Assembly (NCBI RefSeq): GCF_032854445.1
Contig: NC_088295.1
Coordinates: forward strand, 8,000,501 to 8,064,500
Length of the DNA: 64,000 bases
Direction: 5' to 3'
From: Liolophura sinensis
Lineage: Eukaryota > Mollusca > Polyplacophora > Chitonida > Chitonidae
The notes beneath the pieces are model-generated. The model made no database searches and was not told where the DNA came from. It saw nothing but the letters and a program-made list of their open reading frames with translations. The translations under genes and the position numbers were made by a program. Every line of letters starts with the position of its first letter. The stretch's first letter is position 1. This document shows, piece by piece, positions 1-64,000 of this stretch.

Positions 1-634
1 TATCCTGCTTTCGATTGAAATATGTTTTTGTCAGGTGCTGTCTTGTCTTTGATGTGCAGAATTTGATGTACCTTACTTGGAGTTCATGTATGTACTTACA
101 TGTACATGAATAATAGAGTATGTCATGCATAGAATATAATATCTTCAGTAATACTTTATGATATACGTTTGTATGTGAGGTAATTATTGGAGTTACTGGT
201 GTGTAACTGAAAGTAGTAATCAAAGCCAATTTAGGTGTACACTGGATCATTTTAATCATATGAAGTAATAATTTCAAGTGTAGCATGGTAAGTTAATTAT
301 TTGAGTTCACAATATGTGAGGTAGTTATTTGTTTCATTCTCTTGTCATGTGAATTCATTAATCTTACCCTAATTATTGAATAATTTCTTCCATAGTCCAG
401 GTGTCCTGTCAGATAAATATGTACATATACTTCCATGCTCAGCTTGACAAATTCTTCATGATGCCTCTCATCTGCACCATTTAAGTCTGTGAATTGTGGA
501 ATGACCTGATAATGGCTAGCATGTCCAAGTTATGTGGCTGGTTAGTAGGCTTCTGACTGAAAAGTCACATGCTGTGTGAGTGTAAGTGTCTAATACAGGT
601 GTTAATACTTGATCATCATATACTTGTTCTCAAG

Positions 635-3600
635 GTTGGGATCCTGGATGTTGACCTGTGTGGACCAAGCATACCACGTATGTTAAATGTGGTTGGGAAG
701 GATATCCATCAGTGTTCAGAGGGGTGAGTAGCCTATATGTCGTGTAGATAGCTGTACATTTCAGTGTGTAGAAGGGTTAGTGGCATATATGAGTAAGGTG
801 TGAACAGCTGTACATTTCAGTGTGTAGAAGGGTGAGTAGCCTATATGTGTAAGGTGTAGACAGCTGTACATTTCAGTGCGCAGAAGAGTATTTATTATTT
901 ATTTGATTGGTGTTGTATGCCATACTCAAGAATATTTGACTTACACAACGGCAGCCAGCATTATGGTAGGAGGAAACCAAACCACAGAAGAGTAGGCTAT
1001 ATGAGTAGGTATGTAGATTGGTCAACACTTCAGTCTGTGCAAGGGTGAGCACTTCTAGTCAGTGGCTGTACACTTCAGAACATGTGCAGAAATCCAAAAT
1101 CACCACAGTTATACTTTTTTTTCTGTAGTGTTTAAGCTGATCAGCTGGTCTGCTGTGTGTTGCTATTGGCTTTGTCATTGTAAAAGCTTTATATCAGGTG
1201 TATGCTCAAGAAGTTCAGCTGAGGAGTGTGTAATTAGCTAATAAATTGTATTTATAACGCCTTAGGGAAAAGAGTTATACATTGTTTGGTGGTGATCAAC
1301 TTAATTCAGAATTGTTTTTACTTATGTCAGGTGGGTGCCAGTGTTTGCCGACAAGGAACAGCGACTGGGAGTGATGTCTATCTCATTCCTACTCCAGGAA
1401 GAAGACGATGCCATCATTTGGAGGGGACCAAAGAAAAATGGTCAAACACCAACATTAAACTCCCCTCAAAAGATTTCAAACTATCTCTAATATCCTGTGT
1501 ACACCAGAAATGGTATCTGCTACTAGTACTGATATGAACTTGAGTTTATTAAAGGTTTTTATGACAGTTCCAAATTGAGAAAGAGTAAAAGCTAAAAAAA
1601 GAGAAAGAGTGACTTAGTTGAATGGGCTGAAATAAAAGGAGGAAACAAAAAGAAATTGATGACAGTTAAAGCACTTGTTTCCCTATATTCATATGCACTG
1701 ACTGTAGAGATTTATAATTAGTATTGCTACTATGATTTGGTGCATATTTATATATATAATATAAGGCACTACTTTCAGGTTTCTAAATAAATGTGTATGA
1801 AAAGGGTGCCCAAATTAGAAAGCTGTATTGGACCCTGGTCAGCTCTTGTTTTAAGTTCAGGAGATTTGGATGGGGAAATTGTAGATCCTCCCCACCTCCA
1901 TCACTCAGTATTCCTGGGACTTTGGCAATAATCAGTTGACATCCTTCATGTGGCCATTCAAGCAATCTAGCATTCACTGAAGATCACTTGTCTTCCAATA
2001 TTGTTTACATACCTGTACATGTATCTGAATTCACACGTGGGAAAGTTTGTCAGTAACTTGCCAGTGATTCATGGTTTACACCGAGTACTTGAGTTTTGTC
2101 CAATCATAAAATTAACCGTCATTGTGCAAGCTCAAAAGCACTTGAATATTGCATAGCGCAACAATCATATAAGTAAAATAAATAAGTAATCTTGCCACTT
2201 TTTCACCCATAAACCTTACTGCCGTTAGTGTTACACACCTATCAAATGAGTCAGTGAATATGAATTGATGATTGGGTTTGTGGATTTCAGAGAAGTGCAG
2301 AAAATCATAGTGTATCTAATATATGTTTTCATTTCCCTTTTGTGTATGTCCCAGCTATGATCAAGCAGTTTCTGGGGGATGTGTATTGGAAGGACATTGA
2401 CTACCTGGTGATAGACACCCCACCTGGAACGTCAGACGAGCACATCACGGTTGTGGAGACATTGAGGGGTTACAACCCAGATGGAGCTATTGTAGTAACC
2501 ACTCCTCAGGTATGCTGCTCATCACTTCAGCTATTGTAGTAACCAATCCTGCTCATCACCTCAGCTGTTGTAGAAACCACTCCTGCTCATCACCTCAGCT
2601 GTTGTAGTAACCACTCCTGCTCATCACCTCAGCTGTTGTATTAACCACTCCTGCTCATCACCTTAGCTGTTGTAGTAACCACTCCTGCTTATCACCTCAG
2701 CTGTTGTAGTAACCACTCCTACTCATCACCTCAGCTATTGCAGTAACCACTCCTGCTTATCACCTCAGCTGTTGTATTAACCACTCCTCAGGTATGCTGC
2801 TCATCACCTCAGCTACTGTAGTAACCAATCCTGCTCATCACCTCAGCTGTTGTAGAAACCACTCCTGCTCATCACCTCAGCTGTTGTAGTAACCACTCCT
2901 GCTCATCACCTCAGCTATTGTAGTAACCACTCCTGCTTATCACCTCAGCTGTTGTATTAACCACTCCTCATGTATGCTGCTCATCACCTCAACTATTGCA
3001 GTAACCACTCATCAGGTATGCTGCTCATCACCTCAGCTACTGTATTAACCACTCCTCAGGTATACTGCTCATCACCTCAGCTACTGTAGTAACCACTCCT
3101 CAGGTATGCTGCTCATCACTTCAGCTATTGTAGTAACCAATCCTGCTCATCACCTCAGCTGTTGTATTAACCACTCCTACTCATCACCTTAGCTGTTGTA
3201 TTAACCACTCCTGCTCATCACCTCAGCTGTTGTAGTAACCACTCCTGCTTATCACCTCAGCTGTTGTATTAACTACTCCTCATGTATGCTGCTCATCACC
3301 TCAACTATTGCAGTAACCAATTATCAGGTATGCTGCTCATCACCTCAGCTACTATATTAACCACTCCTCAGGTATGCTGCTCATCACCTCAGCTACTGTA
3401 GTAACCACTCCTCAGGTATGCTGCTCATCACCTCAGCTACTGTAGTAACCACTCCTCAGGTAAGCTGCTCATCACCTCAGATATTGTATTAACCACTCCT
3501 CAGGTATGCTGCTCATCACCTCAGCTACTGCGATAACCACTACTCAGGTATGCTACTCATCACCTCAGCTACTGTATTAACCACTCCTCAGACATGCTGC

Positions 3601-6600
3601 TCATCACCTCAGATATTGTATTAACCACTCCTCAGGTATGCTGCTCATCACCTCAACTATTGTAGTAACCACTCCTCAGGTAGGCTGCTCATTACTGTAG
3701 TAACCACTCATCAGCTATTGTAGTAACCACTCCTCAGGTATGCTGCTCATCACCTCGGCTATTGTAGTAACCACTCCTGCTCATCACCTCAACTGTTGTA
3801 GTAACCACTACACCATGTTGTGTCTGCTCATCACTTTACCATGTTGTGTCTGCTCATCACTTCACCATGTTGTGTCTGTTCATCACCTCACCATGTTGTG
3901 TCTGTTCATCACCTCACCATGTTGTGTCTGCTCATCACCTCATCATATTGTGTCTGTTCATCACCTCATCATATTGTGTCCGTTCATCACCTCATCATGT
4001 TGTGTCTGCTCATCACCTCACCATGTTTTGTCTGCTCATCACCTCACCATGCTGTGTTTGTTCATCACCTCGCCATGTTGTGTCTGTTCATCACCTCACC
4101 ATGCAGTGTATGGTCATCACCTCACCATGTTTTGCCTGCTCATCACCTCACCATGTTGTGTCTACTCATCACCTCACCATGTATCTGTTCATCACCTCAC
4201 CATGTTGTGTCTGCTCTTCACCTCACCATGTTGTGTCTGCTCATCACCTCACCATGTTGTGTCTGCTCATCACCTCACCATGTTGTGTCTTATCATGACC
4301 TCACCTTGTTGTGTCTGTCTGCATTTACAGTATTTGCCCTAAACATTCTCCTGAAGAAGAGCATTTTAATTTGTAGAAAATAAAAAAAATAAATAAACAA
4401 ATAAAATATTACTTTGGTACTGAATCTTTGCTCGAGTAGAGCATCATCCTACACTCAAAACAAACAAGAAAACCCCCTTCTGAGATCAATTTAGTATTAA
4501 CCTCAGGTCACATAGTGTACTTGACCTGCTGACTCTGATGAAACAATAATAAAAGCTGGTGATAGTGCTAACTGTTTAAGATAAAAACTTACATTTTTTA
4601 CCTGTTATGTAGCTCTGAACAAAAGTTGACTTGTCTTCCTCCTGAAGGGAGGTTTTCTGTGCAGAAAACCACATGTAATCACAGCTAGATCATAATGAAG
4701 TATCTAGTATAGATCCTGTATTTGACCACAGTTAACAAACCTCTTCCGTGATACCTTTTGGATGGCTATAACCATTTACATTTAATGTACATGTTTTCTG
4801 AATTTATATTTTTCAGGCTGTGGCAATTGGTGACGTCAGAAGGGAGCTGACATTCTGTAGAAAAACTCACATTCCTGTTCTCGGCCTTATCGAGAACATG
4901 AGTGGCTTTATCTGTCCTAATTGCTCTGTAAGTTTACTTTCTTGTAACACATAAGTGCCCTTATTTTGTGTGTATGTAATTATTGGGAAGATTTCATGAG
5001 AAATATGATTTGATTGTTTTTTTTTCATTGTTGCTTCAAAACCATACTTCGGAATTTTTCACTTAGATTATGGTCACCATTATATTAGGAAACTGGAGTG
5101 TGCAAGGAAACTGCTAATTATACTCATCCACTGTTCCATGAATGACATAAGTGATTATGGGGCATGGCGATTTGTACGATTTTTTGGGTCATTTAATTTC
5201 CCTTGTATAGATGATACATGTACAGGTACAACATAAATTAGATACAGTTGGGTCCCTTGAAGCCGGACTTGTAAAATCGGCATGCAAGATAAGCCATTGA
5301 TGATGTAATGATTTGAAGCATGATTTGGTGTGTGTATCAGTTTGTTACAGTGTTGCAATTAGCAAAACAATGGCCCAGGAGCCTATGTGGTCGCTGTGAA
5401 TTCTCAGTTCCAGCTCATGCGGGCTTCCTCTCCGGCCGTAAGTGGGGGTGGGGGTGGGGGGGTTTTGTCAGCAGGGATCCTGCTCTACCTGGTTTCTTCC
5501 CACCATAATGCTGGCTGTTGTCAATCAAATAAATAAATCAGTATGTGGGTATGATTTTTTTCCCTTAGGAATGCACCAATGTCTTCTCGAAAGGAGGTGG
5601 GGAAGCTCTAGCTAAACAGTTCAGTATTCCGTTCCTAGGTGAGTCCCCTTAACAGTTATGCTAGGTAATTGAGCCTCGTTGAGCAGCCTCCTTTGAAGCC
5701 ATACTCCTATATAAAAGGCACACTTCTTGGAGTTTGCTTACCATACCTTCTCAATAATTAGACACTGGCTGACTGAGACACCTTGAGAGTAAGCGGGTAG
5801 ATCAGAGGAGTCTCCCACTAGGTGCTCACAGCAGGCGCTATCAGCATGCCAACTGGAGTATAGGCCTGACCAGCCCTACATCTATAAAGCCAGTTTTTCC
5901 CGCCAGCTTTTATGCACGCGTCAACTCACAGTGTCCGTTTTCAGTATATACGCTTGATTAAAAAGTAAAAAAAAAAAACACTCACCATGCCGTTTTTTCT
6001 GGCTGTGTTCTACAAACTATACTATCTGATATTTAAAGTACAATGTAGATGTTTGTGCGGCATTATTTACAGAGGAACATTTGATGCCCCACCGCATTGG
6101 GCATTATATCCGCAAGATTGTCGTGAATCTACCAACCTCTTGTCTTCCTCCCCACTTGTGTATGGGGCCTATGTAAGAAAGGAACATTGATGATTGCCGT
6201 TTGATCATTGGATGAGCAATGTTGCCTTACATGTGTGGATAAAACACCTTTGACAGTAAGGCATGAATTCCTGACACATAGGCAGTGTTTCCATTGATTA
6301 CTGACCAGGTGTCTATTTTGGCGGGAACATGACATACATGTGACAGCTAGTCTCATTGAGGAGGGAGAGCAGACGGGGGCCACAACTTTTTTAGATTACT
6401 TTAAAGGATACATGAAAAGGAACTATATAACAAAGATTATGTTTCTGTACCAAATGAAGAAAATAATGCCTCGGAATGTTTGTTGAAAAAAAGTCATTTT
6501 GGGGGTATTTTTATACCCCCTGTTAATTGTCCCTCTATATTAAGCATATTTTCAATCCAAGGTCAGATTTTTTCCGAAATTACTATATCGTTGAACTTGC

Positions 6601-9600
6601 ACGGAACTCGGTGAACACCCCCGAAGTACCCCCTGTTAATTGTCCCTCTATATTAAGCATATTTTCAATCCAAGGTCAGATTTTTTCCGAAATTATGATA
6701 TCGTTGAACTTGCACGGAACTCGGTGAACACCCCCGAAGTACCCCCTGTTAATTGTCCCTCTATATTAAGCATATTTTCAATCCAGGGTCAGATTTTTTC
6801 CGAAATTATGATATCGTTGAACTTGCACGGAACTCGGTGAACACCCCCGAAGTACCCCCTGTTAATTGTCCCTCTATATTAAGCATATTTTCAATCCAAG
6901 GTCAGATTTTTTCCGAAATTACTATATCGTTGAACTTGCACGGAACTCGGTGAACACCCCTGAAGTACCCCCTGTTAATTGTCCCTCTATATTAAGCATA
7001 TTTTCAATCCAGGGTCAGATTTTTTCCGAAATTACTATATCGTTGAACTTGCACGGAACTCGGTGAACACCCCTGAAGTACCCCCTGTTAATTGTCCCTC
7101 TATATTAAGCATATTTTCAATCCAAGGTCAGATTTTTTCCGAAATTATGATATCGTTGAACTTGCACGGAACTCGGTGAACACCCCTGAAGTACCCCCTG
7201 TTAATTGTCCCTCTATATTAAGCATATTTTCAATCCAAGGTCAGATTTTTTCCGAAATTACTATATCGTTGAACTTGCACGGAACTCGGTGAACACCCCC
7301 GAAGTACCCCCTGTTAATTGTCCCTCTATATTAAGCATATTTTCAATCCAAGGTCAGATTTTTTCCGAAATTACTATATCGTTGAACTTGCACGGAACTC
7401 GGTGAACACCCCTGAAGTACCCCGTTAATTGTCCCTCTATATTAAGCATATTTTCAATCCAGGGTCAGATTTTTTCCGAAATTATGATATCGTTGAACTT
7501 GCACGGAACTCGGTGAACACCCCTGAAGTACCCCCTGTTAATTGTCCCTCTATATTAAGCATATTTTCAATCCAAGGTCAGATTTTTTCCGAAATTACTA
7601 TATCGTTGAACTTGCACGGAACTCGGTGAACACCCCCGAAGTACCCCCTGTTAATTGTCCCTCTATATTAAGCATATTTTCAATCCAGGGTCAGATTTTT
7701 TCCGAAATTATGATATCGTTGAACTTGCACGGAACTCGGTGAACACCCCTGAAGTACCCCCTGTTAATTGTCCCTCTATATTAAGCATATTTTCAATCCA
7801 AGGTCAGATTTTTTCCGAAATTATGATATCGTTGAACTTGCACGGAACTCGGTGAACACCCCTGAAGTACCCGAGTCCGGATAAGCGTGTCACTACAGTG
7901 TGGGCATAGTGACGTACAAAGATACTGTATGGCTTCTTTGGGCCAGCTTAGAGCCCCCTCTGCACCCCTACCCCTATTCAGTTTGTTACCCACACCCTCG
8001 CCCCTGTTTGCCCAGACCCGATCAGTCTGTGCTCCACAGTCCTTTTTAAACAGGAATTATTGTTGACATCCCTGCTGCAAGCTACTTAATTTCCACACTG
8101 ACCACTGACTAAACTGTAATTTAATGCCATTTTTACCCCTCAAAGTGAAAGCTGAAAAATTTGTTTGTACTGTTATATGTTATTACACATGATAACCTGC
8201 ACATTAAGAAATAAAACTTAAGCGTTTCATGAATCCTTTAAAGAAGATAGTTAGTTTGTATCGTATCACCAAGGGTATTACAAGAAAAAGATAGTAGTGT
8301 ATGTACATTCAGATATATATGTCACAAAAGTAGATACACAGGGCTTTATTATACATGTAAATGCTTTAGCTCAAAGCTCACTGGTTTCATATCGGACGGC
8401 CATGAGAAAATATCGACCTGAAGAGTGCGTATTGCTGTAAAAGGCATCGCTAATTTGACATAAAGTACATAAACAGTGTTGGCTCTGATTTCCCATTTCC
8501 CAGAGGAGAATACATACCATGTAGATTTGACACCTGCAGATCTTTTTTGACATGCGAGGCTCTGGAATCATTTCCAAAAGCAAGACCTAAACACATATGT
8601 TGTATGTGCTAATAAATGTCTGAAGAGAAGAATTGCCAAATTCTCAAATGTGTTTATCTTCTAATCACTCTAAAAGTATGCTCAAAACTTATGAATGATG
8701 CAGAATATGACACAGTATCAATAAATACATGAACAGTTACCTCAACAGCCATCCCTTGGGAACCTCACTCAGTTCATTAATTCCAACAGCAATTAAACTG
8801 AAGCATCTTGGCCGACTCTTCTGTTGGACATTAGTGTGACAAAATATGCGAAGTGTATATGGGTATTTGGATGGCAAAAATCAAGGCTGCATGCAGAATA
8901 ACCGCCACAGGTACATGCTTAGAAATTTTTACCAAATAACAAACTCACAACAAAAAGCCTGGTTAAAATATTATAGAAATTCACAGCTTGTATGTATCCC
9001 GCTGATAATATATTTTTAAGCAGCTTTCCCAAATTGTTGGCAGGCCTACAGGCACATATATTGGTGAATGAACGTTTACCTACTGTGAAAAAACTTTTAT
9101 TGTGGCAATAAAAGAAATATTTTCCTTGCAGTAAATGGAAAAAAACACATACACCCCATGTAAAGTAATGTTTATGAGACTACATCTACTTTTGGCTCTC
9201 ACCCCCAACTTTCAGCTAACCCACAACACATGTTGGGATAAAAATGGACTCAAAAGCAAAGGAACTGGTGGTTCATTTGCTAGCCACTTCACGTACTTAT
9301 TGAAGAGCCTGAATGTTGATTGTGTCAATGCAGGACATGGGCATTCAGCAGTGATGTGGGCTGAAATGCTGGTAATTACAAACACATGCTTAGTGAATAT
9401 GCATTAACTCTGTGGTTTTTTGTTTGACTACCAGTTATCCCCTACTCCCCACAGAGAGTGTACGACTCAAGACAACAGCCCTAGCAAGGCATTGTGGTAT
9501 ACATTTTCTGAAAATGAGTCTGAAATTATTGAGAAGGTAGTAGTTAGATGGGTCCTTGAGATGGTAAAGGTTACTTTCTGCCTGGGCTGGCTTTAAACAT

Positions 9601-10422
9601 GGGTACATTCTATCATACATGTAGCTTGAACTGAACATTGGCATCATGGCACTTCTCTCACCAGTTTCTTGACTCTCAGTGATCTACCTTCTTTTAGCTT
9701 TTTCTAGCTTCTTTCAGCTTTTTCTCTTTGTACCTTCTTCAAAAAAACAAACATTTGTTGCAGTTGTGATGTGTTTGTTACCTTGGGATGATATTTCTCG
9801 CAAGAGAAAGTTCCTCTGGTGACAGTGTCATGCATCCAAAGCATTTATAGTTATGTGGCATTACATCACATGTTGTTTTGACAAGGGAGCTAATTCTGTG
9901 GAGCCTTTTCACGCTGTTTTGAATTCTGGTATCTGTGTGTTATGATTACCAAACTTTATCAGTGTTACATTATTAATAAGGCTGTCTATGGTGTTTTCCA
10001 GAATCCATCCCAGTTCAGAACTTTAAAACCCATTTAATGATTTGTGTATTATTTTTCCAGGCTTGTCCTATTTTGTGAATCCACTTATGTGTTTAGTTCT
10101 CAGGCTGTATACCTCTTTGTGTCTTTATGCTTTACAGCTTATGTGTTAAGCTTGTCAGGCTGTCTTCCACTTTTTATTGTGTTCTACAATTTACAGCTTA
10201 TGTGTTAGATTTTACAGGCTGTATTCCACTTTTTGTTGTGTGTTTTTATACTTTAGAGTTTATGTGTTGTGTTTTTCAGGCTGTATTCCACTTGATCCAT
10301 TGTTAGCCCAGAGCCTGGAGAAGGGAGAGAGTTTTGTGGACACCTTTCCACAGTCAGCCACTCGAAAGGCCTTCATGGAAATTGTAGACAGACTGGTCGC
10401 TGTGGAGAAAGATTACCCGTAA
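635..10422 (+). CDS. NUBP2: Cytosolic Fe-S cluster assembly factor NUBP2, 3' six coding exons (5' end outside window)
   Basis: Exons at 635-723, 1331-1440, 2355-2509, 4817-4927, 5569-5638 and 10280-10422 join in frame to 225 codons plus TAA, each bounded by AG and GT. The product reads from [16 protein letters not shown] through [50 protein letters not shown] and [14 protein letters not shown]. This is the Mrp/NBP35 P-loop NTPase family, and the sequence is closest to NUBP2 rather than NUBP1. The family acts as a cytosolic scaffold, with NUBP1, for assembling and handing over 4Fe-4S clusters. The Cys pair in CPNC is the known cluster-bridging motif, and [10 protein letters not shown] is the switch/Walker-type segment. 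The N-terminal P-loop exon is absent and should lie left of base 1. Three tandem arrays occupy its introns, two of them containing copies of the gene's own splice junctions. A likely poly(A) signal follows at 10824. Confidence 0.93.
889..985 (-). mobile_element. SINE family A 3' fragment (minus orientation)
   Basis: TATTTATTTGATTGGTGTTG, then a CATACTCAAGAATATTTGAC-like segment and CAGCCAGCATTATGG, match the reversed 3' part of family A, with the tail repeat first. It is a 5'-truncated copy in a NUBP2 intron. Confidence 0.55.
2490..3810 (+). repeat. Minisatellite copied from the 3' end and donor of NUBP2 exon 2355-2509
   Basis: The unit is about 44 bp and reads GTAGTAACCACTCCTCAG then GTATGCTGCTCATCACCTCA. 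The first part is the last coding bases of the exon ending at 2509, and the second is the start of its intron. A shorter unit of about 35 bp lacks the CAGGTATG core and is interspersed. By eye about 14 copies keep a CAG-GT donor-like junction, for example near 2788, 3101, 3369, 3412 and 3501. One near 3457 reads CAGGTAAGC, closer to the donor consensus than the real site. The array begins at the real junction and extends only into the intron. Confidence 0.9.
3811..4322 (+). repeat. 26-bp minisatellite in NUBP2 intron
   Basis: About 20 copies of a 26-bp unit of the form CACCATGTTGTGTCTGCTCA followed by TCACCT. It follows directly on the preceding array and shares its CTGCTCATCACCTCA segment, so it probably arose by expansion of one variant end unit. 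Because 26 is not a multiple of 3 and the unit has no plus-strand stops, it is open in all three plus frames (apparent proteins of 150-200 residues). These are not genes. Confidence 0.9.
5383..5540 (+). mobile_element. SINE family A fragment (plus orientation)
   Basis: The stretch has the family A body: GGTCGCTGTGAATTC, a CTCATGCGGGCTTCCTCTCC-type segment, CCCACCATAATGCTGGCTG and a CAAATAAATAAATC tail. It lies in the NUBP2 intron just before exon 5569-5638. The tRNA-like head is mostly missing and the middle holds a G-rich expansion near 5444-5463. Confidence 0.6.
6515..7872 (+). repeat. 113-bp satellite array in the last NUBP2 intron, 12 copies
   Basis: Twelve head-to-tail copies of a 113-bp unit beginning TGTTAATTGTCCCTCTATAT and ending in a CGGTGAACACCCC(C/T)GAAGTACC segment. 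Copies differ at only a few recurrent positions (CCAAGG or CCAGGG, TTACTA or TTATGA, CCCCCG or CCCCTG). One copy near 7420 lacks two bases. The array breaks off at 7872 into unrelated sequence. The 66-residue open frames in each copy merely reflect the periodicity. Unlike the other NUBP2 arrays I find no exon sequence in the unit. Confidence 0.95.
10052..10296 (+). repeat. Tandem duplicates of the last NUBP2 acceptor and exon start
   Basis: Units of 55-62 bp each contain a pyrimidine-rich stretch, an AG and a copy of the first bases of the last exon (GCTGTATTCCACTT). Decoy exon starts fall at about 10104, 10159 and 10218; the real exon starts at 10280. Each unit also contains a TTATGTGTTA segment. 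The array sits wholly on the intron side with the real acceptor as its final unit. Confidence 0.85.
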
Positions 10423-10823
10423 TATGAATACAGTTGTCTGTTTAATACTACACATTCCTGACTGCAAAGTACATGAGTGTATGTGTTAGAAAAGCTTTTT
10501 ATCACTGGTGAAAAATTCATATTAAGATGAATTCACCATTGCACTTTGTAGTTTCTGTTTGGTGCATTCAACAACTGAATTGGAGTGGCATAAGCTTTGA
10601 TTCTTATAGATGTTGTCAAAGTTTTAAATCACATACTCACACATTGCCGTTCGGCTGAATGCTGCAGGTTGGTACTAGAATATTGCATCTTGTGAAGGAC
10701 ACTAAAAGACGGTCAGGTGCTAATTTGCCATGACAGATGTAGAAGTCCATACTGCCGATACAGTATGGGCCCGAAGTCTTCGTTTCTCACCCCTTGGTGG
10801 ACCCTATTACTAATCTTGGATGG

Positions 10824-10829
10824 AATAAA
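10824..10829 (+). terminator. Candidate poly(A) signal of NUBP2
   Basis: AATAAA about 400 bases after the NUBP2 stop, the first canonical hexamer I see downstream on this strand. Position and motif are the only evidence. Confidence 0.4.
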
Positions 10830-13800
10830 TCTTCACTCTCCTGTATTCGTATCCCAGTCACATATCAAGCTGATGTTGATTTTGATTTGATTTGCTATTT
10901 TTTTTAAATCCTGAAAGAAAATACATGTACAAGGATCATTTTATTCGACAAGAAAAAAAAGAAGAAAACATAAAAGCATCGGTTTGGACGAAATAATTCT
11001 TGAGAAAAGTTCTCACTGTGTTTTTAAATGTAAAATACACCATATCTACAGTACATGTGTGATAATGTAATCGGTTGCACAATATCTTTTGTTTTATTGT
11101 GTGAAACTGTGCCCTTATTGTCAATGAGAGTGGGCTTTTCTGTTACTCATGCAATATTGTGCAGATTTGTTGATTTCAGGTAAACGAACTTTACTGTTGT
11201 GCCGTTGACTCTAAATTTTTAATGTAATATGTGTAGTTCTATGTTCATGACAAAATAGTCATATGCATCTGCTCAAGTTTAAGTTGCACGTGTTGAAAAT
11301 ACTCGACAACTGAGTGATGCCAGCCGTTCTGTTAAATCTACTCGCTAGGGGAATATTCATACATGCCCTAGTGGACATTCTTCATCTTGATAAATTGCAT
11401 GTACGAGAATTCATGGTGTACCCCAAGTACTGGGATTTTTTATTCTGCTAGGATACAAGTGTTGCTAGAAAATGTTGTATATCATAAACCTGTGCCAAAG
11501 AAATGTGACCAATTTTACATCCGAGTTTTGTTTTTTGAAAGTTTTTCCTGGCCAAGATTAGCAAGAGAGTAATTGGTTTGCTGTAATAGATGCTGGTGCT
11601 AATGTACTGAATGAACATCTACACAAGTGGCAACTGGATTTGACATAAAGGCTCATCCACAAAAAAGTAGTTTTAGAGGCAAATAAAGGTCATAAAATAT
11701 TAATTTTAGTGCTGAAACTGACATTTGTAGGATGTGATGACTCCTTCCAAACAAACATTAAAACATCTTTCTCAGACCAATATATCTCTTAGAAGCAGGG
11801 AAAGTGACTAGGTGAAAATTTAGGTCAAACACAGTAAGTAATGCAAAGGTGCTAATGTGTTGTTTTTTTTTGTTATACTGATACAGTGCTAAATATCGAA
11901 ATTATGAACAGCAAGGCACACAAGACTTCCACTTTGATGTACTTTAGACGCACAAAACAGCAAGGAATGAATTATGGCTGCACCTCTATTTCTGTTCTTT
12001 ATTGTGATATTGTCTTTTGCTTGTAAATCAAATAAGTTGAAGAAGAGAATGTGAAAATGTTCCTAACTGGGAACCTGACTGGAAAAGGAAGATACCACAA
12101 CAGTTCTAATCAGTTTCGTCACACTGTTTTATTATTTACTCTGGTCAATTGTTGATGGATACATGTACATTGTATAAAAGAACTGTCATTTAATAAAACT
12201 GTGAACAGATGGAATGTATAAAAGAATAATTAATGTTTGTTCATCACAGGTTCAAAACAAATCGTAAATCACAGATCTATATAATTTAACAAAACTTTTG
12301 TTATATATTAACTGGAATATACACCAGAGGGTCAAGGTTCTAATGGTGCTACATTGGTACACATACAACGATATATTCATGAAAGTGATTTTAGTATACA
12401 GATTTCGTGTAGTAATACATGCATGACATATATTGTGACTGTGCCTACATCAAATGACTGGAGAATTCATTGACTGAGATAATTTTGATTCATGGTTTCA
12501 TTACCACAATAGGTCACCGAGGCTTTTAAATTGTTATATAGTGGATACTGTATGTAAAATGATCAGATCAAGATATCTAACTCATGTGTTAGCTCATGAA
12601 AATTCACTTGTATTATAGCTAATCAATGATCATGAACCAAGACAGAAGAAAACCTTATAACAAGCAGAACAGCACTTCATGCAGCATTTGTAATGGTCTA
12701 TATACAGGAAAGTTCTAAAAATTGAGTATGGTATCTGTCCAATAAGCATTCAGCTGTATAAAAAATGATTTAAATCACAATGATATCAAATAAAACACTG
12801 TTTTGTGGCAATGCATGAATCACTTTATCCATTTTAAGTAGTTTACATGTACATTTACCTGTTGAGGAAACAAAAGTGCCCAAGGTAAACAACAAACCTT
12901 TAGCAAGTTGCTCTCAGAGTTGGATGCTATACTGGTGGGCAACAACCATAAGACTGACTAAATAGCCACACCATCACTGTCAACACACTTACCCCAAGTA
13001 CTGTGCAGATCTGATATGTTCCTGTACCTAAAAATACAGTGGACACAGTACATGTAACCCTTTACATCCTACATGTAAACTATCTCAAACTACAGTGAAC
13101 ACTGCATCTGTACCTCATTGTACAGCACACAGCCTACACTGTACACTTTACGTGTACCTCAATGTACAGCCTAGATCCTACGTGTGCACTACCTCAGCAG
13201 TGTACAATGTATATCTACCTCAAAACACAGTCTACATCCTACATTTATCACAAAACATACCATATATGTATTCCAATATACAGTGCATGAATTTCTTGGC
13301 TGACTGGGAAAGTTACATAGATAAATACATGTATATCTTGGTTTATATTTCAGAAACTAGGAATTATTGTAGAATACAAAAAACAAACGAAAAAACAAAC
13401 ATGGAAGTTCTTACTGGAAAATATGTGTCCCTCTACAAGAATAGTGAAATGAGTGTTCACACTGTAAGGTGCACACCCTACCTGTGCCTTGCACACATGG
13501 TCCAGGCTTTGGTATTATATTATTTACAAAATATTTTTCACCATATTACATATACCTGTGTATAATATCATATCAGCTGTCTTACAGTTTGATCTATTTA
13601 CAATATTACTTTCATTTTACTATTTATTTATTCATTATTTAAGTGAACATAAAGTCAGCCACTAAAGCTGAATTATTTAATAAAGTAGTATTCCTGAAAT
13701 GGTTTAAAAATATTTTTAAAATTCTACATTGTTTATCAACAAAATAAGTAGCCAACAATCTACAGTACCTAGCCACGCATTCCGTGATGCCATTTTGCCA

Positions 13801-15333
13801 TGTTGTAGCTATTTTGAGTGACGTCACAAAACCTAGAAGCTCCGCCCGTACCATCGGTATTAAACAATGTGACAATGAGAAAATACAAATAAAAACGCCT
13901 GATACCCAACCAAAAAGTACCAGCTCTGTTTGGTATTCAAAGTGTCGATGTTTGTTTTAGTTTGGCACTGGGTCAGGGCGATGTTTGTGGACATAAGCAT
14001 CAAGTGTTAGCAATCCTTCTCCTCGTTCTGCATGGATGTCAGCATTTGGTTTAACTGGCTGTACTGACTTCAATGAAATTACCGAACATAGCAGGACCTT
14101 CTGACTGATAAAAGACTCTTTCATTCAGAATTTTTGTTGTAAATCTGACATTGCTGAGAAAAAATAATACTAAGTCACAGTATTTTTTTTTTAAGCAATG
14201 ACTCTACCTAGGTGGTGGTCTTGCCAGCTCATCCTGACAATATCAACCTGACCGCAGCATCCTGCCCAACATGTATGAACTGTGACACGGGCAGCCATTC
14301 TCAGTTGCCTGCTCATAAATGTGTGTCCAAAATGCATCAGTTTAACAGTTAAACTGACCACAAAATCCGATTTATTGCATCAATATCTGTCTATCCACTA
14401 AAAGAAATCACAGTGACAATTATGAGTTAATAGTTTTTTTGACATGGGAGCCAATTATCATGTGACGCTTTCAGCGCTAGTGATTGGTCAAGTTCATAAG
14501 AGCTTTTACAAAATGGCTCTTCAGAGTGAATTGTCCATCTGTGCCACATCCCAAATGCCTTCATCTTCTCAGCTTTCAAAACTTTATAAAATTTTTTTAC
14601 ATATTTTCTGTGCTAACATTTATCATTTTTAGTATGTATATATAGTGGCAGACTTTAAGTTCACTTTAATACTATTATTTTGTAATCAGATTTTCACAAA
14701 AAATGCTCCTTGGTTAAAAGAATGCTTCAATGTCATGAGAATACCTAAACAAGGCATAAATAATTAGCATATTTAATAAGCACTTGTTTCACCACTACTT
14801 ATATTTACACAGTAACAAAAACTTTTCCTGGTCAAACATTTGACACAAAAGTAGACAAAAGAAAGTATTTCAAGCTATTGATCTCCATGGATATTATTAC
14901 AATACATATAATGGACATGTTTTACCCTTGGTGTTATGACTACTACTTGTATATAAACAATATATACCAATAAGTTACTTACCAACAATAGTTAATTCTT
15001 ATACAAAAATGTCATGTAACATGCTTTTGGATACTCTGGTGAGCTATTTGGAGTATGTTTCTACTCAAGTTTGCAAACAAGTGAATACTGGAACACTATA
15101 TGATTAATCTAAAACAACCCTTCATACAACCTACACAACCTACATACATCACACAACCTATTCACCTTGCATGTTTAACCCTGTACATATACATGTATTC
15201 TCTCGCAAGAATTGTATGTAGGTGAATTCAATGCACCAATGCTGTTAGACATGATAAAAATATCAATTTAATACCTGCATAAAATCTATTAATACCAGTA
15301 CACATTAAAAACAGATAAAAAAGAACAATTTAC

Positions 15334-15391
<58 letters not shown>

Positions 15392-15686
15392 TGTGTGTGT
15401 CATAGTGATCACAATTCTACACACATACATGTATATAGGACAGCTTTAGTCTGGACTAAGTAAACTTGATTCTCACAGCACAGGCCAAGTAAGAACTGAG
15501 CACATGTTCATGATTATTATAATATATTGCATTGATCCACAAGAACTAAAGTCCTCATTAAAAACTACCAACATACACTGTAGCCATACTGAACAATGAC
15601 AGCATTGTGACCTGGCATTCCATACATGATAATCACAACCAAAGAAGGGGACTGAGGCATGGACTGGGTTTGCACTGCTGCCATGT
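10830..15686. other. Convergent intergenic region, no gene seen
   Basis: AT-rich sequence between the 3' ends of NUBP2 and the ABCA gene. The open frames present are short and show no recognisable protein or splice-site framework. It holds a degenerate repeat of about 50 bp with CTACATGTA and TACCTCAA motifs around 13030-13270 and an AT dinucleotide run at 15337-15388. Confidence 0.6.
15337..15388. repeat. (AT)n microsatellite
   Basis: An uninterrupted AT dinucleotide run of about 50 bases followed by a short GTGTGTGT run. Confidence 0.95.
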
Positions 15687-15692
15687 TTTATT
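15687..15692 (-). terminator. Candidate poly(A) signal of the ABCA gene
   Basis: AATAAA on the minus strand (TTTATT on plus) about 55 bases after the ABCA stop codon. This would give a very short 3' UTR; other signals further downstream cannot be excluded. Confidence 0.4.
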
Positions 15693-15746
15693 GATCAGTT
15701 GAGTATGAAGAAGTCTTCTTACCCATACTGTGCTGTGTGAGTCTGA

Positions 15747-18700
15747 TCATGAACAAAGGAGTCTGCATGGCCCACAGCACCCTGGTTCCTGCTCCACAGG
15801 GGGCACCTGTGAGCGTGCCAAGCTGATAAAGACCAGTTCCAACGTAGTTTGACTTACAGAGTAATCCTCAATATGGTACCTAGACTTAGCCCGTTCCATC
15901 GTGCCGAAGATCTCGGCCCAGGTCATCGTGGTGGTGTGCACGTGGTAGTGTACCATACCTTCGTGATGGTCCTTGAGAACGCTTCCAGGGAATGTCTGCT
16001 GGATGAAGCCCATGATAGGGCCCACATCTGGCTCTTTGCCTCCTACAGGGTAAGCCAGTTTCACAATCAGCGTGTAGCCCTCGCCAAACTTGGCCTTCAG
16101 GTGTTGTGGACTGCCCAAGCACTTAAACTGGCCATTCACCATGATGGCCAGACGTGTACACAACGCTTCACACTCTTCCATGCTGGTGGCAATATAAGAT
16201 TAACATTATTTAATTTGAATTTAGAAACATCACATATCAATAATAATATACCATGTAATTTATGACTGGTCAAGTTATATTGAGAGGCACAAACTGTTCT
16301 CTACACGTTGTATGCTGTACTCCTGTTATAAGTGTTCACAAAAGACGCTGTCATCTAATGAGAACAAAGCAAGAAAAATAAGTGAGTTTTGCCAACTTTA
16401 TTACATTGTGCTGCTAGCTGCAGTGTATCTAAAATTACCTTTTATGTTTTGACAGAACCACAGGTAAATGTTTTAAACTTGGATTTTATAACGAGAGCTT
16501 TCTTAACCATACTGAGCGCGAGTGAGTGCTTGGGGTTTAACGTCGTACTCAACAATTTTTCAGTCATATGACGACGAAGGAATCCTTAGGATGCATGCAC
16601 GTGTAATGTGCCTCCTTGTTGCAGGACCGATTTCCACCGCTCTTTAATTAGTGCTGCTTCACTGAGACGACTTACCGAAGGCAAGTAAGCCGCTCCGCCC
16701 GAGCCATTATACTGATACGGGTCAACCAGTCGTTGCACTATCCCCTTCATGCTGAACGCCAAGCGAGGAAGTTACAACTTCCTCTTTTAAAGTCTTAGGT
16801 GTGACTCGATCAAGGATTGATCCTGGATCTACCGGTCCCGAAGCGGACGCTCTACCAACCGTGCTATCCGGGCCGGTCTTAACCATACTGATCAAGTTTG
16901 TAGAGAGTAATGTAGGATTGAGTTGCAACGCCAAAAATCCTAATGTTAACCCACCTGTGTGAGGTGAGAATGAGCGTGCGGCCACTGTCCCTCACTCGGG
17001 TCAGCGTGTTCCACAGGAGGCGGCGTGCCACCGGGTCCATGCCAGTTGTTGGTTCATCCAGGAACACAATCGGAGGATCTCCCACCAACGCTATGGCTGT
17101 AGATAGCTTCCTCTTGTTTCCTCCACTGTGAAATGGACAACAGACAGACATAAATTACTGAAATTTAGACAGATGTTCTGAAATAATCTAATGAGCAGGT
17201 TTATTCTGTAAACTATACTTTGTTTGCCTGGTCCCTTGTTTGCTTGCACATTAACTTATCTGAGCCGTTGCATTTACAATGTAGAGGATTCCATGGGTAG
17301 CTGACTTCCACTAGTCCAGCAATGCAGCCAAGCCATTCAATACTGCACAATGACCCCTTAAGCCTTTCACCAATGCAACTACTGTGAGTTTAAGTCTAGC
17401 GGCTTGTATTTGGGAAGGTCTACCAGCAACCTGTGGATGGTTGTACATGTAGGTTCCCCCCACCCAAACTTCCTCAGACTTCATGACCAGCCAACCATCG
17501 TCATTAGCCAGAATAAAAAAGAAAGAGTTCACCACTAACCAACCTTTTTATTTCTGATAGGGTAAAGTTAAGCCTAACAAAGTATTTTTACAAGATTGCT
17601 TCACAGCAACATGTGTGTGTAATGTCTTTTTGGTATTGACTGCCTGAAGCATAGAGTCAAGTGCACTCTCAACTTTTTCACATGGTGACTAGTCTTCTGG
17701 AACATATGTAGTAATTCACAAACATATCAGTTAGCACTAGTTCTGTAAAAGTGACTTCCATGTACGGCTGAGTAGGCCAATAGATCTGTTTTACACTGAC
17801 CTGTAATGTTGGGCCAGCTTGTCTGCATGCTCCTCCAGTAACAATGATCGGATCAGTGCATCTACCACAGCTGGGATCTGCTTCTCTACCACCCCACGTA
17901 GACGTGCAAACATGGTAAGTGTCTCTCGTCCAGTCAACTGATCAATCAGTGCATCAAACTGTGGGCAATACCCAATCTTCTGTTGAACCTGTACAAAGTA
18001 CATGTGAGAATGTTTCATCAGAAATATTCACACACAATTCACATCATTACTGATCCATCACTGTATCACACTTAACACAATGCCCAAGCTTCTGCTGAAC
18101 CTGTACAAAGCACATGTGAGAATGTTTCATCAGAAATATTCACACACAATTCACATCATTACTGATCCATCATTGTATCACACTCAACACAATGCCCAAG
18201 CTTCTGCTGAACCTGTACAAAGCACATGTGAGAATGTTTCATCAGAAATATTCACACACAATTCACATCATTACTGATCCATCACTGTATCACACTCAGC
18301 ACAATGCCCAAGCTTCTGCTGAACCTGTACAAAGCACATGTGAGAATGTTTCATCAGAAATATTCACATACAATTCACATCATTACTGATCCATCACTGT
18401 ATCACACTCAGCACAATGCCCAAGCTTCTGCTGAACCTGTACAAAGCACATATGAGAATGTTTCATCAGAAATATTCACATACAATTCACATCATTACTG
18501 ATCCATCACTGTATCACACTCAGCACAATGCCCAAGCTTCTGCTGAACCTGTACAAAGCACATATGCGAATGTTTCATCAGAAATATTCACATACAATTC
18601 ACATCATTACTGATCCATCACTGTATCCCACTCAGCACAATGCCCAAGCTTCTGCTGAACCTGTACAAAGCACATATGGGAATTTTTCATCAGAAATATT

Positions 18701-21700
18701 CACACACAATTCACATCATTACTGATCCATCACTGTATCACACTCAGCACAATGCCCAAGCTTCTGCTGAACCTGTACAAAGCACATGTGAGAATGTTTC
18801 ATCAGAAATATTCACACACAATTCACATCATCACTGATCCATCACTGTATCACACTCAGCACAATGCCCAAGCTTCTGTTGAACCTGTACAAAGCACATG
18901 TGAGAATGTTTCATCAGAAATATTCACACACAATTCACATCATTACTGATCCATCAGTTTATCACACTCAACACAATGCCCAAGCTTCTGTTGAACCTGT
19001 ACAAAGCACATGTGAGAATGTTTCATCAGAAATATTCACACACAATTCACATCATTACTGATCCATCAGTTTATCACACTCAACACAATGCCCAAGCTTC
19101 TGTTGAACCAGTACAAAGTACAAACATATTATTATTATCTGTACAGTTCCTCAGATAAAAGTAGGATTTCTTAATATTAAAAACAAAAAGTTTTGATTTT
19201 ACATGTAAGAGCATTACACAGGAAGTATTCATACCAGATCCATGTTATTACTAAAATAATGTTGTAAAGATATTACTACCTGTATTTAAAAGAAAGTACA
19301 TATTTTTCCTAAATGTTAAACTTACAGTTTTGATGTTTGTCTGCACATTGCTGCCATCTACATGGACATTGCCATACGTAATTGTTTCATCTCCAGTTAT
19401 CATCTTAAAGGTGGTGGTTTTGCCTGCCCCATTGATGCCCAGCAAGCCAAAGCACTCTCCCTGAGGCACCCCCAATGTAATCTGGTCGACAGCCAGGTGG
19501 GAACCGGAGCTGTACATTTTAGTGAGATCCTTCAGAATAAGGGAGTCTGTCCAGGGAGCGTTAGCTATTCGGGCTCTCTCCCTAGCCACGTCCTCATCCT
19601 CCTGTATCACTTCCCCCATCTCCCCCTCCCCAGTCTGCCTCACTAGGGTCAACCGTGGCCTCAGTTTGTACCACAGAGTAAGCAGGACCTCTGAATCTAT
19701 AATCAGCACCAGGGTGAAAAACAAAACCCCCTGTGCAAAGAGGAACACCAACTCTCTTCCTATTCCATCCGCCTCCCATGCCAGGTAGTTCTCCTGGTAG
19801 TGGAAGCAGAATTCTGTGCAGTGATCTGTGAACAAAGTCCATAAAACACTGTTAAAAAGCATAGAAAAGTGGTAATCACACACACTAGAAAAAGCTAAAT
19901 TTTTATTTATGATGCAAAAACTTTGATTTATTTATATATTTGATTGGTGTTATAATGTACTCAAGAATATTTTATTTCTACAACCCTGGCAAGCATTATG
20001 GTGAGAGAAAACCGGCTCAGGGAAACCTGTGACCATCCACAGCAGACCTTCCTACATACATGTACATGTACCAAGGGGCAGGAAGCCAACGTGAGCTCGG
20101 CTAAAAACTACGCCATGGAGGCCCCGCCAATACCTTGATATGTACATTTAGGAATATATACTTAAAACCAGCTCAACTACAACTACCGACACTGAACTGT
20201 AAATGTCAAAGTAAGGTGTGAAGTACAAATAATTCCTCCTCACTCTGAAAACATCTCCCAACCTGCTCACAAAACCTATCAAATTCAAATTGATACAGTG
20301 AATTACCTTTGCAGCATGGAGTGGCCACAAAAGCACAGATGAGTTTGAGCTTATCTGGAGGTATGCTGCCACATATGGAGAGGCCCTGATAATTGGTGTA
20401 GTAATCAATGAGGCTTTGTCCCAGACAGAAGTTGGGCAAGATGGCAAGGAACACCCACTTAAGAGCAGTAGACAAGTACTCCAGTTGTAACTGGGGGATA
20501 CTCAAGATACCAACAGCAAGAGTGGTGGCAACACCTGGGAATGACAAATAACACACATGCCGGATGAAAATCACAAATGCAAAAGATTTCACAAGGAATA
20601 CAAATCAATTTAAATGATCCACAGGAAAATATACTGAGCTTGGCCAAACCTTGTGTTTCTCTCTTCTCATTTTTCAGGCTAACACTACTTGTGTATTATG
20701 TTAAACTGATCAGTGCAACTACACATTTAAGTTCAACCTGCTTAAACACCACTGTTCAACAACGTCAATGGTATATTTATTATCTGTATACTCAAATCAT
20801 TAAGTGCAACAAGCCCTAAGCAATCATGCTTCCTCATCCATGAAATTGGAAGTGATGTCTTTTGCCTTAGACTATGGGACCTACCTGAGAGGATGTTAAA
20901 CATGCTGAGCCATACAAGGCCTGAAGAGGGCACTGTGAAGATGAAGGACAGGAGGTACATGAAAGGCAGCATAGCCCAGCCATACAAAAAAAACAGTAGT
21001 AACATGTGCAACCAACGCCCATCATTCACAAGCGCCTTCATATCAAAGGCTGCAAATGCTGCAATGATCAGCAGGGAGGGAATCAGGAAATTTATCATGT
21101 CCCAGCAAAAGGTAGATATCCAAAAGTTTATCGAATGAACTCCGCTAACAAACTGAATATGCTTGGCCTTGGTGGCCCTTTCTTTCACCAGGAAAAGAAC
21201 AAAGCTGCTGGCAAGGAAAGACATTCCAAACATCAGGTTAAAAGAAATAGTAAAGCCAGTAGTTTCCTTGGTCAGTTCGTCCTGAGCTTTGTCATTCAAC
21301 GTTCTTGGCAGAGGATGGTTTATGGTAGTCATGGAGTAGGACGTATTGGTGAAATACTTGAGAGAAGCATTGGCTAACACAGCCAGGGTCATTCCTGGGG
21401 TATGGTAAGCCTGGTTGTTGAAGAAGGCAGTGGCTTTAACCAGAGAGTCACTGGTATTTTCTATAGCTGCAGCCACCATGAAGTGACGATTGTAACTGGC
21501 AAGGGCCTTCACACCGCGAGCAAACAGATAGTTCATCATATCTGGGTCTGTTCTGTAGCCTGTCTGATTGTTCAGGAAGAGCACCTTGGAGGAACAGTTT
21601 TTCAGCTGATGCCTGTAAAAATCTGCTAACTGTTTACTGTCATTGTCTGCAAAACGGCCCAAGGAGTAGACAATGGTGTTTTCTGAAAACCTGTCGGGGG

Positions 21701-24700
21701 TAAGATCGAGAGCTGGGGAATCCTGGGGACCTGGGAATGTCTTGATCACAATAAGAGCCATGATTGTGAAGAAAAGTGGAACAAACAGCTGGGACAAAGT
21801 CACCAATTTGTTCCTCCATGTGTGAAGAACTCTCTTGATAAACATGGCAGAAAACTGCTGCAAGTACAGGTAAATGCCAGAGTTTCTGGTCATCTCCACA
21901 CGGAACTCTGAAAACAGAACATACGTATGATAAACAATGAGGCTATACTGATAATACAACTACTCATGTCAACCAAAAATACTCGGTATTGAAAAGGTAA
22001 AGAATCATGTTAATGAACTTCTCATTCATGTGTCTCTTCAGATGTCTATAAAACTAAAGGTAGAGTCATATTTAATGATAATGTTATACACTTTATAGCT
22101 CAAAAATCATATTATTGAAATTCTCTTTCAGCTATCTAAACTATCAGTACACATAGCTTAGTCACTTTTGTCATTAACTATGTTAATTCACACATAGTAG
22201 AAAAGAAAAAAAAAAACGAATGGGCCCTTAAATTGCATGTAAACATATAAAATCAGTGTTGTAACTGCTGAAACAAGAATAAGCCTTAGCAGAATAACTC
22301 AAGCATATTTCCTGCAGAAGGTTCTTTCATCACTGTGAGAATAATGTACATGGATGTACAGGCAGAAAATGGGCAACTCACCAACACCTGTGTAAGCATC
22401 TATACGAGAGACCTGATGGGACTGTGAAGATTCCAGGCTCTCGTAACCTGCACTACCTGGCACATACTGCTTCGTGTCAAGTGTTTCTCCAACTCTGTAA
22501 CAGAAGCGAATAAATCAATGACTATGGGATAATGTCACTTCATTAATATGACACTCAAAACATGACATCAAAGACATTTATTTGTGTTACAATCTAACAG
22601 CTCAATGTATAGTACACAACAGACATTAACAACATGCTTGTTTCATTACTTTAGCACTTATATTGTCAGCCCTCCCTGACATGGGCAATTCCAAACTGCA
22701 AATATTTTCACTGAATTAAGTGAAGCCTGGTCTGGTTGAGACATGATCAGGCTTTTGTGGAGAGCTTTGTCATCCGCATACCTGAGAAAGACTTCCTCCA
22801 TGGTTGTCACTGAGGCACCGTAGCTAGATATTCCCAGCTCTTCTTTGCGGCTTTCCACCTGCGAGAAGAGAGCCTCAAACTGATTCGAGCTCTCCTCAGG
22901 CAGAATGTAGGACAGTTCCATGCCAACACAGCTCTCCAGACTGGCCTGGGGTACACAACTCTGTACCAGCTCTGTCATCTGCTTTACATCACAGTTTTGT
23001 TTCTTCACCATCACCATGTGGTAGCCAGCACCTGCAACACAAAACCAAGGGTGACTATAATGGTGAATACAGCACCTCAACACACAAGGTACAACTTGCT
23101 GTGTTGACAGCTGTGTTGGCATGGAACTGTCATGCTAAATCAATGTCAAAATTAACATCTGCACAACAATCTCCATGCTTACACAAAGGACTGCCATAAG
23201 GTATGACATTTTCATTACTATACTTTAAACTCACAGCAGTTCAAAAAACTCAAAGAACTTGATCCAAACTGCTACAAAATAACATCTGAAAGACAGAACT
23301 GAACACATATACTGGTTTCTATACCATATTTTTTCTTCAGAAAGATGGATGTTCCACAGCACTGTACAACTCCATTGGCCATGATGGCAATCCTGTCTCC
23401 AAGAACATCAGCTTCATCCATGAAGTGAGTTGTCAACAACATGGTGCGTCCTGCTCGGAACTTCTGCAAGACTCCCCAAATGTGACGACGGGCGTTAGGG
23501 TCCATTCCTGACGATGGCTCATCCAATATGACTATCTACAATTTGAGAACACTAAAAGTCAGATCTAGATATTCAAAGATTCTGGAGGAACTTCCCACAT
23601 GACTATTTACAATCTGATGATTTAAATATGACAACAAGACAATTCTAAATTCAAATCTATTTCTAAAACACTGCCAAAGTGATGTCAAGCATAAACCATT
23701 CATTTTTTTATTGCAAGACAGATATTTAAGGTTTCTACTGCGGATGAATGCTTATTAAGTGGTGGTTTGTATTCTTTTCTGATAACATATCAACTACAAG
23801 TAGAGAACATCAATACCTTTGAATCTCCAATCAAGGCAATTCCCACAGACAGCTTTCTTTTCATTCCTCCAGACAAGGTTTTAGATCGTGCATGCCTCTT
23901 GCTCTCCAGGCCAATGGCTTCCAGTATACGACTGATTTCATCTGATAGTTTCCATTTGGGATAACCTTTCAACTGCAATTAAGACATTTACTACTTGCTG
24001 TCATTTACAAAGATAAAGTTTACTTACCCACAGAAAATTTATGTGATGGTAAGTATATGAATATTTCCTTATGACCTATCATTCATTTAAATATATCAAT
24101 GTTTTTTAATACGTGCATAAAAATGAACATATTTTCAGACACACATTGCACATTAAAAAATATTCTCACAATTTAAATTAATCTTCAGAAACATTTGGGT
24201 TTGTCTGAATTATTCATGGAAAATAAATTATCTTTTAGTTATTTGAAAATATTCTGATTTTCTTCACACAGAAAGGCAGATGTACCCTAATTCATCAATC
24301 TTTTCACCTTGTAAACATGTGAAAAAGTTCAAGAATTATAGTATGACATCATTACCTGTCCAAAATATTCAATTATAACTGCATCAGGCATGTTAACAGT
24401 TTTACCATTTAGCACTGTGTGGGCCTGCAGATAAGGTTAGTATACATCCCTGGTTTGTCATGGGCAATAAATAACTGAAAATTCAGAATATTATATTACC
24501 AATCCAAAGAAAGTCAGATGTTCATTAACTGTCAAGTCATCAAACAGTACGTCGTGTTGTGGGCACAGTCCCAGGCTACTTCGTACTCCAGCGATATCTT
24601 TGCGTAGGTTGTAACCGTTAACCACTGCAGTACCACTGGTTGGTGGAATAAACCCTGACATACAAGAAAACGGTGGTACAGAATGACAGGACAATACAAT

Positions 24701-27700
24701 TTTATCATTGTTGCAATTCCTGTGTACATCCTAACAGAGTAATTTTGATACACTTACAGTCATAAATTTTAATAAAATCCCACTATTTTCGTAACTTTCC
24801 TTAATTTAACAATTTGTATATTTCATTACACTTTACTTTATGTAACCTAATAGTCCCACCACAGTAAGTACCCATAGTTTCAGGTACATGCATTTTAATG
24901 CCATCTTCAGACAACTTGCCATACGGATTTACATGTCATGTTTTTCTAAAACACAAAACACATATTTTCACAAAATTTGCAATACCATAGCTAACAATAA
25001 TCCAGAACAGACCTGTTAGCATGGACATAGTTGTAGTTTTGCCTGCTCCATTATGACCCAACAGTACTGTGATCTGCCCTTCATACAGATTTAGGTTCAT
25101 CCCATCAACAGCCACAGTGCCACCCTCAAACTCCTGAAACAGAGAAACTTAGCTGTATTTCAATACACACATTTATACTCTTCATATATTTTCTTGCTTA
25201 GGTTTTATGTGCTAGGAATATGTGTAGATGAAAAAAGCATGGAATTTAATGAAGATATAGATTTTAATATGATGCTACATCATGCAAAAATATACTGACA
25301 ACACGACAGCACCTCAGGATAAATAACTCTCCTGTATTGCTTGAACTTAGCCCTGTCAATTTTAGCAGATAAATCTATTTTCAATGTTGGAGGAAAGTAT
25401 GAAAGTAAAACTTGAAAACCATCTAATTTGTGAAATTGTAGACCAGAAAATTTTTCCTCTTGAAGACATATTTACATGATTGGAAAGCCTTTAAACAGAA
25501 AAAAATCACTAAAACATCATTATTGGACAAAACGAAAAGGGGGATTTTCAGTTTTATTTTTATTTCATTTTTTTGAGTGCTGAAGGGCCTTAAAACAGAA
25601 AAAAAAATGGTGTTTCTTGACCATATAACCAGCAATACACTACAGCCTGAATACAACAAAATAAAGCAACATTATTTTACAGAGTGGCATTAACATGTGA
25701 TGGCCTTTATGTAGGAGGAGTGGTACATATGCCATAAGCACCCTAGAGGAGGTGTTACCCACATACATATCATCACCCCAAAATAATGTAATTTCTGATG
25801 ACTACTGATTATACATGTATAACCTCACTTTTCTCAAATTCTGTATCTGGATGCCAGCTCTAAGGCCCAGTGGATCCTTTTCAAAGAACTCCTGACTATG
25901 GTGGGGGTTCTGTAACAAAGGTTCTTCTTCCTCCACCAGTAGTTCCTCAGGCAAGCTTCCACACCAGTAGGTTTTCTGCACATGAAAAGCATTCTATGAC
26001 TGCCCTTAAACATACATGTGCAGAACAAAAAATATCTCTGAACAAAGGATAATAGCATAGTCTGAACCAGAAAGATGGAAATATACCAATTCTGAAAACT
26101 CGCCATGTAATAAACAATATTTTGTCCTCCCACACTGTTTTCTCCATAACAACCCATATTATAATATTATAGTGGACATTCACCAAACTAAACATATAGC
26201 TGAAATATGCTTAATTTGGCTCTGTTGAAGTGTTAATGGTTTGTTCACAGCAAACAGTGGTTAATACAGGCAGTGCATGAAATTATAGGTCTGTGTGAAT
26301 ATTATTATAAGTTATCGACTTTGAGAGGGGCATACAGGAATCTAAATCCTTGGTGTTCATATACTGTTTATCAAATAGACAGCCTGCCTTATGTATATAT
26401 ATATATATATAGCTGAGCTGATGTTGACTGCAGACAGTGCTGACAGCGATATGACACACCATGGAATGCAGCGTCACAAAGAAAAATGACATCAGCTAAA
26501 CTTGACTTGCTTACTGTAAATTATTTAAACCCACTGATGTGATTCACATAACCCGAGTGGGCGTGGCCTGCAGCTGTGAAAAGTGTGTGTCAACATTTTA
26601 ACCCGTCCAATCAGCCCAGGGGAATCAAATATCACAGATGATGTAGGGACAATGGAAAATGCCTCACCAGAAATGGGAAGTACCACGGCTGAGGAATACC
26701 AAACTCTCCTGGGAATACAGCTTCCACATACCAGGTGATGAGCAGGTAGAACACTGTGTCCACCAACAACACCAGTATCACATGTAACACAGCAAAGTCA
26801 TCATCCACAGACACACCTTGGGCTATGTTACTCCACTGTACTCCCTCACCTGGGGATGGACAAGGTCAGAAGTAACATACAGAACACATAACACCCATAC
26901 CACAGCACCACATACATTAGTCATATATATATACATCTTTGCCATTATATCCACTGAAAAGAGGTGGAGCTTTTAGTGGTAATTTTAACCATATGGAAAC
27001 CTGATCACCACTTTTGATTCTTCTATCTTCTTGAACCTCTTTACATAGCAGGTTTAGCTTGTTACTATTACAATCCACATGTTATGATGCACAAATATAC
27101 AAACTGCTTTTATTTAGGCTGGGTTAGTTTATTCAACATCCTTCAAAGATATCTCTTACCAATGATGTAGTCATTTTAAAATGAATAATAATAATTTAAT
27201 GAGAAAATCACCACCTTAAAAGTCACAAATTTACCTGTTCCTTCAAACATGCCAATAACCTGGGCTCCCATGGCCATGCCCACATTGGAAATGAGGCTGA
27301 CCGCAATCTTGAGGCCCCAGGACATAGTGTCATAGCGAGGCTGAATGAAGAAGTATGGGACATACGAGACGAAGAATAGAACACCGGCGGCCGCTGCAGC
27401 TGAATTAGCTGAAACATTCACACAGCGTGTACTAAGCAGAAAGTTAACACATTCATATACAGAATGTACATTGTGCAGAAAGGCATAGTACTTGAACATT
27501 TACCAGAAGACTACTGTGGTTTATACAGTATGGTTCATTTACTTAACAACATTTTCCCACACACATACACGCCTTGTGTGTAAAACACTGAGAAGAACAT
27601 GACAGAATCACTGTCTCAGTATAACACAAAATTATACTTTGTGTGCATTCAATCCTATTACTTATTTGTACACTCCAAGTAGCTTTGCATTATTTAACTA

Positions 27701-30516
27701 CAATGTCAATCAAGGTTGCCACTACGCACAATCATGTATTATGTATGTTTGCAGGATAGGTCCATGGCAATTTAGTTACACAGACATGTTGAGATCAAGA
27801 AACATGTTGAAGTGGAGCTATCAATTATATTGATGTAGAGTTATAAAGATGGCAGCAAGGTATTGCCACCAGCACACATGCATAAATAAGCACAACACCA
27901 TGCAAGTGTTCATGGCAAAATATTTCTATTTCCCAAAAATTTAAACCGTAGAACCTTGGGCAACAAATAAAGCTAATGCGAATGACTATTTTTCAGTCAC
28001 TGCAACACCTGGTCCATAAAAGTTTTCAAAAGAAATGAACACTGGATAAAAACGTATATGCTTACCTCTGGAGAAGAAAACACTGACAGCAAAAGCAAAT
28101 GCTACAGTAGCCACAGCATAGACCATGAGGAAGATGAAGACAACAAAGCTATCTGTTTTCCCGATCACACTGCCTTTGCTGGTGAGGGGCACACACAGGA
28201 ATAGTGTCATGATAAACACAGTAATCAGCAAGAACAGAAAATACTTCACAAACCATGCCAACCAGTGCAGCCAGTTGTTCAAACCCATCATTTTCATTGA
28301 CTCCTAGATAAAAACAAAGAACATTAACACTAGTCAGTTTACTAAAACATGTACTTCTCTTATATGTACTTTATTCCTTTACAGTTTTTTTTTCAGCGGA
28401 TTTGCATTCTAGATCTAGATTTTTTACTAATTAGCTATTCTGATTATATGAGCTAATAAATTTAATGACTAGTTAAATCCAATGTGAAATAAATAAAACA
28501 AGACAGATAATGATGCAAAGACAGAAAATTCATTTGTTTTAGAGTACATTTTTCTCCATTTGATTTAACTGTTAATGCGTCCTGAGAGCACAAGTAGATC
28601 GTGTACATAATAGACTGTTGTAAAAAAATTTTTATTAACTATCCTTTGGTTTCACTGATAGGTCATTCACCGATTTGCTGTCTGATCATACAGTCAAACA
28701 TTTTAAACCTTCTGGACAAGTTTATGCACATATTTTAGCGGATTTCCAGTCCAGCATTTTAAATCTTCTAGACCAGTTTAGCCATACATTTTAGTGGATT
28801 TCCAGTAGGCAAAACATGAAAACCACAAGATCAATACCTTCAACTTTCTTTCTCTTTCATGGACCAAGTCCTTCACGATGTTGAGGGCACACAACACAAA
28901 GCTTAGCATGAGTATCAGAGGAAACTGTTGTTGTATGACCAGAACAAAGGGATCATCATTAAATGGTGGGTATGGGTGTCGTTTCAGCCTTATATCAATG
29001 TTACTTCTATTATCTTTCTTTGTACCACTGGCATCAGCAATATACTCAGTCACAGCCTTGTTTATGGCATGCTGTAAGGACAGAAATCCTTCTCGATAGT
29101 ACCCTGTAAAATACATCACAAAATTCATCCATAAGAATAACATATAGCACCACCTTAAGTAACTTACCAGTGGATCTGAATGTCTATGTACGTGCATACA
29201 TATTAAATTTGCTGTTTAACTTTTTCTCTATGTGCATCAAAATTTTTCCAAATACTCAACCAGTTATATTAAAACTTTATACTCTGACTGCAAACTGACT
29301 GGATCATACTACTAGTTTAGCTGAGTTTTCAACGCATCTATGACATACAAACAATCCTGGTGCTTTTCCAGTTCAGACCTTGCTCTACGGGTGAGGTCAG
29401 TGCTTCATCACACTTGAGTAAGAGACAACATCTAGTGAAACTACACGAACTTGGAGACAATAAATGACTCATGCACATACCTGGTAAGCCACCAAATATT
29501 GTTTTGTTTTCACGGGGCCCTACTCGCTGAAACATTGGAAACATAAACTGTGTAAACCAGTTTGTGTCACTTTTGAATGGATTCAGAGAAAACTTAGGCG
29601 TGGTGGCATTCTTTGGTGATGAACTCAACCTGAGCTTGTAGGAAATTTTCTCTGGAAATATTGTCCCATTCTGAAAAAAGTCACTGAGAAAAACTACTCC
29701 AGCCAGAAACTGTGGGAAGTTGTGGGCAGTGGCATTGTTCGTCATGATGAAGCCCACCATGCTGTCTTCAGAGTTGAAACCATTATCTGCAACAGACAAA
29801 AGTACAGTCTTCACTGTGCAAACAGGAGAAAAGCTATTCAGCCATGCTGTATTTCACCTGAAGCTTGGCAGTTCTGCTTGATGCATGTACTGATTGATTC
29901 ATTCATCTTATGGTGCGACTTGAGAGTTTTTGTGAAGTTTGATTAATTTCCTGTCAGAAAAACTTAGGTGGACTTAAAAGTACCCTTTTTAAGGCAAATG
30001 TGTGCTTCTGAAAGTGCATTTATACAGGCCAAACTTAATATGTAGGTGAAATAAAGTAAACAGGGAGAAAAGCTGATGAACAATGTTCAGCAACGTGAAA
30101 CAACACGATTTCATTTACTAGATACTTGTACTTTTTTTTATAACACTATTTCATCTGGGTAAGAAGCATGAGTACCATCTTACTGTTTTTATGATCATCT
30201 TACTTGTGACATTGACTCTCAGTGTTTTCCCCACAGAATCCATAACTGTTCTCACAGCCCTGTTGTTTGGAGTAAAAGCCACACGAGGAACTACAGTGAA
30301 TTTTGCACGTAGATCTGAAGGGAGGGTATCCACATCAAATGCAGACCAGTTTTGGCCATATGGCTTAGGATTAGCTATGACTCGCTGACGAACAAGTATG
30401 AGTAAGACGGCAAACAGTGTGGGAAGAAGTATTTCCAACACTGTCAAAATAATCTTGCGCTTCTGCAGCAAGTAATTCTTCCAAAGAAGCAACAGGAACT
30501 GTCTCCCTTTTGCCAT
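15747..30516 (-). CDS. ABCA3: Full-length ABC transporter, subfamily A, ABCA3-like
   Basis: Nineteen coding exons: 30516-30204, 29786-29481, 29103-28838, 28303-28066, 27408-27235, 26849-26668, 25975-25829, 25133-25013, 24654-24500, 23972-23817, 23535-23325, 23031-22782, 22494-22382, 21907-20885, 20534-20307, 19825-19326, 17988-17801, 17125-16955 and 16182-15747. They sum to 5178 nt, exactly 1725 codons plus TGA, with all phases matching. The start has a CACCATGGC context. Order is a first membrane segment near residue 22, a large extracellular loop, TMD1, NBD1 (Walker A GHNGAGKT about 568-575, LSGGM 667-671, ILDEP about 689), TMD2 with another large loop, and NBD2 (GINGAGKTT about 1424-1432, SGGN 1524-1527, FLDEP about 1545). 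Human ABCA3, which loads phospholipid into lysosome-related organelles, is about 1700 residues. The C-terminal MVHYHV...DYSVSQ region is also ABCA3-type. Subfamily assignment is firm; one-to-one orthology with ABCA3 is inferred. Confidence 0.95.
16501..16891 (-). mobile_element. SINE family B insertion with 15-bp target-site duplication
   Basis: The element spans 16516-16876 in minus orientation inside an ABCA intron. Both flanks are the same 15 bases, TCTTAACCATACTGA, at 16501-16515 and 16877-16891. Read on the minus strand it starts with a tRNA-like head (box A TAGCACGGTTGGTAGAGCG, box B GGATCAATCC), then a conserved body and a GTTGAGTACGACGTTAAACC segment, and ends in a short CACT-type tail. 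It matches the copy at 52160-52527 over essentially its whole length. Confidence 0.92.
17291..17515 (+). mobile_element. Degenerate SINE family A copy
   Basis: The segments ACCAATGCAACTACTGTGAG, TGGGAAGGTCTACCAGCAAC and CTGTGGATGGTTGTACATG follow the family A body seen at 62577-62871. It is diverged and its tail is not clear. It lies in an ABCA intron. Confidence 0.5.
17964..19118 (-). repeat. 112-bp minisatellite carrying the acceptor and first bases of ABCA exon 17988-17801
   Basis: Ten units of 112 bp follow the real exon edge. Read on the minus strand each contains GTACAG then GTTCAGCAGAAGCTTGGGCA, against GTACAG then GTTCAACAGAAGATTGGGTA at the real exon. About 24 coding bases and the acceptor are therefore repeated. 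Units start near 18080, 18192, 18304, 18416, 18528, 18640, 18752, 18864, 18976 and 19088. All decoys lie upstream of the real acceptor in transcript orientation. Continuing from any decoy in the exon's frame soon reaches a TAA, so use of one would truncate the product. The 65-residue plus-strand frames in the array are periodicity artefacts. Confidence 0.93.
19924..20131 (-). mobile_element. SINE family A, near complete, minus orientation
   Basis: Reversed tail (TTTATTTATATATTTGATTG), GTACTCAAGAATATTT, GCAAGCATTATGGTGAGAG, GTGACCATCCACAGCAGACC and the head end GCCATGGAGGCCCCGCC are in the expected order. It sits in an ABCA intron. Confidence 0.7.
24356..24424 (-). other. Candidate in-frame cassette exon of the ABCA gene (23 codons)
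   Basis: Between exons 24654-24500 and 23972-23817 lies a 69-nt stop-free segment preceded by TCTGCAG and followed by GTAATG. Both flanking exons meet at phase 0, and so does this segment, so including it adds 23 residues ([16 protein letters not shown]..., ending YFGQ) between FFGL and LKGYP in NBD1. Skipping it gives the continuous reading expected for the family. The inserted sequence is not one I know from ABCA proteins. It may be an alternative exon or a chance open segment. Confidence 0.45.
26390..26411. repeat. Short (TA)n run
   Basis: About 20 bases of TA dinucleotide in an ABCA intron. Confidence 0.8.
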
Positions 30517-31022
30517 GGTGCTGTCTTTCAGTTGTTAGTACTCGGTGGCTTCAAACATGGGTGTTAATTGTTAAGGCCATATCTGTAAAACAAAGTGTAA
30601 AATCATGAAAAATACAAACCAGTAATAACCAGTATCACACATAAATTAACACCACATACACCAAACTCTCCTACAGCAATTCCAATAAATTTTATTCAAA
30701 GGCTTACACTATAAATGATTTCAGCTAAATAAGAGACATATGAGGCATTTTTGAACTGCAAGTATTTTTATATAAATTTATAGGTGGAGACCACACAATC
30801 AACCACTTAAAACCATGTACCATGAATACCAATTAAGGCCTCCACTACTTCAAACTACTGGTAATTCCTGAAAATGACACAGTAATGTCAATGAATCTAA
30901 GATCTGTTACCAAAAGAATTTGGTTAAACATTTTGATGACATATTATCCAAACATATTTAGCACCTTTTATGAAAGAGGGAGATCATATAAAAATTTAAC
31001 AGCTGTTGTATAAGTGAAATAT

Positions 31023-31075
31023 TCTTCAGTACGACATAAAACACCAATAAAATAAATAAATAAATTATTTAACAG
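31023..31075 (+). mobile_element. SINE family A 3' tail fragment
   Basis: TTCAGTACGACATAAAACAC followed by CAATAAAATAAATAAATAAA is the 3' end of family A without its body. Confidence 0.5.
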
Positions 31076-31437
31076 ATTCGTCACTTCCACCATGTAATAA
31101 ATAAACCTCTACAAATTTTATCAGCTTGTTTTACCTATCACGAAAGTTCTGCAGAAGGAGGGAATAGGACAGCCCCATAACCCCTAGCCCTGCATCAATG
31201 TCTTCTACATGGGCATTTAACTCAGTCTCTGGGTTGTACATGTACATATAGGTCGTGCGGATGACTTGTCAAAACACAGATCCATATTCGATCAAAGACA
31301 AGTGTACAGGCAGGCCGTGATCGGTAATCATTTTGTGACACAATATTGCTACCTCTCCTGTTATGGCTACAGGAATCACTTGTGTCACAAAGATTTGGCG
31401 TTTTGCCATTGTCGAGGACGCTGAGTCTGTCTGGATG

Positions 31438-31466
31438 AACAACACAACACAACACAACACAACACC
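31438..31466. repeat. (AACAC)n microsatellite
   Basis: About five to six copies of an AACAC pentanucleotide upstream of PRDX4. Confidence 0.85.
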
Positions 31467-31827
31467 TGTGATAGTTAACTTGTGAACAGCTGAACCTACC
31501 CGACACAAAAACTAAGTGCACGCGCACTTAAAAGAGGTTTTCCTTACTCCAGGGCCTCTCTTAACCTAAACTTTTCACATGAAACTCTCACCATTTAATG
31601 CTTCCAACTTGAAAGAAAAAATAATAATCTAATACCCACGAACATAAACAAACCCACAAAAAGAATCCCTCAGACGGCACAAAGACGTTCATCACTCCGA
31701 TCACCGTTGTGTTGATCACATGACTTGTCGTCTGTCAGTAAGGGGAGCTCACTCTGGTGTCTGATCCGCATTCCGCTGGCGCAATGTATATTTTGACCGG
31801 GTACATTTACACGTGGTCAAACTCAAG

Positions 31828-32562
31828 ATGGCGGCCGCACACATCTTGTTGGGTTTCGTTGTTCTTGTATACAGCGCTGTTGCAAACGAAGAAACCTGCT
31901 ATACATACGGAGATGGACATGTTTATCCTCAAGAAACTAGAAGAACTTCAGGGCATACTATTCAGTGGAGTGAGGCGATAATTTCGAAGCCTGCGCCAGA
32001 TTGGAATGGTACAGCTGTCGTCAATGGAGAATTCAAAGAAATCAAACTGGCAGACTTTCTGGGGAAGTACTTGGTGTTCTTCTTCTATCCACTGGATTTT
32101 ACTTTTGTTTGTCCGACAGAAATCATTGCTTTCAGTGATCGTGCAGAGGAATTCCGTGCCCTGAATGCTGAGGTTGTAGCTTGCTCAGTGGACTCTCAGT
32201 TCACTCATTTAGCCTGGATCAACACTCCACGTAAACAAGGCGGTCTAGGGCCTCTGAAGATTCCTCTTTTGTCGGATCTTACCCACGATATCTCCAAGGC
32301 GTATGGTGTTTATCTGCAAAACCTAGGGCACACACTGCGAGGATTGTTCATTATAGACGACAAGGGTGTTCTGCGTCAGATCACAATGAATGATCTACCA
32401 GTAGGACGATCAGTAGACGAAACTTTGAGGCTGGTCCAGGCCTTTCAGTACACCGACAAACATGGTGAAGTGTGCCCGGCAGGCTGGAAACCAGGCGGTG
32501 ATACAATTATACCAAACCCAGCAGATAAACTCAAATATTTTAAAAAGATGAATGAGGAATAA
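31828..32562 (+). CDS. PRDX4: Peroxiredoxin-4-like, secreted/ER 2-Cys peroxiredoxin, intronless
   Basis: A single uninterrupted frame of 244 codons starts at the ATG in AAGATGGCG; the frame is open a few codons upstream but has no earlier ATG. Residues 1-20 form a hydrophobic signal peptide. The following segment with Cys24 corresponds to the PRDX4-specific N-terminal extension. The peroxidatic Cys95 lies in FTFVCPTE with Pro88 and Thr92 of the catalytic motif, Arg171 is in HTLRGLF, and the resolving Cys216 is in GEVCPAGW. The GGLG (138-141) and C-terminal YF (237-238) motifs that make typical 2-Cys enzymes sensitive to overoxidation are both present. The enzyme reduces peroxide and, in the ER, passes disulfides on for oxidative folding. 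The coding region has no intron, unlike the multi-exon genes around it and unlike vertebrate PRDX4. Confidence 0.96.
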
Positions 32563-33880
32563 ACTGTCCAGTCGAATTGTAAATGTAACAATCCCTTCAT
32601 TCATCAGTTTGTGGTTCAGTTTTATCTTGTCATTCCATTATAAAATCTTTAGGCACAATGCAGTCATAAAAAAAACTACATGTCTATCTTATTTCTAGCT
32701 TTTCAGTTTCCTCACTTTCCAGATGTTTATATTTTAAGTAAATTTTGTTACATGAATGTAATGTTTTATTTAATGAATTTTGTTGTAAATGCAGGAACAA
32801 TCTGTTGTTGAAGCATGTCTGCTGATATGTGTATGTGTGAGTTTGTACTTATAAACATTCTGTACTTAGTTACCATAGCCAACTTATGCTTAACAGGGCC
32901 ATGGTGCTTCTCAGAACAAAGTAAAACAAACAAGGGGATTTTTAAAGTTGATGGTTTTGCTTTTGTTGGTGGTGGTCCACTTTGTTTGTGAAAAGCACTT
33001 TCTTTGATTCTGAAACATGGCTCAGAAGATAGAGAGCATGTAAGTTCCGTAGTGACAGATGGCATGTTTGAAAGAAATTGCCCCCCGATAAATATTTTAG
33101 TAATTTATAGCAGAGGACAATGTCTAGTTTTGAACCTCAGGCAAAGATAGTGTATTCGTTGGATTTGTTGGATATTTAATTTTCAGCTATCCAGATAGAA
33201 TTGATATTTCAGTAGAGCTTATGTAAAGTTCTTTAAGGTTCACTGATGGAGTGACAGACATGGGCCTTTTTCCCAGTGTTGCAGCTTGTGGTGGCCATTT
33301 TGTGTTAGCCCTCAGGGAGGGCCATCACATGATCTCCAACTTTCGGACTGTCTATCAGAATGAAATGTTGATATAAGGCTGAATAAGCTAATTTCATCAT
33401 TTTTTGCCAATTTCTGCCAAAAAAGTGCACTTTTGGAGCAGACTAATTTGGCATGTTCTGGGTGTAGAACTAAATTAACCCTTCATGCACAGAGTTGGAG
33501 TTCTATAACCTGTTCCCATGACAAATTAACTCATACCATCTACACGTAAAAATCATATCATCATAATGCTGTTTAGCGATTTAATTGTAAATTGTAGTTG
33601 GCAATGTACTGATTAGAGATAAGCTTTTTAAATACATGCTTGTATTACTGTCCAATGTCCACTGAAGGCCTCTGACAGCTATTTCTGATGCAAATGATTT
33701 CATAAAGATGTCTGTTGCCTGCTACTATTTTTTAAATTTAATATTCATTAATAAGTTCTTGTGAAAAGTATGTTAGTGCTTAGTCATTTTTAGATTCTAA
33801 GAACAAGCAATGCATATGTCCATTCTCCTTGTTAATGGAAACTGTTCAGAGTAAATTGTACTTTAAAAACCTTGCTATGC

Positions 33881-33886
33881 AATAAA
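33881..33886 (+). terminator. Candidate poly(A) signal of PRDX4
   Basis: AATAAA 1.3 kb after the PRDX4 stop on the same strand. It is the first canonical hexamer I noticed; a variant signal closer to the stop is possible. Confidence 0.3.
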
Positions 33887-33889
33887 TTG

Positions 33890-36677
33890 GAAAATAGGAC
33901 TTTTTAATTACAGCTTAATGTCAAGAAAATTAAAAATTGCTCATGATAAATGTGGTTTATGGGAAAATTGTTTTGGTTGTTTGTGTAAATGAGTAGGACA
34001 TTTTTAAGTGTCATTGCGCTTGTTTAGTGTGCTGAATTGCCCAGGTTTGTCTACTTGCTGTATTAGGATATACATAATTACAAATAGTGGTGTCTGTTTT
34101 GAAAGTCATCTTACAAAAAAAGGTTAGAACATTTTCAATCACCATTACTATCACTTTTACTAAAGTTAGTAACTCTTGTAAAAGAAGAATTTTTTAGTCT
34201 GGTATGGATACGTTTCAATTAAAGGATCATTACTAAATGACCGATTTATTTATTTATTTGCTTGGTGGTTTTACGCCGTACTCAAGAATATTTCACTTAT
34301 TCAAGGGCGGCCAGAATTGTGGTGGAAGGAAACCGGGCTGAGCCCTGGAGAAACCCACAACCATCCGCAGGTTACCTAAATGACTGAAATACTACTGATG
34401 AGTCACAAGTTAGACCTGGTGATATATTGTGAGTGCAGAATCTATAGCTGTTATATGTTGCAACTGCTTGAAGAATGGTACTTGCTGCTGCCTCACTTGG
34501 TGCTCAGAACTGAGATGTTAGAGCAAGGAAACAGGACTGGTTAGCTTGGTGTCTGTATAATGTGACTGGATGGGATGTCATGCCTACTGTCTGGATACTT
34601 CAGTGGCGGTAGCGTAGACTTCCCCTCATGGCTTGTCATAGGGCTGAAAAACTGCTATGTTAGTACCATGAAGAAACCCCAAGCACACATAGTCACTTGT
34701 AACTGAACAGCCTTCGCTGTAAAGTAGGAGTTTTTGAATGTATTTGAATGCATTATAAAACACCAATGAAACAAACATATATCATCCCTACTATGGTAGG
34801 TTGTTCTTTTCAAACAAAAGGATCTCAATGTCACATCAGCAGTGTTGCTTCAATGGAGCATCACTTTGGCTGTTCTAGGAGAAGTGCTGCTTCACTAGGA
34901 TACCAGACTTTGACACCCCACATGTACTTGGAGTCTTCGGACACCAGACTGACCACGATTTGGTATGTCCCCTCATACTGAGCGCTAAGCCTGGCAAACT
35001 ACTGACATAAATAAACTCATACTCAGGCACGACCTCACCTGGCTTGAACCCAGGCCTTTCAATTTATCACTCCTCGAATGTCTTCTCCAGTGAACAAGAG
35101 ATAACTGAAATCGATTGTAAAGGTCATCCATTGTGAGCTGTCTAAATGAAAGTCTGCAGGAAAATCCAGTCTTGATAAAGCAATAAACACAACACAGAAC
35201 TTCACAAGTGTTCGCTCAAGTTTTACACATTTTCATGTGCACATACACAGTACAGCTGAGAAATTGTTTTCCACAGAATAGCAAGGTTTAGAAATTCCAA
35301 CTGATAAAATAAACAATTAGACATAACAGGATTAAAAACAAAAGTACATGTAAGTAATAAAATCACATTATGACAACACTTCTATATACTGAAACAATTC
35401 AGCCATACCATAATCTTGAGGTATTAACATGCATGTATAATGTCACACTAAAGGGACCATCAAATTGTGCACACACTTCACAGATCCATGCTCTGTTTAA
35501 TACTAACAACTTGACATTGGACTGACCACACACATCTGACTGTCGGCATGTGCATGATTAATGCTGGTCCTTCCTATGAGGCAATGAATCCTAATTACAG
35601 ATGACAAGCCAGTGTACGTCTAATAACATGTTTTAGTCACCAGTTTCCCAGGGTCTACTGATATCCATTGTTCTACACACTCTCATCTATAATTCTACCA
35701 TAACTTCATATATGTTCATTCATATTTCTATAATAGTAAACGTGATTGAGTTCAACATGGTTAGATGGTCCGGAATCATCATGAAATACCGATTAGGTAG
35801 ACCAATTGTGGAAGGGTTGTCATATGGAACTCAACGTGATTGGTCACTCAGGTTGGCCTGGAAACAATTGCATTTCAACATAATCCTAGAATGCAACAGA
35901 CAGTCTTGTGTAAAAGCATGTAAAAGTATGAAAATTGGTTCACTTCGTACACAGTTGTCTCCCTTAGTACACACTGTAGATAAACAGTTTACATCACCTC
36001 TACATTTCATATCATACTACCTCATGACAATTGAGTTTTCTTCATTGAAACATTTAAAACTCATTTTTAATTTTACCAAAGACTTCATCTGATGAGTAAT
36101 CTTTGATGTGTCATACAATATAAATTTAGCATTTAATGACCCTTAATTACTTCAGAATGGTGTATGCTACAGCTGTACTTAGCATTGGCACTGGAAATTA
36201 TCACATTTGCAAATAAGTTATAAAAAATAGCTCATGATCACTGACTCCTGCTACGGTTACATTTCATATCACACAGATCATTCATGGCCCTTGTGCATGG
36301 GCAGGATAGCTTATGTACCCAGCAACTTACGTTTCAGAGGTCTGGCCCATGCCATTGTCACGGGTACCTTCAGCTGATTGAGAATTTATGTTCGAAAATT
36401 ATGTAAACACGTATGTCTTACTTCTTGAAAATTGTAACAGTTTTCTTAAGTAAAGAACATTTGTTCTAAAAGCATATTTTTTCCGATGTATTTAGCTCTG
36501 CGTTGGATTCACAGGATTCAAAGCAAACATACAGCTCTTCACCACAGAGGTTGGAATGGTAATACCTGAAGCACACAGCAATGGCAGCACCTTCATACCC
36601 ACGTGTAGTACAGCATGCTGTACTCACACCTAAAAGCAACCAGCAGATACATGTGTCATTGATACCAACAAGGACTA
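33890..36677. other. Intergenic region, PRDX4 and SPSB3 convergent
   Basis: AT-rich DNA with no recognisable gene. The longest frame (126 codons at 35712-36092, plus) has no family resemblance that I can see and looks like chance. The only structured element is the SINE at 34242-34375. Confidence 0.55.
34233..34384 (-). mobile_element. 5'-truncated SINE family A with 9-bp target-site duplication
   Basis: The reversed tail (ATTTATTTATTTGC), GCCGTACTCAAGAATATTTC and AAACCCACAACCATCCGCAG are family A. The element (34242-34375) is flanked by CTAAATGAC at 34233-34241 and 34376-34384. Confidence 0.75.
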
Positions 36678-39600
36678 TCACTCTCTGTGAGAAGAACAGA
36701 GTCTTTTAGACGTGGGTTCTTTAGAGGTGCCCTCCTCCATTTCTGTGAAATTACGCTTCCGTGCCCCGACAGTTTCACGACATCTATCTGCTGACTCTAA
36801 AGGACTTGGTTGTAGAAGCCAGCCAACATTATTGTAGAGGAATGTCCGTAGCCCTGGAGGCAGAATCAAAGCCTCTAAGACGTCCTTGTGGTGAGGAACA
36901 AGCTTTCGCAACACCTGGCAGCACATGAACTGGAGAGAAGTCTTAAACGATCGGCAGCGGATCACCTTCATACCTGAGCGGGCCGCTGTGGAGCACACCA
37001 TGGGGAATATAGACTTCCCTTGTAATCCGACGTAAGCAACACCTGAACACACAAAAACACATCCTCTTGTAATGAAACTGTTATGAAAAATCTTTTAAAA
37101 AGCACTGATCACTGAGAAAAAGGATTTACAAAATGTAATGTTTCTTTTAATCTTTGTTTAATTTATGGCATGGCCTTACATGTATAAAAAAGTTTCTCAA
37201 CATCCTTCTTAAGGTGTAAACATGGTTTCATTTTAGAGGGAGAACAATGGAGGTGGTTGGGGGGAACATGTCTGCTTCCATGCATGCAAGCAAATGACTC
37301 CCACCTGATGTCATGTTCAGAAATTCTTGAGTGTTACTGGGAAATATGCATTGATGAAATAGCAAATACATTACGGAAAATGACCTAAAATTTTGTTAAT
37401 AAGTGCACGGCTCATCTTGCCAGATCCTGACAGTTCTACTGATCTTGACGTGTTTTCAGGATTACTGGGATAAGAAAGGTTGAACGATATGGGAAAATTC
37501 TAAGTTTCAAAATATGATTTTTATGATATTTGTTTGCCCCTAAAATAATAAATCTCAAAATTTTAGGTTCTTGTAAAAATGCTCTGTAAAGAAATGTATT
37601 TGTACCAAACCTCCTGCTGCTATGCTTTGTTAGTTTTTTCTTTCTTAAAATCTGGGGATTTTGGGGACTACCACTTGAGAACCCTGTGAACCGTATTAAC
37701 CTGTACAAAATACTGAAATAATTCTACATCCATGTAACACTTTCCCTTGTTGAACAAATTCTGTTGTGAGCACCAATATTAAACTTCATTTTATACTTTT
37801 ACATAAGTAATTACACACAATAAATATTTTACTAATAATTTCATAAAAATTCATTGAGGGAATTTACCAAGAGGTTTCCTGTTCTTAAAGAACGACAGGG
37901 CCCCATGCCACATGTCCAGATGAACTCCAATAATTGTGCCCTGGCCAAACTTTGAGGAATAGGATTTCTTCAGTGACTTGTGCTGTAGGAAGCCATTATA
38001 TGAAAGCCCCCAGCTTTCGCTGTCCTTGCCCAGCAGACTGCAGAACATGTGACGATACTTGTCTAGGTCCACCTCAGCTGTTCCCACTCCTACCATCTGT
38101 GTGCAAGCAAGAATGCAGGATTTAACAAGGGTTATATTCATTGTGCCTGTTGTGTATCTTCAAGTATTTTAAAACTGGAAAAGCATGTCAACAACAGCAC
38201 TGTTTAAATTTTGTACCAGATTTAAGCTGTATGTTCCTAAAACTTTCAAAAACTTTGTTCCATTTTATGAATTCAGCTGTGTCCAGTGAAAATTACTTTT
38301 TAAATGCTGTACCTATTTATATTTATTTATTTATCTGATTTGTGTTTTATGCTGTACTCAAGAATTGTATCTATTTATAAGATGTTATGACATTTCCTAT
38401 GCTAACACCTGAAGTCTTTACTTCATGAAGGCAAAATGTTTATAATTCATTACAATGTATTAGTCATTGGATCAGACTATCATAAGTAAAAAGTGAAAAG
38501 TATTGTGTTAAAGGAAAAGACAGCTCCTGGCTAAAACATATTTAAATGGAAAGCAGGATACTCAAGCTTTCTAGAAAATATCATACTATATTATTTAATG
38601 ATATTTCACTGAATAACATGTAAAAGAAAATAACAATACTGCACAAGTGGCTGGTGTATGTCGAGGCAGCCATCTTGAAAATTTTTTCCAATCAAACATG
38701 TTTCTATCAGATTGTGTGGCCTAAGCCGTGACACAGCCCTTACCCATTCATTCCATGAAGTGACATATGATAACAGAGAACTACTGCATAAGACATCATT
38801 TTGAGATCGTTTACAACGATTTAGTTACGGGCAGCTGAAGCATTTTGCAAAGTGTTGTGGGGCAGGTCTGTATCCTTTACAGACCACCACAGACGTATAA
38901 TCAATTGATCTACAAGCCGTGTAATATTCAACAATGGTATCACAAATTATGTCAGACAGTAGCATACCATCTCGGACCAATCCACATTCATCTCCCCAAA
39001 TACATTTTTGTCATTCATTTTAGTGTTTCGTCAGCAATTTCTAAATAACAAATATCCGAGTCAGTGCAAAATTCATCAGGAATGCCGACGGTATATGGGA
39101 ATGATAAGATGACAGCTCACCAGACAATACTTAAAATCAATTAAAAATCTTATGATATAATTTTTTTTCCCTGAATCCATTACAACTGAAGAATTTAAAT
39201 TTTGCTCCTTCTTCTTTCTCACAATCATGGGATGTTTTTTTTTCTGTTTTTTTTTATACAGTACAGTAAAATTATTGAAAGACTATGTTGAAGCCGAGGT
39301 GCTTTCTCTGATGTCTGCAATAACTAGGTCAGGTCAACACTGCTTTCATCTTCAAAGGCACCACTACAAAATTGAAGCATGAAATCCAACGAATGCCTAG
39401 ATCAGCCTTAGTGGTACTTAGATTTACTGCAGTTCCATTTGTTTCAGAACTGAGTATGAATCTAGTTTTACAACAATCCTGTTGTAATTTTGTAACCATT
39501 TAATTGGGGTCAAAATCAACAGAACAACCCCTATAGAGGCTACAACCTGAACCAGGGATACCCTGTCCATTCATGTGTAGCTATGCTATTGAAACAGGGT

Positions 39601-41628
39601 CGCTCTAGTTCCTTGTAAATGATATAGTAGGCCTAATGTATCAACAGTTCAAGCAGTGGAAGAAATATCCTTCCAGTATGTCCAATTTCCGAGAAAACTA
39701 TATTTATCATTTTGGCCTTCATCGCCGAAGTCTTTCAACTTTTACCTGTGACCGGCTACTGCTCAGAATATTATATGGAAAATACCTTCGACGTTAGAGA
39801 GCTAGAGTAAACATTATGTCACCTTGCCCTCAATAACGGAGACATGCTGAAGCTGTATCAAGGCCAAGTTTCATTAAACTTTTACTGGGTTGAAAAAAAA
39901 AAAGGTCTAAAAAAACAGTTAATGCCGGTTTACGATACTTTGAATGGTGGTCTTTCACTCGACATAAACATTAGTCAGGTCTTTCCCTTTAACTGAAAAC
40001 TTGCCATGTAGCATAAGCTGGCAGTATTAGTTTCATGACAAGTGAAAAAAAAGTTCTCTAACATTATATAAGTACAATTTCTTGGTTTATTATCACCCCA
40101 AAACATGTATGTGTCACATTTATAACCTGGCAACTGATTGGGCATACACAGAAAAATTAAAGTATAAGCTGTACATAGAAGCACATTACAGTTAAGTTGC
40201 AGGGGTTATTTTACCATGTCTGTTCCATAGACAGGTGTTGTCATTTTAACCTCCCAGTAATACTGATCTTCCTTCATCACTTTGGTCCCTCGCACACCAG
40301 CCGTTCCACAGCTGAAGTCCACATGGAATAAAACTTCCCGTAAATCCTGCTTCAGCAAGCTTGCTGATGATTTGGTTTTCTCCTCCCACACCCATTCAAA
40401 TACTGTGAAATAATATTGGGTGAAAAATGTCATTTGATAAATAATGTAATATTTTAGCACTTTCACAACTGCCCTACACTTCAGTCCATACCTCATCTTT
40501 GTGAGAGATTTAACCAGCCATAAAATCTAACACAGAAAAAACAATTCCTTACGTCGGGCATAACACCAATATTATTTCTGGTTTTAAGGATGAATCGACA
40601 CTAAAATGTCCAAAAATTTAATAACATAAAACTGAAAATCCACCCTTTTACTTTGATCTTGACGCTTTTTTGACTTTTAGGGGAGGGGAGTTAAGGCTTT
40701 CTAATCATGTAAAAAAGGACATATGGCTTGGGCACAGCACATTTCCTGCTAATCAGAAGACTTCTGAGTTTTCATTTCATTATCTCTAGCATTGAAAAAA
40801 GATTCAATCTGTTTGTCAAACAAATATTTATTGGTGTGTCCTTACCGAAAAAAAATTGCATGAACATGACTGGACATTTTTCATCTGACAAAAAAAGCTC
40901 TTTTTTATGGATAGAAATTTTCAATTATAAAACTGTCAATGATTTACTCTTAAACAATGTCTGTGTATTCCTTGACATTTACTGTATATGTAGATAATAC
41001 TGAAAAAAAAATTAAACAAATAACCTGAATCTTCCTCCCCACATGTGCAATATAGACCAGAGTCTGCCCCATTCTGATAACATGCACAAAATGATTCCCC
41101 TTTCACAGGCTTGGAGGACAGTACAGGGAAGGGTGGGGTTGCACATCGCTCGTCTTCACTCTCCTCCACCCCGGTTTCCTCATCCACCTCGGCCTCGTCT
41201 CCAGATAGGCCTGGCGAGGACACAAAACCACTAACACTGGATGATAATGTGTGAGAGGTGAACAATTCCTCTCCAGTGTTGAACATCATGTCAGAGTCTG
41301 TTCGGTCACCATTCCCTGCTGCTGGGGATGCAAGCTCACCCCACAGAGCAACTGTACTGCTGTTTGAGCTCGAAATGCCTGATGTGTTACCGTATAGCAC
41401 AGGGGCGGATACATAGTTTGATATGGACGACTGCTCTGTGGATGTTTTGTCGTCAGAATCACCTTGGTCTCTGTTCTCAATGCTAGGTGTCACTTCCCTG
41501 TCTGTTGCTGCCATTCTTCCATTCAAGTCTGTACTACCAGTACAAGAACACTTTCTTCCGCCTTCATCATGCGTGCTAGGGCCAGCTTCCTCGTCGGCTG
41601 GAGAGAGAACTATTGTTTTAGAAGACAT
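36678..41628 (-). CDS. SPSB3: SPRY domain-containing SOCS box protein 3
   Basis: Four coding exons: 41628-41025, 40402-40215, 38096-37868 and 37042-36678. They join in phase to 461 codons plus TGA. Residues 1-200 are a Ser/Glu/Gly-rich, low-complexity leader with a Cys cluster ([19 protein letters not shown]) just before the SPRY domain. The SPRY domain runs from about 202 (FEWVWEEKT) to about 372 and includes [29 protein letters not shown] and [13 protein letters not shown] box follows at about 377-417, with [17 protein letters not shown] at its end. SPSB proteins are substrate receptors of Cullin-RING (elongin B/C) ubiquitin ligases. Human SPSB3 is shorter (about 355 residues), mainly in the leader. 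The donor of the first exon, CAG-GTTATT, departs from consensus, yet all phases fit. Confidence 0.9.
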
Positions 41629-44600
41629 GGTTACTGGGAAAGTTAAACATCACCGAGACTAACCGGTTTGTGTCGGAACTAAGTCAGGTTGACATAAAGT
41701 AAACTTGTGATCACCGACTTATGAGCCCAATCGCACTTACTAATACTAGGTTACAATATCAACTACCAGTTCGGCACCACCACTGACGTTGAACAATCCT
41801 TCACCCTCCACGCTGGTTACAATACGTTGAACCGTAATGCATCCGATCCACAGAGTTTCACATTATTTAAAATAGTCAGAATTGTTTCCGATACACACAG
41901 TTTCGGGTTGGTGAGAAATAAAACATGATCTGTAAGTTCGCTCCTGTGTTGGCTGTACTGTAGAGGTCAAGGATACCGTCAGCCAGATTTTTACCTTCCT
42001 CACAGAAGAGTTCCGTAATAGGCCTACATATTCAATGGCAGACGCCTTGGCCAAGTGTTTGAAGTTAAACATAGATGTGTCCAAAAAGTCTATAATCATC
42101 TGTCCGTCCGCATCACAAAATGAAAGGTCTAAAGTATCATACCATTTTACACCTCTTGGTAGAAATAGATAAAAATCAAGATCAATCCAAATAGTGGCTT
42201 TGCACTACACCTAGTGGGATTTGAACTCTTAACCGATTGCCATGATAAAGTAAAAAAAAAAAAAAAAATAACAAATAAACAAAAACGGAATAAAACACCA
42301 CTTTCAAGAGATTGGACAAGTACTTTGAGTGTAGAACTATAAACCGCCAAGGTGTACATGATAGATTTCGGGATACAGAGGTCACATTCAAATCCATCTT
42401 TTGGTGTTTTGGCCATGGCTTTATGTCAAGAGGTTGGTCATGTGCATGGAGAAGGTCAATAGTTAACATCAATTTCCTATAATCTGACTGCCATCAGTTA
42501 CATATCAGTATATATTGCTAGATGAAAATTTCTGAGCACAGCATAAAAGACCTGTCTAATGAATAAATAAATATAGCCATCATCTAGGTGTAGAGGGCTA
42601 TTTGAAATTATTCGAAAACAAAGAATGAAAATGTAGTAGAGACAGAGCTATGACCATAAAACTGGACAGACATTCTGATAATATAAATTGCATGTGTCAT
42701 ATTGTTAACAATCAATTTCATCATGTTGAGATATCGAACATTAGCAAACACATACACGTGGCTAATACCATTTGTCACCTGGGGACAGGGCCCACTTTCA
42801 CAACTGAAAACTTCTTATGTCAGTTTTCTGTAACTTTCTTTATAAAATACATTGCCATCAGACAATATAATCTATAGACGTCATTTACTAAAATAACTTT
42901 ACGAGAAATATTATTAACATCACTGTTTAGTGAAAGTGGTACCTGGCCTGCAAGTGTGTGGCTTTTCTAAAATAAAACTTCACCTTAGTTCTTAATGCAG
43001 ACAGTAGACATTGACAGAGTCAGGTTTTCTTTAGGTAATGGATTTTTATTTCATAAAAGAGGATCAGATGCAGTATCAAAATATTCAGCCAAACAAGCAT
43101 AACAACTAATGAGCTAACTACAGCACAACCACTTGTATCACTGAACAAGATCACCTTCATCAAAACATCTATAGTAGTCAAGGCATGAGGTGCAAGGGAA
43201 GGCAACAAGCTTTCCCCTCCAAAATCTGAATTCCTATGCCATTTGCAGTATAAATGACAAGAAATTCAATTCAATATTCTGAGTATTTAAGTAGATTTTC
43301 TTAAAAATTCAACCACATCAATTTGAGTTGACACACACATATATACATACAAAAATCTCAACAATACAATCATTATATCTTTTTGGCTTACTATAAAACT
43401 ACCTGTATCTACATAATACATTGTAATACATGCACCTTATTCACATATTACAACTTCGCAGGAAAAAAAGATCAACTAAAATAGGAGTTTTAACAAAATT
43501 TAATAGACTTTGTTGTTAATGACTGAAGAAGATGGCAAGGACATACAAATAATAAGAATTCAACACTTTGGAGTAGTCATAATATCATAAAGATAGGCCA
43601 ACAAAAAATAATTAAAACAGAGGTATGACATACTCATATATAAATGTTAAAAGACTAGGACCTATAATAAACCAACAATTTATCCTAGTTGGTGACTTTA
43701 GTGTTGGAAGGATTATTGAGCAAAAAAGATATGGCAAAAACTCTGAATCCGACTAATATGTCACTGAAATGAAGTGTGGTCAGAGTAATACGCATTCATG
43801 ATCTTAAAATAAACACAATAAAAAAAAAAAGCTGATGCCTAGACGGATTATGGTGATGCCCTCCTGCAAAGAACAGGGCAACGATTAATTGTTATTATAC
43901 AGAACCTACCTGTCTAATATTGCAAAAAGTCCAATTTATTTCAATCAATCTTATTCATAACTGATAACCCAACAGAAATCAGCATGGACCATTGACTATA
44001 AAATCCTTTTATTCAATGTACATTGTTCACATGACATTAACCTGTACATGTTAAACCAAAACAGAAAAATAATTAATACATTTTGAAGAAACTGATCTTA
44101 AATAGAGATGATATTCTTATTCCTTTATATATCTGTTCATCAACATGTGGGGTATAATACACACATGTATACATATGCATGTATATCTACACTTCAAAAC
44201 AATACAATGAATGAAACTAAATACGTAACTAAGAAGCGGTCATGTTTTTGGAAACACTTGCATAGAACAAAGAAAAACTGCTTAAGTAAACACATGAAAC
44301 TGAATAATAAAATGAGCACTAAAATATCACTAAAGTACACATATCCAATAAAACTGAATCTTTATGCCACATAGCTGGCTGCCCTAAAATGTGTAATCTC
44401 AAACCATCAATAAATAATGCTTAATTAAGTAATACATGAATTGGTTTCAGAGAAATATGCCATGGAAAATTCAGATCTGTGGCATCAGCACTAAAAACAT
44501 GTACACAAGTAAGAGGAATACTGATGCCTTTACAAAACTATATATTATACTGACCTTTCCTCAGTTCAAAACAAAAAGACTATACATGCCTCATGTACAA

Positions 44601-46250
44601 CAATGTTCTAACACTAACAGTACAGCTGACAAGTTGTCTTCATGCTTCATTCGAAATACATGTAATTCTACATGTACAGAAAGGTGAATATGACCAGGTT
44701 TGGGAAGAACTTACATGAGCTTTGGAAGCAATACACAGCGAACACATATATGTCAAATGTCTGGACTACACTATGTGATGACCAATCTCTAACTACCCTA
44801 ATTCTTTAAATTGTTGAGACGTATACATGTGAATGTAGCAGGAATATTTCTCTTTTCTCCCAAGGTGAGTTCATCTAATGAACAACATATACATATTTTT
44901 ACTTTTCCAAAAAAAACAGAGAGAGAACTGTATTTCCTTGCTTTCAGCACTACTAATATCTGTCCTATACATGAGAAGAGTTCTGGTAGGATACACCTAC
45001 ATGTATTTGCCTATTGGTATAAGAGATGTTAACCTATGAGGCCAGGTTCATTAATGTCGACCAATCACTGGTAATAACCATTTTAATAAGAATGCCTGCA
45101 GATTATTCTCAACAATTTATTTGGATCATGTCTCTGCAACTTGTTTACAGTTTGTATTCTCTGAAAAACAAACTGAGAATTTTTTTTAAGAACCTGTAGC
45201 TTCTCAACGTATTTATACAAGCCAACTTGATGGATTGTTGTTTATTTTCAAGAATTAATAATAAAACATATACAAGAGGTGTTGACATGCAGTTCTTCAC
45301 TTGGAGAGTACCAGACATTGTTTGTATTTTTGACCTGCCAGCATGAAGTCAATCCTGGCTAAAGTATGTGTACTAGACAACAAAAGCTGTAAACATGTCA
45401 AATAAATCAATTAAACAAGATTTTCAGATTTAAAGTGTGAATATAAAACCATAATGTACAAAAATTAATTAATAATAGTGACATTTTCTACATTCAAGCC
45501 AGATCATTGACTAGATGAAGTTTCAGTAAAAACATTAACTGTGACATGTTTATTAAAAGACAATGCTTTGCACTGTTGACATAAAGGGATTTCAATGAAA
45601 TATAATGCATATTTCTTTACACACTAGAAATTTGACCATAACTTCTCCAGGTATTCTGGTGAATGGATTGGCACATATGACTATATGTAAATTATATTAT
45701 GATGTTCACAAAAGTTTTGCTTGAGTAATTGTAACCAAGGTAAATGACAATCGATCATAACGTTCAATGCCTATCTTAAAATGAAATGATGCTCTGTAAT
45801 TAGAGAAGACAACGTAGCAATTACAATCACAGTACTATAAACACTCGAGTAAGTTATATGAGGCTTGACATTTTCCTGACATAGTTAGTGCCTGTCGTCA
45901 AAAAAGAAAACCTTACACAAAGCTGAACATATTGTGCATTACATTAATATCTCTGCTTCAATATTTACAGGTACAAGACAGAGATACAATCTAGAAATCA
46001 CATGAAGAAAACACTCAAAGTCTATTCATGGTTAGCTTAAACCTGCAGTCTTCTGTCAGACAGCTGCTGAGCCACAGAAAGCATCAGAAAAGCATACAGT
46101 ATCTTGTAGACGTATGACCATCTCAAACTCTATTGCAGAGACTGTGAGATACATGTCAGCCAAGCATGCATTGGTACAGATGTTTAATGTTGGAGTTCAT
46201 GCTCCTGCCAGACCTCCACAGGGCCCTACACCCACAACCACAGGTGAGCT
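41629..46250. other. Intergenic/3' UTR region, no gene seen
   Basis: AT-rich DNA between the SPSB3 start and the stop of the next minus-strand gene. It must contain the SPSB3 promoter (near 41630-41900) and the 3' UTR of the unrecognised gene. Near 42190-42270, GTGGGATTTGAACTC followed by an A-rich run resembles a fragment of a tRNA-like SINE head, too short to assign. No open frame shows protein-family resemblance. Confidence 0.5.
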
Positions 46251-49200
46251 TTACCACATGCTCTTGTCATTAGCCCCTGGGTCCTCGAGTGTATCATCAG
46301 TCATTGCCACACAACGATTGTCCATTTCCTGTTCAGAATACACAACCTTTTCTTCTTTATCACTTCTACCCCTATTCTCTTTACTCTCCTCCGCTACAGC
46401 AACCTGCCTGTGTGCCCTCTCCTGTAGTCGTGGTGAACTTCGTGCGACGCTTTCATCCGAAAATGACCGTTCTTGCTCTGCCAGGTGTGTGATGACGTCA
46501 ACAGGTTCGGAGGTGTTGTCTGGTGTGCTTGGTTCCTGCTCTGACAGCTCTATCGGGTCGCCGATATCAACGTAGGGTACCTCCTTAGTGGCCCTGATGA
46601 TCCTCTGACAATACACATCCTCAAACTTGATTGGATCCCTGTCATGTTCCCTGAAAACCAACATTAATATATGTACATATGAGAATAAAGCTAGTGTTTT
46701 ACTCCAGTACTGATGAAGATCGAATACAGTAATACAGGTGTTAGGATCAGTGTATCAGTCAAGACAATCACTGGATGCACCCTTTTATTTGTTTTATATA
46801 GGCACATACAATTATTGTAAAATGGAGTACCAACACTGGAAAATATTGGTTTCACTGAAATGAAGTCATACATGAGTTTTCAGAGGTACATGGACTGCTA
46901 ACAATTCTTAGATGCACAAAGCTATACTGGCAGGGGGAGGGTACACCAAAAGGTTCCTCACCTGTTGTATGTACAAAGCTATGCTGGCAGGGTGGGGTAA
47001 TGGGAGTGGTATATCACCTTTTGTATACAGACACAGATATACTGGCAAGGTGGGGATACTGGTAGTGGTATCTCACATGTTGTATATTGACACGGCTATA
47101 CTGGCAGGATGGAGTACTAGGAGTGGTATCTCACCTGTTGTACATGGACACAGCTATACTGACAGGATGGGGTACTGGGAGTGGTATCTCACCTGTTGTA
47201 TATGGGCAGAGCTATACTGACAGGATGGGGTACTGGGAGTGGTATCTCACCTGTTGTATATGGGCAGAGCTATACTGACAGGATGGGGTACTGGGAGTGG
47301 TATCTCACCTGTTGTACATGGACACAGCTATACTGGCAGGATGGGGTACAGGGAGTGGTATCTCACCTGTTGTATATTGGCAGAGCTATACTGGCAGGGT
47401 GGAGTACTGGAAGTGGTATCTCACCTGTTGTACATGGACACAGCTACACTGACAGGATGGGGTACTGGGAGTGGTATCTCACCTGTTGTATATGGGCAGA
47501 GCTATACTGACAGGATGGGGTACTGGGAGTGGTATCTCACCTGTTGTATATGGGCAGAGCTATACTGACAGGATGGGGTACTGGGAGTGGTATCTCACCT
47601 GTTGTACATGGACACAGCTACACTGGCAGGATGGGGTACAGGGAGTGGTATCTCACCTGTTGTATATGGGCAGAGCTATACTGGCAGGATGGGGTGCTGG
47701 GAGTGGTACCTCACTTGTTGTATATGGACACGGCTATACTGGCAGGATGGGGTACTGGTAGTGGTACCTCACCTGTTGTATATGGACACGGCTATACTGG
47801 CAGGATGGGGTGCTGGGAGTGGTACCTCACTTGTTGTATATTGACACGGCTATACTGGCAGGATGGGGTACTGGGAGTGGTATCTCACATGTTGTATATG
47901 GACATGGCTATACTGGCAGAATGGGGTACTAGGAGTGGTATCTCACCTGTTGTATATAGACATGGCTATACTGGCAGGATGGGGTACTGGGAGTAGTATC
48001 TCACCTGTTGTATATAGACATGGCTATACTGGCAGGATGGGGTACTTGGAGGAGTATTTTGCCAGCTATGCTGGCAGAATGGGGTACTGGGAGTGGTATC
48101 TCACCTGTTGTATATGGACACAGCTATACTGGCAGGATGGGGTACTGGGAGTGGTATCTCACCTGTAGTATATGGACACGGCTATACTGGCAGGGTGGGG
48201 TACTGCGAGCAGTATCTCACCTGTTGTATATGGACACGGCTATACTGGCAGGGTGGAGTACTGGGAGTGGTATCTCACCTGTTGTATATGGACACGGCTA
48301 TACTGGCAGGGTGGAATACAGGGAGTGGTATCTCACCTGTTGTATATAGACACTGCTATACTGGCAGACTGGGGTGCTAGGAGTGGTATCTCACCTGTTG
48401 CATATAGACATGGCTATACTGGCAGGATGGGGTACTGGGAGTGGTATCTCACTTGTTGTATGTGGACACGGGGTACTGGGAGAGGTATCTCACCTGTTGT
48501 ATATGGACACAGTTATACTAGCAGGATGGGGTACAGGGAATGGTATCTCACCTGTTGTATATAGACACTGCGATACTGGCAGGCTGGGGTGCTAGGAGTG
48601 GTATCTCACCTGTAGTATATGGACATGGCTATACTGGCAGGCTGGGGTGCTGCGAGTGGTATCTCACATGTTGTATATGGACACAGCTATACTGGCAGGA
48701 TGGGGTACTGGGAGTGGTATATCCCCTGTTGTATATGGACACAGCTATAGTGGCAGGATGGGGTACTGGGAGTGGTATCTCACCTGTTGTATATGGACGT
48801 GGCTATTCTGGCAGAATGGGGTACTGGGAGTGGTATCTCACCTGTTGTATATGGACACGGTTATACAGGCAGGGTGGAGTACTGGGAGTGGTATCTCACC
48901 TGTTGTATATGGATACAGCTATACTGGCAGGATGGGGTACAGGGAGTGGTATCTCACCTGTTGTATATGGACGTGGCTATTCTGGCAGAATGGGGTACTG
49001 GGAGTGGTATCTCACCTGTTGTGCATGGACACGGTTATACTGGCAGGGTGGAGTACTGGGAGTGGTATCTCACATGTTGTATATAGATACAGCTACACTG
49101 GCAGGGTGGAGTACTGAGAGTGGTATCTCACCTGTTGTATGTACAAAGCTATGCTGGCAGGGTGGGGTAATGGGAGTGGTATATCACCTTTTGTATACAG

Positions 49201-52200
49201 ACACAGATATACTGGCAAGGTGGGGATACTGGTAGTGGTATCTCACATGTTGTATATAGACATAGCTATATGTGGTGCTGGGAGTGGTCTGTTGTATATA
49301 GATACAGCTACACTGGCAGGGTGGAGTACTGAGAGTGGTATCTCACCTGTTGTATGTACAAAGCTATGCTGGCAGGGTGGGGTAATGGGAGTGGTATATC
49401 ACCTTTTGTATACAGACACAGATATACTGGCAAGGTGGGGATACTGGTAGTGGTATCTCACATGTTGTATATTGACACGGCTATACTGGCAGGATGGAGT
49501 ACTAGGAGTGGTATCTCACCTGTTGTACATGGACACAGCTATACTGACAGGATGGGGTACTGGGAGTGGTATCTCACCTGTTGTATATGGGCAGAGCTAT
49601 ACTGACAGGATGGGGTACTGGGAGTGGTATCTCACCTGTTGTATATGGGCAGAGCTATACTGACAGGATGGGGTACTGGGAGTGGTATCTCACCTGTTGT
49701 ACATGGACACAGCTATACTGGCAGGATGGGGTACAGGGAGTGGTATCTCACCTGTTGTATATTGGCAGAGCTATACTGGCAGGGTGGAGTACTGGAAGTG
49801 GTATCTCACCTGTTGTACATGGACACAGCTACACTGACAGGATGGGGTACTGGGAGTGGTATCTCACCTGTTGTATATGGGCAGAGCTATACTGACAGGA
49901 TGGGGTACTGGGAGTGGTATCTCACCTGTTGTATATGGGCAGAGCTATACTGACAGGATGGGGTACTGGGAGTGGTATCTCACCTGTTGTACATGGACAC
50001 AGCTACACTGGCAGGATGGGGTACAGGGAGTGGTATCTCACCTGTTGTATATGGGCAGAGCTATACTGGCAGGATGGGGTGCTGGGAGTGGTACCTCACT
50101 TGTTGTATATGGACACGGCTATACTGGCAGGATGGGGTACTGGTAGTGGTACCTCACCTGTTGTATATGGACACGGCTATACTGGCAGGATGGGGTGCTG
50201 GGAGTGGTACCTCACTTGTTGTATATTGACACGGCTATACTGGCAGGATGGGGTACTGGGAGTGGTATCTCACATGTTGTATATGGACATGGCTATACTG
50301 GCAGAATGGGGTACTAGGAGTGGTATCTCACCTGTTGTATATAGACATGGCTATACTGGCAGGATGGGGTACTGGGAGTAGTATCTCACCTGTTGTATAT
50401 AGACATGGCTATACTGGCAGGATGGGGTACTTGGAGGAGTATTTTGCCAGCTATGCTGGCAGAATGGGGTACTGGGAGTGGTATCTCACCTGTTGTATAT
50501 GGACACAGCTATACTGGCAGGATGGGGTACTGGGAGTGGTATCTCACCTGTAGTATATGGACACGGCTATACTGGCAGGGTGGGGTACTGCGAGCAGTAT
50601 CTCACCTGTTGTATATGGACACGGCTATACTGGCAGGGTGGAGTACTGGGAGTGGTATCTCACCTGTTGTATATGGACACGGCTATACTGGCAGGGTGGA
50701 ATACAGGGAGTGGTATCTCACCTGTTGTATATAGACACTGCTATACTGGCAGACTGGGGTGCTAGGAGTGGTATCTCACCTGTTGCATATAGACATGGCT
50801 ATACTGGCAGGATGGGGTACTGGGAGTGGTATCTCACTTGTTGTATGTGGACACGGGGTACTGGGAGAGGTATCTCACCTGTTGTATATGGACACAGTTA
50901 TACTAGCAGGATGGGGTACAGGGAATGGTATCTCACCTGTTGTATATAGACACTGCGATACTGGCAGGCTGGGGTGCTAGGAGTGGTATCTCACCTGTAG
51001 TATATGGACATGGCTATACTGGCAGGCTGGGGTGCTGCGAGTGGTATCTCACATGTTGTATATGGACACAGCTATACTGGCAGGATGGGGTACTGGGAGT
51101 GGTATATCCCCTGTTGTATATGGACACAGCTATAGTGGCAGGATGGGGTACTGGGAGTGGTATCTCACCTGTTGTATATGGACGTGGCTATTCTGGCAGA
51201 ATGGGGTACTGGGAGTGGTATCTCACCTGTTGTATATGGACACGGTTATACAGGCAGGGTGGAGTACTGGGAGTGGTATCTCACCTGTTGTATATGGATA
51301 CAGCTATACTGGCAGGATGGGGTACAGGGAGTGGTATCTCACCTGTTGTATATGGACGTGGCTATTCTGGCAGAATGGGGTACTGGGAGTGGTATCTCAC
51401 CTGTTGTGCATGGACACGGTTATACTGGCAGGGTGGAGTACTGGGAGTGGTATCTCACATGTTGTATATGGATACAGCTATACTGGCAGGCTGGGGTGCT
51501 AGGAGTGATATCTCACCTGTTGTACATGGACACAGCTATACTGGCAGGATGGGGTACTGGGAGTGGTATCTCACCTGTTGTACATGGACACGGCTATACT
51601 TGCAGGGTGGAGTACTGGGAGTGGTATTCACCTCTGGTATATGGACAAAGCTATACTGGCAGGGAGTGGTATCTCACCTGTTGTATATGGACAGAGCTAT
51701 ACTGGCAGGGTGGTGTACCGAGAGTGGCATTCACCTGTTGTATAAAGACACTGCTATACTGGCAGAATGGGGTACTGGGAGTGATACCTCACCTGTTGTA
51801 TATGGACAGAGCTATACTGGCAGGGTGGTGTACTGAGAGTGGCATTCACCTGTTGTATATAGATACTGCTATACTGGCAGGCTGGGGTACTGGGAGTGGT
51901 ATCTCACCTGTTGCATATGGACACAGCTATTCTGGCAGGGTGGGCTACTGGGTATATTTTATTTATTGATTTATTTGCTTGATGTTTTACGCCGTACTAA
52001 AGAATATTTCACTTATACAACGGTGACCAGCTTTATGGTGGGTGGAAACCGGGCACAACTCGGGGGAAACCCACAACCATCCACAGCTTGATGGCGGTCC
52101 TTCCCACGTACGGCCGGAGAGGAAGCCAGCATGAGCTGGACTTCAACTCACAGCGACCGGCCCGGATAGCACAGTTGGTAGAGCGCCCGCTTCGGGACCG

Positions 52201-55200
52201 GTAGATCCAGGATCAATCCTTGATCGAGTCACACCTAAGACTTTAAAAGAGGAAGTTGTAACTTCCTCGCTTTGGCGTTCAGCATGAAGGGGATAGTGCA
52301 ACGACTGGTTGACCCGTATCAGTATAATGGCTCGGGCGGGGCGGCTTACTTGCCTTCGGTAAGTCGTCTCAGTGAAGCAGCACTAAATAAAAGAGCAGTG
52401 GAAATCCGTCCTGCAACAAGGAGGCACATTATACGTACATGCACCCTAATGATTCCTTTGTCGTCATATGACTGAAAAATTGTTGAGTACGACGTTAAAC
52501 CCCAAGCACTCACTCACTCACTCACTCAACTCACAGCGACCGCATTGGTGAGAGGCTCCTGGATCATTACGCTGTGCTAGCATGCTAACCAACTGAGCCA
52601 CGGAGGCCCCTCTGGGGTACTGGGAGTGGTATCTCACATGTAGTATATGGACACAGCTATGCTGGCAGGGTGGAGTACATGGGGGTTGTATCTAACCTGT
52701 TGTACATGGACATGGCTATACTGGCAGGGTGGAGTACTAGGGAGTCGTATCTCACCTGTTGTATATGGACACAGTTATACTAGCAGGATGGGGTACAGGG
52801 AGTGGTATCTCACCTGTAGTATATGGACACGGCTATACTGGCAGGGTGGGGTACTGCGAGCAGTATCTCACCTGTTGTATATGGACACGGCTATACTGGC
52901 AGGGTGGAGTACTGGGAGTGGTATCTCACCTGTTGTATATCTCACCTGTTGTATATGGACACGGCTATACTGGCAGGGTGGAATACAGGGAGTGGTATCT
53001 CACCTGTTGTATATGGATACAGCTATACTGGCAGGATGGGGTACTGGGAGTGGTATCTCACCTGTTGTACATGGACACAGCTATACTGGCAGGATGGGGT
53101 ACAGGGAGTGGTATCTCACCTGTTGTATATGGACACGGCTATACTGGCAGGGTGGAATACAGGGAGTGGTATCTCACATGTTGTATATGGATACAGCTAT
53201 ACTGGCAGGATGGGGTACTGGGAGTGGTATCTCACCTGTTGTATATGGACACGGCTATACTGGCAGGGTGGAATACAGGGAGTGGTATCTCACATGTTGT
53301 ATATGGATACAGCTATACTGGCAGGATGGGGTACAGGGAGTGGTATCTCACCTGTTGTATATGGGCAGAGCTATACTGGCAGGATGGGGTACTGGGAGTG
53401 GTATCTCACATGTTGTATATGGACACAGCTATACTGGCAGGATGGAGTACTGGGAGTGGTATCTCACCTGTTGTATATGGACACGGCTATACTGGCAGGA
53501 TGGGGTACTGGGAGAGGTATCTCTAGTCTTTGACATCTCAGTTCATTTCTCACTGGTTTCCATGGGTGAAGGCGGCGTCTGTCAAAATACACACATGCCA
53601 TACTTTATACATTGAATTGTCATCAAAATAAGAGATTGCATTATTTAACAAGTCCATGTTATATTCTCACTAAAGTGTTCAAATTATCTCAAGTGCTTAT
53701 TCACAGCCAAGGGACATAACCCAAAGGAGACAAGTGACATCTGATCCTACACACATGTCAATGTATATAATATTGTACCGGTAGACACTGAAAATATTCC
53801 AATCTGCATCCTATGGAACATTTTATGTTCACACATGTAAAACATGCTAGCTTACCTCAGGGCTCTGTTACTTGTATGGTCACCTTTCCTTTGGCTAGGG
53901 TTGAAAATAGACTCATCTAGATAAGGGGCAGCCACTGAAATGTCACCTGTCCAAGAGAAAGCACTTTTCATTGTATACAAACTATTACATAGAGAAAAAT
54001 CCACATACAAAAGAAACTTATTAGTTTGTCATTTTCCTGATGCAAAAGTATTTAACTTTTCATGATATTGTCAAACTGGTACGTCATATGCACAGGTTCT
54101 TGGCAATGTGAGTAACCCATGTATATATAAATTTTATTGAGATTTCACACTACACTCAAAAAATATTTCCCCTGCATAAAAGGTCACCCATATGGTTGCC
54201 TGTGCTCTTCTATGTTGTTACATATCATCATGATACATTGTATCCATTTGACAGCTTCTGTATGGTCACTGTACATTATCCAAGTGATCACTGGACTATC
54301 ACACTATCCACCTCATCATGATACCCACCTGAAGGCCTGTGTGCAGCTATCACACTATCCACCTCATCATGATACCCACCTGAAGGCCTGTGTGCAGCTA
54401 TCACACTATCCATGCACCTCATCATGATACCCACCTGAAGGCCTGTGTGCAGCTATCACACTATCCACCTCATCATGATACCCACCTGAAGGCCTGTGTA
54501 CAGCTATCACACTATCCATGCACCTCATCATGATACCCACCTGAAGGCCTGTGTGCAGCCATCACACTATCCATGCACCTCATCATGATACCCACCTGAA
54601 GGCCTGTGTACAGCTATCACACTATCCATGCACCTCATCACGATACCCACCTGAAGGCCTGTGTGCAGCTATCACACTATCCACCTCATCATGATACCCA
54701 CCTAAAGGCCTGTGTACAGTTATCACACTATCCACCTCATCATGATACCCACCTGAAAGCCTGAGTGCAGCTATCACACTATCCACCTCATCATAATACC
54801 CACCTGAAGGCCTGTGTACAGCCATCAAACTATCCATGCACCTCATCATGATACCCACCTGAAGGCCTATGAACAGCTATCACACTATCCAGGTCATCAT
54901 GATATTCTCCACTCTCTAACATGTGCAAGTAACGGCCTAAATTCAGATGTTCCACCTTTAATAAACAAACACATAAGAAAAAAATGTCCATATTAGTATG
55001 ACCAAATGATCAAATCTTAGCAAGTGTATACACAGACGTATAACAATTCTAAAAACAGACATGATCACACACGTACCTCAATCAGAGGTTGTTGACAAAG
55101 TGCTACATGTAAGGAAAACAAACATGTATCCAACACCAAATACCTCTTGGCACAGTTGCACAGGACAGTTTACATTGTACAGTTATTGAGACGCAGGCCC

Positions 55201-57656
55201 AACAACCATGAAAAAATAGGTCAAGGTCAATGAAAAACAACAGAGTTCTGTGTGGTATACTTTGATTAAAAATGCTTGAAGTGTTCAACTCAACTATTAT
55301 TGTGTTTACAAGTCTGTAACAAAATATATATCAAAAACCCACATGATCTTAAAAAAAAAAAGCCCAACAGCAGGGAAAATAAATAGTTTGATAAAACAGG
55401 TTATGAACGTTTAGGATATAAAGATTTTACAAAGAAATGGATGGACAGACAAAATTACTAATACCAAGCACTGCATTGAAGATAATACCTCCATTCCAAT
55501 TTTCAGTGAGTGGCAATAGATGTAAAACATGTAGTGCTTATATACTGCTACTTTATACTGCACCCTAGCATATTTTATGTCGACAGCAACAGTCAGGTTT
55601 ATGTGTAGAAACAGGCAGAATCTGCTTTAAAAAAGTAAAGAAAAAAAAAAAAGAAGAAAAAAAAAAACTTGCACCCACCAAATACTGTACAAATACTTGT
55701 TGCGAAGCTAGGGTTAAGTGGACAAAAGTCTTAGTTTCAAACATGAAGTCTCGTTGGTCAATTCTTTCCAGTACATATGCCAATGACTACATCTATGTTC
55801 TTAATGCAACATTCTTTACCACACACAGGGCAGATCCTTTCAACCAGGAGAAAGTTTAGTTTTTGTACTTTGCTCAACAAATCAGCCTACATTATATCTG
55901 GACATAATAAAATTAAACATTCAGAAAAATATTAAAGTGATATCAGCTTCAGGTGAAATACTGTGAAAATTATCTGTGAGAATTTTCCTTTAAGGAGAAA
56001 AGAAAATTTGAACATAATTTTGTAAAGAGGGTATTTGGGACCACTTCTTCAGAACATAGATGTATGAGTAATAAAATTGTTTGTGTCTGGATTTGATCCT
56101 TACCCCTAAAATATGTTAAAGCAGGATTTTAATCATATTTATACTTTTAATGTACATTTAATGTGTTCGCTTGAATGTTAACGACGAATTTACACTCACA
56201 TAACTTATTATACATATATATCATCCTCATTTAGAACATTGCTAAGCAACGATGATCGACATATACCAAACTGTGATCCCAAACACCCACCATGCAAAAA
56301 ATGCCCTAAGAAAAACAAGATCCAAGACTATATTCACAAATAAATTTTCCTGCCCTTTCATCACAAAAAGTATGCATCATTTTTCTCTTCCTTTATGGTG
56401 GGTCATCTCATCTGACATGAAGGAGATGATTACAGAGTTAAATGAAAAGTGGTAAATACCTCTCAGGGATTAATACACATTTACACAGGATTTGCTACAA
56501 ACTGATCACATGGTCGACACACCCACCCCACCCCTCCCCACCCCCCAGTGGTGCAGCTGTAAGCTCAGAGACTAATCCTGCAAACAGCATTAGGCTGCAC
56601 ATACAGTGTATGCCAGACATCAGACATTTCCATGACAAAACCTCGACTTATCAGCTTTATCAACAATTGCTGACAGTTCTCCAGATAATGCAGGATGCAA
56701 AGGTCATATGCAGACAGGGAAAGATCAAGGAAACATTGTTTTACATGTATAAATTATCTGCAGCCCTTCAATAACAACTGCAAGTGATGAGGCAGATAAG
56801 GAGGGTCTCTAGAGGGAGTCATTAGTACACTAGCCGTTTACCTGTGGTGTAGCCCTTAACACAAATACCCCCACCAACAATGCATGCATGCTCAAATAAT
56901 GCTTGAGATTTCCAACTGGTGTTTAAAAAACTTTAAAATAAATGTGTTTTGAGACTTTTCCGAAAAAACAGTTACTATAAATTTACAATGTGAAAAATAT
57001 CATGCACAGGTAAAACGCAATTTACGTGAAAACTTTCCAGATGAGACTCCTAAATCATACGCACATAATGACAAAGAGATATAGGCAACATGTATATATA
57101 CATTTAAAGCCTCTTAGTTACTTATGTGACATATTACTCAGGTCATGATTTATGTACAAATAATGTTGTTAGTCACTGATAATGACTGATCAACGTGTTC
57201 AACAACAAAACATCAGCATTTCACTAACTTTTTAGGCACATCAACCGGAAATGGGTTATAACATTCTTGTCGGCCAACTATGAAATCGTGCTATATTCTC
57301 TATGCAGCAGCAAACAATGTAAAAAGAAGTGCTTCCATAAAATAATGTAGAAAGTAAATTACATTAGGCTTCACATGCATGTTAAGTTAAAACACCTGTC
57401 AGCAGGTAAAACCACCCATACCGCTGTCAAAGAGAATCCCACAAAAAGTGACATCTGCTAATCCACAGTACTGTCAACCTGACATTCACTTAATGATTAA
57501 AAAGGGGGCAAGACAATAAAAAAATTTATGTGCTGTGCATCAACCATTTCAGTTCTCTCCATGTGCTTATTTCACCTCTACTTTCAGCATCATGAATATC
57601 AAGGCACAACAAGTATACACCTATCATTTCCTGCAAGCTATATATTGATCTATATG

Positions 57657-57698
<42 letters not shown>

Positions 57699-60600
57699 CG
57701 ACCAAGTTATACAAGCTAATCTATAACATTCAAGCGGAATCACACTTTAGAGTGTCAAAACTAATCACTTCCAACGATAAATACATCAATTTCACAAAAT
57801 CACAGAGTGATGGTAAACTAAAGGTATCTTTATGTTGGAAACATTTAATACTGGTGGTCTTCACGAATATCCAGTGTATCCAGTTTTGCCTCCCCTAACC
57901 TCCATGTTTCTTTTTAGACAGAGATCTGTCAAATCCGGTTAAACCAACTTATTCAGGTAATGCCCAAGTTTGTACCTACCTTCAGTTCAAAGTGGTTGTC
58001 AGTCTCTTCCAGTGGCACCAAAAACGAGTTGGAAAATATCTCCATGAATAGTTTACAGGCTAATCCTGCAAAAACAAAGTAAGTGGAACTTTCTAGTCTT
58101 CAGAAAATACTTTCTGTATGTCTTCAGAAAGAATGACAAAACACGGAAAGCAAATTCAGGTAAAGCTTCTCCTGTAAAACCCAAATTTATTTATTTATTT
58201 ATTTGATAGGATTAAACTCTGACACAAGAATAGGAGAGCAATCAGGTGTAGGATGATGGAAATTGCTCAGTGCTCAGAGTAAACCAACCACACTGTTAAG
58301 TAGTTGTCGTAGAGAAAATTTGCTACACCTGCTGTTAAACATATAAGAGGATGGGCTTCTGTAATAAACAGTTTGAATGATACTGCATGCATCTCTACAA
58401 TGTACATGAATCTTTCCACATTCTGCATTAAACTTACATGACAATGATCTATGTACATGACAACACTCTAACAAAATATACATATATCTCAGCTATGCCT
58501 GACCTTTCCAGTCTTTAGCTTCTAGCTGTTGTTTCTCCCAGAACTCTGCCTCTGTCCCAGGTAGTCTGCTCAAAATATGAACAGGGTAAAATGCCTCCAG
58601 AAGCTTAGCAGCTGAGGATACCACCATCTGAAATATTGTACAGAGCTTATAGGCTGAGGATATAACAATATGAAATATTGTACATAAGCTTACCTGTAGA
58701 TGATACCACCATCTGAAATACTGTACACAAGCTAAGCAGCTGAGGACATTACCATCTAAAATATTGTACACAAACTTAGCAGCTGAGGATAGTGCCATCT
58801 GAAATATGGTACAGAGCTTATAGGCTGAGGATAGTGCCATCTGAAATATGGTACAGAAGCTTAGCAGCTGAGAATACTGCTATATGAAATATTGTACATA
58901 AGCTTAGCAGCAGACGATATCACCATCTGAAATATTGTACAGAGCTTACAGACTGAAAATACTGCCATCTGAAATATGGTACAGAGGCTTAGCAGCTGAG
59001 GACACCACCATCTGAAATATTGTACAGAAGCTTAGCAGCTGAGGACATCACCATCTGAAATATTGTACAGAGCTTACAGACTGAGAGTACTGCCATCTGA
59101 AATATGGTACAGAGGCTTAGCAGCTGAGGACACCACCATCTGAAATATTGTACAGAAGCTTAGCAGCTGAGGACATCACCATCTGAAATATTGTACAGAG
59201 CTTACAGACTGAGAATACTGCCATCTGAAATATGGTAAAGAGACTTAGCAGCTGAGGATATCACCATCTGAAAAATTGTACAGAAGCTTAGCAGCTGAGG
59301 ACATCACCATCTGAAATATTGTACAGAGCTTATAGGCTGAGGATACTGCCATCTGAAATACTGTACAGAGACTTAGCAGCTGAGGATATCACCATCTGAA
59401 ATATTGTACAGAAGCTTAGCAGTTGAGGATACCACCATCTGAAATACTGTGCAGAGTTTATAGGCTGAGGATACCTTCATCTGAAATGGTAAACAGAAGG
59501 TTAACTGCATAAGATACCATCATCTGAAATGGTGTACAGAAGCTTAGCAGCTGAGGATACCACCATCTGAAATACTGTACAGAACTTATAGGCTGAGGAT
59601 ACTGCCATCTGAAATATTGTACACAAGCTTAGCAGCTGGGGATACCACCACCTGAAATATTGTACTTAAGCTTAGCAGCTGGGGATACCACCATCTGAAA
59701 TATTGTACACAAGCTTAGCAGCTGAGGATACGGCCATCTGAAATATTGTACAGAGCTTACAGGCTGAAGATACCGCCATCTGAAATATTGTACACAAGCT
59801 TAGCAGCTGGGGATACGGCCATCTGAAATATTGTACACACGCTTAGCAGCTGGGGATACCACCATCTGAAATATTGTACAGAGCTTATAGGCTGAGGGTA
59901 CCACCGTATGAAATATTGTACAGAAGCTTAGCAGCTGATGATACCGCCATCTGAAATACTATACAGACACTTAGCAGCTGAGGACACCACCATCTGAAAT
60001 ACTGTACAGATAATAGCTGTTGAGGATTCCACCATCTGAAATATTGTACAGAACCTTAGCAGCTGAGGATACCGCTATCTGAAACTGTATAGGTATGAAC
60101 ACTGTCCATACATAATCATCCAACACAGGTAAACACTACCAAACATGACCAGTGAACTTGACTGTCGGAATATAGAATTACAATTCAGGGACAAATGTGA
60201 GGAAAACTCATTGTAGAACTACAGGCAAATAGATTTCCTATCAAATAAATGAATATGCTATGATATGCTGCTGGAAAATCGTAAGTTTCAGTTCAAAAAA
60301 TAATATTTAAAAAATGCACTTTTGTGAGCGAAATTTTAGGTCATTTAAGGTAATTTGGACAATGGATTCACTGTTACACAGAGCAGCTGGATTCTGTGGT
60401 CTTATTTTGAAATTATTCACATACGTTGTATTGTCATGTGAGCAAAATAATGCAAGACATGCAAGCATTAATCTACTGTGGAATCATAGAAAATGGTAGT
60501 GTTTGGCACAGTGTGCAACTTGAATGCTGACCATACTGATCAATCAACCATGCCCACGGCAGACAGCTCAAACTGAACATGATGGTGGTCACTGAGTGAA

Positions 60601-62351
60601 TAAATACATCCAGGTGGGAATACTTCATAATTAACACTGCTAATCTGACAATACAGGTGACTGATCATAGGACAAAGGCCCAGTGATAAATAATACCACG
60701 ATGGGGAGTGAAAAGCTGGATTTTGCTGGAAAACTTAGGCAGGGAAATACAATGTATATTTATGTCTATTAATGCTACAGATAAATAAACAGATCTATCT
60801 TTCTGTGCATATAACTGGACTAACCAGTAAGATACACCACAGTTCTACTATTTTGTTTCAAACAGCCTTATTATCTTACCTTCAGCTCTTTTTCTGGTAG
60901 TTTAACCCTGGGTCGTAAATTAAGAGTCACCCCTGTGTTGAGCCTCATTGCACGTCTGTCAACCAGCAACACAGATTAATTATGAATTGAAATGAATGTA
61001 AAATTAGAAACAAAAACGATAACATAAAAGCAAAGGTGGGATAGTGAAGAGAGCACATTGTCACCTGGCCAGGAAATAAGCGGAGCCATCTGATATAGAG
61101 GCCATGGAGAAGGACAGCTCATATCCACCAGGTAAATAACCAGCTTTTCTACCCTCAACATGACTGCTTAATCCATTCTGAAACCTGATATCTTTTTTCT
61201 TTTTTCATGCAGAAACTAAAATTATTTAACTATGCTATCCAAACACATTTCGGCAACAAAGGATTATGAACCAATACACTGATAAACAAGACTTAATATA
61301 ACTTGTGCAACACTGGATACATATGTTTAGCAAAGGAAACAATTTGATCAAGTTTACAATACAATCAAGTTTATCATTACAACATATCTATTTTTTTCAA
61401 TCATGTAATAATTAATAAACAGTATGCTTTTAATCAATGAACAGACAGCATTAAATCAGCAAGGCAAGTTCTCGACAAATCTGACTAGCATAGCATAAAT
61501 TTAGATTAATTAAAGTATTTTGCGGATTAAACTGCAGGAATTGTTCAAGCTGGGAACATATGAAATTCACACGAATTTATAGCAGCATGTCCAGATCAGA
61601 TAAAAGTCCTCTGCTTGATCAATGTCAGTGGCTGAATTTCAGTTCATGACTTAAGAGTATACATAGAGTGTAGAGTGTACATACATGTATATATGTACTT
61701 TACACAGACTACGCTGAAAATTTACGCAAAAATTCAATCAGCCTAAATCCAAATGAATTTTTTGTGATTATTATAGAACAGCCCCAATAATTACCTTTCG
61801 CAAAATGTATATCAGCCTTATCTGGCCACATGTAACTACTCAAAATTGGTACTAAAGTTCGTAAAACTTATAATGTTGGTTGCTATGCCTGCCTAACTTT
61901 TTCACTCTTAAGAATCATTTTATCACTATAAATAGTACAGATATGAGTCTGCTGTTTTCTGAAAGAAAATAAAGTAATATGAGTGGCTATTCTTGGCAAA
62001 TCAGAGAAAATTTCACTTGATTAGCAAATACACTGTATGAATTTTTGTCAAAAATCTCCTGTACACTTCCTTAAGGACAAATGCCATGCATTGGTAAGGT
62101 CATTTAAACAACATGCACTATGCTAGGTAGAAATGTGCATTGTCAAGACTAAAGACTAAATCGTAGAAAAAAATAATTGCATGAAAATGTCTGAATTTAT
62201 GCATCAAGCTTATATGTTACAGAGACACTCACTTTTTGACTTTGGATTTGAGCTCTTCTTCATACTGATGAGTCTCCTCCAGAAGATTTTATAAACTCCT
62301 TCCTCTTCTACACTGGCAGAAAATGGTTGGAAACACTTCAGAGTAAATTCC
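46251..62351 (-). CDS. Unrecognised multi-exon gene, last eight coding exons; upstream exon has an apparent 1-base frameshift
   Basis: Exons 62351-62233, 61184-61065, 60955-60880, 58627-58504, 58065-57980, 54955-54859, 53946-53856 and 46650-46251 have good AG/GT borders. From the second exon onward they join without a frame break to a TAA at 46251. About 370 codons lie in the window. Readable segments are GYLPGGYELSFSMASISDG, AKLLEAFYPVHILSRLPG, KLFMEIFSNSFLVPLEETD, VEHLNLGRYLHMLESGEYH and an acidic, Ser/Glu-rich tail of about 130 residues. The first exon ends in a probable helical segment (EETHQYEEELKSKV). I do not recognise the family. The FMEIFSNSFLVPL part faintly recalls the end of PXA domains of sorting nexins, which is a guess. 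The 5' end lies upstream of 62351, in or beyond the window. The last exon could splice on at GTGGTAAAG rather than stop. Three of its introns hold minisatellites. Confidence 0.75.
46956..51465. repeat. Higher-order duplication inside the 58-bp array, offset 2385 bp
   Basis: The segment from about 46956 to 49075 recurs at about 49341 to 51460, shifted by 2385 bases. Irregular landmarks recur at the same spacing: a TGTACAAAGCTATGCTGGCA unit, a shortened GGACACGGGGTACTGGGAGA unit and a GGAGGAGTATTTTGCCAGCT unit. Over these landmarks I see no differences between the two copies. A third partial copy of the first units lies at 49137-49255. Confidence 0.88.
51958..52609 (-). mobile_element. SINE family A, minus orientation, split by a nested SINE B
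   Basis: The 3' half (51958-52159) and the tRNA-like head half (52543-52609, ending AACTGAGCCACGGAGGCCCC) together form one complete family A element inserted in the 58-bp array. Read on the minus strand the head is GGGGCCTCCGTGGCTCAGTT then GGTTAGCATGC, a tRNA-like box A. Confidence 0.92.
52145..52542 (+). mobile_element. SINE family B nested in SINE A, 15-bp target-site duplication
   Basis: The element at 52160-52527 is flanked by AACTCACAGCGACCG at 52145-52159 and 52528-52542. It begins GCCCGGATAGCACAGTTGGT with box B GGATCAATCC and has the central segment GGCTTACTTGCCTTCGGTAA. It ends with a GTTGAGTACGACGTTAAACC segment and four to five CACT repeats. The duplication is cut from SINE A sequence, proving that B inserted after A. 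Confidence 0.96.
54293..54905 (-). repeat. 51/55-bp minisatellite made of the tail and donor of exon 54955-54859
   Basis: On the minus strand the real exon ends TATCATGATGACCTGGATAG, TGTGATAGCTGTTCATAGGC, CTTCAG-GTGGG. About ten more copies follow in the intron, each repeating the 46 exon bases plus GTGGG with small changes. The donor CTTCAG-GTGGGT is kept in nearly all copies. A 51-bp unit is 17 codons, so copies encode repeated DEVDSVIAAHRPSGGYH-like peptides; the variant units with an extra CATG break the frame. The first intronic unit carries this insertion and runs into a TAG. Confidence 0.92.
57646..57699. repeat. (TA)n microsatellite
   Basis: About 50 bases of TA dinucleotide with a few C interruptions, in an intron of the unrecognised gene. 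Confidence 0.93.
58590..60095 (-). repeat. About 43-bp minisatellite carrying the acceptor and first 30 nt of exon 58627-58504
   Basis: On the minus strand the unit reads TACAATATTTCAG then ATGGTGGTATCCTCAGCTGC and TAAGCTTCTG. The second part is exactly the start of the real exon. By length there are about 34 copies, many keeping TTTCAG-ATGG, interspersed with a variant bearing AGCCTATAAGCTC in place of the exon-like end. The array begins at the real exon edge and extends only upstream into the intron. Confidence 0.92.
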
Positions 62352-62567
62352 CTGAAAACAAATCAACTTACGTTGACATTTATAGCCTTCAATAAAGTGT
62401 ATTTAAGTTCAGTAAAATATAAAACAAAAAGTTAACCAAAAGAGTGTGATGCATCAGGCTAATATTGTTCCATTGTCTTAGACAACACCAAATCGGCCTA
62501 ATGGGATATATATAAATATATAACATTAATACATATAAACACCATATACAGGCCAAATGATAAAATC

Positions 62568-62846
62568 ATTTATAAACCTCAAGGCCTCTGTTGCCAAGGT
62601 GGTTAGGACGGCAGTGTGGTGCAATAACCCAGGACCCTCTCACCAATGCAGTCACTGTGGGTTCAAGACTGTGAGTTCAAGTCCAACTCATGCTGGCTTC
62701 CTATACTTGCATGCATGGGAAGGTCTGCAGCAAACCTGCAGATGGTCGTGGGTTTCCCCCCCAAACTCTGTCCTGTTTCCTCCCACTATAATGCTGGCCA
62801 ACATCATTTAAGTGAAATATTCTAGAGTACGGTGTAAAGGCCAATC

Positions 62847-62878
<32 letters not shown>

Positions 62879-62880
62879 AA
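62568..62880 (+). mobile_element. Full-length SINE family A, plus orientation
   Basis: The tRNA-like head (CCTCTGTTGCCAAGGTGGTT with a GGTTCAAGACT box B) is followed by CTCATGCTGGCTTCCT, GATGGTCGTGGGTTTCCCCC, CTATAATGCTGGCCAAC and an AATA-repeat tail. ATTTATAAA flanks it at 62568-62576 and 62872-62880; the repeated bases are simple, so this target duplication is less certain than the others. Confidence 0.85.
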
Positions 62881-63199
62881 TCAACACAGTCTTAAAACAG
62901 GCAACACTTATGGGGAAACTTAAATTCATGATTTTGTTATCGTATGTTTTCTACTTGTAATTGGTTTCCCTATTAAATATGTCACAGTCAGATTCTCATA
63001 TGAGTTATAGGGCCTACAAACTATGATGTGTAGTATATGTGTATCACGTTTGGAATTCTAACCCGCCTGAAAGTATAGGTAGAAATAAAATGTTGCATAG
63101 AAGGCGACAAAAATCAAGCGGAATTCACGGTTCCCAATCGATGTTTGTAGTCTTCTGCTAAATAATTTAACATTTTTCACATTCATGACACAGCGTGCC

Positions 63200-64000
63200 A
63201 ATTGTCTTTATCGCCAACATACACAACCACGCGGTAGTCGGAAGATGTGACAAATGACACGTGTGGTTAGCTTCTCCGACTGGTGCGGAGAAAACAGAGC
63301 ACAGTTAACTCCCCTTGCCGGCGCCGCGATGCCGGGGCTGTAAGGCGCCATGAATACAAAATCTCCCCTCACACACCGTGTGACCCCAAGCCCCGGCATG
63401 AGAACTCTCAACTGTCCAAGTTAAACTTGGCCAAAGTTACTCTAGCCAGGAATATAGCACGTTATGATCCGTAAAAAAGTTCATGTGATTCCTAATTGCG
63501 AAGTGTGCCACTCATGAAGCTCTGAAAAAAGTATCATCTGCGATCGATACGAAAAAAAAATCGGGGAAACAACAGTCAGGTGGTCTTTAAAGTTTACCCC
63601 TTAACAACAACAACAACGCACCGTCGTATCGCAGTGAGTTCTAGTGTAAGTATGTCTTTGATGTTTACAAGTTTTGATTTGATCTGTGTGTTTGGTATGT
63701 CCAAGTTTCGGCAGGGTGTAAAAGTTTGTTCAGTTGGGGGATTATAGTTTGCCGTGGCCATTCCTTGCATGACACTGTGCCTAGCGGGCACGAGTGAAGA
63801 CTCCAAACGGCGAACATCATTCCCTCCCAGATGGTTTATCGTGTCTGACTATTTGGCGTCGCTGAAGTTTTCAGCCGTCTGCCCGCCTTCCCGACTCCTA
63901 CTCAACAAGGCGAACCTCTCAAATTATCACTGCCACAGTTTGAAAGGTCTCCTATGTTATAGCCAACTTCCTAAATACACTCTATCATCTACTCTTGTGA
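63200..64000. other. Relatively GC/CpG-rich segment, possible promoter or first exon
   Basis: Base composition rises with several CpG clusters (CCGGCGCCGCGATGCC near 63320 and others near 63860). This would fit the promoter or first exon of the minus-strand gene ending at 46251, or of a gene to the right. Short frames exist (for instance minus-strand 63594-63806) but none has a recognisable family. It also contains an 11-bp inverted repeat (63329-63339 and 63389-63399). Confidence 0.35.

Follow-up and report, generated by a model that had tools for sequence, protein, structure and literature searches.

Does a recurrent process build intronic tandem arrays out of exon edges, splice site included, or do array-rich introns touch their exons by chance? 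The question is raised by a stretch of 64,000 nucleotides (the window) of the chiton Liolophura sinensis (NC_088295.1, positions 8,000,501 to 8,064,500 of the forward strand), in which an initial annotation had reported five introns of three genes whose tandem unit spans a splice junction, with the true exon edge as the terminal unit.

Anatomy of the arrays

All five arrays were found by TRF where the initial annotation had placed them, and their units do span the junction; the count was too low, as the window holds seven such arrays, W1 and W7 having been overlooked:

W1, 709..886, + strand: NUBP2 donor array, 56-bp unit, 3.2 copies, about 15 bp of the unit exonic; last base of the exon 723
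W2, 2485..3809, + strand: NUBP2 donor array, 44-bp unit, 33 copies found, 25 bp exonic; last base of the exon 2509; a 34-bp variant without the donor stretch is also present
W3, 10117..10293, + strand: NUBP2 acceptor array, 59-bp unit, 2.9 copies, 14 bp exonic; first base of the exon 10280
W4, 17937..19122, - strand: ABCA3-like acceptor array, 112-bp unit, 10.6 copies, 52 bp exonic; exon start 17988
W5, 54296..54904, - strand: Lips-like gene donor array, 51-bp unit, 11.5 copies, 46 bp exonic; last base of the exon 54859
W6, 58598..60084, - strand: Lips-like gene acceptor array, 43-bp unit, 34 copies found, 30 bp exonic; exon start 58627
W7, 46957..53523, - strand: Lips-like gene donor array, 58-bp unit, 104 copies found, 56 bp exonic; last base of the exon 53468

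In this chiton, many intron arrays are copies of the adjacent exon edge, including its splice site. The terminal unit is the exon edge in 7/7 window arrays, as had been proposed; the real exon appears to be just the outermost copy of the array, and the spare splice sites, of which a gene can have dozens of equal quality, seem to be ignored. With head-to-tail units of minisatellite length, each at a single locus (TRF), the arrays are minisatellites. Junction-spanning arrays make up 7/9 of the merged TRF arrays in the window (period at least 15, score at least 100), and W7 occupies most of the intron preceding the exon that starts at 46650. The two arrays without a junction lie at 6514-7872 and 28691-28806; the former is a dispersed element. 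A 26-bp array at 3811-4317 was merged with W2.

The exons at the NUBP2 donors match Pfam ParA (PF10609; E 4.6e-7 at W1 and 2.5e-19 at W2), and the W2 exon also matches yeast CFD1 (PDB 6g2g) up to its last residue, while the PF10609 match at the NUBP2 acceptor (W3) is weak (E 0.0096, under the curated cut-off). The ABCA3-like exon at 17988 matches ABCA3 residues 1475-1536 (7w02, E 9.1e-27), and the match of the preceding exon ends at residue 1474, exactly where the exon at 17988 takes over. In the Lips-like gene, acceptor 58627 falls within the Lips-family match (PF25228, E 1.3e-19), and donors 54859 (W5) and 53468 (W7) are placed by frame continuity across consensus splice sites only.

When W4 and W7 (2/7 arrays) were searched against the whole genome, in a search that skips very common words, each matched its own locus only; copies elsewhere in the genome, as a dispersed or transposable family would have, were found for neither. 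As far as sequence matches go, the two arrays tested are of local origin. In a genome search with W2, among the 40 of 243 candidates scored, all matches outside the window lay at query bases 15-189, ahead of the array.

Two further samples

Samples 1 and 2, taken from the same genome, were picked by protein family and blind to repeats; they comprise 41 loci, 296,627 bp and 32 gene stretches. Of the 71 arrays left after merging, 21 extend across an exon edge (periods 25-140) and three abut one. A unit containing the true splice site, together with a terminal exon edge, was found in 21/71 sample arrays and in all 7 junction arrays of the window. Arrays with a period below 15 or a score below 100 were left out before the count, as were the merged pieces L017 1689, L004 2818, L005 1 and L034 1083. 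Two HMM matches with several stops were excluded from the exon list, and so were matches outside the cut stretches or in uncut genes; 124/140 were used in one set and 49/83 in the other. Eight of the 21 spanning arrays (sample 1) were classed by script and confirmed by reading, while another four of sample 1 (L009, L013, L018, L029) and all nine of sample 2 were classed by reading, by an analyst aware of the question. Since the exons at five spanning arrays (L009, L018, L029, L036, L040 4391) have no HMM match, the number of edges was scaled by 1.0-1.6.

Several candidates were rejected as spanning: L006 8553-9095, where the true acceptor is closer to the exon and the array abuts it; L006 7274-8444, which begins 12 bp into the intron; L009 2089 and L017 3380, which abut only; and L016 7217, L010 7498, L029 1 and L039 5490, which lie about 13-40 bp within introns.

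Excess over chance

Under a seed-unit null, in which duplication starts anywhere with equal chance, 4.1-6.6 spanning arrays are expected in the two samples against the 21/71 observed, an over-representation at junctions of 3-5x; sample 2 gave 9/19 against 1.3-2.1 expected. The GC content of non-junction arrays is 0.41 versus 0.37 for introns, and GC-driven seeding was rejected as an explanation: with edges as found the correction moves the expected number from 3.9 to just 4.9, and with edges x1.6 from 6.3 to 7.9, versus 21 seen; the GC-corrected excess is 2.7-4.3x. Constrained random placement, in which an array may neither cover an exon nor reach into one by more than a single period, predicts 3.9-4.2 spanning arrays at the HMM- or profile-supported exons of the two samples, where 16 were seen.

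Naive random placement of whole arrays gave no such excess: in sample 1, 13.0 ± 2.8 arrays were expected versus 10 seen by script (two of these were afterwards rejected by reading), and 21.9 ± 4.7 edges touched versus 10, i.e., no excess or fewer. This control was run first, the seed-unit null was adopted after its result, and sample 2 was taken once that null had been written down. Naive placement was kept as counter-evidence but not as the main null, since it allows an array to cover an entire exon, an outcome that selection eliminates. The idea in the initial annotation of a shared process recurring beyond chance is supported by the seed-unit and constrained counts in these two samples of one genome.

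The excess depends on copy number. Arrays with at least 6 copies are spanning in 17/42 cases against 2.3-3.7 expected, and the spanning share is highest (12/25) in those with at least 12 copies, while for arrays with fewer than 6 copies (4/29 against 1.8-2.9) the excess is not significant. On these array counts, the excess over uniform seeding is confined to arrays of at least 6 copies.

Junction position and decay of the copies

The shared exon fraction of the unit, i.e., the position of the junction within it, varies from 0.24 to 1.0 (mean 0.62, n=28), and therefore there is no fixed break at the splice site. Without the three abutting arrays the position is skewed to exon-rich units (KS p 0.019); with them the mean is 0.57 (KS p 0.14). 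The copied GT/AG is intact in 287/335 copies, a rate no higher than for the units' other dinucleotides (Wilcoxon p 0.81), and many decoys equal the true site in score. Single arrays range widely, from 98/100 intact donors in W7, where 68/98 intact decoys equal or exceed the true donor in score, to 13/24 intact sites in the sample array S10 and 5/16 in S12. Donors outnumber acceptors among spanning arrays, 16 versus 5 in the two samples (p 0.027) and 20 versus 8 with the window added (p 0.036). True acceptors tend to be stronger than their own decoys, a trend that is not significant (Mann-Whitney p 0.12). The causes offered in the initial annotation are not supported: seeding at splice junctions finds no support in the short arrays or in the junction's variable place within the unit, nor does selection for redundant sites in the ordinary decay of the copied GT/AG.

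Possible origins of the arrays

We consider it fairly probable that these are ordinary, locally born minisatellites that captured an exon edge and are tolerated via splicing at the outermost site, with some extra growth or persistence that is unexplained. Tandem duplication over a splice junction would leave the protein unchanged if splicing keeps to the outermost copy and thus to the shortest exon, using the donor furthest upstream or the acceptor furthest downstream. The array would grow into the intron only, because growth into the exon would alter the protein. Spare donors would lie downstream of the first donor met by transcription. Spare acceptors would precede the true acceptor, where scanning from the branch point to the AG encounters them, and would be purged more; donors would be captured oftener for this reason. 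Use of the outermost site only is suggested by open reading frames and homology, and it has a direct precedent in intron 7 of F7 (PMC6627357). For the remainder, we infer that selection acts on duplications arising at random, and that an array anchored on an exon grows further or survives longer than one lying free in an intron.

The anatomy with its 7/7 terminal units, the own-locus-only matches of W4 and W7, the free junction position, the neutral decay of copies, the donor bias and the restriction of the excess to arrays of at least 6 copies, all demonstrated at the sequence level, count for capture and toleration. Against it, toleration alone predicts no excess, yet junctions show one of 3-5x; the exon-rich skew without the abutting arrays, the naive control without excess and the non-significant acceptor trend also count against it.

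It is possible, and we hold the view tentatively, that in this genome an array tied to a 5' splice site in use preferentially expands or persists. Some factor linked to transcription and splicing, be it U1 binding, R-loops or the protection given by a constrained exon copy, would enlarge minisatellites that bear a junction, and about 5% of exon edges would receive a row of decoy sites, many of them full-strength.

It is unlikely that a local mutational hotspot (transcription, R-loops, exon chromatin) seeds duplications at splice junctions or exon ends, events within exons being purged so that only edge-spanning ones are seen. The density of spanning arrays at donors, about 1.45 per kb, compared with 0.07-0.34 per kb for other arrays counted by their near ends (donor and acceptor edges pooled; the figures assume 1.3x the HMM-supported edges), and the somewhat exon-rich units speak for such a hotspot. 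However, short arrays, which are nearest to the seeding step, are not significantly enriched, acceptors (0.46 per kb) reach just about 2x the background, and no breakpoint is preferred relative to the splice site.

Selection that maintains or enlarges arrays because their spare splice sites serve as back-ups, or as U1 snRNP platforms shielding long introns from premature polyadenylation, is improbable. The donor bias, the very high copy numbers with intact donors as in W7, and the peak of the spanning share at 12 or more copies would fit, but copied splice sites are overall kept no better than the rest of the unit, and many have been lost in several arrays (S12, S10, the 34-bp variant of W2).

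That no special process is needed, arrays being so abundant in introns (14% of the first sample) that contact with exon edges is bound to occur, is highly improbable. Naive placement predicts at least as many contacts as observed, and array cover in sample 1 climbs away from the edge, from 4% at the junction to 12% at 700-1200 bp; nevertheless, that control lays arrays over whole exons, and both constrained placement and the seed-unit excess, found in both samples, contradict it. A record of intron birth or donor sliding, exonic tandem repeats having partly turned into intron (PMC2891723; reportedly also described by Zhuo in 2007), is scarcely credible: the units of W5, W7 and S12 are nearly all exonic (0.90, 0.97 and 1.0), and the donor may have slid by one unit there, but most of the 20 units measured contain exon together with a good share of intron sequence, and the exon at the far end of the W7 intron bears no likeness to the unit by eye.

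Significance

If splicing never uses the inner copies, these introns show on a large scale that among rivals of equal strength the site nearest across the exon wins, something rarely visible in ordinary genes and exemplified by the decoy donors of W7. Should preferential growth be true, these arrays would offer a ready-made test of position against strength in splice-site choice, and if used splice sites do favour array growth, splicing would be tied to repeat instability, a question that concerns disease repeats. Gene predictors and RNA aligners should be used with caution, as such introns hold many false splice sites.

Comparison with known systems

The initial statement that such arrays belong to no named class was partly wrong; two human systems are of the same kind. 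Intron 7 of the human factor VII gene (F7) carries 37-bp repeats in which splicing uses the 5' splice site furthest upstream and no other (PMC6627357). Outermost use is established there, whereas in the chiton it is suggested by reading frames and homology; F7 is one human gene, while the chiton arrays concern many genes, both donors and acceptors, copy numbers that reach more than 100, and a measured excess. For human genes in segmental duplications, De Grassi and Ciccarelli (2009) described variable internal tandem repeats situated at exon-intron boundaries (PMC2812944), which resemble the chiton arrays in their minisatellite-length units (about 30 bp on average), their location and their detection by TRF. 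The subject of that work is recent human paralogs, alternative splicing and new introns, whereas the chiton arrays lie in conserved gene families, leave the exon intact and hold decoys that outnumber the true site. A genome-wide account of arrays built from exon edges was not found in the literature covered, open-licence PMC papers; PMC3778950 contained nothing relevant to it. Intron gain is reported in Drosophila (PMC2891723) and potato (PMC4974935) where exonic sequence containing a proto-splice site was duplicated in tandem. Tandem duplication copies splice-competent sequence there as it does in the chiton, but in those cases it creates a new intron, whereas in the chiton it enlarges an existing one.

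Junction-spanning arrays in the window

The initial annotation had claimed five minisatellites in three genes that copy a splice junction. All five were recovered with Tandem Repeats Finder, their units do cross the junction, and two more were found, so that seven of the nine merged arrays in the window (period ≥15, score ≥100) are spanning arrays:

W1, 709-886, + strand: NUBP2 donor array, additional to the five
W2, 2485-3809, + strand: NUBP2 donor array
W3, 10117-10293, + strand: NUBP2 acceptor array
W4, 17937-19122, - strand: acceptor array of an ABCA3-like gene
W7, 46957-53523, - strand: donor array of a Lips-like gene, 58-bp unit, additional to the five
W5, 54296-54904, - strand: donor array of the Lips-like gene
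W6, 58598-60084, - strand: acceptor array of the Lips-like gene

Reading of the sequence, with edges fixed by exact string, places the splice junction inside the unit and the true exon edge in the terminal unit of each listed array, as the annotation had said of its five.

The gene name NUBP2 follows the initial annotation, and we take yeast CFD1 to be its counterpart. For the W1 exon the match to Pfam ParA (PF10609) has E 4.6e-7 and for the W2 exon 2.5e-19; that of the W3 exon is weak (E 0.0096, below cut-off). The W2 exon also matches CFD1 as far as its last residue. For the ABCA3-like gene the match is PDB 7w02 (E 7.5e-126); the W4 exon corresponds to residues 1475-1536 and begins exactly one residue past the end of the preceding exon's match. 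The last gene belongs to the Lips family (PF25228, E 1.3e-19), with a match that crosses the W6 acceptor join, and for its W5 and W7 donors the basis is a reading frame that continues through consensus splice sites. SPSB3 matches 8okx (E 2.1e-74). NUBP2 and SPSB3 both lie within the window (1-46650). They are neighbours on human 16p13.3 too, and this is possibly an old shared gene order.

W7 occupies most of the intron preceding the exon that starts at 46650 in the 46-63 kb gene and has the end of the preceding exon as its terminal unit. The units of W5 (donor 54859, - strand) and W7 (donor 53468, - strand) are almost wholly exonic (shares of 0.90 and 0.97), so these donors may have slid by one unit, lengthening the exon. 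A block of about 2.15 kb in W7 (46952-49105) recurs at offset 2385 with 99.8% identity, reflecting either recent large-step expansion or assembly duplication. At 51953-52612 W7 is interrupted by sequence resembling, by eye, a dispersed short element of other introns here. Much of W2 (2515-3280) consists of a 34-bp variant of the unit that lacks the donor stretch, hence many W2 copies have no donor. A 26-bp array (3811-4317) directly adjoins W2, shares CTGCTCATCACCT with its unit and was apparently born from part of it.

In whole-genome DNA searches W7 and W4 matched only their own arrays, and among the candidates scored (40 of 243) the W2 region matched only within the window, save for a dispersed element ahead of W2. 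This confinement to the own locus points to local birth of the three arrays rather than to a mobile family. The array at 6514-7872 spans no junction and has a 113-bp unit, its units being 97% identical. Since this unit matches at least 39 places elsewhere in the genome, at about one unit each (40 of 256 candidates scored), the array is a dispersed element amplified in place.

Frequency of spanning arrays beyond the window

Two samples of the same genome were picked by protein family alone; the countable arrays and a control (random placement in non-coding sequence) were fixed in writing before outside sequence was viewed. For sample 1, genes were taken by their TCP1, cullin or adaptin domains; its 29 loci (227,318 bp) contain 124 exons with HMM support and 247 edges, and they yielded 52 merged arrays, 12 spanning and 3 abutting an edge. 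Sample 2, myosin heads (12 loci, 69,309 bp; 49 exons, 98 edges), yielded 19, nine of them spanning. Together, 21 of 71 arrays are spanning, spread over 16 of 32 gene stretches; HMM-supported exons carry 16 of the 21, at 16 of 345 such edges (4.6%).

That the recurrence exceeds chance, as had been suggested, is upheld under two controls but not under the first one. In the latter, looser than the control fixed beforehand, whole arrays were placed at random anywhere in the sample 1 loci, exons included; it gave no excess but rather a deficit (13.0 ± 2.8 spanning arrays expected, 10 seen; 21.9 ± 4.7 touched edges expected, 10 seen). Array cover is 4% at the junction and grows with distance from the edge, reaching 12% at 700-1200 bp. 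Because this control allows the covering of whole exons, which selection forbids, a seed-unit null is more fitting, in which the first unit is uniformly placed and the expected spanning number is period times edges over bases. It was chosen after the outcome of the first control and written down before sample 2 was taken; its ranges reflect edge counts scaled 1.0-1.6 for exons without HMM match. Sample 1 had 12 spanning arrays where 2.8-4.5 were expected, sample 2 had 9 where 1.3-2.1 were expected, and the two together had 21 where 4.1-6.6 were expected (Poisson P 3e-9 to 6e-6; expectation 4.9-7.9 after GC correction). The third control placed real arrays anywhere in their own locus, with at most one period entering an exon and no exon swallowed; at HMM-supported exons 16 were seen against 3.9-4.2 expected (sample 1, 9 against 2.3-2.5; sample 2, 7 against 1.6-1.8). 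The near ends of non-spanning arrays occur at 0.07-0.34 per kb at every edge distance, donors and acceptors pooled; in the spanning zone, donors have a density of about 1.45 per kb and acceptors one of 0.46.

Growth, seeding and spare splice sites

The excess resides in arrays of at least six copies (17 of 42 spanning, 2.3-3.7 expected) but not significantly in shorter ones (4 of 29, 1.8-2.9 expected; Fisher p 0.018 for the difference in share, the six-copy cut having been picked after the table was seen). It therefore seems to stem from favoured growth or survival of spanning arrays and not from more frequent birth, although with four short arrays this reading is not firm. Spanning arrays are longer than non-spanning ones (median 532 and 256 bp, p 0.018); their copy number does not differ significantly (median 13 and 6, p 0.14).

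Duplication seeded at splice junctions, as the initial annotation had proposed, is disfavoured by the short arrays and by the variable place of the junction in the unit: in the 28 spanning arrays the breakpoint is not fixed at the splice site. The exon fraction of their units ranges from 0.24 to 1.0 (mean 0.62, KS p 0.019 against uniform), falling to a mean of 0.57 (KS p 0.14) when the three abutting arrays are added; a mild skew towards exon-rich units is possible.

Selection for redundant splice sites fares worse. The alignment took in 361 copies from 20 arrays (seven from the window and 13 from sample 1, including the abutting array at 8553 of locus L006; the nine myosin arrays were left out). 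Of the 335 copies that cover the splice dinucleotide, 287 have it intact. It is no better kept than the other dinucleotides of the unit, being better preserved than these in 12 arrays and worse in 8 (Wilcoxon p 0.81). By a matrix made from other exons of the sample, decoys (copied splice sites inside an array) are as strong as the true site in 68 of 98 cases in W7, 12 of 15 in W2 and 10 of 10 in sample array S1. Among acceptor arrays none is in W3, W4, S3 and S6, while 26 of 31 are in W6, 8 of 23 in S9 and 1 of 1 in S11; the donor/acceptor contrast in strength is not significant (p 0.12).

Proposed mechanism and relation to known repeats

Most likely, the arrays work through tolerated junction duplication with splicing of the outermost copy. 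Slippage or repair duplication over a junction would give exon-intron-exon-intron copies; if the outermost copy is still the one spliced, the protein would be unchanged, and the tolerated duplication would be free to expand into the intron. Over-representation among large arrays may arise because loss by deletion is slowed, deletions into the exon being harmful, or because growth is favoured at junctions. The spanning arrays of both samples comprise 16 at donors and 5 at acceptors (p 0.027); adding those of the window gives 20 and 8 (p 0.036). This donor bias would be expected if spare donors, lying downstream, compete late and spare acceptors, lying upstream, compete early.

The initial annotation knew of no named class for such arrays. 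A literature search of open-licence PMC papers found no prior account of a genome-wide excess of exon-edge-carrying arrays, but boundary repeats as such are known. PMC2812944 describes repeats at exon-intron boundaries in human duplicated genes. Like the chiton arrays, human factor VII (F7) intron 7 has boundary repeats, and according to PMC6627357 only the most upstream donor among its 37-bp repeats is used. Exon-intron boundary repeats are thus already known, and what is reported here is the excess of exon-edge arrays in two samples of one genome.
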